From contig OZ023275.1 of assembly GCA_964007475.1 (NCBI GenBank), forward strand, positions 4,154,001 through 4,218,000: a stretch of DNA of 64,000 bases, read 5' to 3'. The notes under the pieces are model-generated. The model saw nothing but the letters and a program-made list of their open reading frames with translations. It searched no databases and was not told where the DNA came from. This DNA comes from Hybos culiciformis (lineage: Eukaryota > Arthropoda > Insecta > Diptera > Hybotidae). Every line of letters begins with the position of its first letter. The first letter of the stretch is position 1. The position numbers were made by a program, and so were the translations under genes. Below, piece after piece: positions 1 to 64,000 of the stretch.

Positions 1-229
1 ACCTGAACCAGAGCCGGAACCAGAACCTGAGCCAGAACCAGAGCCTGAACCTGAGCCAGAGCCTGAACCAGAACCAGAACCTGAGCCAGAGCCTGAACCA
101 GAACCTGAACCAGAGCCAACAACGGAAGCAGAGCCTACAACAGAACCAGAGCCTACAACGGAACCAGAGCCTACAACGGAACCAGAGCCTACAACGGAAC
201 CAGAGCTTACAACAGAACCGGGGGGTTAA
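1..229 (+). CDS. 3' end of an acidic Pro-Glu repeat protein (partial)
   Basis: An open frame runs from the window edge (first full codon at base 2) to TAA at 227-229. It encodes about 38 residues of alternating Pro-Glu dipeptides, then five Glu-Pro-Thr-Thr type repeats (TTEPEP), ending in LTTEPGG. The nucleotide repeat is only 12-15 bases long, so the array is a coding minisatellite. Its strand, acidic Pro/Glu/Thr composition and position 2.3 kb upstream of G1 fit the acidic C-terminal exons of G1 and G4, so it is probably the last exon of another member of the cluster. The signal-peptide exon lies outside the window, so membership is inferred from composition and context only. An AATAAA follows at 301-306. 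Confidence 0.75.
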
Positions 230-300
230 ATCTAAAAATTGTGCAAAAGAAAACTCGAAAAAAAAATTGTATTTAATTTATTATGTATACGTACTTAGTT

Positions 301-306
301 AATAAA
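301..306 (+). promoter_or_regulatory. poly(A) signal of the partial upstream gene
   Basis: AATAAA lies 72 bases after the TAA at 227-229, a normal distance for an insect 3' UTR. A T-rich, GT-containing stretch follows. Confidence 0.5.
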
Positions 307-833
307 ATGAAAAAATATATTTGTGTCTTCTAATAATTGTTTGTTGGAAAAAACAAGTATGTTATGTACAAACTAATAAAAACGTAACTAACTTGCTACT
401 TGATATATAGTACTTGATACATATTGTTTAAAAAAAATGTCATAGCAAACTAATTTGTTGAAAAACTAAATAAACTTTTAATCGGCTTATGAAAATAAAC
501 TAAAATAGTACATCTTTGCGGAACACAACAACATAGCAGACCGAAAGTTTTATGAAAAAGATCAATTCTAATACGAAAGCTTTCTGATTTAGCCTTATCG
601 TTCCATTACACACATTTTCGTTAAAACTTATTTTCACTGCTCATAGTACAACTTCTTATTCATTATTCATCACAATCTTATATTTCACAGTTCCCTTTTA
701 TTTATGTTACATTATACACTCTGCTCATTATTGAAATTCTTAAAAATTAAATTGTTCAGATTTTCAAATCTTCAGATTTTTATATTACGCAGATCTAAGA
801 ATTATTATGTGCATTATGTATTACTGAAAAATC

Positions 834-924
834 TAATTAATAAGCCCAGAAAAATAATCTTAAATATAACCAACTAATTATGTGTTGGTTATATTTAACT
901 TCATTTTTCTGGGCTTATTAATTA
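834..924. repeat. short hairpin (MITE-like palindrome)
   Basis: About 91 bases form a near-perfect inverted repeat. The left arm begins TAATTAATAAGCCCAGAAAA and ends in AACCAAC; the right arm begins GTTGGTT and ends in TTTTCTGGGCTTATTAATTA. The loop is about 9 bases. This is typical of a tiny non-autonomous foldback transposon, although no target duplication could be separated from the AT-rich flanks. Confidence 0.6.
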
Positions 925-2571
925 AATTTTTACGCGTTTTAATGTAATTATCACCTTCGAAACATATATTATATTATATTATATAAATGTATTATAATAT
1001 TATTATATAACACTAACAGAGTAACAACGCAATTTAAATTTATGGTTGTACATAAGTGCATATTTTTAAATGAGTCCCCAAATTCTAAAATGGCTCGGTT
1101 TTTTTTTTTAAATAAACTTTTTCTTCTTCACATGATAAGCTTCAAATGATGAGCTCATATCTGTCTTACAAAGTGTTAAAAAAACATAAACATAATAAAT
1201 TAAATTAATTGCAATCAATTTCGAAAAGGTCTCATATGAGAACTAATTGCTTGTGTTAAATTTTTTTTAAATATAATATTATTAAATAATAAAAAAATAA
1301 TAAAAATTAATTCTAATTCTTTTAATACTTAAAAACATATTTTTGTTTTTATACAAATAAAATAAACTAACATTTTGTGGTAAACATTTTTTATTTATGC
1401 CATTTTATTAATAAGCCACTTAAGTTCTTGGATCTATTTCGAAAAAGACTCATCTTGGAAAAAAGATTGCTTTTGCGCACTCTTTTATTAAACAAAACCA
1501 ATCCAATATGTTACGATGTAGTTCGGAAAATAAAATTTTCATTAAATTCCGTATATAGTTAAGCAGAAATTCAAATTTTTTCTCTCCTCAAAAATTTATG
1601 ATTCTAATATTTATGACTTCATCAAATTCTTAGTTATAAATATGTACTTAATAATTGATTAATTACTATTTTATTTTAAAATTCAGTTGTTAGTTGTTAG
1701 GCCAAAAATCTTGAATACAAACGTATACATATGTAAAAACATATGGATCTGATATATTAATCTTAACTCATCATAGAAATTAATCTTATAGGTATTTGCT
1801 TCATATAATTTTGAAATGAATAACAAAAAAACAAGAAACAGACAAATTAATCAAATATTTGAAGACTTTTAATACGAATTTATTTATAAAACCCTTCAAA
1901 TTATTTCGACAGGGGTTAAAGTTATCTAAACGAATTTGAAAGAATATTTATTAATAAATTATATTTTGTTGTTTTCATAATTAAAATTCGAAAAAAATAT
2001 AAGTCGAAAATCAGATTTTAAGTCTTAAAATTGACAGTATTTTATTAAGATTAAGAAGATAAAAGGGATCAAGTTAAGTTTTAAACCAAATTAAAAAAAA
2101 AAATAAAGATATGATTCGATTTGTGGAATTTGAGCTTTGATATATATGTGATATAGTTTAATTAATTTACTTATTTCTTTTTGCTTTGTTCTCCCCACAA
2201 GGGATATCATAAACTTTCTAAGTTCAACATATACATGCATAAATTAATAAGAAAATAACATTATAAAAGTCAAGTCCAAGGAAATAAATGTTTCCATAAT
2301 AAAAAAAAAATTATGGTACTTATTTACATTTATCGTTTTATCAATAACAATAACATTTAACAAATTAATGGTTATTGATATTCATAATTTTATTGCTGAT
2401 CACTGTATATAGTGTTCTAAGTAAATATAAATAATTTGCAATGTGTTGTTGGCTAAATTTTTAATATTATTTTTAAAATTGTGGAAAATTATTGACAATT
2501 TAAAAGACCGTTTCCATAAAATTATAATTCATTTCAAAAGTTATTTTTGAAAAAATAAGTTATTAACTATA

Positions 2572-5500
2572 ATGAAATGTTTATTAAGAATCGCTTTACT
2601 GTCAATTTTAATTTTGGTAAGAAAAAATTGATAGGAATCAGATATTTAAGGAAAAAAGTAGAAAATTTATTTATTTTTTTTTTTTTAACTTTTAATAGCA
2701 GTTTAAATTTGATAAAAATAATGATATTTAAATGCTAGCAAGATCGTAAACTAGTGAGTTTTTAAATTAATTAGTATAAATGGAAAATTATTTTGAATTT
2801 CTATTTTTTAACAATAATTTTGAATAATTTTGATTAGCGAACAAAAAAAACCATACCATTAAAAAAGTTCGATTTATTATTTATTTTAAAAAGTTGGTCT
2901 AAAAAAGTTGCTGGGCATGCATTTCAGATCTTTCTTATCACTTAGCATCAACACCATTGTTTCTAACATTCGTAGGCAAAAATAAATATAAATAGTATTT
3001 TCTTTATTCTACAGTGTATTTTTGTATGTTTGTCGTCAAGCGAAAATGATATAAAAGATGAAAACAACATCATTAGCATTTGGTCTTTAATTGAAGGACA
3101 AGCAAACAAAGCTCATCCGAAAAAAAGCGCACCTCCTAAGAAAGCACCTGCTAAGAAAGCACCTCCTAAGAAAGCACCTCCTAAGAAAGCACCTCCTAAG
3201 AAAGCACCTCCTAAGAAAGCACCTCCCAAGAAAAAAGCACCTCCTAAGAAAGCTCCTAAGAAAGCGCCAGCAAAGACTGGAGCTAAAAAAACTGCAGCCA
3301 AAGGCAATGCTAAAAAAACAGCAGCTAAAAAAACTGCAAAAGCACCAAAGAAAACTGCAGCAAAGAAAACTGCAGCAAAGAAAAATGGAGCAAAGAAAAC
3401 TGGACCAAAGAAAAGTTTAGCAAAGAAAACTGGAAATAAGAAAAAGGGGGTTAAAAAAGGTGGAGCTAAGAAATCTGGTGCAAATAAAGGAAAGGCTGGA
3501 GCAGCTAAGAAAAACGCAGCCAAGAAAAATGCAAAAGCCATTGGAAAGAAAAAAAATAATCCGAAAACCGGCGGAAATAAAAAAAATGGTAAGAAATCGG
3601 CTGCCAAAGGAAATAAAAGTGGCAATGGAAATAAGGGAGGAAAAAATATAAGTAAGTTTAATAGTGCAGTACACTAACATTGTTGGTATAATTAAAGTGG
3701 ATTAGTAACTAATGTTATATACTTATTACGTCTGTCTGAAAGTGAAATTTTCTTAATTCTATTGTTATAAACTTTTTTCGTAGATGCTAAGAAAAATGTA
3801 GCTAAAAAAAATAATACAAAAAAATCAGCGGCAAAAAATAATTCAGGTAAAAAAAAATCTCCAAAAACCGGAACTAGGAACGGAAATAATGCAGGCGAAA
3901 AAATTAAAACGGTTAATAACAAAAGTAAGTTGCATCAAAATTATTTTTAATAACAAATTTCACCCAAAGTCTTATAGTTTTTATTTTATAATATGAAATT
4001 TGTATGCAAGTACAGGAGTTAGAATAATGTTATTTTTGTACGTTGTTAGAGTTACATTTCATTTCGCCAATAAATCACCTCGAATTTTTTTTTTAAGTTT
4101 AAATTCTTTAGCGGGATATTGTTAAAAATTTTATGCAACGAAAAGAGGAAATAATCTTACAGAAGCAAATGACAAACTTGAAAATCGGGGAAATATAGTG
4201 ATGTAGCATGTCGACTAGGTCGTTAGCAAATATTTCGGTTAATTTTTGGTAAGGTTAAGTTAGAAAAGCTAAAAAAAAGTCGGCATAATTCTAAATTAAA
4301 TTGACAAAATAAATGTCACATGTTGCCACACAAAAACGTAGTATCTACCAAAAATTTGATTCTGTGTTAAAAAAATTATCTATTTTCTTTTATTTGTTTA
4401 ATAATTGAAAAAGAAATTATTATTTTCAAAAATCATTGCAAAAATCTATTGATATGACAAAAATATATCTAACAAAAGTTCACTTTACGAAAATAACAAA
4501 AATAATAAGTGTAACCTTAGATTACGAATCCGCTAATAAGACAGCTGCAGCTGGCGTTAATAATGAACAATGATTTTAATACTGCACTATGCAACTTACT
4601 TTTATTTTACAATTCATCCTTAAAAAATATTTTATGTCCTTGAAGAGAGAGTTATCGAACTTAGCAAAAAAAAAATTTGTAGAAAATTTCTATTCGAAAC
4701 ATATATTCTTCTTTCTTAATCTGAATCGATAAGTAAAATCAATTGATGTTTAAATTATATGTATATACATATATGTGACATGTTGCTACTGCTGTAGTAC
4801 CCTTTTCCATAGTTTTTATTTTCAACTGATTTTTAGATGTACAAATGATTGAAAAAAAAATATGAATCATACTATGTAACACATACATATGTTTTGCTCG
4901 TAACTTTCTCAATATTGAGTTCGGATTGATATATACTAACTTCTTACAAATTGATGACCAATTAATTATGTGAGATAAAATTATCATATTCTTTGGATAA
5001 CTTTCAAAGCAAATTAAAAACGTTTATATTTTGCTAGGCACCGCAGTAACTACTCCTCTACCTGAACCTGAAGCTGAAGATTATACTGATTACCCAGATT
5101 CAGACGCAGACGCAGAAGGAGAAGGAGATTATCCAGAAGGTGAAGCTGAATCAGATGCAGATTATCCGGACGAAGGGCCAGAATCCGGTGATGAATCAGA
5201 GCCTGAAGGAGAGTCTGAAGGAGAGCCTGAAAGTGAGCCTGAAGGTTCTTCAGGTCCGTCAACAAAACCTAAAGCAAACCCCACTCCTAAAGTAACAAAA
5301 AAACCGCCGCAAACACCTCCCCCAAGCAAAAAACCGGGACCACCTGCAAATGGACAGACAAACGCAGCAGAACCGACAGACGCTGGTGCAGAATCTGAAG
5401 GCGAACCCGATCAAGATGAAACTGGTTTAGACTCTGGCTCAGAACCTGATGCAGAAGAACCTGATGCAGAACCTGGGGCAGAACCTGGGGCAGAACCTGG

Positions 5501-5852
5501 TGGAGAACCTGGTGGAGAACCTGGTGGAGAACCTGGTGGAGAACCTGGTGGAGAACCTGGTGGAAAACCTGGTGGAGAACCTGGTGGACAGCATGGTGGA
5601 GATCATGATGGACATCATGGTGGAGATCATGATGGACATCATGGTGGAGATCATGATGGACATTCTGCTGGAACAACACAATCAACGGGGGCATCATCAC
5701 CTATCATATATATATCAAGTTCTCCAATACCTTCACAGCCAGAATCATCGGATGGATCAACAACACAATCAGCTAGCTCAGCGGAGGGTGAAGTATCCAC
5801 AATTGTAGCAGAAGAAACAGAAGAAACAGAAGAAGAAGGATCTGATTCTTGA
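2572..5852 (+). CDS. G1: secreted diblock protein, Lys/Ala/Pro-rich then Glu/Gly/His-rich
   Basis: Four exons were assembled: 2572-2616, 3015-3651, 3784-3924 and 5038-5852, all with GTAAG donors and AG acceptors. The first intron is phase 0 and the others phase 1. The 545-residue product begins MKCLLRIALLSILIL, joined to CIFVCLSSS, a good signal peptide of about 24 residues. A short non-repetitive segment with SIWSLIEGQ (about 36-44) follows. Residues about 48-274 are strongly basic, with tandem KKAPP units first, then Lys/Ala/Asn-rich sequence resembling a histone H1 tail. Exon 4 (about 276-545) is strongly acidic, with DYP motifs, a GEPG array (about 423-461) and three DHDGHHGG units (about 463-485). 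No globular domain is recognisable and Cys occurs only in the signal region. A secreted structural or adhesive role is inferred. An unusual short reading frame lies in intron 3. Confidence 0.85.
3121..3270 (+). repeat. 15-bp coding minisatellite (KKAPP units) in G1
   Basis: Tandem copies of CCTAAGAAAGCACCT-type units encode Pro-Lys-Lys-Ala-Pro. Several central copies are identical, indicating recent expansion. One copy carries an extra Lys codon, which preserves frame. The array lies directly after the SIWSLIEGQ motif and opens the polycationic block. Confidence 0.9.
3925..5037 (+). other. intron 3 of G1, with a possible relic exon
   Basis: This 1113-base intron runs from a GTAAGT donor to a TTGCTAG acceptor. 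Most of it is AT-rich with no signal. At 4521-4572, after a CCTTAG acceptor-like site, there is a frame in the correct phase reading (N)YESANKTAAAGVNNEQ then TGA. Its Ala/Lys/Asn composition resembles the basic exons. No good donor follows, so it may be an alternative last exon or a decayed exon. Confidence 0.5.
5482..5590 (+). repeat. 12-bp coding minisatellite (GEPG units) in G1
   Basis: About eight copies of GGTGGAGAACCT or close variants encode Gly-Gly-Glu-Pro. One copy has Lys in place of Glu. The array is nearly perfect, so it is likely to vary in copy number between individuals. It sits just before the His/Asp array in the acidic exon. Confidence 0.9.
5591..5664 (+). repeat. 24-bp coding repeat (DHDGHHGG) in G1
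   Basis: Three units with starts at 5601, 5625 and 5649 encode Asp-His-Asp-Gly-His-His-Gly-Gly with minimal variation. The dense His and Asp residues are of the kind that bind divalent metal ions in other secreted proteins; metal binding here is inferred. Confidence 0.85.
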
Positions 5853-8693
5853 TCAAAAAAATTTCACTAAAAATACTTTAAAACAATATATTTTTGTTTT
5901 ATTAACTGTTGTACATTCAGCTTTTAATATTTATGGATACAATTGATTAATTTGTTAGAATATAATATTTTTCTAATAGAGTTTTGTTAATTATTACTTT
6001 ATATTGTACAGGAGAGCAGGAGTTCGCATGTTTGTACAATTAAAAAGCCCTAATAAGTTCCCATTTTCTTTTATTTTTCCCTAATTTTCAGAATTTAGAC
6101 ATAAAAATAGCTATTTTTCTCACATTTTCGGTCCGCCTAGATTATGGTTTAAACTCTAGAGATCAACATCGAAATACATATAAAGTTATCTAGAAAAAAA
6201 AATGTTACGAATGAAAACTTAACAAATGTATATAGAATAATTTAATCGATCAAATTTAATACGGCAATACAAAAAAATTGGTTTTTAATTTCTAGATTGA
6301 ATTTGCTTATGGACATTTTTCTATCAATAATAATTTTTTTTAATCTTTTTTAACCACTTATGCGTGTTAATTAAAATAAATTATTAACCTGACTAAGATT
6401 TATTTTTTCGCTACCCCCACTCAGACATTTTAAAAACGGAAAGTTTTTATAAGTTTACTATATATATTTAATTTAGTATGCACTTGTTGAAAATAATGGA
6501 CGCGAATGAATTTTCAGAATTGAGAGAGCTAAATTGAATGCTACATAAGTTAAAACGATATTTATTTATTTATTTATTTATGAAATGAAAACAAATTTTT
6601 ATTCAATGCAAGTCGATTGATTGTTTCGTAAAAACCTCAATTAAGTTTTTTTTATTTTAATCCTATTTGATAGGCCAATTTTTAAGTTTTCGACAAGAAT
6701 TTTCATATAGATAGTATATACATTTGTCATCCTCATAACTTTTATTCCTGCGAGATGCTTGTTTTTGATTTTTTATAGCTTGAAATTTATGTCGGTGTCG
6801 GTTCTGTATATTTGCAAAGAAAAGTTACTACACATTCCCGATTTTTGTTTTATTTTTTTCTTTTTTGCCCTGATCTTTCATTTCTTTTTATTACAATGAA
6901 AATTGTGTAACACCTTCTTCTTTCATATCCTCAAATTTAAAAAAAATTATAGGAACCCAACATAGTGGAAAAACGAATACCTACAAATGGTGGCCAAAAT
7001 AACGTGCGAAACTAATCTGAAGTTTATTGGTTTTGTATTTTTGGTTTTGCGTCCAACATTTTTGGCCATTCTTGTTGTGATCTCTGGGCATCCCTTTCAA
7101 TTTTTAATTTTTTCATATGTCCGGCATTTGTTATAATTTTATATTAACATGTACTTGCACGCCGCACCGGTGGGGCGTAGGAAATTTTCAGGGCAATAAT
7201 AAAAAAAAAAAAAAATCGCCTAGAAATCACCAAACGTGGTGATTTTCGGTTAAAATTAGCAAAATTTACACCAAAAATCAAAATATTAATAAGCTAATCA
7301 GGTGCTTTGATTATATTGTTCTATTTTCTAAAAGAGGTTTTAAATTTATGTCGATCATGTCGTATTAAGGTGAAATTAGACGAAAAAGTTAAAATTAAGA
7401 TCAAACTTTCGCAAATATTAAGAGAAGAAAGGAATGTTTCTAAAAAATTTAGAAGCTTAATAAATAACAAAAACAGAGGCAAAATTGACATAATATATCC
7501 AAATTTAATTTTTTTTATGTGAGATTAATTTGAAATTAATTTTCAATTTAATGCATTTTTTATTATAAATTTATTCATAAAATTATTCTATTAAGATTGA
7601 ACTTGAAGTACGTATGCAGGTCGTCTAATTTAAAACTGTATCGGAAAATTAAAACTTTCTGATCGAACCAAAGTTTTTCATATCATTAAAAGTAATGTTC
7701 TGAAATGACCCATAAAGGATTATAATTGGTGGTATTTCGGCGAAAAAAATTAGAATCAACAATTACATTATTAAAGGAATTACATTCGAAGAAATAATAA
7801 AATAATGATCAATATTTAAAAAAGAATACATATAAAAGGGAATCGGGTTCATATTTCTGGATTGATTGCGAATAAAATCAAATCAAAATTCAAAATACAT
7901 ACATACATTTTCTAGAACAAAAAATTAATTAAAACCAAATTAATGAAAATAATGTATTGATATAACAAGAGCATTCCGGAATACGGTACGGCTTAAATCT
8001 AGAAGCAAATAAATGAAAGAAAAATACCTAAAATACTTTCTCATTAGCTTAGCAAAGCAATTATAGTTATCTGCAGTTAGTGTAGTTAGTAAGTAATTAT
8101 TCAAATTATAGTTTTAGTTATTTAAAACGCGAGAAGTATATTACGTGAAAGATTTACCAGCTTCTTTACACATAAAAGTTGATTTTTGAAGTCTGTTTTC
8201 TTTCAGTGATAATAGTTAAAAATAGTATTTTCATTATTTTTTATGTACTCAGCTAGAAAATTATTTCTGTTTAAACATTTCTATTATTTTAAAACACGCG
8301 CATCAAATAAAAATTATAATAATATAAGCAGACAAATATTTTGATCCTTTTGACGAAAATAAGAATGAAATAATGGCGTAATCTACCCAAATAACTTGAA
8401 TTTTGAATGAGTTTCTTTTCTGCCGGCACAATTTTAAAACACGTTTCTCGATGAACAAAGAATAATATCGAAGCAAATTTTAGGCTTTGATATTTATTCA
8501 TAACATATGTATCTAACTCATCATTTTCTATTTCAAATTATATTTCTTCTTTTTCAAGATCAAAAATATACCTACTCGTTTAAATTGATTTTAAGATAAT
8601 TTTATTAGAAATAAATTTTCAATGCGGGCTTTGCGAGACGAAGACAATTTTCATCGATTTTGAGTTGAATATCATACATTCGAAGATGAAAAT
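5853..8693. other. intergenic DNA after G1, no gene seen
   Basis: AT-rich sequence with short homopolymer runs. The 71-codon frame at 7307-7522 and the frame at 8289-8501 on the minus strand show no family signature or recognisable domain and are regarded as chance. A possible ATTAAA poly(A) signal for G1 lies at 6039-6044; no AATAAA was found closer. Confidence 0.5.
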
Positions 8694-9106
8694 AGTAGAT
8701 TACAACACATGTTAAGAAAATTTTTGTCGAGTTGTGTATACACAAAACACATGGACGCGCGTCAATACTTATATCACGAGACCGTTAGGTCGAGTGAAAT
8801 AATATTGACAAGTGTCCATGTGTTTTTGTGTATATACACAACGAGCTGTATAACAAATTTTATTAACATGTTTTGTATACTGTTTTAATGTGCATGTGAG
8901 AGGTAGTTGCAATCAATACATTTGCAATGCAAAAAATAAACAAAAGTTCAAAATGACGTAAGTAAATAAAATTTACTTAATACAGAGAATGTAAATAAAA
9001 TTTACTTAATTCAATAATTACATGTGTATTGACGCATGTAATATACCATTTACCGAATTAAATTTACGATTGTAAATACATCTTACCGCGACATGCACAT
9101 TAAAAT
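8694..9106 (+). mobile_element. two-part foldback element, copy 1 (full)
   Basis: This 413-base repeat occurs again at 47193-47598 and, inverted and partial, at 34092-34317. The first half (to about 8880) is a large palindrome: GTTGTGTATACACAAAACAC pairs with a right-hand copy, around a core containing ATATCACGAGACC. The second half (about 8881-9106) is bounded by TTTTAATGTGCATGT and its reverse complement ACATGCACATTAAAA. An internal 20-base segment ending AAAATTTACTTAA is duplicated. It has no coding capacity, so it is a non-autonomous MITE-like element. Confidence 0.75.
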
Positions 9107-9477
9107 TTATTATTTGTCGAAATGTCTAGATTTGTCCAATTCAATTAATTGAACAATTGTAACATATTATAAAATCTATTAAAGTAAATCAGGAATAATT
9201 GAATAATAAAATTATCGATTCTAATTGTTAGTAGATTCACTCAAACTTTCTAGTTCAATAAATTATTAAATTAAATTTTAAAAAATAAAATTAAATAAAT
9301 TAAGAAAATTAAAAAAAAATAAAAATATTATTCATTTTAGTTGATCAATTTTTATTGAAACAACACAAAATAATTCAATTTGTTACAATTTTTGTAACTT
9401 TAATCAAAAAGAATTTGTATCATAAAGTCCCATATAAAACATACAAATAAAAAAAATTAAAGAAATTATGTATATAC

Positions 9478-10315
9478 ATTAGGGTGGTCCTTATTATGGA
9501 TTTATCCGAATTTCTTTGCTCCCAGGGGCTTAAATGGTTCCAAATACATAAAACATAATTGCCTCAAAATTCTAGCTCTTAATATTACCTTTAAGATAGT
9601 CCGCATTCCAGTCAAAGTTTCTCATATAAATAACATGGGAAAAATTTCATTTGTTCTTTAGAATTCCGTAGCTCTGCGACAAATGGAATCAAAAGTAATT
9701 AATTGCGTCATGTTTATTGTAAATTAAACGCTCTACAAAAAAGGTGTTTTATTATTTTTCGCTAAATCTATTGGCTTAAGAGTTATTCGAGCTCAAAGTT
9801 TAATTATTATATAATTATTAATATTATCAAGTATAATTATATATTTATTTATTTTATAAAATATAAAAAAAAATTTTCATAAAATTATTATTTATGGTCA
9901 AAAAAAGCGAATACAATCTTATTCTTGGAATTGTGGTTAATATGTGTGATTTTTCAATTAATAAAACAGACAGTCCTTAGAGTTTGAAAATAATAAAATA
10001 GAAGTACAGGTAAAATATGATTTAACTTTGAGCTCGAATAACTCTTAAGCCAATAGATTTAGCGAAAAATAATAAAAGACCTTTTTTGTAGAGCGTTAAA
10101 TTTGATCCATTTGTCGCAGAGCTACGGAATTCTAAAGAACAAATGAAATTTTTCCCATGTTATTTATATGAGAAACTTTGACTGGAATGCGGACTATCTT
10201 AAAGTTAATATTAAGAGCTAGAATTTTGAGGCAATTATTTTTTATGTATTTGAAACCATTTAAGCCCCTGGGAGCAAAGAAATTTGGATAAATCCATAAT
10301 AAGGACCACCCTAAT
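9478..10315. mobile_element. 838-bp long-inverted-repeat (foldback) element
   Basis: The left arm starts ATTAGGGTGGTCCTTATTAT and runs to about 9803. The right arm, about 10021-10315, is its reverse complement and ends GGACCACCCTAAT. The right arm lacks roughly 30 bases present in the left (the part around GTAATTAATTGCGTC). About 215 AT-rich bases separate the arms. The arms are still highly similar, suggesting either a young insertion or an inverted duplication. No transposase is encoded; the 81-codon minus-strand frame in the right arm is not credible. Confidence 0.8.
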
Positions 10316-10611
10316 ATACATACATATATTTGATTTAATCGAATAATCGATTCGTTAGAAGTTAGAACGCGGCTCAAAAAGAATATAAATAAAAAAGATC
10401 AGCGAGACAATAAACAAAATTAATTTACTAATAAATAAAATATTTTTTTTTTTTTCTTAATTTAATTTTTGCCATTTTTTCTAACTACCACCATAAAATT
10501 TACCACTCAAAGTAAATAATGTACTTTCAAAAATGTTAAATTTAGAATGTGATGTCAATTAAATACATTGTTTTTATTTTATAAGTTCAGTCTTAGACTT
10601 ATGTTTCTTAA

Positions 10612-10629
10612 GATAAGTTCTTGCAATGA
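10612..10629 (+). promoter_or_regulatory. start-codon context shared by G2 and G3
   Basis: GATAAGTTCTTGCAATGA spans the G2 start. The matching G3 site at 20663-20680 is GATACGTTCTTGAAATGA, 16 of 18 identical. The similarity continues into exon 1 and supports a recent common origin. A TCAGT at 10587-10591 could be an arthropod initiator, but there is no clear TATA box 30 bases upstream. Confidence 0.4.
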
Positions 10630-13600
10630 ACTTTTTACGAATTGGGCTAATATTTGCCCTCTGTATTGTAAGTAGTAATAAAAAAAAAAAAGTTAAATAT
10701 TACAAATATTTTAAGTTATTTAGTTGATTACAAAGATCGCATTTTATAAAATTTTTTTTCTTCTATCCGAAATAAAAAAATAAAAATTTGAGAAGAAAGC
10801 AATGATTAGTTTATCAAAAATTTTTTAAATGAAACAAAAAAGGGGAATATGTGCTCACTTCTTTATCTTTTTTTTTACATTATCTTTTAAATTTTGGTTT
10901 TTTAATTCAAGAAATTTAAATATAAATGAATCGGTTGTTATCAGAAAATCTTTTTTTTTTCTTTAGTATGTTTATTCATATTCATGTATTACATTCGAAT
11001 AGAGCCATAGAGCCATACAAGAGATGATCCCTCATTAACATAAAAAATACTACGCTATCATAACTAAGAATATATGGCCGAATAACATTTTTTTATTTCT
11101 CCTGAAAATTTTAGAAAAATTGAGATGATCCCTTTTAAAACTCACCGATTCAAATAAATAATTTTATTTACAGTGAAACCTAAAAATTAAAAAAAAAACT
11201 TTTAACTTAATGTATATATTTATTACTTTTTCCGACCAAACATAAAAACGATTAGCAATAAAACTCTTTACTTTCTTAATTTAATAATTACTATATTATT
11301 TGTAGGTATTCAATATTAATTAACTTAATTTAATTAAAGCAATATGCATAGTGTACATATAATCGGTATATTGTACAGTCATTAAACACGTACTCTGAAA
11401 AATAAGTTCATTCCAACTTTTTTGCTATGAAAGTATTTCGTAAATTAAAATAAAAATTAAATAATAATGAGTTATTTTTCATATAGTGAAGTATTAACTT
11501 ATTGATCAGTGAATAATACATTTTGTCTGTGATATAATATCTAGATAGTACCTACTTATTTTTTTTATGTAAAAATATTAAATTTCTTCACTTTATCTTT
11601 AACTAGTGTATTTATTGCTCGCCTACATCAAAAAAACTCAAGAATGGTGAAAAATCAATACAAAAAAAAGCGCCTCACCCTAAAATAAAGCCAGCAGGTA
11701 AACATGACATCAAAACCAAAATTGTAAAAAATAATCCATTGAAAAAAAAGTCAGCGAAGATGCCAAAAAAGAATAAGGCAAATAAAAAAATTCAAAATCC
11801 AACTGCTGAGAAAAATAAGCCTGCAAATAAATCCAAAAATTTAAAAAATCAACTCAAAAAAAGTAATAATATGTTGAAAAAACAACTAAAACCAAAACCA
11901 ATTAAAACCAAGAAAAAAGCTAATTTAAAAACGAAATTGAAACCAAAAAAAAACAACACAACAATAAAACGAAAAAAGCAAAAACCAAAGAAGTTGAAAA
12001 AAAATGTTCCGAAGAATAATAATTCTAAAAATAAAAACTTAAAACAAAAAAATAAAAACAACGGAGCAATAAAACCAAGAACAAATAGTAAAAAAGAAAA
12101 AGCTAAATTGATGACTACTGAACCAACAAATAAACTAAATGTTCCTGCTAATAGAAATATCGACAACAAAAATAATAATACTATCGATATGAAAAACAAA
12201 ACAAATACGAAAAGTCAACAAAATAAGAAAAATGAAAATATCAAACCGTCAGCAGCAAATAAGGACATTAAGAGTATTCCAATGGGCAAAGCAATCAAAA
12301 TGAATGAAAATAATTCGCCTGTTAAAAGTTCTAACCAAAAGCCTAACCCAAAAAAGAGAATGAAAATGATAAAAAAAATTATGTTCAAAAGAAAAAAAAC
12401 GAATACCCTGAACAAAGATAGAATTCAAAAAATAATTAGGAAGGAAAAAAAAAAAATAGAACAAAAGAAAAACAATCTTAAGAGAAAACGAAAGATGATA
12501 AAAATAATAAGGCGTCAAAAAAAGCAAATGAAAAAACAAGAGAAAAGGCGAAAAAAGAAGATAATAAGGTTCATAAGGAGGAAAAATGGTAAGAGATATT
12601 TTTTTTCTATAATTAAAGTTTATTCTGAGTAAAAAAAAAAGAGTTTGAAACTAAAGTTGGTTTCTAAAATTATTTGAATTTCAATTTATTCATTTGAATG
12701 TAAATGTATAGACTAATTATTTATACTTTGTTGCAATTAAAATACTAGAGTAATTTTTTTTTTAATTTTCAAAGTAGCAACGTCGATCCATACAACCGCT
12801 AAAACCACACAATCACCAACCGCCAAAATTAATTCTTCGTTGTTCACTGAAACTTCTAATGTTTTCACATCTATAAACTCGCAACAATCAACTCAAATTG
12901 TCGACATATCAACAACAAATGTTGAAGCAACGAGTTCACAACCATTAACCAAAACCAGTCAACTAAGTACAAGTGATTCAAAAACTGTAACAGATGCTAC
13001 AAAACCTGAAGCTACAAAATTACCCTCTGAAAAAATCACCGAAAGCATATTTGCACGACCAATCGCACCGGTCGAAACAAACGCAAATCTTGGAACACTA
13101 GCAACCAGTATAGTTCCGGAAACTACAGAACTATCAGCAACTACTACAAAACTATCAACAACAACAACAGTACCTTCAAGTTCTTTTGAGGTAACAACGG
13201 CAAAACCAACAACTGCACAAACTACAACTTCAACATTAGCATCTAGCATAATACCTGAAACAACTACAACAAAACAATCAACAACAGCTACAACATTAGC
13301 CACTAGCACAATTCCTGAAACAACGACAACAAAACAACCAACTACAACTACAACGCTAGTAACAAGCACAATACCTGAAAGTATGGCCACAAAACAATCA
13401 ACAACAACAATAACAATACCAACAAGTAATTTCGAGGTCACAACAACAAAACGAACTAGTGCACAAACGACAATAACAAGCACAAAACCTGAAACAACGA
13501 CCACAAAACAATCAACAACAACTACAACACTAGCAACAAGCACTATACCTGAAAGTACGACCACAAAACAACCAACAACAACAATAACAATGCCAACAAG

Positions 13601-16600
13601 TACTTTCGAGGACACAACAACAAAACCAACTAGTGCACAAACGACAACTACACCTCTAACAACTAGCACAATACCTGAAACAACGACCACAAAAGAACCA
13701 ACAACAACTACAACACAAGCCACTAGCGCAATTCCTGAAAATACGACCACAAAACAACCAACAACTACAATTCAAACAAGTACTTTTGAGGTCACAACAA
13801 CAAAACCAACTAGTGCACAAACGACAAGTACAACACTAGCAACTAGCACAATACCTGAAACGACGATCACAAAACAACCAACAACAACTACAACACAAGC
13901 AACTAGCACAATTCCTGAAAGTACGACCAAACAACCAACAACTACTATTCCAACAAGTACTTTTGAGGTCACAACAACAAAACCAACTAGTGCACAAACG
14001 ACAACTACAACTCTAGCAACTAGCCCAATACCTGAAACAACGACCACAAAACAACCAACAACAACTACAACACAAGCCACTAGCACAATTCCTGAAAGTA
14101 CGACCACAAAACAACCAACAACTACAATTCCAACAAGTACTTTTGAGGTCACAACAGCAAAACCAACTAGTGCACAAACGACAAGTACAACACTAGCAAC
14201 TAGCACAATACCTGAAACGACGACCACAAAACCACCAACAACAACTACAACACCAGCAACTAGCACAATTCCTGAAAGTACGACCAAACAACCAACAACT
14301 ACTATTCCAACAAGTACTTTTGAGGTCACAACAACAAAACCAACTAGTGCACAAACGACAACTACAACTCTAGCAACTAGCACAATACCTGAAACAACGA
14401 CCACAAAACAACCAACAACAACTACAACACAAGCCACTAGCACAATTCCTGAAAGTACGATCACAAAACAACCAACAACTACAATTCCAACAAGTACTTT
14501 TGAGGTCACAACAAGAAAACCAACTAATCCGCAAACGACAACTTCAACACTAGAAACTAGCACAATACCTGAAACAACGACCACAAAACAACCAACAACA
14601 ACTAAAACACAAGCCACTAGCACAATTCCTGAAAATACGACCACAAAACAACCAACAACTACAATTCCAACAAGTACTTTTGAGGTCACAACAACAAAAC
14701 CAACTAGTGCACAAACGACAACTACAACACTAGCAACTAGCACAATACCTGAAACAACGACCACAAAACAATCAACAACAACTACAACACAAGACACTAG
14801 CACAATTCCTGAAAGTACGACCACAAAACAACCAACAACTACAATTCCAACAAGTACTTTTGAGGTCACAACAACAAAACCAACTAGTGCACAAACGACA
14901 AGTACAACACTAGCAACTAGCACAATACCTGAAACGACGACCACAAAACCACCAACAACAACTACAACACCAGCAACTAGCACAATTCCTGAAAATACGA
15001 CCAAACAACCAACAACTACTATTCCAACAAGTACTTTTGAGGTCACAACAACAAAACCAACTAGTGCACAAACGACAACTACAACTCTAGCAACTAGCAC
15101 AATACCTGAAACAACGACCACAAAACAACCAACAACAACTACAACACCAGCAACTAGCAAAATTCCTGAAAGTACGACCAAACAACCAACAACTACTATT
15201 CCAACAAGTACTTTTGAGGTCACAACAACAAAACCAACTAGTGCACAAACGACAACTACAACTCTAGCAACTAGCACAATACCTAAAACAACGACCACAA
15301 AACAACCAACAACATCTACAACACAAGCCACTAGCACAATTCCTGAAAGTACGATCACAAAACAACCAACAACTACAATTCCAACAAGTACTTTTGAGGT
15401 CACAACAAGAAAACCAACTAATCCGCAAACGACAACTTCAACACTAGCAACTAGCACAATACCTGAAACAACGACCACAAAACAACCAACAACAACTAAA
15501 ACACAAGCCACTAGCACAATTCCTGAAAATACGACCACAAAACAACCAACAACTACAATTCCAACAAGTACTTTTGAGGTCACAACAACAAAACCAACTA
15601 GTGCACAAACGACAAGTACAACACTAGCAACTAGCACAATACCTGAAACGACGACCACAAAACCACCAACAACAACTACAATACCAGCAACTAGCACAAT
15701 TCCTGAAAGTACGACCACAAAACAATCAACAACAACTACAACACAAGCCACTAGCACAATTCCTGAAAGTACGACCACAAAACAACCAACAACTACAATT
15801 CCAACAAGTACTTTTGAGGTCACAACAACAAAACCAACTAGTGCACAAACGACAAGTACAACACTAGCAACTAGCACAATACCTGAAACGACGACCACAA
15901 AACCACCAACAACAACTACAACACCAGCAACTAGCACAATTCCTGAAAGTACGACCAAACAACCAACAACTACTATTCCAACAAGTACTTTTGAGGTCAC
16001 AACAACAAAACCAACTAGTGCACAAACGACAACTACAACTCTAGCAACTAGCACAATACCTGAAACAACGACCACAAAACAACCAACAACAACTACAACA
16101 CAAGCCACTAGCACAATTCCTGAAAGTACGATCACAAAACAACCAACAACTACAATTCCAACAAGTACTTTTGAGGTCACAACAAGAAAACCAACTAATC
16201 CGCAAACGACAACTTCAACACTAGCAACTAGCACAATACCTGAAACAACGACCACAAAACAACCAACAACAACTAAAACACAAGCCACTAGCACAATTCC
16301 TGAAAATACGACCACAAAACAACCAACAACTACAATTCCAACAAGTACTTTTGAGGTCACAACAACAAAACCAACTAGTGCACAAACGACAAGTACAACA
16401 CTAGCAACTAGCACAATACCTGAAACGACGACCACAAAACCACCAACAACAACTACAATACCAGCAACTAGCACAATTCCTGAAAGTACGACCACAAAAC
16501 TACCAACAACTACAATTCCAACAAGTACTTTTGAGGTCACAATAACAAAACCAACGACAACTACAACACTAGCAACTAGCACAATACCTGAAACAACGAC

Positions 16601-18854
16601 CACAAAACAACCAACAACAACTACAACAGAAGCCACTAGTACAATTCTTGAAAGTACGACCAAAAAACAACCAACAACTACAATTCCAACAAGTACTTTT
16701 GAGGTCACAACAACAAAACCAACTAGTGCACAAACGACAAATACAACACTACCAACTAGCATAATACCTGAAACGACGACCACAAAACCACCAACAACAA
16801 CTACAACACCAGCAACTAGCACAATTCCTGAAAGTACGACCACAAAACAACCAACAACTACAATTCCAACAAGTACTTTTGAGGTCACAACAACAAAACC
16901 AACTAGTGCACAAACGACAACTACAACACTAGCAACTAGCACAATACCTGAAACAACGACCACAAAACAATCAACAACAACTACAACACAAGCCACTAGC
17001 ACAATTCCTGAAAGTACGACCACAAAACAATCAACAACAACTACAACACAAGCCACTAGCACAATTCCTGAAAGTACGACCACAAAACAACCAACAACTA
17101 CAATACCAACAACTACTTTCGAGGTCACAACAACAAAACCAACTAGTGCACAAACGACAACTACAACACGAGCAACTAGCACAATACCTGAAACAACGAC
17201 CACAAAACAATCAACAACAACCACTAGCACAATTCCTGAAAGTACGACCACAAAACAACCAACAACTACAATACCAACAAGTACTTTTGAGGTCACAACA
17301 ACAAAACCAACTAGTGCACAAACGACAACTACAACACTGGCAACAAGCACAATACCTGAAACAACTACCACAAAACAATCAACAACAACTACAACACAAG
17401 CCACTAGCACAATTGCTGAAAGTACGATCACAAAACAATCAACAACAACAACAACACAAGCCACTAGCACAACTCCTGAAAGTACGACCACAAAACAACC
17501 AACAACTACAATTCCAACAAGTACTTTTGAGGTCACAACAACAAAACCAACTAGTGCACAAACGACAACTACAACACTAACAACTAGCATAATACCTGAA
17601 ACAACGACCACAAAACAACCAACAACAACAACAACTACAACACAACCCACTAGTACAATTCGTGAAAGTACGACCACAAAACAACCAACAACTACAATAC
17701 CAACAAGTACTTTCGAGGTCACAACAACAAAACCAACTAGTGCACAAACGACAACTACAACACTTGCAACTAGCACAATTCCGGAAACAACTACAACAAA
17801 ACCACCAACAACAACAGTACCATCAAGTACTTTTGAGGTAACAAAGACAAAACCAACTAGTGCACAAACTACAACTACAACACTAGCAACTATCACAATG
17901 CCTGAAATAATGACCATAACACAACCATCAACAACAGTACCAACAAGTACATTTGAGGTCACAACAACAAATCCAATTAGCGCACACCGGACAACTACAA
18001 CACTAGCAACTAGCACAATAATTCTAACAACAACAAGAAAGTCTGAAGTTCAGAGTATAACTGATTCAGAACTAAGGAATGATGCAGGAATTAGAAAACA
18101 ATCAGAACCCACTCTGAAGTTAGAACCATCTACTGTATCAGAAAATCCAGTTGGCACAATAGAACCACAGAACGCTACAAAAGGGGAATTTGAAGAAGTT
18201 ACAGAAATAGAATATGTAGAAGACCCCGAAACAGAAGTTGAATGGGTAACAGAACCAGGACTTGAGTGGGAAACAGATCCAGCAACAAATAACACCATTC
18301 AAATAAAATCGAATCCAGAAAGGACTACAGAATCATCAGATCTAGAAACAGAAACAGAAATCGAATGGGTAACCGACCCAAAAAGTATTTCAGACTCAGG
18401 CGAATCATCAGAAATAGAAACAGAAACAGAAATTGTATGGGTGACAGAACCAGAATCAAACAACACCTTTAAAACAAATTCTGGATCAGAAAATAAAACA
18501 GAATCACCAGATATAGAAACAGAAACAGAAATTGTGTGGATAACAGAACCAGAATCAAATAACACTCTTGAATCGAAATCGGGTCCGGAAAGTATGATAA
18601 ATTCAACAGATGTAGAAACAGTGACAGAAATTGTGTGGATAACAGAACCAGAATCAAATAATACCCTTGAATCAAAATCCGGGCCAGAAGGTATAATAGA
18701 ATCATCGGATGTAGAAACAGAAACAGAAATAGTGTGGGTCACAGAACCAGAATCAAATAACAACCTTGAATCGAAATTGAACCAAGAAGGTACTACAAAA
18801 TCATCAGATCTAGAAACAGAAACAGAAATTGAGTGGGTAACAGAATTTGAATGA
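10626..18854 (+). CDS. G2: giant secreted mucin-like protein with basic head and acidic tail
   Basis: Three exons: 10626-10667, 11607-12588 and 12778-18854 (or from 12775, a NAGNAG acceptor). The product is about 2366 residues. MNFLRIGLIFALCI joined to CIYCSPTS gives a signal peptide. Residues about 20-341 are Lys/Asn-rich and very basic. Exon 3 opens with a Ser/Thr region, then carries about 27 imperfect 59-60 residue units built from 20-residue subunits (ATSTIPETTTTKQPTTTTTQ type) to about residue 2088. These Thr/Pro repeats are the classical composition for dense O-glycosylation. The last 280 residues are acidic, with 33-residue repeats containing W[VI]T[ED]P. No chitin-binding or other Cys-rich domain is present. 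A secreted mucin or glue role is inferred. AATAAA follows at 18916. Confidence 0.87.
10668..11606 (+). other. intron 1 of G2
   Basis: This 939-base phase-0 intron runs from GTAAGT to CTAG directly before TGT, and it splits the signal peptide. It is AT-rich, and no exon-like frame or repeat was seen in it. Confidence 0.75.
13141..18015 (+). repeat. nested Thr-rich coding repeat array in G2
   Basis: The basic unit is 60 bases (20 codons). Three make a 177/180-base unit marked by KPTSAQ; for example the CCAACTAG sequence recurs at 13806, 13983 and 14163. Above that is a further level: the variant TRKPTNPQ recurs at 14521, 15415 and 16192, spacings of 894 and 777 bases. These equal five and four units respectively, the latter with one extra 60-base subunit. 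Blocks between the markers share matching variants (KTQ/PEN, TSTTL/KPP), indicating segmental duplication of multi-unit blocks. Confidence 0.9.
18190..18854 (+). repeat. 99-bp acidic WVTEP repeats at the 3' end of G2
   Basis: About six to seven copies of a 33-codon unit read ETETEIVW[VI]TEPESNNT followed by LESKSGPE and a variable link. GTGTGG recurs at 18534 and 18633, exactly 99 bases apart. Each unit has one Trp and about ten acidic residues, and several have an Asn-Asn-Thr glycosylation sequon. The first copies (EYVEDPE, EWVTEPG) are diverged, and the later ones are close, consistent with expansion toward the 3' end. Confidence 0.85.
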
Positions 18855-20676
18855 TAGAAAATACAACAGAATCAGTTTCGTGGACTTTTTGTCATTATTG
18901 GTTCTTGTTGATTGAAATAAAAGCTAAATTTTTTACACAATTCTTTTAATCACTACTGTGACTCTTTTACTCTTTTACGCTAAAAAAATTGTTTTTTCTC
19001 TAAAATAATACGAACACCCTCTCAAATTGAAAAAAAAACACAAAATTGTGAATAAACATAAGTAAGTCCAAACAACTTTTACAAAAACTGATTTGACGCT
19101 TTGGCTTGCCAGTGAAAAACAAGTATTAAAAAACTTATAACGATGTATATTATATGTAAGTAGTCACATTATATGTAAGTAGTCACAGAGAATAATTCTG
19201 TAAATTTAATGATGGATTTTTCTCACACGATGAATCCAAAACGAGTTTCTCATGTGAACTTTTTAAAATTCATTTATCTAAATGAACTTAATCATATACC
19301 TATTTACAATTCAATTTTCGAATTTTCTTATTGCAAATTTATATATATAAGTGTACAAGTCAAAACAAACAACAGTATTTTAATGAATAATTTTAGAAAA
19401 ATATGATACGAACTTGAATTTTTTTGGTATTTGTTTATTCGAGATAATTCAATTATTTTTACTGAAACTTAATTCGTTGAATTGATTGAAATATTTAAAG
19501 AGAAGTTTAGAAATACTTTGAATTTGAATATCAAAATTGCAAGATTTGACAATACAATTTCAATACAACCATTATGCAGAAGAATTAGTAAAACAAATTT
19601 TAATTCTATGGCTTTGCAAGCTCATTGTACACTATAGTACACTTACTATATAAATGTATATGAATGTATATTCTCAATACATTTTGACTAGAGGAGATTT
19701 TTGAATGGATACATTGTTTTTTACAATTTCTGTCTTCTATGCATAGTTGAAATGTTTTTTATGCGTTATATGTGCTTGATTACGGACGAGTAATTAAAAC
19801 ACTTTTTCGAAGAAGCTTTATGAAGTTTTACGTAAATGAAAAAGAATTCTAATTTTTAGTATTTCAGCCTGAAATAATAACAGGTAAGTTAAGATGGAAA
19901 GAAAATATTTCTGCAATTTTATTTTCAGCTAAAATTTTTTAACTAATAAACTAAATAACGAATCAATTACTATCAATTTCAAATAAAAAGCGAATTCTTA
20001 CAGCTTTATGATTATTTTATATGCAGTATTCTTTTCGTGCAAGACAATATATGAAATTAAACGCCAAATAAAAGATAAAAGTTACGGGAAGTAAAGCTTT
20101 CTGGTGTTTTTAGTAAGTTGCACCTCAATTAAATTTATAAAATTTAGACTCAGGCAAGGGGTTTAGTTTTTTAATAAAAATAAAAAAATTAAGCTGAGTA
20201 TCATAAGTCATATAAAGAAATTCTACTGTAACGTACTACATAATAACATATTTGAGTAAAACCACATATTTAATATGTATAAATACACCAAGCCATAAAA
20301 TGAATCATTAAATCAAATATAGGACACAAGTAGTTTATTGTATATATACATTTTTTCTTTTTATTTTTCGAAAATTGCACTTGACATTTCTTCAGACAAG
20401 GGTTTTGTTATTCGAACAATCCAACAAAATCCATATAATATTTGAAAAAATGAAAAGAAAAATTATTGGTTAGTAATTTGATGACATTTTTTTAAATTTT
20501 CATTTATAGTTTTATTGATAATTCTGTATTATTTTGAACCACAAGTGTTAAAAACAACATTCTATGTAAATACTAATATTTTTCTATAGCTTGACTTTAG
20601 AATTGGAAGTTAAAAAAAAATTTTTTTTTTAATTTAATTAGTCGAGAACTGAAGCTTCTGAAGATACGTTCTTGAA
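18855..20676. other. intergenic DNA between G2 and G3
   Basis: AT-rich. It includes the G2 3' UTR with AATAAA at 18916-18921 and a small 19-base tandem duplication around 19151-19187 (TATATGTAAGTAGTCAC twice). The 65-codon frame at 19209-19406 has no supporting feature. Confidence 0.55.
18916..18921 (+). promoter_or_regulatory. poly(A) signal of G2
   Basis: AATAAA occurs 62 bases after the TGA of G2 and is followed by a T-rich stretch. Confidence 0.65.
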
Positions 20677-23600
20677 ATGATTTTTTTACGAATTGGACTA
20701 ATATTTGTCCTTCCTATTGTGAGTAATTAAAATAAATATTTTTCTTTCTGAAATATAAATATTATTTAATTTAAGTTTAGTTTCACTATTTTATTAACTA
20801 TTTTACAATTTTAAACACAAACAAAATTATATATAAATTTCGACACAAACGAATTGATCAATTAATGGCAATTACAATTTTTCATCAAAATTCATTATTA
20901 TCCTTTAAAAACTTCAACTATTATGGTAATTTAGCAATTTAAGCATATTCTAGAATATATTCCGAAACCTTTAGACATATAGGGCACACCAATATTTTTC
21001 TGAAAATCAACGCAAAATATATATATTTAAATGGATACAAAACTAAATAAATAAAGTGATACCATGGGCTCGATTCAGTGAACTCAAAACACATATATTT
21101 TATATGCAAACCGCAGTTCGCGTTCAAAACTATAGTTGAGACAGTTAATTCACATAGAAAGAAATGTTGTAGAAAATGCAAGAAGAACTGCAATAGTTTG
21201 GAGAGATATTTTTTTTAAAAGAATCGAGAAAACATTTATCTAACGGAACTTCGTAAAATTTAATTTTACAGTCCCGTCAGTCCTCAATTCCACAAATTCG
21301 TATCGAATTTGTAGCGGGAGTGCCTGAACAGAATTTTCGGCATCAATTGTAAAAATTTGTTGAATGAAAGTAGTGCTCAATTTTTGTCGAAGCAATGTTA
21401 TGGCTTTTGAGCCGAACCCAATTAATAATTTGTTCTCGATCTTCTGTCCTTAATAATTAGCTCTCGATCTGGTTGGTCCTTTAATACATTTAGATTGATT
21501 AACTAGTCTGGCTAAATTTTACTAAAACTACGAATGTTTGGTAAAAACCATTCTATTCGGTGGAATTTTGTTAAAAGACCGCAAGAAATTTTCTTCCCAT
21601 AATAAGAAGATTTTGGGTATGTTTAAAAAAATTAAAAAAGGGGAAAAGTTTCAATTCGTGGGAGTTTCTGATATTTTTTTCTAAATAATAAGAAAAAAAA
21701 ACTTATGGTAATATAGCTTTTGCAATCTCGCACATCTAATGCCGTCTGCGGTACATCAGTGTGCCATGGCACAACGATTGCGGAACACTGATAATGTTAA
21801 ATATATGGATAATGCTTTAGAGATCAATTTTTACTTTGTTTTTTTTTACTGTATCTTTAAGTTTTTGATAGATGATCCATGATTTTTTTTATAACTTCAA
21901 TTTACTTATCTTTGTTTGTAAATACTTTTCAGGTATTAAGTACAATTTTAATAAATTATTTAATTTTGTCTAAATTAGTGTATTTATACCTCGCCAACAC
22001 CAAGTGGGAGTACTTCACAAGATTCTGTAAGCACCATTCAGAATGAATCCACTATTAAGAAAATAAAATTATCAAGTAAGTCTGAAACCAAATTTCAAAA
22101 CATAAAGATAATTCCAGTTATTAAAACATCAGCATCTGAACCGCAAACTAGGTCGCAAAAGTTGAATAAAAATATACAGAAGAAGCAAACGCATCTTATT
22201 TCCAATATCATTCAAGAAAATTATAATAATATGAAAACGAAACCATTGAGTAAATCACAGATGAAATATAAAATAATAAATCAAAATCGAACTACAGAAC
22301 AACAAAAATTCAAGTTAATGGAAACAAAAAAAGAAACTAAATTGAAACCATCAAAGAATTTGAAAATAAAAGTTGCTAAAATAGAATCAAACCAAGAAAC
22401 AAAACTATCTGCTAATAAAAATACCAATAATAAAAATAAATATGCAATCGATATGAAAACTAAAACAAATGACACTATTCAACAAAATAAAAATAAAACT
22501 CAATACGAAGAAAATAATAAAAAAGAAAATAAAAAGGTAATGCCACAAAACGACATGATCATTAAAGACGAATATAAGAAAAAAATTAATATGCTCAATA
22601 AAAAAGAACAGAAGAGATCATTCTTTAAGCGCAAGGCTGAGAAGCAAAGAAACAAAACTAAAATTTTTAAAATAAAAACTTTACAAAATAAAATGTATTT
22701 AAAAAACAAATTAAATAACCTTGCAAATAGAATTAGAATGAAAATGCAAAAAATAAATAAATTTAACAAGATCGATAATTTGCTAAGAAGAAACCAATTA
22801 ATTGATAAAAGTGTAATAAATCAAAGAATGAGAAAAAAGTTTAAAGTTACAATTGAGAAAAAGAAATTTACAACCAAATCCAGAATTACGAAACCAAAAT
22901 TCGAAAAAATTATAAAAACTACAAAACAAAAAATAACCACAAAATCTAAAACAACTACAATTCCTAAAACATCGACCGCAACAAGAACAAACATTTCAAA
23001 ACTGGATACACCCTTAAATAAAAAAAGAACTGCTCGAACGACTACAAAACCCAAAACAACACCAAAATTTAACACAAATATAAAGTCTAAAACACCGACT
23101 GCAACAAGAACAAAAACTACAACACATGGTAAACCCATCATTCAAACCAGAATCGCTCCAACAACGACAGCAGTCAAAACTACTACAATCGACAAATCGA
23201 AGAAAACTACATTTGTTGCAGCAATTACTGGAAGACATGAAACTAGTGGTGGCCAATATTCGCCAATATTTGCCAAAAATGTGAATTCAAAAATAGCACA
23301 TCCAACGACCACAGCAACAACAAAAGCTACAGCACCAACAATGCCAAAAATAACCCGAAAAGCAAAAATCAACGCAATTGCAAAAACAACAAGTATTCAA
23401 CCAACGACCCAGCAATCAACAACCACATCATTCGAAAAAGTCATTACAAACATAAACTTAGAAACAAGTACAAGAAAATCAACCACTACAAAACTTGATA
23501 CAACCATTATTCAAAAAAAAATTGCTCCAACAAGGACTACAATGAAAACGACTATAATCGCTAGCTCACTAAAATTAAATCCGTCTACGTCAGCACCTAC

Positions 23601-26600
23601 TCGAAGTCCTGAAACTAGTAGAGGTGTTGAAACAAAGACAAATCAACTAACATCAAGATCAATTAAGGCATCTACAACCGTCAACACAACGACAACACAT
23701 CCAACAACTATTGAGACAACAACAAAACTCCCATCAACTATAACGTCAGAAATAACAACTAGAAGGCCTGAAATAACTACAACAACTGCAACAAGTACAA
23801 CAACATCAGCAACCACCAAAACTGATGCAACCACCATTCAAACAAAACTTGCTCCGACAACAACAGCAACTGAAGCGACTACAAAAACATCTACTTCTGT
23901 TACCCCTATTACAACAACAGGATCGACTCGAAGTTCTGAAATTAGCAGAGGTGTTGAAACAACAACAAAACAAGGAACATCCAGATCAATTGAGACATCT
24001 ACAACCGTCAACACAACTATAACACATCCAACAACTGTTGAGACAACAACAAAACTCCCATCAACTATAACGTCAGAAATAACAACTAGAAGGCCTGAAA
24101 TAACTACAACAACTGCAACAAGTACAACAACATCTGCAACCACCAAAACTGATGCAACCACCATTCAAACAAAACTTGCTCCGACAACAACAGCAACTGA
24201 AGCGACTACAAAAACATCTACTTCTGTTACCCCTATTACAACAACAGGATCGACTCAAAGTTCTGAAACTAGCAGAGGTGTTGAAATAACAACAAATCAA
24301 GGAACATCCAGATCAATTGAGTCATCTACAACCGTCAACACAACTATAACACATCCAACAACTGTTGAGACAACAACAAAACTCCCATCAACTATAACGT
24401 CAGAAATAACAACTAGAAGGCCTGAAATAACTACAACAACTGCAACAAGTACAACAACATCAGCAACCACCAAAACTGATGCAACCACCATTCAAACAAA
24501 ACTTGCTCCGACAACAACACCAACTGAAGCGACTACAAAAACATCTACTTCTGTTACCCCTATTACAACAACAGGATCGACTCGAAGTTCTGAAATTAGC
24601 AGAGGTGTTGAAACAACAACAAAACAAGGAACATCCAGATCAATTGAGACATCTACAACCGTCAACACAACTATAACACATCCAACAACTGTTGAGACAA
24701 CAACAAAACTCCCATCAACTATAACGTCAGAAATAACAACTAGAAGGCCTGAAATAACTACAACAACTGCAACAAGTACAACAACATCAGCAACCACCAA
24801 AACTGATGCAACCACCATTCAAACAAAACTTGCTCCGACAACAACAGCAACTGAAGCGACTACAAAAACATCTACTTCTGTTACCCCTATTACAACAACA
24901 GGATCGACTCAAAGTTCTGAAACTAGCAGAGGTGTTGAAATAACAACAAATCAAGGAACATCCAGATCAATTGAGACATCTACAACCGTCAACACAACAC
25001 ATCCAACAACTGTTGATACAACTACAAAACTCCCATCAACTATAACGTCAGATATTTCTGACGTTACAAGGCCTGAAATAACTGCAACAACTGCAACAAG
25101 TACGACAACATCAGCAACCACCAAACGTGATACAACCACCATTCCAACAAAACTTGCTCCGACAACAACAGCAACTGAAGCGACTACTTCTACTTCTGTT
25201 GCCCCTATTACAACAACAGGATCGACTCGAATTTCTGAAATTAGCAGAGGTGTTGAAACAACAACAAAACAAGGAACATCCAGATCAATTGAGACATCTA
25301 CAACCGTCAACACAACTATAACACATCCAACAACTATTGAGACAACAACAAAACTCCCATCAACTATAACGTCAGAAATAACAACTATAGGGCCTGAAAT
25401 AACTACAACAACTGCAACAAGTACAACAACATCAGCAACCACCAAAACTGATGCAACCACCATTCAAACAAAACTTGCTCCGACAACAACACCAACTGAA
25501 GTGACTACAAAAACATCTACTTCTGTTACCCCTATTACAACAACAGGATCGACTCGAAGTTCTGAAATTAGCAGAGGTGTTGAAACAACAACAAAACAAG
25601 GAACATCCAGATCAATTGAGACATCTACAACCGTCAACACAACTATAACACATCCAACAACTGTTGAGACAACAACAAAACTCCCATCAACTATAACGTC
25701 AGAAATAACAACTAGAAGGCCTGAAATAACTACAACAACTGCAACAAGTACAACAACATCAGCAACCACCAAAACTGATGCAACCACCATTCAAACAAAA
25801 CTTGCTCCGACAACAACAGCAACTGAAGCGACTACAAAAACATCTACTTCTGTTACCCCTATTACAACAACAGGATCGACTCAAAGTTCTGAAACTAGCA
25901 GAGGTGTTGAAATAACAACAAATCAAGGAACATCCAGATCAATTGAGACATCTACAACCGTCAACACAACACATCCAACAACTGTTGATACAACTACAAA
26001 ACTCCCATCAACTATAACGTCAGATATTTCTGACGTTACAAGGCCTGAAATAACTGCAACAACTGCAACAAGTACGACAACATCAGCAACCACCAAACGT
26101 GATACAACCACCATTCCAACAAAACTTGCTCCGACAACAACAGCAACTGAAGCGACTACATCTACTTCTGTTGCCCCTATTACAACAACAGGATCGACTC
26201 GAAGTTCTGAAATTAGCAGAGGTGTTGAAACAACAACAAAACAAGGAACATCCAGATCAATTGAGACATCTACAACCGTCAACACAACTATAACACATCC
26301 AACAACTGTTGAGACAACAACAAAACTCCCATCAACTATAACGTCAGATATTTCTGACGTTACAAGGCCTGAAATAACTGCAACAACTGCAACAAGTACG
26401 ACAACATCAGCAACCACCAAAATTGATGCAACCACTATTCAAACAAAACTTGCTCCGACAACAACAGCAACTGAAGCGACTACAAAAACATCTACTTCTG
26501 TTACCCCTATTACAACAACAGGATCGACTCAAAGTTCTGAAACTAGCAGAGGTGTTGAAATAACAACAAATCAAGGAACGTCCAGATCAATTAAGACATC

Positions 26601-27486
26601 TACAATCGTCAACACAACACATCCAACAACTGTTGAGACAACAACAAAACTCCCATCAACTATAACGTCAATTATTTCTGACGTTACAAGGCCTGAAATA
26701 ACTGCAACAACTGCAACAAGTACGACAACATCAGCAACCACCAAACGTGATACAACCACCATTCCATCAAAACTTGCTCCGACAACAACAGCAACTGAAG
26801 CGACTACAAAAACATCCACTTCTGTTGCCCCTATTACAACAACAGGATCGACTCGAAGTTCTGAAATTAGCAGAGGTGTTGAAACAACAACAAAACAAGG
26901 AACATCCAGATCAATTGAGACATCTACAACCGTCAACACAACTATTACACATCCAACAACTGTTGAGACAACAACAAAACTCCCATCAACTATAACGTCA
27001 GAAATAACAACTATAAGGCCTGAAATAGCTACAACAACGACAACATTAGCAACCACTAAACGTGATTCAACCACCATTAAAACAACATCTACTCCGACAA
27101 CTACAATTGTTAAAGCAACAATTAAAACCAAAGCAGCCAAAATGTCAGATATAGACATAAAGCAACCAACTAGTACAATATCGAAAGCAACGATCACAGA
27201 ACCAATAACAAAAGTATCAACAACTCCTGTAATTCGTACAAGCACTGCATCTAAAGCTGTTGAGAGAACTGCATCTATAACAACTTCTGAAATATACAAA
27301 ACTCCAATAGCAAACAAAGTGCGTGATATATTGATTACACAAGAAGAACTACTTAAACAATTACCACAGCAGAAAAAACAAGAAGTTCTGACACAAATAG
27401 AGCTAGTAAAACAATTACAAATGCTGGAAAAACTACAATCCCAAAAACTTCTACAACTGCTGCAGCAGATGGAGCGACAGTCATAA
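20677..27486 (+). CDS. G3: large secreted Thr-rich repeat protein with Gln/Leu helical tail
   Basis: Two exons: 20677-20718 (GTGAGT donor) and 21979-27486, giving about 1849 residues. MIFLRIGLIFVLPI joined to CIYTSPTPS is nearly the G2 signal peptide. Residues about 50-390 are Lys/Asn/Gln-rich and basic; Thr content then rises. About eleven 109-residue units occupy roughly residues 540-1710. The last 50 residues (EELLKQLPQQKKQEVL through LLQLLQQMERQS) are Leu/Gln-rich and look like an amphipathic helix or coiled coil, replacing the acidic tail of G2. Unlike G2, the basic and Thr-rich parts lie in one exon, so the intron was lost here or gained in G2. An internal GTAAGT near 22076 is probably not used because the frame stays open. 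O-glycosylated secreted structural protein is inferred. Confidence 0.85.
20719..21978 (+). other. intron 1 of G3
   Basis: This 1260-base phase-0 intron runs from GTGAGT to AAATTAG before TGT. It contains a 12-base palindrome GTGCCATGGCAC at 21761-21772 inside a weak ATCAGTGT...ACACTGAT inverted repeat. No exon-like sequence was found; the minus-strand frame at 20939-21193 is not supported. Confidence 0.7.
23590..27060 (+). repeat. 327-bp coding repeat array (109-residue units) in G3
   Basis: AGAAGGCCTG recurs at 23761, 24088 and 24415, exactly 327 bases apart. About eleven units are present, each reading S[SP]E[IT]SRGVE..., SRSIETSTTVNTT, THPTT, KLPSTITS, RPEIT and TKLAPTTT. Two unit types tend to alternate, TRSSEISRG with ETTTKQG and TQSSETSRG with EITTNQG. 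A second polymorphism, SEITTRRPE versus SDISDVTRPE, marks later units together with TKRDTTTIP. This indicates duplication of dimers with gene-conversion-like mixing. Confidence 0.9.
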
Positions 27487-29741
27487 AATAATAATAACCC
27501 CCAAAAGCAAAAATCCTCTATCATAAGTTAATGATACTAATAGCAACAAACACAAATAATCAAATTATCAAACGCTGTATTATTAACAGAAACACCACTT
27601 AAAATTCGGCATTAAATTTAGTCTGTGTGAGAATTGATTTTAGGTTATATCCTCAAGCAGTATCAGATCCAAAAACAGAATAGTGATAAATTTTCTAAAA
27701 CCTTCAACAAAATTCATGTATATTGCAGCGGATTGAGACACGTAGATCAATATAATTTATGTGGAATTACAAAAAATCCGTGTAAATGTGGAATGTTTAT
27801 AAATTTTTGGGATGTTTAAATAAGATATTAGTCCCAATTCATTTTAATTTTATTCCACCAGCAACTTCATTCACTTTTTCTTGACATGTGGTTTTAGCTA
27901 TCGACAATTTAGATTTGAAAATAATTGTTAAGTTAGTTATTTAATTTGGTTGTTAAGTTTATAATTTATATAATATACATAAATGCACCTAGAATATACA
28001 TATGTACATATTATATTTTTGAATATTCTGTCATGATAAAGCAAAATTTTTCGTACAAATGTTTGTTAGCATATTCATTTATTTCAAAATAAAATTATAA
28101 GATACTTTTAACAAAATGTTTTATTTATAACAATAAATATTAATAATTAATAATAAAACAATAGTTAGGAACTTACCAAAACTATATTTTAGCAATGAAA
28201 TTTAAGCACACCCTCAGTTATAATACCATCATTCATATTTTTTTGGAATCCAACAAATACTTGAAATTTGATTTCGTAGTAAAATTCAAATGTCATAACT
28301 GCTTAAATACCTAATCGTATCTTGAAATTGAAGAGTGAAAAGTTTTTGATATATTGGCATCTTTATGAATTTTTTCAAAAACGACCAACTAGAATTGTTT
28401 TTGAGCGGCACAACTTCAAAATTTAATTTTTTTTTTAAATTTCAACTATTGTTGTTGCACAAACTTGAATAATATGCTATGAATCAAAATTCAAAATAAT
28501 AGCGGGCTTCTTAAGAGTACAGCTCAATTGCTTAAAAATTATCATTGAAATTTTAACTACGATATTTCAGATCATGACCAAAAATACTGCAATCGCATGC
28601 GCATGTATTTTGTTAACTATTAGTCAATTACATTAAAAAAATTATTTATATTACAGTAAATTTATTTATATTATATACCTAGATAAAATATGGATTTTGG
28701 TATATTTTTTTTATCTTAAATTGCAATATTTTTTTTTAAATTTGAAATTCTCTAATTATTTTTTTTATTTTGTACAATTAATATTTATAATGTTAAATTT
28801 TTTATTATTGTTAATTCATTCATCATAAATATTTACAGTAACTACAAGTATTGCGAGAATGTCAAAATACAAAAAATCATCATAGCAAATGAGCACTATT
28901 AAAATTTGGTTTTTTAAATGTCTGTTTTTCTGTCTTTTATTTTTATCGGATTTATAATTGGTTTACACTCTTCGTTAAATTGCTCTATCTTAATCAGTGT
29001 TGCTTCATGAACAACCAAAATTTATTTTCTCTTTATCTTTATACTATTACTAGTTGGTTGTAAGACGCCTAAGGCGCCCGTTGAAAACCGATGAATATGC
29101 AAATTGTTTTTAATCAATAACCTCTTCATCAACTATGTTACGCGGGAATTATGATTGAGGCTCAAAGAAAACATAACAAAAAAAACAACAAAGCCATGTT
29201 AGATAATTAATTTTGAGGCGCAAAAAAAAAAACAAAAAAAGCGTTATAAGTTGTCAAATAATTACTTAATACTATATTACTAACTATGGCAAAAAAATCA
29301 ATTTGATAATGCAACGAAAAATAGTAATTAAAAATTGTAGAATTCCTTAGTTCTCCTCTCTATTTTAAATTTCATGATATTTTGATTCTTGATGAGTTTT
29401 TTCTTATTTTCGTTACCAAACCCCCCAAGCGAAACAGATGACAATTAAAAATGTGATTGTTACTTGAAATCTCTAATATTGTTAATTTTTATTACTATTT
29501 TTTTAAATTCATTTAATATTTACTTTGTTTTGTCAATTAGAAACAAATTTTGTCTTCATTTAATGAATAAAATTTGCAATAATATTTTTTTATATTCGTC
29601 AAAACATGTACCATATGTTTACTATGTACATATCTTTAAATAATATTGACAAAACTTCGAAAATTATAAATAAGCATGTTATGTTTTCATAATCTAACTA
29701 AGTTCTGGAATCATAACATTAGATATTTTAGTTGACCTCAA
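27487..29741. other. intergenic DNA between G3 and G4
   Basis: AT-rich with no convincing gene. An AATAAA at 28088-28093 is 600 bases after the G3 stop and is the first canonical poly(A) signal seen. The short frame at 27634-27819 has no recognisable feature. Runs of A and T occur around 28730 and 29225. Confidence 0.5.
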
Positions 29742-31746
29742 ATGATCTTATTAAGAATAGGATTTTTATTAATCGCATTTTTGGTAAGTTCTTCATCAAA
29801 GTTATTAAGATAGGCCTACAGTTTAGTTCAAAAGTACCTATAAGAAAGTAAAAAAAAAATATTTGCTTTATTAAATTTTTTTAAAAAATTTTCAGAATGA
29901 ACAAACATTTTTTAGTTTCATTGAAAAAAAAAAATTATGTTGAAATTAATTATTTTTTTAAATATAAATTATTATCAGTATAGGAACATTTGGTGAACAA
30001 CGTAATTTAAAATTCTAAATCAAATAATAAATTGCCAAATTATTTTATATTTTTATTTCAGTGTTTTTCTGAAACTAAAACTAGCAAAAATGATGACAAT
30101 AGGATCAAAAGTATTTGGTCTATGATGGAAGGTCAGGCGGGGCCTAAGAAAGTTAACCCAAAAACTCATAACATAGCAAAACAAAAAGTACCAAAAACGA
30201 AGGCTAAAAAAAAACCGCCACAAAAAAAAGCAGTTCAAAAAAAGCCGCCACAAAAAAAAGCAGTTCAAAAAAAGCAACCTCAAGCTAAAAAAAGTCCTAG
30301 TACAGTAAAGAAAAGCGGTGGCAAAGTAAACAAAAATAACAGTGGTCCGAAGAAAACGAATGTGAAAAAGGGAGCTGTTAAAAATAAAGCTAAAAAAGCT
30401 GTAGTGAAAAATCCAAATGTAAAAAAACAAAATCAGAAAACTAATAATAAGGTTCAAAAGAAAAAAAATAATTCAAATAAGAAAAAAAAACCAATCAATA
30501 ATAAGAAACCAGTAACCAAAGCAGTAACAAAAGCTGGAAATGGAGGGGTTACCAAAAGCATTACCAATAGTAGTAAGTCCATAACATTTAAACGTTAGGG
30601 GGCTTTTTTTTTTCTATATTTTTAGTTGTTAAAGGCTAAATATTTTTATAAAGATCACAATTTCGTTAAATCGTTCGAGAAAGAATTTTCTTTTATTTAA
30701 CAAAAAATGTATGCATTATATTTTAGATATTATTATCTATATAAGTACAAACATTCTTTAATAAAATTTAAAAAAAAATTTTTGTTCATTACTTTACAGA
30801 GCCAACTCATGCTGTGCCTACAAAAGTCGGAGTAATAGTAAGATCAACCACGAGCAAGGCACACGCAGAGGCTGAAGCCGCAAAATCTAAGGCGGAAGCG
30901 GAAGCTGAAGCAAAAGCAGACGCTGAAGCAGAAGCAGATTATGAAGCAGAAAAAGATTATGAAGCCGAACCAGATTATGAAACCGAACCAGATTATGAAG
31001 CAGATTATGAAGGAGACGCCGCCGAAGCAGAAGGAGACGCAGAGAGTGAATCAGAAAGTGAAGCAGAAAGTGAAGCAGAAAGTGTTGCAGAAAGTGAAGC
31101 AACAAGTGAAGCAGAAAGTGGATCAGAAAGTGAAGCAGAAAGTGATTCAGAGAGTGACGCAGGAGGTAATGGAGACAGTGAAAGTGAAGGAAACTCAGAA
31201 GGTGAAACAGATGGAGATTCACTTATAAGTACACCTAAAATTGGAATATTTACAACTTCGATACCAAATACAGGAAAAACAAGTAAACCATCGAGTACTA
31301 CACCAGAAGCAGCTGGTTCTAGTTCACTTGCTCCTAATTCTGATACAGATGAAAAAAGCGAAGAATCAGACGACGAATCATCAGAAACAGATGAAGAATC
31401 AGAATCAGGCGAAGAATCAGAATCAGGCGAAGAATCGGAATCAGAAGAGGAACTACCAACATCTCAATTCGAAATATCCTCCACACCCCAACCAGAATCA
31501 GCTTCGAGTAAACCAATATCCTCAATATCTAAACCAGAAACATTTTCCAGTAAACAAATTACGTCGTCCACTACAGACACCATATCAACACCTCAACTGG
31601 AAACAACAACTGTAGTAACTGCAGAGGAAGATCAAAGTGGAGATAAAGTAGAGGGAGAAGAAACGGAAGCAGAAGGAGAAACAAAGGCAGCAGACGGAGA
31701 AGCAGAAGGAGAAGCAGAAGGTGAAGCAGAAGATGAAGCAAAATGA
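29742..31746 (+). CDS. G4: secreted diblock protein, Lys-rich then Glu/Ser-rich
   Basis: Three exons: 29742-29783, 30062-30572 and 30800-31746, with introns of phase 0 then phase 1 as in G1; 499 residues. MILLRIGFLLIAFL joined to CFSETK forms the signal peptide. SIWSMMEGQ (about 31-39) matches the G1 motif. Residues about 42-185 are polycationic, with QKKAVQKKPP repeats and Lys/Asn runs. Exon 3 is strongly acidic: AEAEAD, then DYEAEPDYETEPDYEAD, then many Ser-Glu-x-Glu units, then a Thr/Ser/Pro-rich stretch and an EGEAEGEAE tail. Ser-x-Glu sites suit secretory-pathway kinases, so phosphorylation is possible. The TGA at 31744 is followed in frame by 12 more codons of the same kind. Overall it is a clear paralogue of G1. 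Confidence 0.87.
30210..30285 (+). repeat. basic coding repeats (PQKKAVQKKP) in G4
   Basis: Two near-identical 30-base units (CCGCCACAAAAAAAAGCAGT type) encode Pro-Pro-Gln-Lys-Lys-Ala-Val-Gln-Lys-Lys. They are followed by a diverged copy (QPQAKK). The array is the counterpart of the KKAPP array in G1. Confidence 0.8.
31018..31170 (+). repeat. 12-bp acidic coding repeats (SEAE) in G4
   Basis: GAAAGTGAAGCA units and close variants (GTTGCA, GGATCA, GATTCA) encode Glu-Ser-Glu-Ala. The array makes a Ser/Glu block following the DYE segment. Confidence 0.85.
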
Positions 31747-31785
31747 GAAGCAGAGGGCGAGCCAGTAGGAGGGGCAGAAAGATGA
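31747..31785 (+). pseudogene. in-frame coding-like tail after the G4 stop
   Basis: Directly after TGA (31744-31746) the same frame continues EAEGEPVGGAER and then TGA at 31783-31785. Composition matches the end of G4, so the first stop probably arose by mutation in a longer reading frame. Readthrough of the TGA is possible but there is no direct sign of it. Confidence 0.55.
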
Positions 31786-31830
31786 TATAGATTTAAATTG
31801 AATGAATTGCATTTCTATTTATAATGATAA

Positions 31831-31836
31831 AATAAA
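31831..31836 (+). promoter_or_regulatory. poly(A) signal of G4
   Basis: AATAAA lies 84 bases after the G4 stop, overlapped by a further A-rich stretch. Confidence 0.65.
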
Positions 31837-32365
31837 TATTAAAAAGAAAATTTAGCTTTTAGTGTTTCATTGCCTAATAATGAATGATGTGAAAATTTGA
31901 TTGAAAACTATTTAAAATTCTTGGAAAATGTTTTTGTATATCTTTCAAAAAAATATTTCTTGTATTTCCATTGTATGTTTAATTATTCACTCTATGCCCA
32001 ATTTTGTTCAATATTGTTAAGGAATTCTCACATTTCTTAGGAACGTGCTTGGCTACTTTTCAGCTTTTTCTTTGAATTTATGTTTTTATAGTTCTTTTTT
32101 TCTATAAACGACGGACAATTTTCAAAAAGTGATAAAACTAATGAACTCTCTAGAATTCGTAAAATCTAAATTGAACTTGAACTTGAAGTGAAATTTTCAG
32201 GAGATCGGATTTAAATTCGGATCAAAAACATTCAGAAAAACAGGGTAAAGTTTCGGTCCTTGTTGAAGATTACGTCAAAAACGTTTTTTAGTTGATTTAA
32301 GAAAAAAAAAGGGAAATTTTAAGTTGCGTCTACAGGACGTATACAGGACAAGATAATGAGATATA

Positions 32366-32438
32366 GCACGGGTGGCCTAACGGTCGCTCGCAATCGACTG
32401 GTCGATCTTACGATGTTTCACGGTCGATCGCCGTTTGC
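32366..32438 (+). other. possible tRNA-derived sequence (worn pol III promoter)
   Basis: In an AT-rich setting, a GC-richer stretch contains TGGCCTAACGG (32373-32383), which fits the box A consensus TRGYNNARNNG. GGTCGATCGCC (32422-32432) resembles box B GGTTCGANNCC with a small indel. The spacing is close to that of a tRNA. The acceptor stem (GCACGGG against CCGTTTGC) pairs poorly and no clean anticodon arm forms, so it is not an intact tRNA. A tRNA pseudogene or the head of a SINE is possible. Confidence 0.25.
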
Positions 32439-33380
32439 ATATGAGGAACACGTTTGAATATAATTGTCAGGGAAAACACGAAGCTATTACTAAATTATTA
32501 AGCTCAATGAGTATAAAAGCTATTATTTCTGATGTCACAATTGCCAACAAAACTTTTCACATATACAAGTAGTTATAAAAATCTGAACGGTTATTCTACA
32601 TTTTATGACTTAGTTGCAGAATCATTAATGGCTTTAACTTCGATTTAAAAATTTTTTGAAGATAAATAGCTAGTTTTTTGTTATTCATTATTTAAAAATT
32701 AAATATTTTTATAAAAGAAAGTTCTTCTAAAAATATATAGACAGGTGGAGTGAGATGTGAGAAAGAATGTCCCAATGTGGAAGCCATGTCTATATTAATT
32801 TCTTTTTATAATATTTGTTTTTGGTCCATCGTGGAAAATATGTTAATTTCAGGTCGATCTTGCATACCAATTTTTGAGTTAAGTCGAACTTTATCAAGAA
32901 AAGAATGGCTGCATCTGGGTTATAGTATTGAGTGCGTTATATTTAGGTCATTAACCTAACGAATCTCAACAAAAAATCTGGTAATTATGGCTAACAATAA
33001 GTGGTAATTTCACAAGAAGTTATTCTCTTTTTCTTTTCTAAGATAAATTTAAGTCAATATTTTCAAATATTTATTATTTGAGCTCTGATAAAAATTATAA
33101 AAATTTACGTACTATAATTAAAGTTAGCAAAATAAGCATTTATTCAACGTTGTAATGATAATAGAGGTATAACAATAAGTGGTGCCTCCCCTCCACCATA
33201 CAGAATTATTTTATTGGTTTCAAATTTAGGTACAATAATATTAGATAGTTTTTTTTTAATAAAAACAGGAATTAAAAAGCTTGAAACGCTGAAGAAGAAT
33301 TTTAATGCGTGGGGGATCGTTATGTTGTATTTAGTGCTATAGAATTTAGATCACTAAATGGAGTATTATATGCGTCAATA

Positions 33381-33492
33381 CAGATGCAATCATTTAGATG
33401 CATCTGCGTAAATAATGAAAAAATTTAGATGCATCAGCGTATATAATGAAAAAATTTAGATGCATCAGCGTAAATAATGAAATCATTTAGGT
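33381..33492. repeat. 31-bp tandem repeat, about 3.5 copies
   Basis: ATTTAGATGCAT recurs at 33392, 33423 and 33454, with a diverged copy at 33485, giving a 31-base period. The unit reads ATTTAGATGCATCAGCGTAA plus an AATAATGAAA tail. No coding role is apparent. Confidence 0.85.
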
Positions 33493-33628
33493 GTTTCGTA
33501 TTGAATATTACTTAATACCTTAACAAACATAATATCTCTCACAATATTTCAATACAGCCAAATACAAAAAAAAAAAAAATTAGAAAAAATGAGAACTACG
33601 TAATTCATACACAAAAATAATATCACTA

Positions 33629-33830
33629 AAAGAAAGAGAAATTAAAGGATAATTAACGTGGAAAAATTCCCTTGGCTTCTTTTATCTGTAAAAGAAAGAG
33701 AAATTAAAGGATAATTAACGTGGAAAAATTCCCTTTGCTTCTTTTATCTGTAAAAGAAAGAGAAATTAAAGGATAATTAACGTGGAAAAATTCCCTTGGC
33801 TTCTTTTATCTGTAAAAGAAAGAGAAATTA
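33629..33830. repeat. 62-bp tandem repeat, about 3.2 copies
   Basis: AGAAAGAG recurs at 33631, 33693, 33755 and 33817, exactly 62 bases apart. Units are almost identical (GGCTTC against TGCTTC in one copy), so the array is recent. It lies between G4 and G5. Confidence 0.9.
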
Positions 33831-34091
33831 AAATAAAATTTAAATAAAGAAGAAGATAAAGAAGAAAAATAAACAAAGTAAAGGGAACATAATTTATTTT
33901 TTCAAGCAATATTTCTTACCCCTTCTACCTCTTCTTCAATAACTTCGTATTTGAATATAAAATTAATACCCAAACGTATTTTTTTCTCTTTTGTATATTC
34001 TTCTTTATATTTTCTTCTCAAAAGATTTTTGTCTTGTTCTTTATTTTGTCTTGTTCTTTATTTTTTATTATAAATTATCTCTATATTCTCT

Positions 34092-34317
34092 CTTTGCAAC
34101 TACCTCTCCCCTATGCATTAAAGCAGTATATAAGATATGTTAACAAAATTTGTTATAACAACTCGTTGTCTATACACACAAACACATAGACACTTGTCAA
34201 TATTATATCACTCAACCTTCGGTCTCGTGATATAATTTTGACTCATGTCTATGTGTTTGTGTGTATAGACACCTCGTAATTAATAACAAATTTAGTTAAC
34301 ATATATTATAATCTACT
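34092..34317 (-). mobile_element. foldback element, copy 3 (partial, inverted)
   Basis: Read on the minus strand it begins AGTAGATTATAATATATGTT, contains the palindrome with GTGTATAGACAC arms around a TATCACGAGACC-type core, and continues into TTTAATGCATAGGGGAGAGG, matching the start of the second half of the copies at 8694 and 47193. The remainder of the second half is missing. Confidence 0.65.
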
Positions 34318-35840
34318 ATATATATATATGAAATTCTAAAAAAAATGTTTCATAAATCAATTTTGTAGATGTATTAACATTAACATATGTTAAGAATGAT
34401 ATTTATGTTATTTGTACACATTTTGTAACAGCCGGATTTTGAGATAATAATTAAATATGTATGAATAAAAACAACACCTCATTATTTACTTAACCTAAAG
34501 TAAAATATATCAAAAATATTTCCAACATTTATGCAAAGATCAAATTAAATTAGTTTGTAGTTCTGGATTTTATTGATTAATTAACAAAATAGTGACATGC
34601 ATTTTTCACTTGAATTTTGCTTTATTAAAATTACTTAATTCATTCTGTAAAAAACATTCTTTAAAATGATTTCTTTTAATTAAGCTAATTTCCTCCTTAT
34701 GTCTAAATATTTTATTATTATAGAGAGTTAAAATAAAAAATTTTAGTTTCTTTAAATATACAAGTACATATTATGTAAAGGTATAATACACATAATAAGT
34801 ACAGAATAAACATAAAATTTATATAATATTGATTTCGCAATCTAAAAGTACAAAATTCTTACTTATTAAAAGTGAGTTTGTCAAATCTTTTAAATAATTT
34901 TTCCCATATTCGAAAAAAAACAAATAAATTAATGAGCCTTCAAAACTTAGCGGTTTTTTCCTTAGACTGGTTTTATTATATGCATATGCAAAAACAGAGG
35001 ATCTGTATCATAGATAATTGATTTTATAAATAGTTACATGCGATTTTTATTTTGAGCCCATTTTCCATCAAAAATAAAAAACGTATTGTATTGTCCATCT
35101 GTCCGTATTTCCATCTGTATGCACGCATTAAAATGCTAGTAACTCTTGAACTAGTTGACGATGCCGATCATATTAATACCAAAATATGCGCCAGCCAAAC
35201 CAAATCAAGAGAATCTTCGAGTCTCGACAACGGAGTTATAAGCTCTCAAACTGCGAAGGGTCGAAATAATTTTCATATAATATTTATATTATTTTAATTT
35301 ATTTTTAAGCTTATTTTTTATTTTTCGTAGTATATTTGTATATATTTTAATTAACATAATAAATATATCTAATATGTAAAATTTAAAAAAATATAAATTG
35401 AACTTTTTTCAATAATTGAATAATAATAATTGTTACTCAATAGCTCTGAGTATCTTAGATTTTGACTTTAGACTACTTTTATAAAATTGATGAAATAAAT
35501 TTTTAACAATTTGGAGCCAGCATTTTCTCAAGTTTGTCGTATATTATATTAACCTAATTCATCCTCCAAGGACATAAAAAGCAAATATCAATATTTTAGT
35601 TGTTCTTAAGACAACAACATTTTCTTCGGAACAATTTTGTTTTTTATGCAAGTCATACACGAAAGAAACTATTTTAAGTAAATAAAAAAATTTGTATAAT
35701 TTTTTTATGTTTGTTTCTGATAGCAAAAATAATTTAATATAAATTGCAAGATTTTCGTAAGACAATTCGAGTAATAATTCTTGTGCAAAACTATCAAGTT
35801 GAGAAATACATTAGTTTTCTTAAAGATAATGTCCAACACA

Positions 35841-36559
35841 ATGAATTATTTAAGATTTGGGCTAGTTTTTGCTTTAGCATTTGTAAGTAGAATAATTTTT
35901 TTAACTACGTTATATATACATAAGTTGAGATGCTTAAGAACTTGTAATTAATTTCTCAATAAATAAATTGAAAAGCAGTTTGTTTCATAAAATATAAATA
36001 TTGTGCAAACTTTTATAAGTATTAAAAGACAGTATATTATTTCATTTTACTTTTCACACCGGTTCTGTTAGTATAGATACGATAATCATAATTAATCCTT
36101 ATTTTCAGTGAAGTGCTTTTACATAAATATGAATGTATAAATTTAAATAAAAAAAATATTTGATTTTTTTTAAAGTTAACAAATAAAATTTCAATAATAT
36201 ACGTATTTATTATATTCCAGTGTGCTTCAAGCCATCCAATTCCACAGGAAATCAATAATTCTGAAAATTGGCTTCCAATTGCAGCCCAAATAGCTCCAGA
36301 AAATACCGAGGCAACAAATGTTGTTCCACCAAATGAAATACATCCAATCGATTCATTGAATTCCGATATAGGTGAACAACCCATTCAGCCTCAAAAAGTA
36401 ATGGTGAAATCATTTGAAAAAAAAATAACAAAAACAATAACTAAAGGAAATAAACAAATTAAGCAGACCGTTCACATAATAAAATTCGTTCCCGGTCCCG
36501 AAACAACCAAATCTACCAAGAAAAAAACGATAACTAAAACAAAGACTGAAAAAAACTAA
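35841..36559 (+). CDS. G5: short secreted family member
   Basis: Two exons: 35841-35882 and 36221-36559, with a 338-base phase-0 intron; 126 residues. MNYLRFGLVFALAF joined to CASSHPIPQ makes a signal peptide with the family split. An in-frame ATG at 35829 would add four residues (MSNT); the later start is chosen because 14 codons match G2-G4. After the signal, NSENWLPIAAQ may align with the SIWSLIEGQ motif of G1 and G4 (W-x2-I-x2-Q). An Ile/Pro/Glu-rich middle follows, then a Lys/Thr-rich basic end (KKITKTITKGNKQIKQ and KKKTITKTKTEKN). It has no long repeat array and no acidic exon. It may be a compact form of the family or one that lost its large exon. No recognised domain. Confidence 0.78.
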
Positions 36560-39500
36560 AAAATGTATCAAATAGATATTAATATCTGGTAATCTGAATA
36601 TTTTTCTGTATTAATTTGGTTTTTTTTTCTTATTTATTTTTCTGGTAAACTGGTAATCTTGTTATTTTTCAGTATGCATTATTATATTGATGATTAGTTA
36701 TGTGTACAATGTATAGTGCATACATATAAGTATATTTTAATAATGTAAAAAATTGTAAAATTACAAAGTACATATTATGTAAAATACACCTATTTGATTG
36801 AACTAAAATCAACTTTATCTGAATATTTGTTTTTATTTTTAATAAAATTTTAAGTCAATGTAATTATAATATTATTTTATACGCATAATTTGTGCATAAA
36901 ATTTTTTCTCATAATCAGATTTTTTATGGTATCTCAAATTGACAATAAAAAAATAATTGTCCCGAAATATTTCAAACTACATAGGTGTAGATTTAATAAA
37001 TTAGGTGGGTCTACTTACTAATGTACATATTTTCCCGCGTGAAATTGTTCTGGAAAAAAAAAAAATTAATAGCCTATTATTATTTAAATCCTAAAAAAAT
37101 ATTAATTTCTGTAATCAACAAAAGATATTATTTTCATATTATAATACGGAACTAAATCGCACTTACGTATAATATTATTTTAAGGACTCATTAAAATGGT
37201 ACGGATATAAAAATTCAATAGAATTTTTTTTTTTTTATTATTATTATTAATTTCGAATATAAGAGGAGGACGCTTGTCATATTCACACAAAAACTGAAGA
37301 AAAAAAAAATTATATTATGTAGAACTTAACATCCAAGGAAATATCATAACAAATTCTTAATATTTTAATATTAAAACTAAAAAATATATATATGTTATTA
37401 TGGATGTATATATAATACCTGTCATCAAAACAAAAGAAATTATTTTGAGCCGAATAAATTGAAGTGAAAAAAAAAATTATGTTTTAATAAAAAATTTATA
37501 TGTATAGAAAAATGGGAAAAATTATACATGGCTTTAGCTAATAATAATGTTGATCAATTAGTTTAAAAAAAAATTTTTTATTTTTTTTATTCATTCATTT
37601 TTTTGGACGGCACGATCATATTTCACAAAGAACAACAATAACCAACTGGCTATTAAATTCATTTTTATTTTTATATTCTTTCTTACCGTTATATTATAAC
37701 TTTCATATAATGTATAAGCAATATCAATAACATACCATTAACCACAAAAATTATTGTTCTTAACATTTTATATTGATTGGCATCATCATCATCATGGGTA
37801 TAATTTTAAGGAGAACAAACAATATACTGGACAGGTGGAATTCTATGTGTACAGAAATAAACGGCAATTACTTAATATTGTCCGTTTTGAAATTCTGTAT
37901 ATAAATAAAAATATTCGTCTGTAATTTTTTGTTCCTATACATAATTTTATCAAAGTAAGTTACAGATTGGGTAAATGATAAATTGAAAAAAAAACATTTT
38001 TTTTTTATTTTTCCTAATTATTCCTTTAATGTTGCACATTAATTTTGCACGTCATTTTCTTCCGAGAACTATAAATCCTTTGGAAAATGAACAGAAAAAA
38101 AGAACAAAAATTAAAATTTGTTTATTATTCAAAGCCAATATAATGTAAGTTTAAAGTTAAAAAGTTTTTATTGTAACAACCCCCCACCAAAATTTAAAGT
38201 TAGAAGAAATTTTGGACTAAAAACCCCAATAATCTAAAATTTATGGTAATTCAAATCATTTCAAGTTTTTGAATCATTTGATCTGTCAACTGTCAATACA
38301 TAAATTCTTATTAATATTAAATAAAATACTTAGATATATAAACATACATACATATAAATTATAATTTATTCAACGTTAAAATATAAAAATTAACCCCAAA
38401 TATCACCATTTTATCCCCTATTCATTTTTTTCTTTTTTAATGACAAGAACAAAAATTCTCGAAACTTCATTTATTTTTAATGAAATTTTTATTCATAATA
38501 AAATTATCATCGCCTGAATTGTTATAATCCTTTTGAATTACATAGTAATATGAATTAATTGCTAACTGGACAAATTTTACTCCAAAAAAAAAAAAAAAAA
38601 AAATGAATTCACAAAATAAAATTTAAAAGGAAAAAAAAATTATTTTTCATAAATTTTCTGTTTTCCTCTATTATAAGCACTTCAGGTTCTGTAATAAATT
38701 TGTCTTTTATCTTTTTGAAATTGATTATTTTCATAATCGTAAAACAAAAGGACATTTTCATATCCTTAAAATGTCCCCAAGTCAAATTTATTCATCTTGA
38801 AAATACCATGAAAAGACTTTTTAAGAAGATATTATACCTACCTAATAAAAAAATATATATATAAATTTATACACATCTATATATACGTATATTCATTTCA
38901 ATTTTCCTTTGAACCTCTCAAACTGAAAGTTTCATTAAAAAAAAAAAAAGCTTTTAATTTTTCCCACAGATAATTTTAGTACAAATTCGATGTAAAGCAA
39001 AGTTAAAAGTAAAATTAATTAATTAGACTGAAGCAGGAAAGTTTTACAAAAAATTTAAATTCGCTTTCAGAATTGTTGTTTAAGCATAAAAATTGGTAAT
39101 AAAATGTCAAAAAGACCAGCAAGCAATAGTCGCTGCGATGAAAATTCTCCCGTTTAGACTTCCGACTAAAGCGAAAATTTTAAGTGTGGTGACCATAATT
39201 GTAATTTTTTTATACTTTGATATATTTGATTTAAAATAAAAAAAAAAGTTTAAAAAATATGTAAAGAAATGCATTTTATCAAAATTATATCGGTTGTATA
39301 ATTTATTCATTCTATATTTATTTTAAAAAAAAAATTATTTTTGAGATGAGGTGTAAACATGAAGACGAAAACAAAATTTTCGATATTCAACTCAATTCAA
39401 TTTTGTAATTATGTTCACAGTGAAAATAAAATTACATTCAAGGCACTACGTTCTCGGTTTCATGAAGGTCTAAAAAACGTACTTAAATTAGATAAGAAAA

Positions 39501-42500
39501 TGTTATAAAATTTCTATTTTTTTTAAATTCTAATAAAATTAAAACAAAAAAAAATCTAAATTCCGGACGCATGACTTGATGGTATATAGTTTTAGGCAAC
39601 TTTTTGCATTTACTTTTGGTTCTGGACTTTAACTTATCAAAATCGGTTCATTTATAGCGGAGGTAGAGAATTCCTATTTATAGTCTATTTCAGGGTTTCT
39701 AAACTAAATTTTTTACAAGTTAAAATTATTTTATCTCCGAATTATTGTTTACCCTCAAACATTTATCTTTAAGTTTATTGGCTTAATAAATATAAATATA
39801 ATTAATAAATATTCTCGAATATGATAACTTTAAATTTCTTTCGGAAAATACAGTCCCCAAAAATTTCAGCTTCTATTTTCAACATACGCAAAATTTGTCA
39901 TTTAGAACATCTTAACATTAAAAAAAAAAATTCAATGTTCAAGAAGGGAAGAACAACAAACGACATAAAATTTCTGCTTTGTGGTGTTATAATGTCAACT
40001 TTTCTAGAGAAGAAAAAGGATTTTGGGTGGGGCTTAAATATTTACCCTAATGCTTTACAAAACAATTTTCTCTCTTTTTTTTTTCCCTAATTTTTACACA
40101 TATAAAAAATTCGTACATTTTAGCAAGGATCTATTTTCTGTATTTATATTACATATATAAAGGACATAAAGAAATCCTTGTTGATTGTCAACCATATTGC
40201 TTAAAGGCTCTTCAAAAAAAAAAGGATGTTGGTTGTCTTTTCCTTTTTTGATGCTGCTAATGTCTATATAGAAAAAAAAAAAGATAGGATCTATGTATTT
40301 GAAAAATTCCTTGAGGGTAGATTATAATTTTTTTTTTTTTTTTGCCTTTAAAGTATAAAGAAAAAGGACTAAAAGATTTTCTTTTTATTTTTTAAGAAAG
40401 AGCCACATAATTTATTTGAATTAGTATGAGAACAAGATTTAATCATTAATGTGTATACTGAATTCAAATGAATTGGATTAATTTAAAACGATTGTTAATT
40501 TTAATTTACTTTCATTATTTATTAAGAATTTTTTTTTTCAATTATTTAATTGTAAAAATTTTCTAATACATTTAGTTATGTATATATATAACGAAAATTC
40601 AGTAAATGAAATATACAAAATGGTATAATTATTGACAAAGTACTTAAAAAATATTATGTTGCCCTGAGAATATTAAGTTAATGCAAGTGCTAATTTTACC
40701 GCAACCAGATCCTTACAATAATGATGAAACTGTTTTCATAAGCCAAATTCTCCCTTTTTTGCCATAGATTAAATTTTTCTCATTAGGTACTTCCTAAAAT
40801 AATAATAAAAAGTAAAATCAATGAAGCTATGTAAAAATTTCTTATAAAACTTTCATACTTTGAAATACATGGGCGTTTGTTTTCTCCATTCTAAATAAAA
40901 AAAAATAAAAAGGTAATTCCGTAATAATTTCAGTTATATTTTATATACATAAATTTATATATATATATATATAAAACTAAGTATATAAAGTGACTTAGGA
41001 TAAATATTGATCCTTTGGTGTAGAAAATGACGAATTTTAAAGTGACATCTTTTGCGCCTGAATCCAAAATGTACATAAAATCTTTGATAACTTTAAGAAA
41101 TTTTTATGACAAGTTACAGAAAATATATAAGTATAAATATTATATACATAGTATATAGTTAGCTGACTATATATATACATATTATATATAGGAAAATTTT
41201 CCTGGAAATGAAAATGAAAGTTAAGAGTATTAAAAAATAAAATTTAATAATTTATTTTTGTTGTCTTTTTATGTTTACTAAATTAATCTTGAGACATTAC
41301 AAAAAAAAAAGGTTCAATTCATTTCTAATTCAAGATATAAATTATTCTGAATTAAGAGAAAAAAAAATTTGAATTAATAATAAGATTTTTTTATGGAACA
41401 AATTAAACACTTTTTGTAAATCATGTACCTACCTACCTTATTAGATTATTATATAAATATAATAGTCCATTTTTTTAAAGTTTATTTAGATTTATTAACT
41501 TATGCATTACAAACATGGTGTATAGTTTTGCACTTATTAAACCTTTTTAAAATTAACTACTTTTACTTGAACTTTTTATTTCAATTGGTTTTGCGATCTT
41601 TAATCTTCTTTAATCTTGTCGGCCCTACACTCACTTGCTCGTTGTACTATCTGATCGCATATTGAGTCCTTTTACAGAAAAGAATCAAACTTCTGTTTGA
41701 TTAAAAAAAAATTAAGTTTAATGTTTATGATTAAAATTGTTTTCCAGCATTTTTGTATTTAAATAATTTCTATGTCCCAAGAATCTAAAAGTCAATAAAT
41801 ATTTTAATTAAAATATTTGTAATATGTAATATGTTTTAACAATAAAATTCAACACTATTCATAATGTAGAATATTTTTAATAATGTGAAAAAAAATATAT
41901 ATAAAAAAAAACGAAAGAAATCCCTAAATTTAAAAGAATTATTTTGCTTGATTAAGCATAAAATATGAAATTAGTAACACTATATGAAAATTTCCTATAT
42001 TATAATATTGAATAAGAGCTAAAATATATATTTCTTGCATAATAAAAAAATAACATACAAAAATTTTGTAGATTGTTATCTTTTTAAAAAAGAAAATATT
42101 TTATTATATGAGCTGTACATACAAGGATATGTATATAATATAAATACTTAAATTTATATGATTTTAGACTATATTTATGTATATAATATAGAAAAAAATA
42201 ATAATAATATTATGATTTTGTTATTTCTGCATCATGAAATCAAAAATACATCTGCCTTTATATCCACATACACTTAATAAAATATTATTTCTATTGAAAA
42301 TTTCTAATATTTTATAAAATGCATAAATACATATATATTTTATGATATGTACATTGTAGTTATATATGTTTATAGGCATATATCTATATAATATAACAAA
42401 TTTTTCTCTTATTAATATTTATCTAGATACAACATATTGGAAAAAATATAAATTGACCAAACAATGGTATAATTTATATATTTATTTTTTAAAATGCCTA

Positions 42501-44589
42501 AAATATTTTAAAAGAAAAATATGTTTATCAATAAATTTTATAGTTTTGATTGTCAAGAAAGAGTATTCTCTTCTTTTATCCAATGACATTCAAGACTTAA
42601 TCATTATATTCTCTATATATGTTTATGTATATACATCAGGAATCTATTAGATTTTATGAATGGTAATTATTTTGGAAAGCCTATATCCACAAATCTTGAA
42701 TTCCGAGTTCTAAAGTCTTAAAAGAAGAAATTTTGCTTTAGGTATTTATTTGAAAATACTTTATTTTTTTTCTAAATAACTATTCTGAAATGTATATATT
42801 AAATATTAAATTGTAGAAATTTATTATATATTATTATTATTAGATAGAGTATATCTAATTGAATATACGCTTTAAAAACACATTTTTTATATATTTTCTT
42901 GGAATTAAAAGAAAGAAATGTAAAGTTAAAATTACTTCTTTTTTTCGTAAAACGAGTTAAAAAAGTATTAATTCATAGCACTACCACCCAACAGGATCAG
43001 AATTCTCTATCTGATTCTTTTTAAATTGTCCGCAATATTCTTTTATTGAAATAATTTCAATATTGTGTAGAAGAGCAGGCATTTTGTTAGCTTATTTCAA
43101 GTTTACAATGGAGAAGAATTAAGAATGAATAACAACTATATAACCATCTCATCATCATCATCATCATCATTATCAAACCATCTGCACCTACAAAAAACGG
43201 ACCCTTAATCCTTATGTATTTTAATCATAGAAAATTACTTAATTTAAAAGACTTTCCTTCCAACAAAATCTCTTAATTTTAATACTTAATACGGTTGTTA
43301 GGCCTTTTAATTTTAACTTCAATGCATTAATTTTTTTAATTCACGACATTTTTGCATAAATACAAAAGGAAAACTTAATAAAAAAAAATAAAAAAAGGGA
43401 TATTATTAGTATATTACTTGCAATTTAAATAATTGACATTTTTAAGTGAAATAATTACGAGATATTAGGAATTAGAATAACAAAATGGTCCTTGAAAATC
43501 TTTTATTTTATTTTATTTATTATTATTATTTTTTTTTTTTCAATTTTTTTAAGCTATAAACGGAGTACTCTGTATACTTACCATTCCCCTTTAAATTAAA
43601 CAAATAATTCACAAAAAATAAAAATTCAATAACTAAAAAAACAAAATAAAAAATTATATTATTTACATATGCTGAGGGTGACTTTTTTTTTGAATAAAAG
43701 TATTGAAAAAAAAAAGAAAATAAACAAATTGTCGTCCCAAAAAAGCACTTAAAACTTTTTTAATATATTCTCTCTTAACTTTTATCCTTTTTTTTATGAT
43801 ATTAAAACGACGATTTTATTTTTTTTTTGAATAAAATTGACGCTAAGTAATGGGATATAGAAAAAATTTCAATAGAAATCTGATATAAAGTTCATCATTG
43901 TAGATATACCTACAAAAAATAGTTCTTCCTATATACATATAATATATATCTACAAAAAATTATTCTTCCTTTATTGTTACAAAACTAAAACGACAATTTA
44001 ATACTGAGATATTTATTTTCTATTAAAATTACAAATTGTAATAAAAAAATATGGATTTGATTATATATAAGTTTACTTATTTAGTTTTTTTTTACTTAAG
44101 TTTCTAAATATCAAAATTTATAATTAAAGAAGGAATTTATTATTTTTTTAAACACTTTTCAAAGTTTTCATTTAAACAAAATTCGAAAATGTTGAACGTA
44201 AAACGTAATGTACGAAATTATATAAAAATTTATAAAAGAAAGGCTTAAATTTACTAAAATCTGTGGCGCAGCGAGGAATAGTACAATTTTAATCCTTAAA
44301 GTGCAAATTTGAACATATTTTATTAACAAGCAAATAAATATTTAAAATTATTGAATAAAACTTGTATTTAAATTTTATTAATTTTTCCTGATAATTTTGA
44401 GGTTGTATACCTTCCGCGTTCCATTTCGAATATAGATATATAGGCTACTGTAGCCAACGAGGATGAATCTCAGATCTAGTCAGCAAAATCAATGAAATGA
44501 ATTTAAAAATAAAAGTACTTAGGCACCTAAGTATAAAAAAATAAAATAAATTTATTTATTATTTTTAAGAAAAACATCATACTGTATTA
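36560..44589. other. long AT-rich region, no gene seen
   Basis: No open frame above about 95 codons and none with recognisable content. Contains A/T homopolymers (for example near 38584-38602 and 40330), a CAT microsatellite at 37782-37796, a TA dinucleotide run near 40957-40972 and a second CAT run near 43148-43170. It could be intergenic or intronic to a gene lying outside the window. Confidence 0.55.
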
Positions 44590-45390
44590 CATTATATGAC
44601 AGAGTTGAGTATGACTCAATGCTGCCAAATTTCTAGAAAACTGTCAACCTTTGATCCTCAATTTTCTTTTCAAGGAGAAACTATTGGTAAATCTGAAAGC
44701 CTAGATATTTTAGGCTCGAAAATAACTTCCGATCTAATTTGGAAAGTTCATATTTTCGAAGAAGGAAAAAACGCAGCGAAATGTCTTGGCTTCTTAAAAA
44801 GATGTAAACAATACTTTTCCCTCTCTGATCTCTTAAACATTTACAAATCCTACATACGACCTTAAAACCCATCTTGAGTACCTGGACAAAGTTCAGAGAT
44901 AAGGGCTATTAGATTGATAAACAATCACCAAACCACCAAATCATTACCATCACTTAAGCACCGTCGCAATGTAGGCGCATTTTCCATTTTTTATAAATAT
45001 CTTGTTGGAGCAGATACGTGTTCCCTGATGGAGTTAAAGGCCCAACTTCCTCTACTTCAAGTATTTCCTCGCGAAACACGTTTCGCTTCAACGTCACACC
45101 CATATTTCGTCAAAATTCCCCGATGTGATAGAACGAGCTTCGGAGATTCGTTTTCAATTCGCACCTAGAGAATGTGTAATGCTCTGCCATCAAAATTGTT
45201 CCCAATAGCTGGCGGACGTTTGATTTACGACTTGTGCCGCTTTGAGAAGAGTGTAAATGATTACCTACTTACTGTCCCACTTTTTAATCCCGTCTAAACT
45301 TCCTGTCCTAATTACCAAATCCATACTTCTTTAAGTATAAAAGGTATCCCACCCAGTGATTTGGTAACTTTAATAAAAAAAAAAAAATGA
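44590..45390 (+). mobile_element. decayed 3' end of a non-LTR (LINE) retrotransposon
   Basis: Fragments in several frames match the C-terminal region of Jockey/CR1-like reverse transcriptase proteins as I know them: SLDILGSKITSDLIW, KCLGFLKRCKQYFS, then NIYKSYIRP, HLEY, LDKVQR, AIRLIN, SLKHRRNVGAFSIFYKYL, and later CNALPSKLFP and YDLCRFEKSVNDYL. The frame changes at about 44866 and again near 44901, the segment between HLEY and LDKVQR is deleted, and a stop (TAG at 45166-45168) precedes the CNALPSKLFP part. An A-rich tail lies at about 45375-45388. It is 5'-truncated and inactive. Confidence 0.7.
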
Positions 45391-47192
45391 CGATAAGGAC
45401 TTATTTTACAGCTTGGCTAAAAATTGGAAGATATTAATTATAGATTATAGTTCAAATAAAATTATTCTTTTTGATTTTTAAAATAAATAAAATTATGTAA
45501 ATCATTTTAGATAAACACCATTCAATTATAAAATATAACATCAAATTAAAAAACCCATTAGACTTAAACAAAAAACACACACGTAATTTTCGCTTTGCTA
45601 AAACATAAAGTAAATTGTTTTTGATTATATTGTTTTAAATTTATTTTATTTCCATAAAAATGCATTTAGCTAAAATTACTCATTCTTATAGAAGTATGCA
45701 AAAATTCAATTATGTCACCCATAAAACTATCAGTTTATGATTTTTACAAAAAAAGTCAGTTCCACAGTTATCTACGCTGTTCTTGATCAAATTTTAAAAT
45801 ATTAATTGAAGTACTTTAAATTCCGACTTATTCAAATAATTCGAAAAATAGTTTACAGATTTTAACTGCAATTTGAGGTGGTTATGATTTTATTAAATTT
45901 CAGAATCACTTAACATATTCAATATTGTGATATACATTTTGCCACAAGAGCAGAAGATATTTTTTTCCGATACCATCTTTCACTTATATAGCATTATGTT
46001 CAGTCAAAGTGAATTGTTTACATTTACATATGCTTTATCAGAATACGAATTTATATTTAGTTATTTTTATTATGATGCAAAACTATTTGATTTCTTTTTC
46101 CAAACTTAAAATTTGTGTTTAACAAGATTCAATAAGTTCACAGTTCATAGTTAATTAAAATCTATTAAAAGGAATCAAAGTGATAATAAAATGTTCCACA
46201 AAAAAATTATTTCAAATTTATTATATTATCTAAAATGTTCCCACAAGGCAAACCATTTTAAAGATTCAAGAAAAATATAAATTTTTTTTCGTATTAATTC
46301 GATTTAATAACAAAAAAATCTTTCATCTCTATATACATATATTAAATTTCAAACTTCATTAATGTTAAACCCAAAGCCCACCCACCCCATATTTATATAA
46401 TTTAAAAGTACATTCAATTAATTTTTATAACCAAATTTCACATTCAATTCGAGGAAAATATTTTATTTATACATTATGTATAGTTTTTTACACGCTTGTA
46501 AATATCAACAAACAAAAATAGACGCATATTTTATTAAATGAAAGTGAAGTAGCGACAGCCATTAAAGATTGTCTGTAAAATTTATAAAGGAAAAATTAAA
46601 AAAAAAAAAAAACATAATAATGAAACAAAAAAAGGGTTTTTGACGATATCACTTTATTCAAATCAGAATATTGTGAAACACTCATTTTATAAAGCAAAAA
46701 AGGATTTTATTACAACCTACTTAAATTAGTTTAGTTGAAAAATAAAAAAAAATAAATAAATAAATGAATTTATATCCTTTTCTGTTCTCATAATATCAAA
46801 AAGGATTTTTCTGTATACTACATTGTTTACATATCAATGGCGTTTTATCCATAACCTTTGACTCTTTTTAATTATTTTTTTTTATTCTGAAGTGTAGTCA
46901 TGTGTTAAGTGTAGTGTAAAATTTTTAAATTTTTTTTTCCCTTTCATAATATTCCCTCTTAAAATTTTAATTTATTAAAAATTAAGAACACAATAATAAT
47001 ATTGTGATTTTTTTTTTTTATTTGTAACGTTAAAAGAAATTTCTGAAAAATGGCTGAAATTAGTTTTGAAATAAAAAATTGAATATAGAAACTTCGCCTC
47101 TGTCTTTCTGGTGACAACCGATCCCACAATCAAAAGAATAAATGAAAAAAAAATGGAAATTAACTCAGTATTAAACATAAAGTCAATGCAAT
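45391..47192. other. AT-rich region, nothing recognised
   Basis: No credible coding sequence; only short frames in AT-rich DNA and A/T runs. Confidence 0.5.
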
Positions 47193-47598
47193 AGTAGATT
47201 ACAACACATGTTAAGAAAATTTGTTATTACAACGAGTTGTGTATACACAAAAACTCATAGACACGAGTCAATACTCATATCACGAGACCGTTAAGTCGAG
47301 TGATATAATATTGACAAATGTCCATGTATTTTTCTGTACATACTCAACGAACTGTATAACAAATTTTATTTACATGTTTTGTATACTGTTTTAATGTGCA
47401 TGTGAGAGATAGTTGCAATCAATAGATTTGCAATGCAAAAAATAAACAAAAGTTCAAAATGAAGAAAGTAAATAAAATTTACTTAATACGGAGAATGTAA
47501 ATAAAATTTACTTAATGTAAATAATTACATGTGTATTGACGCTATCGAGCTAAATTTGCGATTGTAAATAAAACTTACCGATCACATGCACATTAAAA
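47193..47598 (+). mobile_element. two-part foldback element, copy 2 (full)
   Basis: It is collinear with the copy at 8694-9106, from AGTAGATTACAACACATGTT to ACATGCACATTAAAA, including the palindrome with ATATCACGAGACCGTTA and the repeated AAAATTTACTTAA segments. Substitutions and small indels separate the copies, so neither is a very recent insertion. Confidence 0.75.
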
Positions 47599-50370
47599 AT
47601 ATTTGTTTTAGAGTTTGAGACCCTATTAACTCAAATATAGGGATAACTAGATAGAATAATTTGAAATAATTCCATATTAAAAAAAATACAATGAATTAAA
47701 TTTCTTGCTACATCTTAATCTTAAATGAATTTGTGTTATCTTTAATTAAAAAAAAAATAACAAAAAATTATTTTTGGTCCATAAAAGTATTTTTGTACCA
47801 ACAAATATTAATTGTATAAATACGACAGATTCACTAAACTCTATACAATACGAATACATATTCCAGCAAAATAACTCTTCTACGGCAATTAATTAATTAC
47901 ATAAAAAATATTATTATTTCAATTAAATTTTCATAAATCCTTGATATTATTATTATGAAACATAACAGAGACGCATAAAAATTAAATATTTATTTAAAAA
48001 AAAAATAATAATAATTTTGTACTAATAAAACCCTCGAAAACTTTATGAATGAATTGTGACATTATAAGCAATTAAGATTCTGAATATACACTGTAATTTA
48101 TTTTGTTTGCTAAGTTCGAACGAAATTGGAAAATTTTTGAACTTTTTACCTACATATTTCTCAAACAAATTTTTAAAAATTGGTGCCCGTTTTAAATTTA
48201 AATTTATTCTTAAGAACAGAAGTGAAATAACCATTTGAAATGTTCACCGTCGCGTCGGTCGCTGGAACAAAAAAAAATATATCCAACAAATACGATTTAT
48301 TATACAACTTTAGACATTAATTATAATTTCTTCACTCGTATAAAAACAAAACGTTATTACAAGACATTATTACGTCGATTATTTATACATCCAACCTCTG
48401 CTTAATTCTTTGATGAGCAATCTTAATAAGATAAGTCTATTTGTAATTGAAGAGAAGATTAATGTGGAATATAAGTTGCTAATTTTGGCATTTTAATATT
48501 TCAATTTAAAGTTAAATTTATCTAATAACACTGTTTCCCTATTTTCTGGATGTAAGATCAAGTATTTTATACTATTTATTATTAAATTAGGTAATATAAG
48601 TCCTTCAGCGCAATTTTATTTTGGTATTTTATAATTCTAAGAGATGAAAAAAAAAGTTAAGTATTTGTATTCAAAATTTTCAATAGAAAAAATTATTCTA
48701 TACTGCAAATTTATTTCCGAAATAAAAATTAAAAAATTATACTGAATAGAAAATATTATTCCTCCTTAATTGCCCCCATTCACTGTCAAGAAGTTGAAAA
48801 TGTTTTTAATGAAGAGTTGACAAAAAAAGAATTCATTTAAAATTCTAGCGAAAAAAAAAGTATATAGGATTTAATATTATAAATTAATTTTATTATAAAT
48901 TCGAGAGGTTTTTGTACACCAAGGAAGTTAGAACTGAAACATAACACTAAATTCAAGTGGATAATGCTCAAAATAAAATAAAAATCTATAGACTAAGATC
49001 ACAAACTGAGCATTATAGTGCTCCAAAAGTTTGTATATAAGGAAACTATCAAAATGGTCAGAGTCAACGGTGCTAAACTTTCTTTTTTGTACACGTCTTG
49101 GAAAAATTAAATTAAACCAAAAAAAATTAAAATTTTGTGTTTTTTATATATTGACCAAAGTTTTCCCAAATTTGAACACAACTTCTTTACAAAAACTTAT
49201 TAAAAAATTTTCAGATAAAACTTAATTAGACATTTAGGATTTATTATACATAATTTACGTTTAAAAAAATATAATAATGTTTTTGATTTTCACAACAGAT
49301 TATTTTTTTGCCATTTGGATCATTCTATAGTGTGCATGTGCATGCAATAAGGAAAAAATAATAATATTCCAGATCAAGCGGATATTGTAATTTTCTTCAA
49401 GGCTTTTCAATTTTCAAGTAAAATGATCACCACCAAATTTTTCCCGATTTTATTTATTATAATCAGAATAAACAAAATATTCATCTTTTATGATCCAAAA
49501 TGAATTCATATTAATAAAAAAAATGTATAACGGAAAGTAGCTTAAAAATTCCATTATCTTTTACTTTAATTAAAACAAAATCTTAAAAATAAAATTTATA
49601 TAAAATTGTTTTCAAAATTCATTTCAGGCAAAAAAAATTTTAATGTATACATGTAGAATGTACAACATATATTTATGTATATTATAAGAATTTTTTTTTT
49701 TTTAGTTAATTAAAAAGAAAAATGTATAACTCATGATAATAACTCAAATGAATTTAAGGATTTCAAATTAATATTCTATATACATATAAAAATAAAGAAT
49801 TTTTTTTTTTTCTAAATCACTCAAGTCAAATTCAGAGAAATAAAAAAAAAAATTAATAATAATAAAAATAATAAAAAAAAAAATCCATTTTCTTTTTCCT
49901 TTTGAAAGTAGTATATTCCATAAGAGATCCTTGAGTACTATGTCAACTTGACAATTTCCTTAATGGGTGCATTCAACAACATATTTATTTCTCTCATTTC
50001 CTATTAGTGCATAAAATAAATCTCAAAATTCATTGCGAATCAAATAATCCTTCTAGAAGGATAACAAAATATAATGATGAATTATACCATGATTGGAAAA
50101 GTACATTCCGACTATTTTACATTAAAATATTATAAATTGATTATTTCCAAATAAATAATCATTAAACATCGATTATTATAGAGTATGTGCTTTAAAATGG
50201 TTTAAAACGTGTTCGCTACAAGTTGAATACTTTCTGGAAGACTCGAGTACAAAAAAAAAATATTCTATACTTTCCGTGAAGCCTTGAGAACCAAAATAAC
50301 TTTTTTTTTCCTTCTCAAAAAACTAATCATTTTAATAACATACCGAATACGACTCGTGATAATATACATA
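47599..50370. other. AT-rich region, nothing recognised
   Basis: Only short chance frames, A/T homopolymers and low-complexity sequence. No splice-linked exons could be built. Confidence 0.5.
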
Positions 50371-50447
50371 GGTTAGGTTAGGTTGTAGCGGGTCGGAAAT
50401 CCTGCGATTTCCTTGCACTTAGGCCGATTGGCCCGTTGTACTGCCCT
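50371..50447. mobile_element. 77-bp insertion with perfect 12-bp target duplication
   Basis: GGTTAGGTTAGGTTGTAGCG opens a GC-rich 77-base segment ending GTTGTACTGCCCT. It is flanked by identical ATAATATACATA at 50359-50370 and 50448-50459. A duplication of this length is typical of LINE-mediated retroposition, but no A tail is present. The start contains insect telomere-like TTAGG units. I take it as a very short SINE-like or other non-autonomous element. Confidence 0.7.
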
Positions 50448-50459
50448 ATAATATACATA

Positions 50460-51842
50460 ACTTTAATTTCTGGAAATTTTTAATATTATTAATAAATTGA
50501 ATAAATTCAAATTATCGATACATCAATAAATAGAAGTTGTTTAGTGGGTAACTATTTATAAGGAATTTAAATTCAACCATTCTCTAAAAAAATTTAACAG
50601 AAATAGCGAGTTAATAAAAACTTTTTCTTAAATTGTCCTTTATATGTTCAAGACTAATCAAATCAAAGGATCGATTTCTTTCGTTAGTTGATTCCAAAAA
50701 ATTCAAATAAAGCTTAATTAACTTAGAAGTGCACATTCTTTTAATCAGAATTTTTTTTTATTTTAATTTTTATGCTACCTCAACAAAATTGCATATAAAA
50801 TAATTGAAAAAATCAAGTTAAAAATTGAAGTTTGCTTGAGATATTTTCAAAATAGAAAAACGAACCAATAGAAATATAATTTTTTAACGAGAGTTTTTTT
50901 TTTATTTTTAGAAAATTGCATTCATGTGCACTCATTAACTGAAATACATATAATATAGAGAAAAAAATCTTATTCTAATATTTTGATGCGAAAATGGAAT
51001 GTAAATATCAGAAATTATAAATTAACAAATAAAATATGATGCTGTATAGAAGAAAAACCATTTTTTTTTTAATTTCTAAAAACATGATGCGAAACAAATT
51101 TAAATCACATTAACTAATAAGTATGATATTAATGTTAAGAAATAAAATATCATTAAAAAAAAATACTTCACTAACTTCATCAATATACAATATACTTGAA
51201 ATATTCATGGTTCATGAATAAAATTTAATATAGTTAATTTTTTTTTTAGTTTTAATTAAATGCATTATTTTGGATTTATAATATGTATGTACATAGTTTT
51301 TAATAATTTATACAAAATAATTTAAATTATGTAATAATATGTCGGAGACTCATATATATTTAATAAAAGCTCTATAATCAATAATTCTAAAATCTTATTT
51401 GTATGCTAATGCTAAAATATTAATAATATTAATATTAATATTTTTTTTAAATTCAGAATACTTTACTTTTCGAACTTTAATTTTTTTAAAAAAAAAATTA
51501 TTTTATTAAGAAATACTTGCATTACTTGAAATATGTGCAACAAGGTATACGAACAGAACAGATTTTTTCCATACTATGCATGTATTGGCCTTGTACGGGC
51601 AGAAAATGGTTTTCCTAAATTGTGCACAAAAACTATAGTAGAAAAAAATTATAACTGTCAAATTTCAGTAAGATTCTCGGTGATAAAAAAAAACATATGT
51701 GAGTTTCAGGACACACGGAAGAATTATTAAGAATTATTATTCTTTAAAATAAATTTCCCTTTCAGTCGAAAACAAAAATAGTATTTTCGACTTTTATTCT
51801 GAGCCAATATAGAGTAGGTTATTCCGCTGATAAGCTTCATTA
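50460..51842. other. AT-rich region, one unassigned short frame
   Basis: A 65-codon frame at 51533-51730 (starts MCNKVYEQNRFFPYYACIG, with five Cys in all) has a somewhat more protein-like composition than its neighbours, but no signal peptide, splice partner or known domain was seen, so it is not called as a gene. Confidence 0.4.
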
Positions 51843-51994
51843 AGGTGAAAACACAATTGGGGCGACAACGACGGCGACAGCGATAGCGACTGTCAAAAAC
51901 CATATATTTGTATGAGAATGAAACAATTGAGGCGACTTTTTTCATATGAAAAATCGCTGTCGCCGTCGTTGTCGCCCCAATTGTGTTTTCACCT
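51843..51994. mobile_element. 152-bp palindromic MITE with TTA duplication
   Basis: The left arm starts AGGTGAAAACACAATTGGGG and continues CGACAACGACGGCGACAGCGAT. The right arm is the exact complement and ends CACCT. TTA flanks both ends (51840-51842 and 51995-51997), a three-base duplication like those of PIF/Harbinger elements. Arms are about 42 bases and GC-rich, in strong contrast to the surroundings. The interior is about 68 bases and non-coding. Confidence 0.75.
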
Positions 51995-51997
51995 TTA

Positions 51998-54900
51998 AGC
52001 TGACACATAAATTTTTTCTTTTTTTTCTTTTTTTTTGACAATAATCGTCACAATTTTGACACTAACATTTTTTTCACTCTCAAATTTTCACAATGCCCCT
52101 AAAGAAGTTTCACTTCAAAAATATGATAGTTATTTATCGAGCATATTTATTTCATTTGTTCTCATAGTTATTTTGTTGGAGTTGGTGGTAAAAAAAATTC
52201 CAAAATATATTTAAAAAAAAATTCGAATTAAAGAAATATGAATCTGAAACTTTTTTTCTTCATACAGTATTCGAAATATTTCAGTGTAAAAAATTTCTTT
52301 TAACAGAAAAAAATATTTTTTTAACTTACGTATAAATATAAATTACACATACTTTTTTGTCCCCTTTTTTCTAAGTATTTACCTAGCAGCATAAGAATTA
52401 TGTATTATATGTATATATTTGCAGTGTCATCAACATTATATAAATAAGATCATGTGTGCATGGATGTGTACTTAAAGCTAAAAAATTATATACATATGTG
52501 TATAAAATTTCAAAAGTCATATTAAGCTTTCTATTTTTTTTTTTGTGACGAACTTATGCTCCAGAAGAGGAAAAAATCCTTATTTCTTTTGTTAATATAC
52601 TCAAACCATAAAAAAAAAGAAAAAAAAAAAAGAAATTGTTGATGACAAACAAAATATTCTTGTGAAAATAAAAAAAAAAAAAGAAAAGCGAATCCTTTTG
52701 AAAGAAAAAAATAAAATAAAATGAGATCTTTTTTAATGCTGACAAGAATTATTTTTGATTCACAATAATGATTTTTCTTTATGTGCTGCAGTAATGTGGA
52801 AATTTTAGTACATAAAAAAAATTAATTCTCAAAAAAGGTCTGCAAGCTCTATGCAAAAGATTAAATATATTAAATATATTTTTATGATTTGCGTATTGGA
52901 AAAAAATCATACATTCGTGTGGGAAAACTTAAAAATATTAGTTGTAGTCGGCCACTTACATTTATAATCTCGTAGTGGCATCAACTTAATGAGAAACATT
53001 TGTTTTTTTTTTAGAAATTTTTAAAATTATTCTGATCTTGATGTAAAGCTGTCCTTATGAAAATATTATTTTAAAAATACATTTTCCAATAAACATTACC
53101 TTCACACAATCTGTAATATAATTAACATTCCTTTCCTAAATTAAAAAAAAAAACATTTAAACAATATTCCTGACAACTTAACTAATTTAACTTAATGAAT
53201 TAAAATTTAAAAACAAAAATAAGTATTTGATCCCACAATCTGATTTGAGGAAAACCCATTATTCTCAATTTCAAATCAATAGATAATTTTTTACAAAACA
53301 TTCAAAATGACTACTTATAGAAAAAAATCTTATCAGAAAAACTCATTTTAATTTCGCTTATATGAAAATTACAAAACTTGAAAATAATAAAAAAAAAAAA
53401 AGTTAATTTATTGAAGTTTTACAAATAATGAAATGTGAATCCGTAGTAATGCATTAGTAATTTTAAGAAAAAATCAAATAATGTTAAATAGAAAATATTT
53501 CTCTCTAGAAAAATAATTGAAAGAATATCAAGAGTTTGCCCAAAAAAATAAAATTAAAAAAGTTTTAGGCAAGTTAATTAAGTTAATTAACAGACACACA
53601 GCACTATAAAGTGGATTGAAATCACAATAGTACAGATACGACTTTTGCCAACAAATGAATAACAAAATTAATACAAAAAATAATGGATTATGTATGTTTT
53701 TAATTTAATTACAGAGATCAACACTAAATCCAATCTTAAATAATCTTCATAGTAATCTTTTATGTCAAAATTATTATTAAGAAGAAATAATTAAAACTGA
53801 TCAATTAACATTATTTCACCCAGAAAGTAAAAATTGTAAAATTAATTCAAATTTAGTGGAGTCCTTAAATATGTAAAAAAGTATCATTGTGTAAAAAAAA
53901 TTGTTTTCTTATAATATACATAAAATTTGTGTACTATGGGAAAAAATTTTATAATGACTATCTTTAGAAAAACAAATTCTCATATTTTCTGGGGTATATT
54001 TTTTTATTAAGAAAATGTGCTAAAAAGTAATTATTATACATCTTAATCACCAATTTTAGTAAAGTAGCATTATCTCAAACAGAAGTATGAGGTTTTTTTG
54101 AAAAAAAAAAAATGAAATAATATGTACACGTAGATAGAAGTACATAAAGATTTTTCTTTTATTAATCCAAAAAGAGACAATAAATTCATTGATTCTATTT
54201 TATTATTTGAAAATTAATGAGAAAAAAAAAATTTTTTTTTAATTAAAAATATTGGCTCAAAAAGAACATTAGAAATAAGTTCATTGAATGCTTATAAGTT
54301 AAAGAAGAAATGTAGTCATTCGATCATATTAATTTAGATTCTATTATATTTCATTTGGTACTATGTTGTATACATAAAGTTAATTTGAATTTTATATGAT
54401 GTTTATATAGTTTAGTATGCATTGTTAAATTTAATTATTTACTTCAGTTAATTGACAATATTTTTTTGTTTCCTTTTACTTTGACTCTTGTCTGACTAAT
54501 ATGTATACCTCACCTAGGAACCTGTTTTTCTTCAAACACTCTGTTGAAAATATTTAAAAATTTATGTTAATTCATTATGAAAATTAAAAAACCAATTCAA
54601 ACTTCTTTGTAAGAGATTTCTAATGCAAGAAAACCCAAAATTTGATGTTCAATTCGAACGACAGTACTGCCAATATGAATAAGACTTCAATGTTAATCTC
54701 ATTAAAATAATTAAAATTATCATACTTCTCACATTCCGAAATGGACAATGTAATGAGTTTAAGTAAAAATAGTAACAAAACGAGAAAAAAAAATTTAATT
54801 TTCTTCTCATTATAAATGAATAAAATATTATAAATATTATTTTTCATTAAAGAGAAAATCTAAATTTCTTTCATAAAATTTATTATCTTCAGCAATCTTC

Positions 54901-57900
54901 AGCATTAAAATTCTCTATTGTTCAAAGAATAGAATATGATATAAAAAATTATTTCTCTAGAATCTAAACTAAATATTTGTTAAAAGGATATTTAATATGT
55001 AATATAAAACATTTTTTTTTTATTGTTATTAAGCGCAAATTATTAAAATTGAAAAATAGCTAAAAAATATATTTATATATATTAAGAACTCATATTCATA
55101 ATTATATACATAATTCTAAATCCCACTGCAATTCAATGAAAAATAATCATATATAAATTATAAAATATCAAGATTTTGATATCTAATTATGAGTTATAAA
55201 TATGGGAGGGTCGCCGTTACGTCGCTGTGCGAAAATAGGATATATTTTTACTCTTTTAATAATTGAAAAATAACAATAAAGAATCTTAAATTTTCGAATA
55301 CAAGTTTAAGCTTCATATCTTTTAAAAGGACTTAGTTAGGAACAAAAAACTCATTTAAGGACACATTTTTTTGGAAGCCATTTCGCCCTAAAAAAAATTT
55401 GTCAAGATTAATAATAAATGTTTTATTGCAAACGGAAAAAAAAAATTCATTATAATTTTATGTGTAAATAAATCCTTAGCCACTTCTACTTAGCACATGT
55501 ACATTGTACAAGTTTTTCTTTTTTTGCCTTCAGCACATTTTTTAGATTATTTTCATTTTATTTTACGTGTATTATACTGTTGATGACATATACACATAAA
55601 ATGCCCTTATTTTCTTTAAATTTTCATTATGTACTAAATTTTTTTATTTTTTTGTTTTTTCTATTTCGTTTGCTTTCTTATTTGTCCTTAGAAGCCCCCC
55701 CAAAAGACTTTCTAATTTGAGAAAATAATAATAACCGTATAGCAAACAAAAAAAGAAATAAAAAATAAAATTGTGTTGTGGAAAATGGCACATAATAAAA
55801 TCCCTTTCAACAAAATAAAAAAAAAAAAAAAAATTTCAGTTATGGTGGAAAATTAAAAAAAGAAAAAAAATTTACAGTTGAGAAAATTTATTTTCTAAAT
55901 GGTGCTACTGTCATTTTAAATTATTTTTTAAGATACTGCAAAAAAAAGTAAAATAAAAATATAAATATGGTTATATACAATAGTGTTTTCCCATTTACGA
56001 AAATTAAAAAATTCTTATAGTTTTCCATGGAACTGTTAACTTAGCGAAAAAACATTTTTGGTTATCTCGAAAGTAAAATGAAGAGAAACTATTCCAGAAA
56101 CAATATGAAGAGAAACTATTTTAATCACAATGTGCAATGTGAATACTTAATTCCAGCTTTGAACGTATAATGATAAAATCTATAAATTAAAAAGTATCTG
56201 GTATTAGAGTAGTTCATTCGCAGGGTTTCCTAATTTTATACAATAGTTCGTTTGTTTAAATTTCAGCATTCATAATTCAGATTTTTCATATTTCTTACAA
56301 TACTCACAGCTGCAAAAAAATTCAAGTTAAAATATTCACAATGCTAAAAAATCAAGCACAAGTATTGTAAATGTATTGTCCTGGTTTGAAAATTTTTAGC
56401 GATATTTTCCACAATAAACTTCTTTAAAAATCGATTCTAAATAGTTAACATACATGATTTCCTGTTTTATTGTTTTATTTAACAAAGTTTTAGTTACCAA
56501 AGTTTTTACTTCTTAATTCGATCACAGGAGTTATCTCCATTGTTAATATAGTCCTCAATCTTATTATTCAACCACCAGCAGTAACTTCAAACAACTTCGT
56601 AATATGGGGTCTATTAACATGTATGGATACCGACAAGTATCTTATAGATTTTATAGAAGTTTTTTAATGTTGGAAATTGTCTCAGAAAATATTGTTTACA
56701 AACGACGAAGTACTTGTGAATAGGACGCAGCGCCAAAGATAATAATTATGTCTTTTCTTCTTCTACAACATATACTTTATTCCTAGCGGAGAATTAAAAT
56801 TTAATTAAACTATAAACTGGACCAATTCATTGCATTTTTTTAATCATAAAAAATTTTTCTCTATATTCAAGAACTTCAAGCTTCGTTGGACACCTAAGGT
56901 GGAAGAATAAATAGCAAAAATATTTTATAGAAATAAAATTTATATAGTAATTTTTTCTTTCTTAATATTAGAAAAGAAAAATTTTTTAAAAGCTTCAAAA
57001 GGATGAAAATATTTTTGTACGCATTTATGAATCGATTCTTTTTTTAATAAATATTAATATAATAAATAAAGGTAGGTAGGTAGTTCATTCTAAAAATGTT
57101 TTTTTTTTCCTTGCAGTCTACAAACATGTTGAAAGGATAAAAAATTGATAGTTCATTAGAAAATAAAAATATGTCCAAAGTATATTAATATTTCAACAAG
57201 GCTAAAAATATTTCTTTCAAATTCTTTAATAAAGTATTTATACATTTTAAATTATGACACAGAAACGTTTGTTATTTAAATAAAAACTCGCAACTTTTGT
57301 TTGGAATTATATATACGCAGTAAAACTTATAACTTATAATTGATTACAAAATACTCCTTGAATAATCATAAAAAAAACTATATAGAATATGCCGCATAAT
57401 AATGATAACATTATTTGCACTATAAGTCTATCTCATTTCACTCTATTATTTAATTCGTAATGAAGAAGAATTAATTACCTTACCAAGTAAGAATTTCACT
57501 TAATTCAAGTTCGCATGATATAATTTTGGTATTTATTATAAGATTTGGTATAGTATTGTTTGATTTTCTTACCCTACCTCCTTGGCAAAGATAGGAGTTT
57601 CTGATAGACATGAGTATATTATAGATGCAGGGCATCATTCCAGCGGGAACGTCGGTCAACTGCGTTCCAGTTCTTTTTTACCATACCTTAACAATTATTT
57701 TTGTACCCTGTTTCCCTGTTTTTCCAATTTCTCTTATAAGAAAATATAAAACAAAAATGTAAAACACATGGAATGAATGATCTAAAACTGCGATTTTGTA
57801 CCGAAAATATATACATATTTACATAAATTTTTTTATCCGATCCGGTTTTTTTTTTTACAAATTAAGCCATAAGTATGAGTATCTTGTAGATACAACTGAT

Positions 57901-60900
57901 ACAAGTATCTTATAGGTACGAATATCTTTAGGTACGAGTATCTTATAGGTAAGAATAAAAGTATACATATCTATAGATAGGAATAGGTAATTGATATTTT
58001 TGTTTCAACAAGGGTCATTTTCCCAAATTAACTTAGTACACGAATCTTATAATTTTTAAGCAAAATTAAATGGAGTTTTATGCATCTTTAAAATTACAAA
58101 AAAAAAATGGAAATCCCCCTAAACCTATTCGAAATATAATTTTTTTCTTGAGGGAAATACGATATTAATTAAAATATCAGTTAAAAACAAGAAAACATTT
58201 TTTTTTATCAATTTAAAAACGGTATGGTGTCATTACGGAAATTTCTTTAATTTAGCATTTTATTTATAGCACAGAAAAAAAGGAAGAAAACCCTAAAATT
58301 CAAAATTTTTTTATTGAAAAAAAAAAAATTCATTTAGAATAAAAAACTTTATCTCGCATAAATGATGTTGTTTTCATTCCAACAACCACCATTTTGTCGG
58401 TTCAACTTATCACTATCACCCCAACAAAAAATCAATCCTAAAGGCTATTTTCAATGAAAATTCATCACCAGAAAACGTGATTCTGTTTTTGTCATAATCA
58501 CCACCATATTCAACCCCTATTATTTATTTTTTACTTTATATAAAATCCATTAGATTTGTACATGAAGTCGTTTCGTAACAAAATACATTTTTAAAATTCT
58601 ATTAACATTTCGATATTATTAACATTTCGATATTATTATATAGTATAATATCCTTTTTTTTCATGCCTTTTTTCATGAAAACAACATATTTGACATTTTT
58701 AAAATACAACAACTGCAAAATGTTTCATTCACAATGACGTCGAAATTATGAAAAACATTGACTTCTTGGAGAAATCAGAGTATATTTATTATAAGTCAAT
58801 TCAAGCCAGAATTTAAATTCATTCTATTCAATGGGTTGATCGCGAAATTATGTGTATAAAGTAATTTTAACTTCAACATAAATACTTTTAGGTTTATTAA
58901 CTAAAAATTAACTGTAAAACAAAAATTCAGACTAAATAAAAAATCAAGTAATTACTCATACATATAATAAATATTGTTAGTTGCTACAAATCATTTTTAA
59001 TCAATAATTATAAAACATCGTCACTCGCACCAAACAAAAAAAAATTATTTTTCAAGTTTTGATATTAAATTTTTGATTCCTATCATCCTGAAATCAAATT
59101 ATTTTTTATACTGAAATGAAATTTTTATGTTTTCCTTTTTTCGGTTTGAGTGGTTTTATTTAATATTTTTATTTTTTATTCCTTTGAAATTGGGAATTTC
59201 AAAAAGACGAGATTCTTGCTTCCAGCTTCTTGGATTTAAAAAAAAAATCATATACTTACACTTATTAGTTAAAAATTTTGTTTTTTTTTTCTGGAATGGT
59301 TGAAAAAATGAAAGCATAACGCTTTATACATAATATGTAATAGAAAATACATTATGTATATATGGTATATAAATTATGTATAATAGTGAGTGTATACATC
59401 TATACAATTTTATAATATGTTAAATGCAGTCTCGTGAGCAATAATGGAAAGTCTGAATAATTAGTATTTTCTGCTCAACCTCAATCATAAAATTTGGTTT
59501 TTTATTTCTAGAATGGTTGAAGAAAATAAAATCATTACGCTTTTATTAGTTATAGAAAATACATATAATGGTCAGGCTCGTGACCTTTTAAAATAATGGT
59601 AAATATAAAGTACTTAATTAGTTTTTTTTTTTTTTTTTTTCAAACAATAATTTGTTCCGCTACCAATCTCTATCAAAGTTCATTGTATCTGATTACGTGT
59701 TTATTAATAAACAAGTTCTCTTTTCTAAAAATAATAATGGATAATTGGCTTTTAATCAAATATTACGATTAACTGTAATGTTAAAACTTAAAACTTAAAA
59801 ATTTAATAATGGGTTTATCGTAATCGCACCGTGGACAAATCATAGGTTGGCATGGATCTGATATTTTTTAAAATTAAAATTTTTGTGAATATTTATGCTT
59901 AAAAACATTGGTTACTCAATCACTCAAATAATTTCCCAAAAATGCAAAGCCGAAAACAAAAAAGTTTCGATTGATTTGAAAATTATTGAAATTGAATTTA
60001 TTAAACCTATGATTTGTAACAAATAAATTTTACAGATTTTATTATTATTATTATTTTGTGAAAAATATTAAAATCATTTCTCTCATAGTCTCATCCTTTG
60101 CAGCTTTCATCACAGTTTCTGAGAAATTAGTTAGAAATTTCTATTTTCATAATTTATCTAAGATTGTAAATATAGAATACATTATGTACATACACACAAT
60201 GTACCTCGTTATGAAACACAAAATATTGAAGTTTTTAAAATTAAAAATAATCGAATTTTTCACATAACAATTTAGAATAAAAACTATAGAAGCTTTTTTC
60301 GTAGAATTAAAAAAAAAAATCTTATTAATAATTTTAAAAGCAGTGGAAATATTAACAGATGCAAATCATAAAACAAAATCAAGAAAACAGGTAATAATTT
60401 AGTTTATTCAAAAATAAAATGTTTATGGAGATCCTCATCACATTTCCAAAAATGCAAATAAACTACGAGCCAAATATGTATTATCAGTACATTAATTTTT
60501 GGTTCCTAAATATTTTTCTTTTCTGTTTTTTAATCTTCTTTACAATACTTAAGTATAAGTACTAAATTTCATTTAATGTAGTTACATCACAAATGTATAA
60601 AATCAATTAGAAAATTATAGTATTAAGCTTATCAAATGGAATTAATTAGAATTCTTCTTGCAAAATGGTGTTCATTTATAACTAATATAATTAGTAATTA
60701 CGAAAAAAATATTCTCATAAATTTTTAAAGTTATTAAATCAACATTAAACTCTTAATTTTATAAACAAAAAGCGTTATTGGTTGATCTGATTTTTCATTC
60801 AAACTGAATTTTATAAAATCAAATACTTCATAGTTAATAGATTATGTATTTTATTAACTAATAAAGAAATATGAAACTTATCCTTTCCCTACTTGTTTCA

Positions 60901-63900
60901 TTGACCAGTATAGATATAATTAACTACCAAAAATTTTCTTAATTTAATTTCCATAAATTTATTTTTAAATTGTCCAAGAATGCAAAATTTTTAATTAAAT
61001 AATTAGAAAATTTTTCAAAACTTGAAGTGTTTTAATATTGTTTACTTATACCAATGTCATTAAAAAATGAAATTTATTTAATGATTTATAATATACCTAC
61101 AAGCTCATTTTCTTCAAATTAATATTGTAATTAGTAACTTACATATTACATATATTAATTGCAGCACTGTGTAACATTATGTAAATTCAAAATCAGTTAA
61201 AGCTTCCTGGTAGGTTACCAGGTTAGGTAATCAGTGCCACGTTATTAGGAGGTAAAAAAACGAAAGCTTTTACTAGGTTTTGAATACATTATGTAATACC
61301 AAAAAAAAATATACAAAAACATTAAATTGTGAAAAATACTCATCTTTATTTATTTTTTATAAATATTTAAGAAAAAAGAAATATAAATAGAAGATAAAAA
61401 GATCCCTAAAGGTTTTATTGATTGCATATCATTCACAAATTTTCTTTTCATATACAAAATCATTGGTCCTTCAAAAACATAAAATAAAATCACTATTGAT
61501 TTTTGAAAAATAGAAAATATTTTAATGTTCCTACATAGAAATAATGCTGAATAAATATATAACTTCCAGCATTAATAATGCAATCGAAAATTTTATTGTT
61601 AAAAGAAAACTATAAAAAAAAAATAGAATGATAAAAACATACATATATCAAGTATAAATTTTTGTTATTTTTTATTGTAAACGATAATAATTACTGAATA
61701 TACTTCTAACTATTTTTTTTTAATTATATCTAAATCTATTTTCGTAATAGTAAAATTAATAAAAATATTTTATTTTAATTTCACAAAAACTGCCTCAAAC
61801 TCAAACAGTCAAACTCAATAAAGTTATAATGTAGTTTGCCTCTTTGAAATACAATAAAACTAAACACTATATAACAACTGAAAATTTTTAGTCACTTACT
61901 CTTATCTGAAACGAAATATTCAAAATGGCCTTAAAATTAATTCTGCCAAATTTGTTGATTTATATTTGCTAGATTTATACTAAGTACATTGGGATATTGT
62001 AAGCTGCAAGATATTAAAGAAAATAGTCAGAAAAATAGTATCTTATAAAAATCTCTTTTATTCATTTTCTTTCTGTCAGAGTAGTTTAAAAGGGTTTCAA
62101 AAATTTTGAAAAATCCATCCATCAAGTAAATAAACTATGACTAGTGTCGCAAAATTACATCTTAAAACAATTTAATAGTTTTTACGTCTATAGAAAGATA
62201 ACATCTTGAAAATTTTCTTAACTAATTCAGTAGTTACAAAAAATAATATTTTGCACATTTTTAAGATAGGTACTCGTACAAATGTATATTTTTTTTATCA
62301 CAATTATGTATTATTGTTATTATTACAATTCAAATAATTCTGTGTGTGTCGAATAAGAAAAATTATTTTATTTTTCATTTCAATGAACATTATTTTAATT
62401 TGTTTTTTTTTTTTTTTTTTTTTTTTTTCAAAAATAGGGAAACCGAAAAAAAATATTTCTATTGTTGAGATTTATTTTTACAAGTGGAATTAAAAAATAT
62501 TGCATAGGTAGCTACGTACCTACATAGTTTTTTTTTTTAGCTATATAATTTTTTTCTTTGAATGATGTTTTTAATTTTTTAGAAAGATGTAATGATAAAC
62601 AAAATCTTTTTTTTAAGTGATCCTTAAAGTGTATGCGCCAAGGACTTAAAGTATTTGTTTCATTGTATAATGTGGCGTTACAGGATTTAAGATAAATATC
62701 TATGATACATACTGTGATTTTGATTTGGAAAATAAATATTTAATTTTTACAAACCGGCGGGGCATATTGATGTTATGTTATATGAATAGTAATTTAGTCA
62801 TTTCTATTTTACATGTAGAGTACATTTAGACTTTTATTTCTTCAATTTTAGATACGTTTACTTTTTAGAAAACGAATAGGTATACAACAAAATAAACAAA
62901 AATTGAAATATGCAATATTTTTAGAACCTATATTGTAATTATGACAAGTTTACATTATATTTACGATAAAATACAATATTATGATATTTAACGCAAAAAA
63001 TTCTAACACTAGTAACTAATATTTCACTCATTGGTGGAAAAATTTTGTATGTGAGTAATCTTTCTTATAGAATAAGGAATTATACTATAGTTTGTAATTG
63101 ATTGAAACTTGTAATGAAATTAACAAACATTTTTTTGTATATAGGTAGTATGAAAATTCTAGTCAATCAAAAAAAACTTATAATATTGTGATTTTATCAA
63201 ATTTATTATGTACCCCAGAAACAAAGCCAGGATTTTAGTTTCATTTTTTTCGAGACATAAAACAAATTTTTTTGAAAAGTATTATAAAAAGCAAAAAACC
63301 TAACAAAAAGAAATAAATACAAACTATTTGATATTTTTCAACATTATTTTAAGTGAAAAACATAAATAAATAAATTGTTTGTTGTATTTTGAATCAAATC
63401 TCACAACAAATAATGCCAATCTTATTTTTTTTCCTTTATTATTATTATTTAAAAGAATAAAATGGAAAGGATTGAGGCCAAGTTGTACTTAGAAAATATA
63501 GAAAATTCTTTAAATTTTATTTACATTTATATATTATCTTTTTCGTTACACTACTAAATCCATATATTAAGCACAACAATATTATATTCTATATTTGTTC
63601 AAGGTTTTATTCCCATTTCATCTTCTCTATATTATATAATAGAAATATTGATCAGCTTAAGATTTTTTTAAAAAAAGAAATAAAAAACTATTTGTTTAAT
63701 ATAAGAATATTAAGGACGGTATTGAAAATTAAAAATATTTTTAATTCAATGGCAGACCAAAATATTAAATAAATACGAAATTTGGAACAAATATCTAATT
63801 TACGTTAATCTTTTTTATTATAACTTTTGTGTGTGTTTTTTTTATAATGAATCTTATCTTAATATATATTGTATAAACCAAATGTTATTTTTTGCCCTCT

Positions 63901-64000
63901 GGTGTACCAATAACAACCTTCGTTCAAGAACGACATGATAACTGAACTCTTGTACACATCAATCAGAAACATTAAACATTTTATATTTTAACATTATTAA
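51998..64000. other. AT-rich region to the window end, no gene seen
   Basis: No open frame longer than about 75 codons and none recognised. Contains an imperfect tandem repeat around 57880-57965 (ACGAGTATCTTATAGGT type), a GTAG microsatellite near 57071-57083, a duplicated AACATTTCGATATTATT near 58600, and T runs at about 59623-59640 and 62403-62429. Nothing indicates an RNA gene. Confidence 0.5.

Follow-up and report, generated by a model that had tools for sequence, protein, structure and literature searches.

Six genes lie in tandem, head-to-tail on the + strand, and open with a common short predicted signal-peptide exon (264 kb examined, comprising the window, i.e., the whole stretch of 64,000 nucleotides that was analysed, and its flanks). 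We consider it probable that they form one family whose products, predicted to be secreted, are nearly cysteine-free polyampholytes and mucin-like chains that would condense together by charge into a glue, a mucus or a lining. We favour a lineage-specific secretion that would condense electrostatically, for which we infer secretion, tissue and material. The six gene models (g0 to g5), in window positions, are as follows:

g0 exon 1, -4336..-4295, + strand: MNYSRICYILATVL, without the L of the motif first described; 4.3 kb outside the window
g0 exon 2, -3358..-1228, + strand: spliced frame intact
g0 last exon, -408..229, + strand: acidic Glu-Pro/Thr-rich tail, TAA at 227-229; part inside the window 1..229
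g1 exon 1, 2572..2616, + strand: half of the predicted signal peptide, MKCLLRIALLSILIL; donor GTAAGA
g1 exon 2, 3015..3651, + strand: remainder of the predicted signal peptide, IISIWSLIEGQA motif, Lys/Ala/Pro-rich block; aligns with g4
g1 exon 3, 3784..3924, + strand: Lys-rich block continued; both boundaries in phase 1
g1 exon 4, 5038..5852, + strand: Glu/Asp-rich tail; full protein of 545 aa
g2 exon 1, 10626..10667, + strand: MNFLRIGLIFALCI; donor GTAAGT
g2 exon 2, 11607..12588, + strand: Lys-rich block; aligns with g3
g2 last exon, 12778..18854, + strand: Thr-rich repeat block (45.5% Thr), then acidic tail in which ETETEI-[EV]-W-[VI]-TEPE recurs; protein of 2366 aa; an acceptor at 12775 is as plausible as 12778
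g3 exon 1, 20677..20718, + strand: MIFLRIGLIFVLPI; donor GTGAGT
g3 exon 2, 21979..27486, + strand: Lys-rich block followed by Thr-rich 327-nt repeats and a Gln/Leu/Lys-rich end; protein of 1849 aa
g4 exon 1, 29742..29783, + strand: MILLRIGFLLIAFL; donor GTAAGT
g4 exon 2, 30062..30572, + strand: IKSIWSMMEGQA motif, Lys-rich block
g4 last exon, 30800..31746, + strand: Glu/Asp/Ser/Ala-rich acidic tail; protein of 499 aa
g5 exon 1, 35841..35882, + strand: MNYLRFGLVFALAF; donor GTAAGT; with a second in-frame ATG upstream at 35829, this exon may be 18 codons long
g5 exon 2, 36221..36559, + strand: short, mildly basic end; protein of 126 aa

None of the six models shows a broken spliced frame or splice site, and each has a phase-0 intron within the predicted signal peptide. 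Exon 1 of g1 has 15 codons, one more than the 14 of the other five genes, and exon 2 starts with the triplet TGT in five of the six and with TTT in g0. A regular-expression search for M-x(1-5)-L-R-[IFLV]-[GAS], requiring a donor in phase and run on both strands of the 264 kb, returned 2572, 10626, 20677, 29742 and 35841 and no other site, exactly the five first exons named in the preliminary description, and the 14-15 codon exon 1, phase-0 intron and TGT-started exon 2 that it gave for five complete genes all hold. These five were joined there by a partial gene, which has to be revised: positions 1-229 belong to the last exon of a sixth gene that is complete (g0, 936 aa, introns in phase 0 then phase 1), the first exon of which departs from the motif by the missing L. 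The proposed layout of a first exon plus a second one describes g3 and g5, whereas g0, g1, g2 and g4 comprise three or four, the last exon of each being preceded by a phase-1 junction in the preferred models; in g2 and g4, alternative GT-AG pairs of other phases also keep the frame.

Using leave-one-out profiles made of the last 12 codons of exon 1 and 6 donor bases, the own exon-1 site of each gene ranked above all non-family positions on both strands of the 264 kb. The six-gene profile gave 36.2-51.5 bits for the family sites and 11.7 bits for the next-best place, with maxima of 6.9-20.8 bits on Markov DNA (20 runs of 528 kb), and the profile scan detected no seventh exon-1 site within 100 kb on either side of the window. 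Exon 1 is, as judged from these comparisons, homologous across all six genes. Promoter words shared by at least five genes were restricted to 7-letter ones common in the flanks, with none of 8 or 9 letters, and the A[AT]TAAA hexamer was absent within 250 nt of the g5 stop. The DNA is low in G+C.

Beyond exon 1, similarity was found between g1 and g4 (z 6.1) and between g2 and g3 (z 8.8), with z scores taken from 100 shuffles preserving local composition, and little alignment was obtained between g0 and the other genes (z -0.9 to 2.6). In addition, the DNA of g2 and g3 is 73% identical over 147 nt (10541-10687 versus 20596-20736), reaching upstream of the ATG. The differences between g1 and g4 by codon position (65/76/113, against 110/118/116 for the same codons randomly paired) match the expectation for translated sequence, and those between g2 and g3 (123/106/155 against 166/185/207) are only mildly better than random pairing, both tests being biased in their own favour by protein-guided alignments of low-complexity sequence.

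All six proteins display one N-terminal hydrophobic stretch without a further transmembrane-like window, the signal peptides being predicted by hydropathy and the -3/-1 rule rather than by a trained predictor, and after residue 25 cysteines number zero in five proteins and one in g0. Lys-rich and Glu/Asp-rich blocks occur within a single chain in g0, g1, g2 and g4, for which charge segregation exceeded in each case the maximum of 300 shuffles per protein (observed/shuffle mean of 299/87, 141/23, 171/63 and 135/33, respectively), whereas g3 (113 versus a mean of 115) and g5 (5 versus 7.3) remained at shuffle level. The charge-block rule is valid for four of the six proteins, and the oppositely charged blocks announced at first are confirmed there, with both charges in one chain, but do not extend to g3 and g5. 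Similarly, the remainder of the proteins is low in complexity as described (Lys-rich, Thr-rich or Glu-rich) except in g5, the composition of which has only a mild bias. A phosphoserine silk or glue was also considered and rejected: S-x-[ED], the single motif by which phosphorylation potential was judged, fell under the shuffle mean in four proteins (count/mean of 2/9.9 in g0, 4/6.2 in g1, 8/16.4 in g2 and 7/13.6 in g4) and inside the shuffle range in g3 (21/13.6, shuffle maximum 24) and g5 (1/0.5).

Thr-rich repeat blocks were found in two of the six proteins, g2 and g3 (38.3% Thr in the latter), and g2 alone holds both charge blocks and such a mucin block. These two are the only ones to resemble mucins, with a predicted signal peptide and PTS-rich tandem repeats, but their Thr blocks follow a Lys-rich front and, in g2, precede an acidic tail, and no cysteine follows residue 25. 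Within exons, every one of the 21 tandem-repeat rows (overlapping rows that represent seven distinct arrays) has a period divisible by 3, as against neither of the 2 rows outside. The g2/g3 mucin repeats keep their frame and purifying selection is undetected in them, the repeat units showing no synonymous excess in g2 (mean pS/pN of 0.035/0.045, 52 pairs) or g3 (0.011/0.023, 16 pairs). Altogether, the sequence evidence gives good support to a secretory module with charge blocks and mucin blocks (hydropathy 6/6, charge 4/6, Thr repeats 2/6), and the preliminary reading as a whole is partly supported.

Database searches covered two of the six proteins, g5 and the head of g4, neither of which had a relative at E <= 10 among 5.8 billion proteins. 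No Pfam family scored above the cut-off with nine pieces of the cluster proteins, and g5, the only protein compared with the PDB, gave a single match (E 0.54) and nothing over the cut-off. Among the open-licence papers listed, none describes a secreted fly protein that combines a Lys block and an acid block in a single chain. The neighbouring RNase P gene has fly matches at 43-58% identity, and in a p29 tree (one gene, 13 rows, midpoint root) it falls with the cyclorrhaphan Eupeodes, Musca and Stomoxys (fork 82/82, not starred), Condylostylus and the gall midge Contarinia being placed elsewhere. This grouping speaks against a fungus-gnat origin, an idea prompted by the low G+C and by the silk-making larvae of those gnats.

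We propose that the signal peptide would send all six products to one secretory granule, where the Lys blocks may pair with Glu/Asp blocks, whether in their own chain or in another, and produce a dense, near charge-neutral condensate. The Lys-rich ends of g2 and g3 would anchor O-glycosylated, water-holding mucin blocks to this network, the acidic end of g2 possibly acting as an additional tether of its mucin block, and a shift in salt, pH or water content after release would set or swell the condensate. One precedent is Drosophila Sgs3, the PTTTK repeats of which carry O-glycans both in cultured cells and in vitro, a glycosylation suggested to shape granules (PMC6115407). Another is the glue of the sandcastle worm (a sabellariid), which contains secreted polybasic and polyacidic proteins said to balance granule charge and to form complexes when mixed (PMC11277488). 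The pairing in that account takes place mostly between distinct proteins (four of them polybasic, one polyacidic and one zwitterionic), whereas both charges share one chain in four of the six proteins here; it also reports DOPA and phosphoserine, whereas our proteins contain few Tyr (1-9 per protein) and S-x-[ED] is not enriched over shuffles. Long oppositely charged blocks, as in coacervate-type adhesives, are present in g0, g1, g2 and g4 and absent from g3 and g5.

The same material may belong to another organ, as eggshell or egg glue, a male accessory-gland plug, gut or Malpighian mucus or a cuticle lining, and we regard this as a quite serious possibility. Indeed, the sequence names no tissue, and Mur18B, a negatively charged mucin, occurs in Malpighian tubules according to PMC6115407; against these other organs, salivary glue is preferred by analogy only. 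Our first guess of a larval salivary secretion resembling puparial glue is, on that analogy, a tentative one. Sciarid DNA-puff secretions are also dipteran larval salivary proteins, serving for cocoon building (PMC10889529), and the present genome does not group with the gall midge Contarinia in the RNase P tree.

True homology with the Drosophila salivary glue genes Sgs1/3/7/8/Eig71Ee, diverged past recognition, is unlikely. The published family description mentions tandem clustering (Sgs3/7/8), a signal peptide interrupted by an intron, some members with Thr-rich repeats and, in several Drosophila species, an Sgs5 with Pro-Glu repeats (PMC6352337), and the likeness to fly glue suggested at first is borne out in composition and clustering only. 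Expression in the salivary gland of late larvae is a further trait of the family. The long Thr-rich repeats of the large Sgs members have counterparts in g2 and g3 (2/6), with TTTK-like units, and the one-gene tree places the genome with cyclorrhaphan flies. However, the Sgs intron lies in phase 1 at a conserved site in the signal peptide (PMC6352337), whereas it is in phase 0 in six of six genes here, and homology is already disfavoured because of this phase. In addition, the conserved C-terminal part of the Sgs proteins, Cys-rich in Sgs7/8, is missing here as judged by composition, Lys and Glu/Asp blocks share one chain, and the cluster pieces searched (nine against Pfam; g5 and the g4 head against proteins) lack any family or relative; this comparison uses the published description and composition rather than sequence alignment.

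Cationic host-defence precursors, with a Lys-rich antimicrobial block and an acidic tail as a neutralising pro-piece cleaved after secretion, seem quite unlikely. A net-positive block does adjoin a net-negative one, with a partial balance in g1 (+79/-62) and a reversed one in g4 (+53/-82), but an R-x-[KR]-R site is found in none of the six proteins, and the charged blocks, at about 180-700 residues, far exceed the usual peptides in length. The g2 and g3 mucin blocks would also be left unexplained.

It is very improbable that these are not functional protein genes, i.e., spreading simple repeats open by chance or decaying copies. Such composition does open several frames of low-complexity DNA (the g2 antisense frame reaches 1425 aa), and the lack of synonymous excess among repeat units would fit, but splice sites and frames are kept in the six models, repeat periods are multiples of 3 inside exons only, and exon 1 is kept in all six. 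Nuclear histone H1-like or sperm basic proteins are hardly credible. The Pfam signal in their favour, from HC2 (PF07382, histone H1-like) over the g1 Lys block (E 8.1e-4), reaches 20 bits, below the cut-off of 40, and a predicted signal peptide and an acidic tail stand within the same chain.

Returning to the electrostatically condensing secretion, a bolder version, conceivable but doubtful, is that a fly lineage evolved a one-chain condensing glue, in which each core molecule would carry its own polycation and polyanion block, setting would be electrostatic without disulfides, and mucin brushes would join via the same Lys-rich socket, while the phase-1 boundary would let cationic, mucin and acidic modules swap behind one signal-peptide exon. 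If true, this family would provide a natural, genetically compact series of self-complementary block polyampholytes, with modules split at phase-1 junctions, and how charge patterning by itself packs and sets an animal secretion would become directly testable. It would also offer a cysteine-free template for bioadhesive design and clearly exemplify the reuse of one signal-peptide exon for launching low-complexity cargo of unrelated kinds.

Six predicted genes (g0 to g5) form a head-to-tail series on the plus strand, with a spacing of 1.8–4.8 kb, in and just left of the window, which is G000:C3:4154001-4218000 of the 342.4 Mb genome assembly (509 contigs). The local analysis covered the window and 100 kb per side (264 kb), and the window with its flanks has 24.6% G+C. 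All spliced frames, as modelled from the sequence, are open until a single stop (window positions; negative values lie left of the window):

-4336..-4295, -3358..-1228, -408..229, plus strand: g0, predicted spliced frame, 936 aa
2572-2616, 3015-3651, 3784-3924, 5038-5852, plus strand: g1, predicted spliced frame, 545 aa
10626-10667, 11607-12588, 12778-18854 (acceptor 12775 possible), plus strand: g2, predicted, 2366 aa
20677-20718, 21979-27486, plus strand: g3, predicted spliced frame, 1849 aa
29742-29783, 30062-30572, 30800-31746, plus strand: g4, predicted spliced frame, 499 aa
35841-35882, 36221-36559, plus strand: g5, predicted spliced frame, 126 aa

The phase-0 first intron that the preliminary description claimed for five genes is present in all six predicted models, and its "partial" sixth gene at the left edge ends at 229 and is complete once upstream DNA is included, g0 having been located by reading upstream from its Lys-rich exon. 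Later introns (one each in g0, g2 and g4, two in g1) are phase 1 in the preferred models; note that in g2 and g4, where the junction was chosen by strongest donor consensus, alternative GT-AG pairs in other phases likewise preserve the frame. In g5, an in-frame ATG at 35829 lies four codons upstream of the start proposed earlier.

The short first exon, encoding the first half of a predicted signal peptide, unites the genes. The motif, searched as M-x(1-5)-L-R-[IFLV]-[GAS] plus an in-phase donor, occurs five times in the 264 kb (both strands), at the five complete genes of the preliminary description and nowhere else. When each gene was left out in turn, a profile from the other five (which incorporates six donor bases) placed its own site above all non-family positions on both strands of the 264 kb, the held-out scores being modest for g0 (17.1 bits) and g1 (12.3 bits), whose strength is their rank. 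With the all-six profile, family sites scored 36.2–51.5 bits and the next-best place 11.7 bits; maxima in 20 simulations of 528 kb were 6.9–20.8 bits. Between g2 and g3, identity reaches 73% across 147 nt spanning upstream DNA and exon 1. Among protein fronts, g2-g3 (z 8.8), g2-g5 (z 7.6, carried by the first exon in our reading) and g1-g4 (z 6.1) stood out, with z ≤ 2.6 in the remaining 12 of 15 pairs, and g1 and g4 share IxSIWSxxEGQA directly behind the predicted signal peptide.

Coding is supported by the intact frames and splice sites; an antisense open frame of 1425 aa, showing that long open frames are cheap at such composition, is neutral or weighs against it. Also in favour, tandem-repeat periods are multiples of 3 in 21/21 exonic rows (seven arrays) and 0/2 non-exonic rows; the only non-exonic arrays scoring at least 150 are those at 33392-33490 and 33627-33832, with periods 31 and 62. 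Differences between g1 and g4 likewise speak for coding, with a third-position excess (65/76/113 by codon position versus 110/118/116 in random pairing). The g2-g3 pattern (123/106/155 versus 166/185/207), just mildly better than random, is neutral or counts against it. So are the repeat units inside g2 and g3, where nonsynonymous differences at least equal synonymous ones, as would be expected of young, homogenised repeats with little constraint beyond frame and composition.

In every protein a single hydrophobic stretch with acceptable -3/-1 positions (a predicted signal peptide) sits at the N-terminus, and there is no further transmembrane-like window. Charge per 50 residues runs from cationic at the front to anionic at the tail in g0, g1 and g4; in g2 the two charged parts lie ~1,700 residues apart with a Thr-rich repeat between, g3 couples a Lys-rich front to Thr-rich repeats without an acid tail, and g5 is short and mildly basic. 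The description of the products as charge-block proteins stands for g0, g1, g2 and g4, whose charge segregation lies above all 300 composition shuffles, but not for g3 and g5, which did not exceed them. Threonine makes up 45.5% (g2) and 38.3% (g3) of the repeat blocks, and beyond residue 25 cysteine is absent from g1-g5 and occurs once in g0.

Nine pieces, covering the family proteins apart from the g0 last exon, g1 exon 3 and the first part of the g4 last exon, matched no Pfam family above cut-off. Among 5.8 billion proteins, a search depending on shared 5-residue words and covering two of the six found no relative at E ≤ 10 for g5 (54 candidates) or the g4 head (residues 1-70; 7 candidates). 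Genes beyond the window are these, the last two being ordinary neighbours:

64578-65231, just beyond the window, minus strand: RNase P subunit p29 gene (Pfam PF01868)
74107-74484, in flanking piece L012: emp24/p24 exon
78508-79260, in L012: arginyl-tRNA synthetase exon

The p29 search (E ≤ 0.001 for 12/214 candidates) found fly relatives, so the protein collection does contain fly proteins: Musca vetustissima (58%), Stomoxys calcitrans (57%), Eupeodes corollae (57%), Condylostylus longicornis (52%) and Contarinia nasturtii (43%). In a midpoint-rooted tree of this one gene (13 rows), p29 groups with Musca, Stomoxys and Eupeodes, all cyclorrhaphan, to the exclusion of Condylostylus and the gall midge (support 82/82, not starred). 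This single gene makes the host likely a brachyceran fly and probably a cyclorrhaphan one. An exon at -75195..-74341 resembles, by eye, part of a transcription factor.

The spacers also hold elements. A foldback element (9467-10326; 221-nt arms, 97% complementary, and inner 87-nt arms, 95%) stops 300 bp short of the g2 start codon, on its upstream side, and two related copies of a short element (81%, opposite strands) occupy the spacers ahead of g2 (8692-8912) and g5 (34094-34319, with 67-nt inverted repeats). A minisatellite of GGGCGGAAGTGA-like units (L010:4470-4957, window -5530..-5043), ~700 bp ahead of the first exon of g0, is open on both strands and looks non-genic. Broken frames at 44569-45168 resemble, by eye, the final part of a non-LTR reverse transcriptase, with no Pfam match. 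Elsewhere in the assembly, COX1-like pieces (G000:C215:21142-22007 and 45257-46577; G000:C3:44776390-44776983; G000:C2:22105930-22106061) stand outside the main mitochondrial-type contig C509, and may be nuclear copies or additional mitochondrial sequence.

Regarding known glues, g0-g5 are not members of the Sgs1/3/7/8/Eig71Ee family when judged by its own criterion, a phase-1 intron (PMC6352337), as their first intron is phase 0. They would work in the manner of charge-driven glues such as that of the sandcastle worm (PMC11277488), but show none of the enrichment in S-x-[ED] and tyrosine to be expected of such chemistry.

Altogether, we infer that the single signal exon would send every one of the six proteins down the secretory pathway, where Lys blocks would cohere with Glu/Asp blocks both within and between chains, charge being the obvious cohesion because there is almost no cysteine for disulfides. 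In cell culture, Drosophila Sgs3 is O-glycosylated on its PTTTK repeats (PMC6115407); the g2 and g3 mucin blocks, if glycosylated in the same manner, would retain water and hold the chains extended, and their Lys-rich ends would tether them to the condensate. The phase-1 junction preceding the last exon would offer a natural site for module exchange, and such a secretion may serve as puparial glue, mucus, lining or egg glue.
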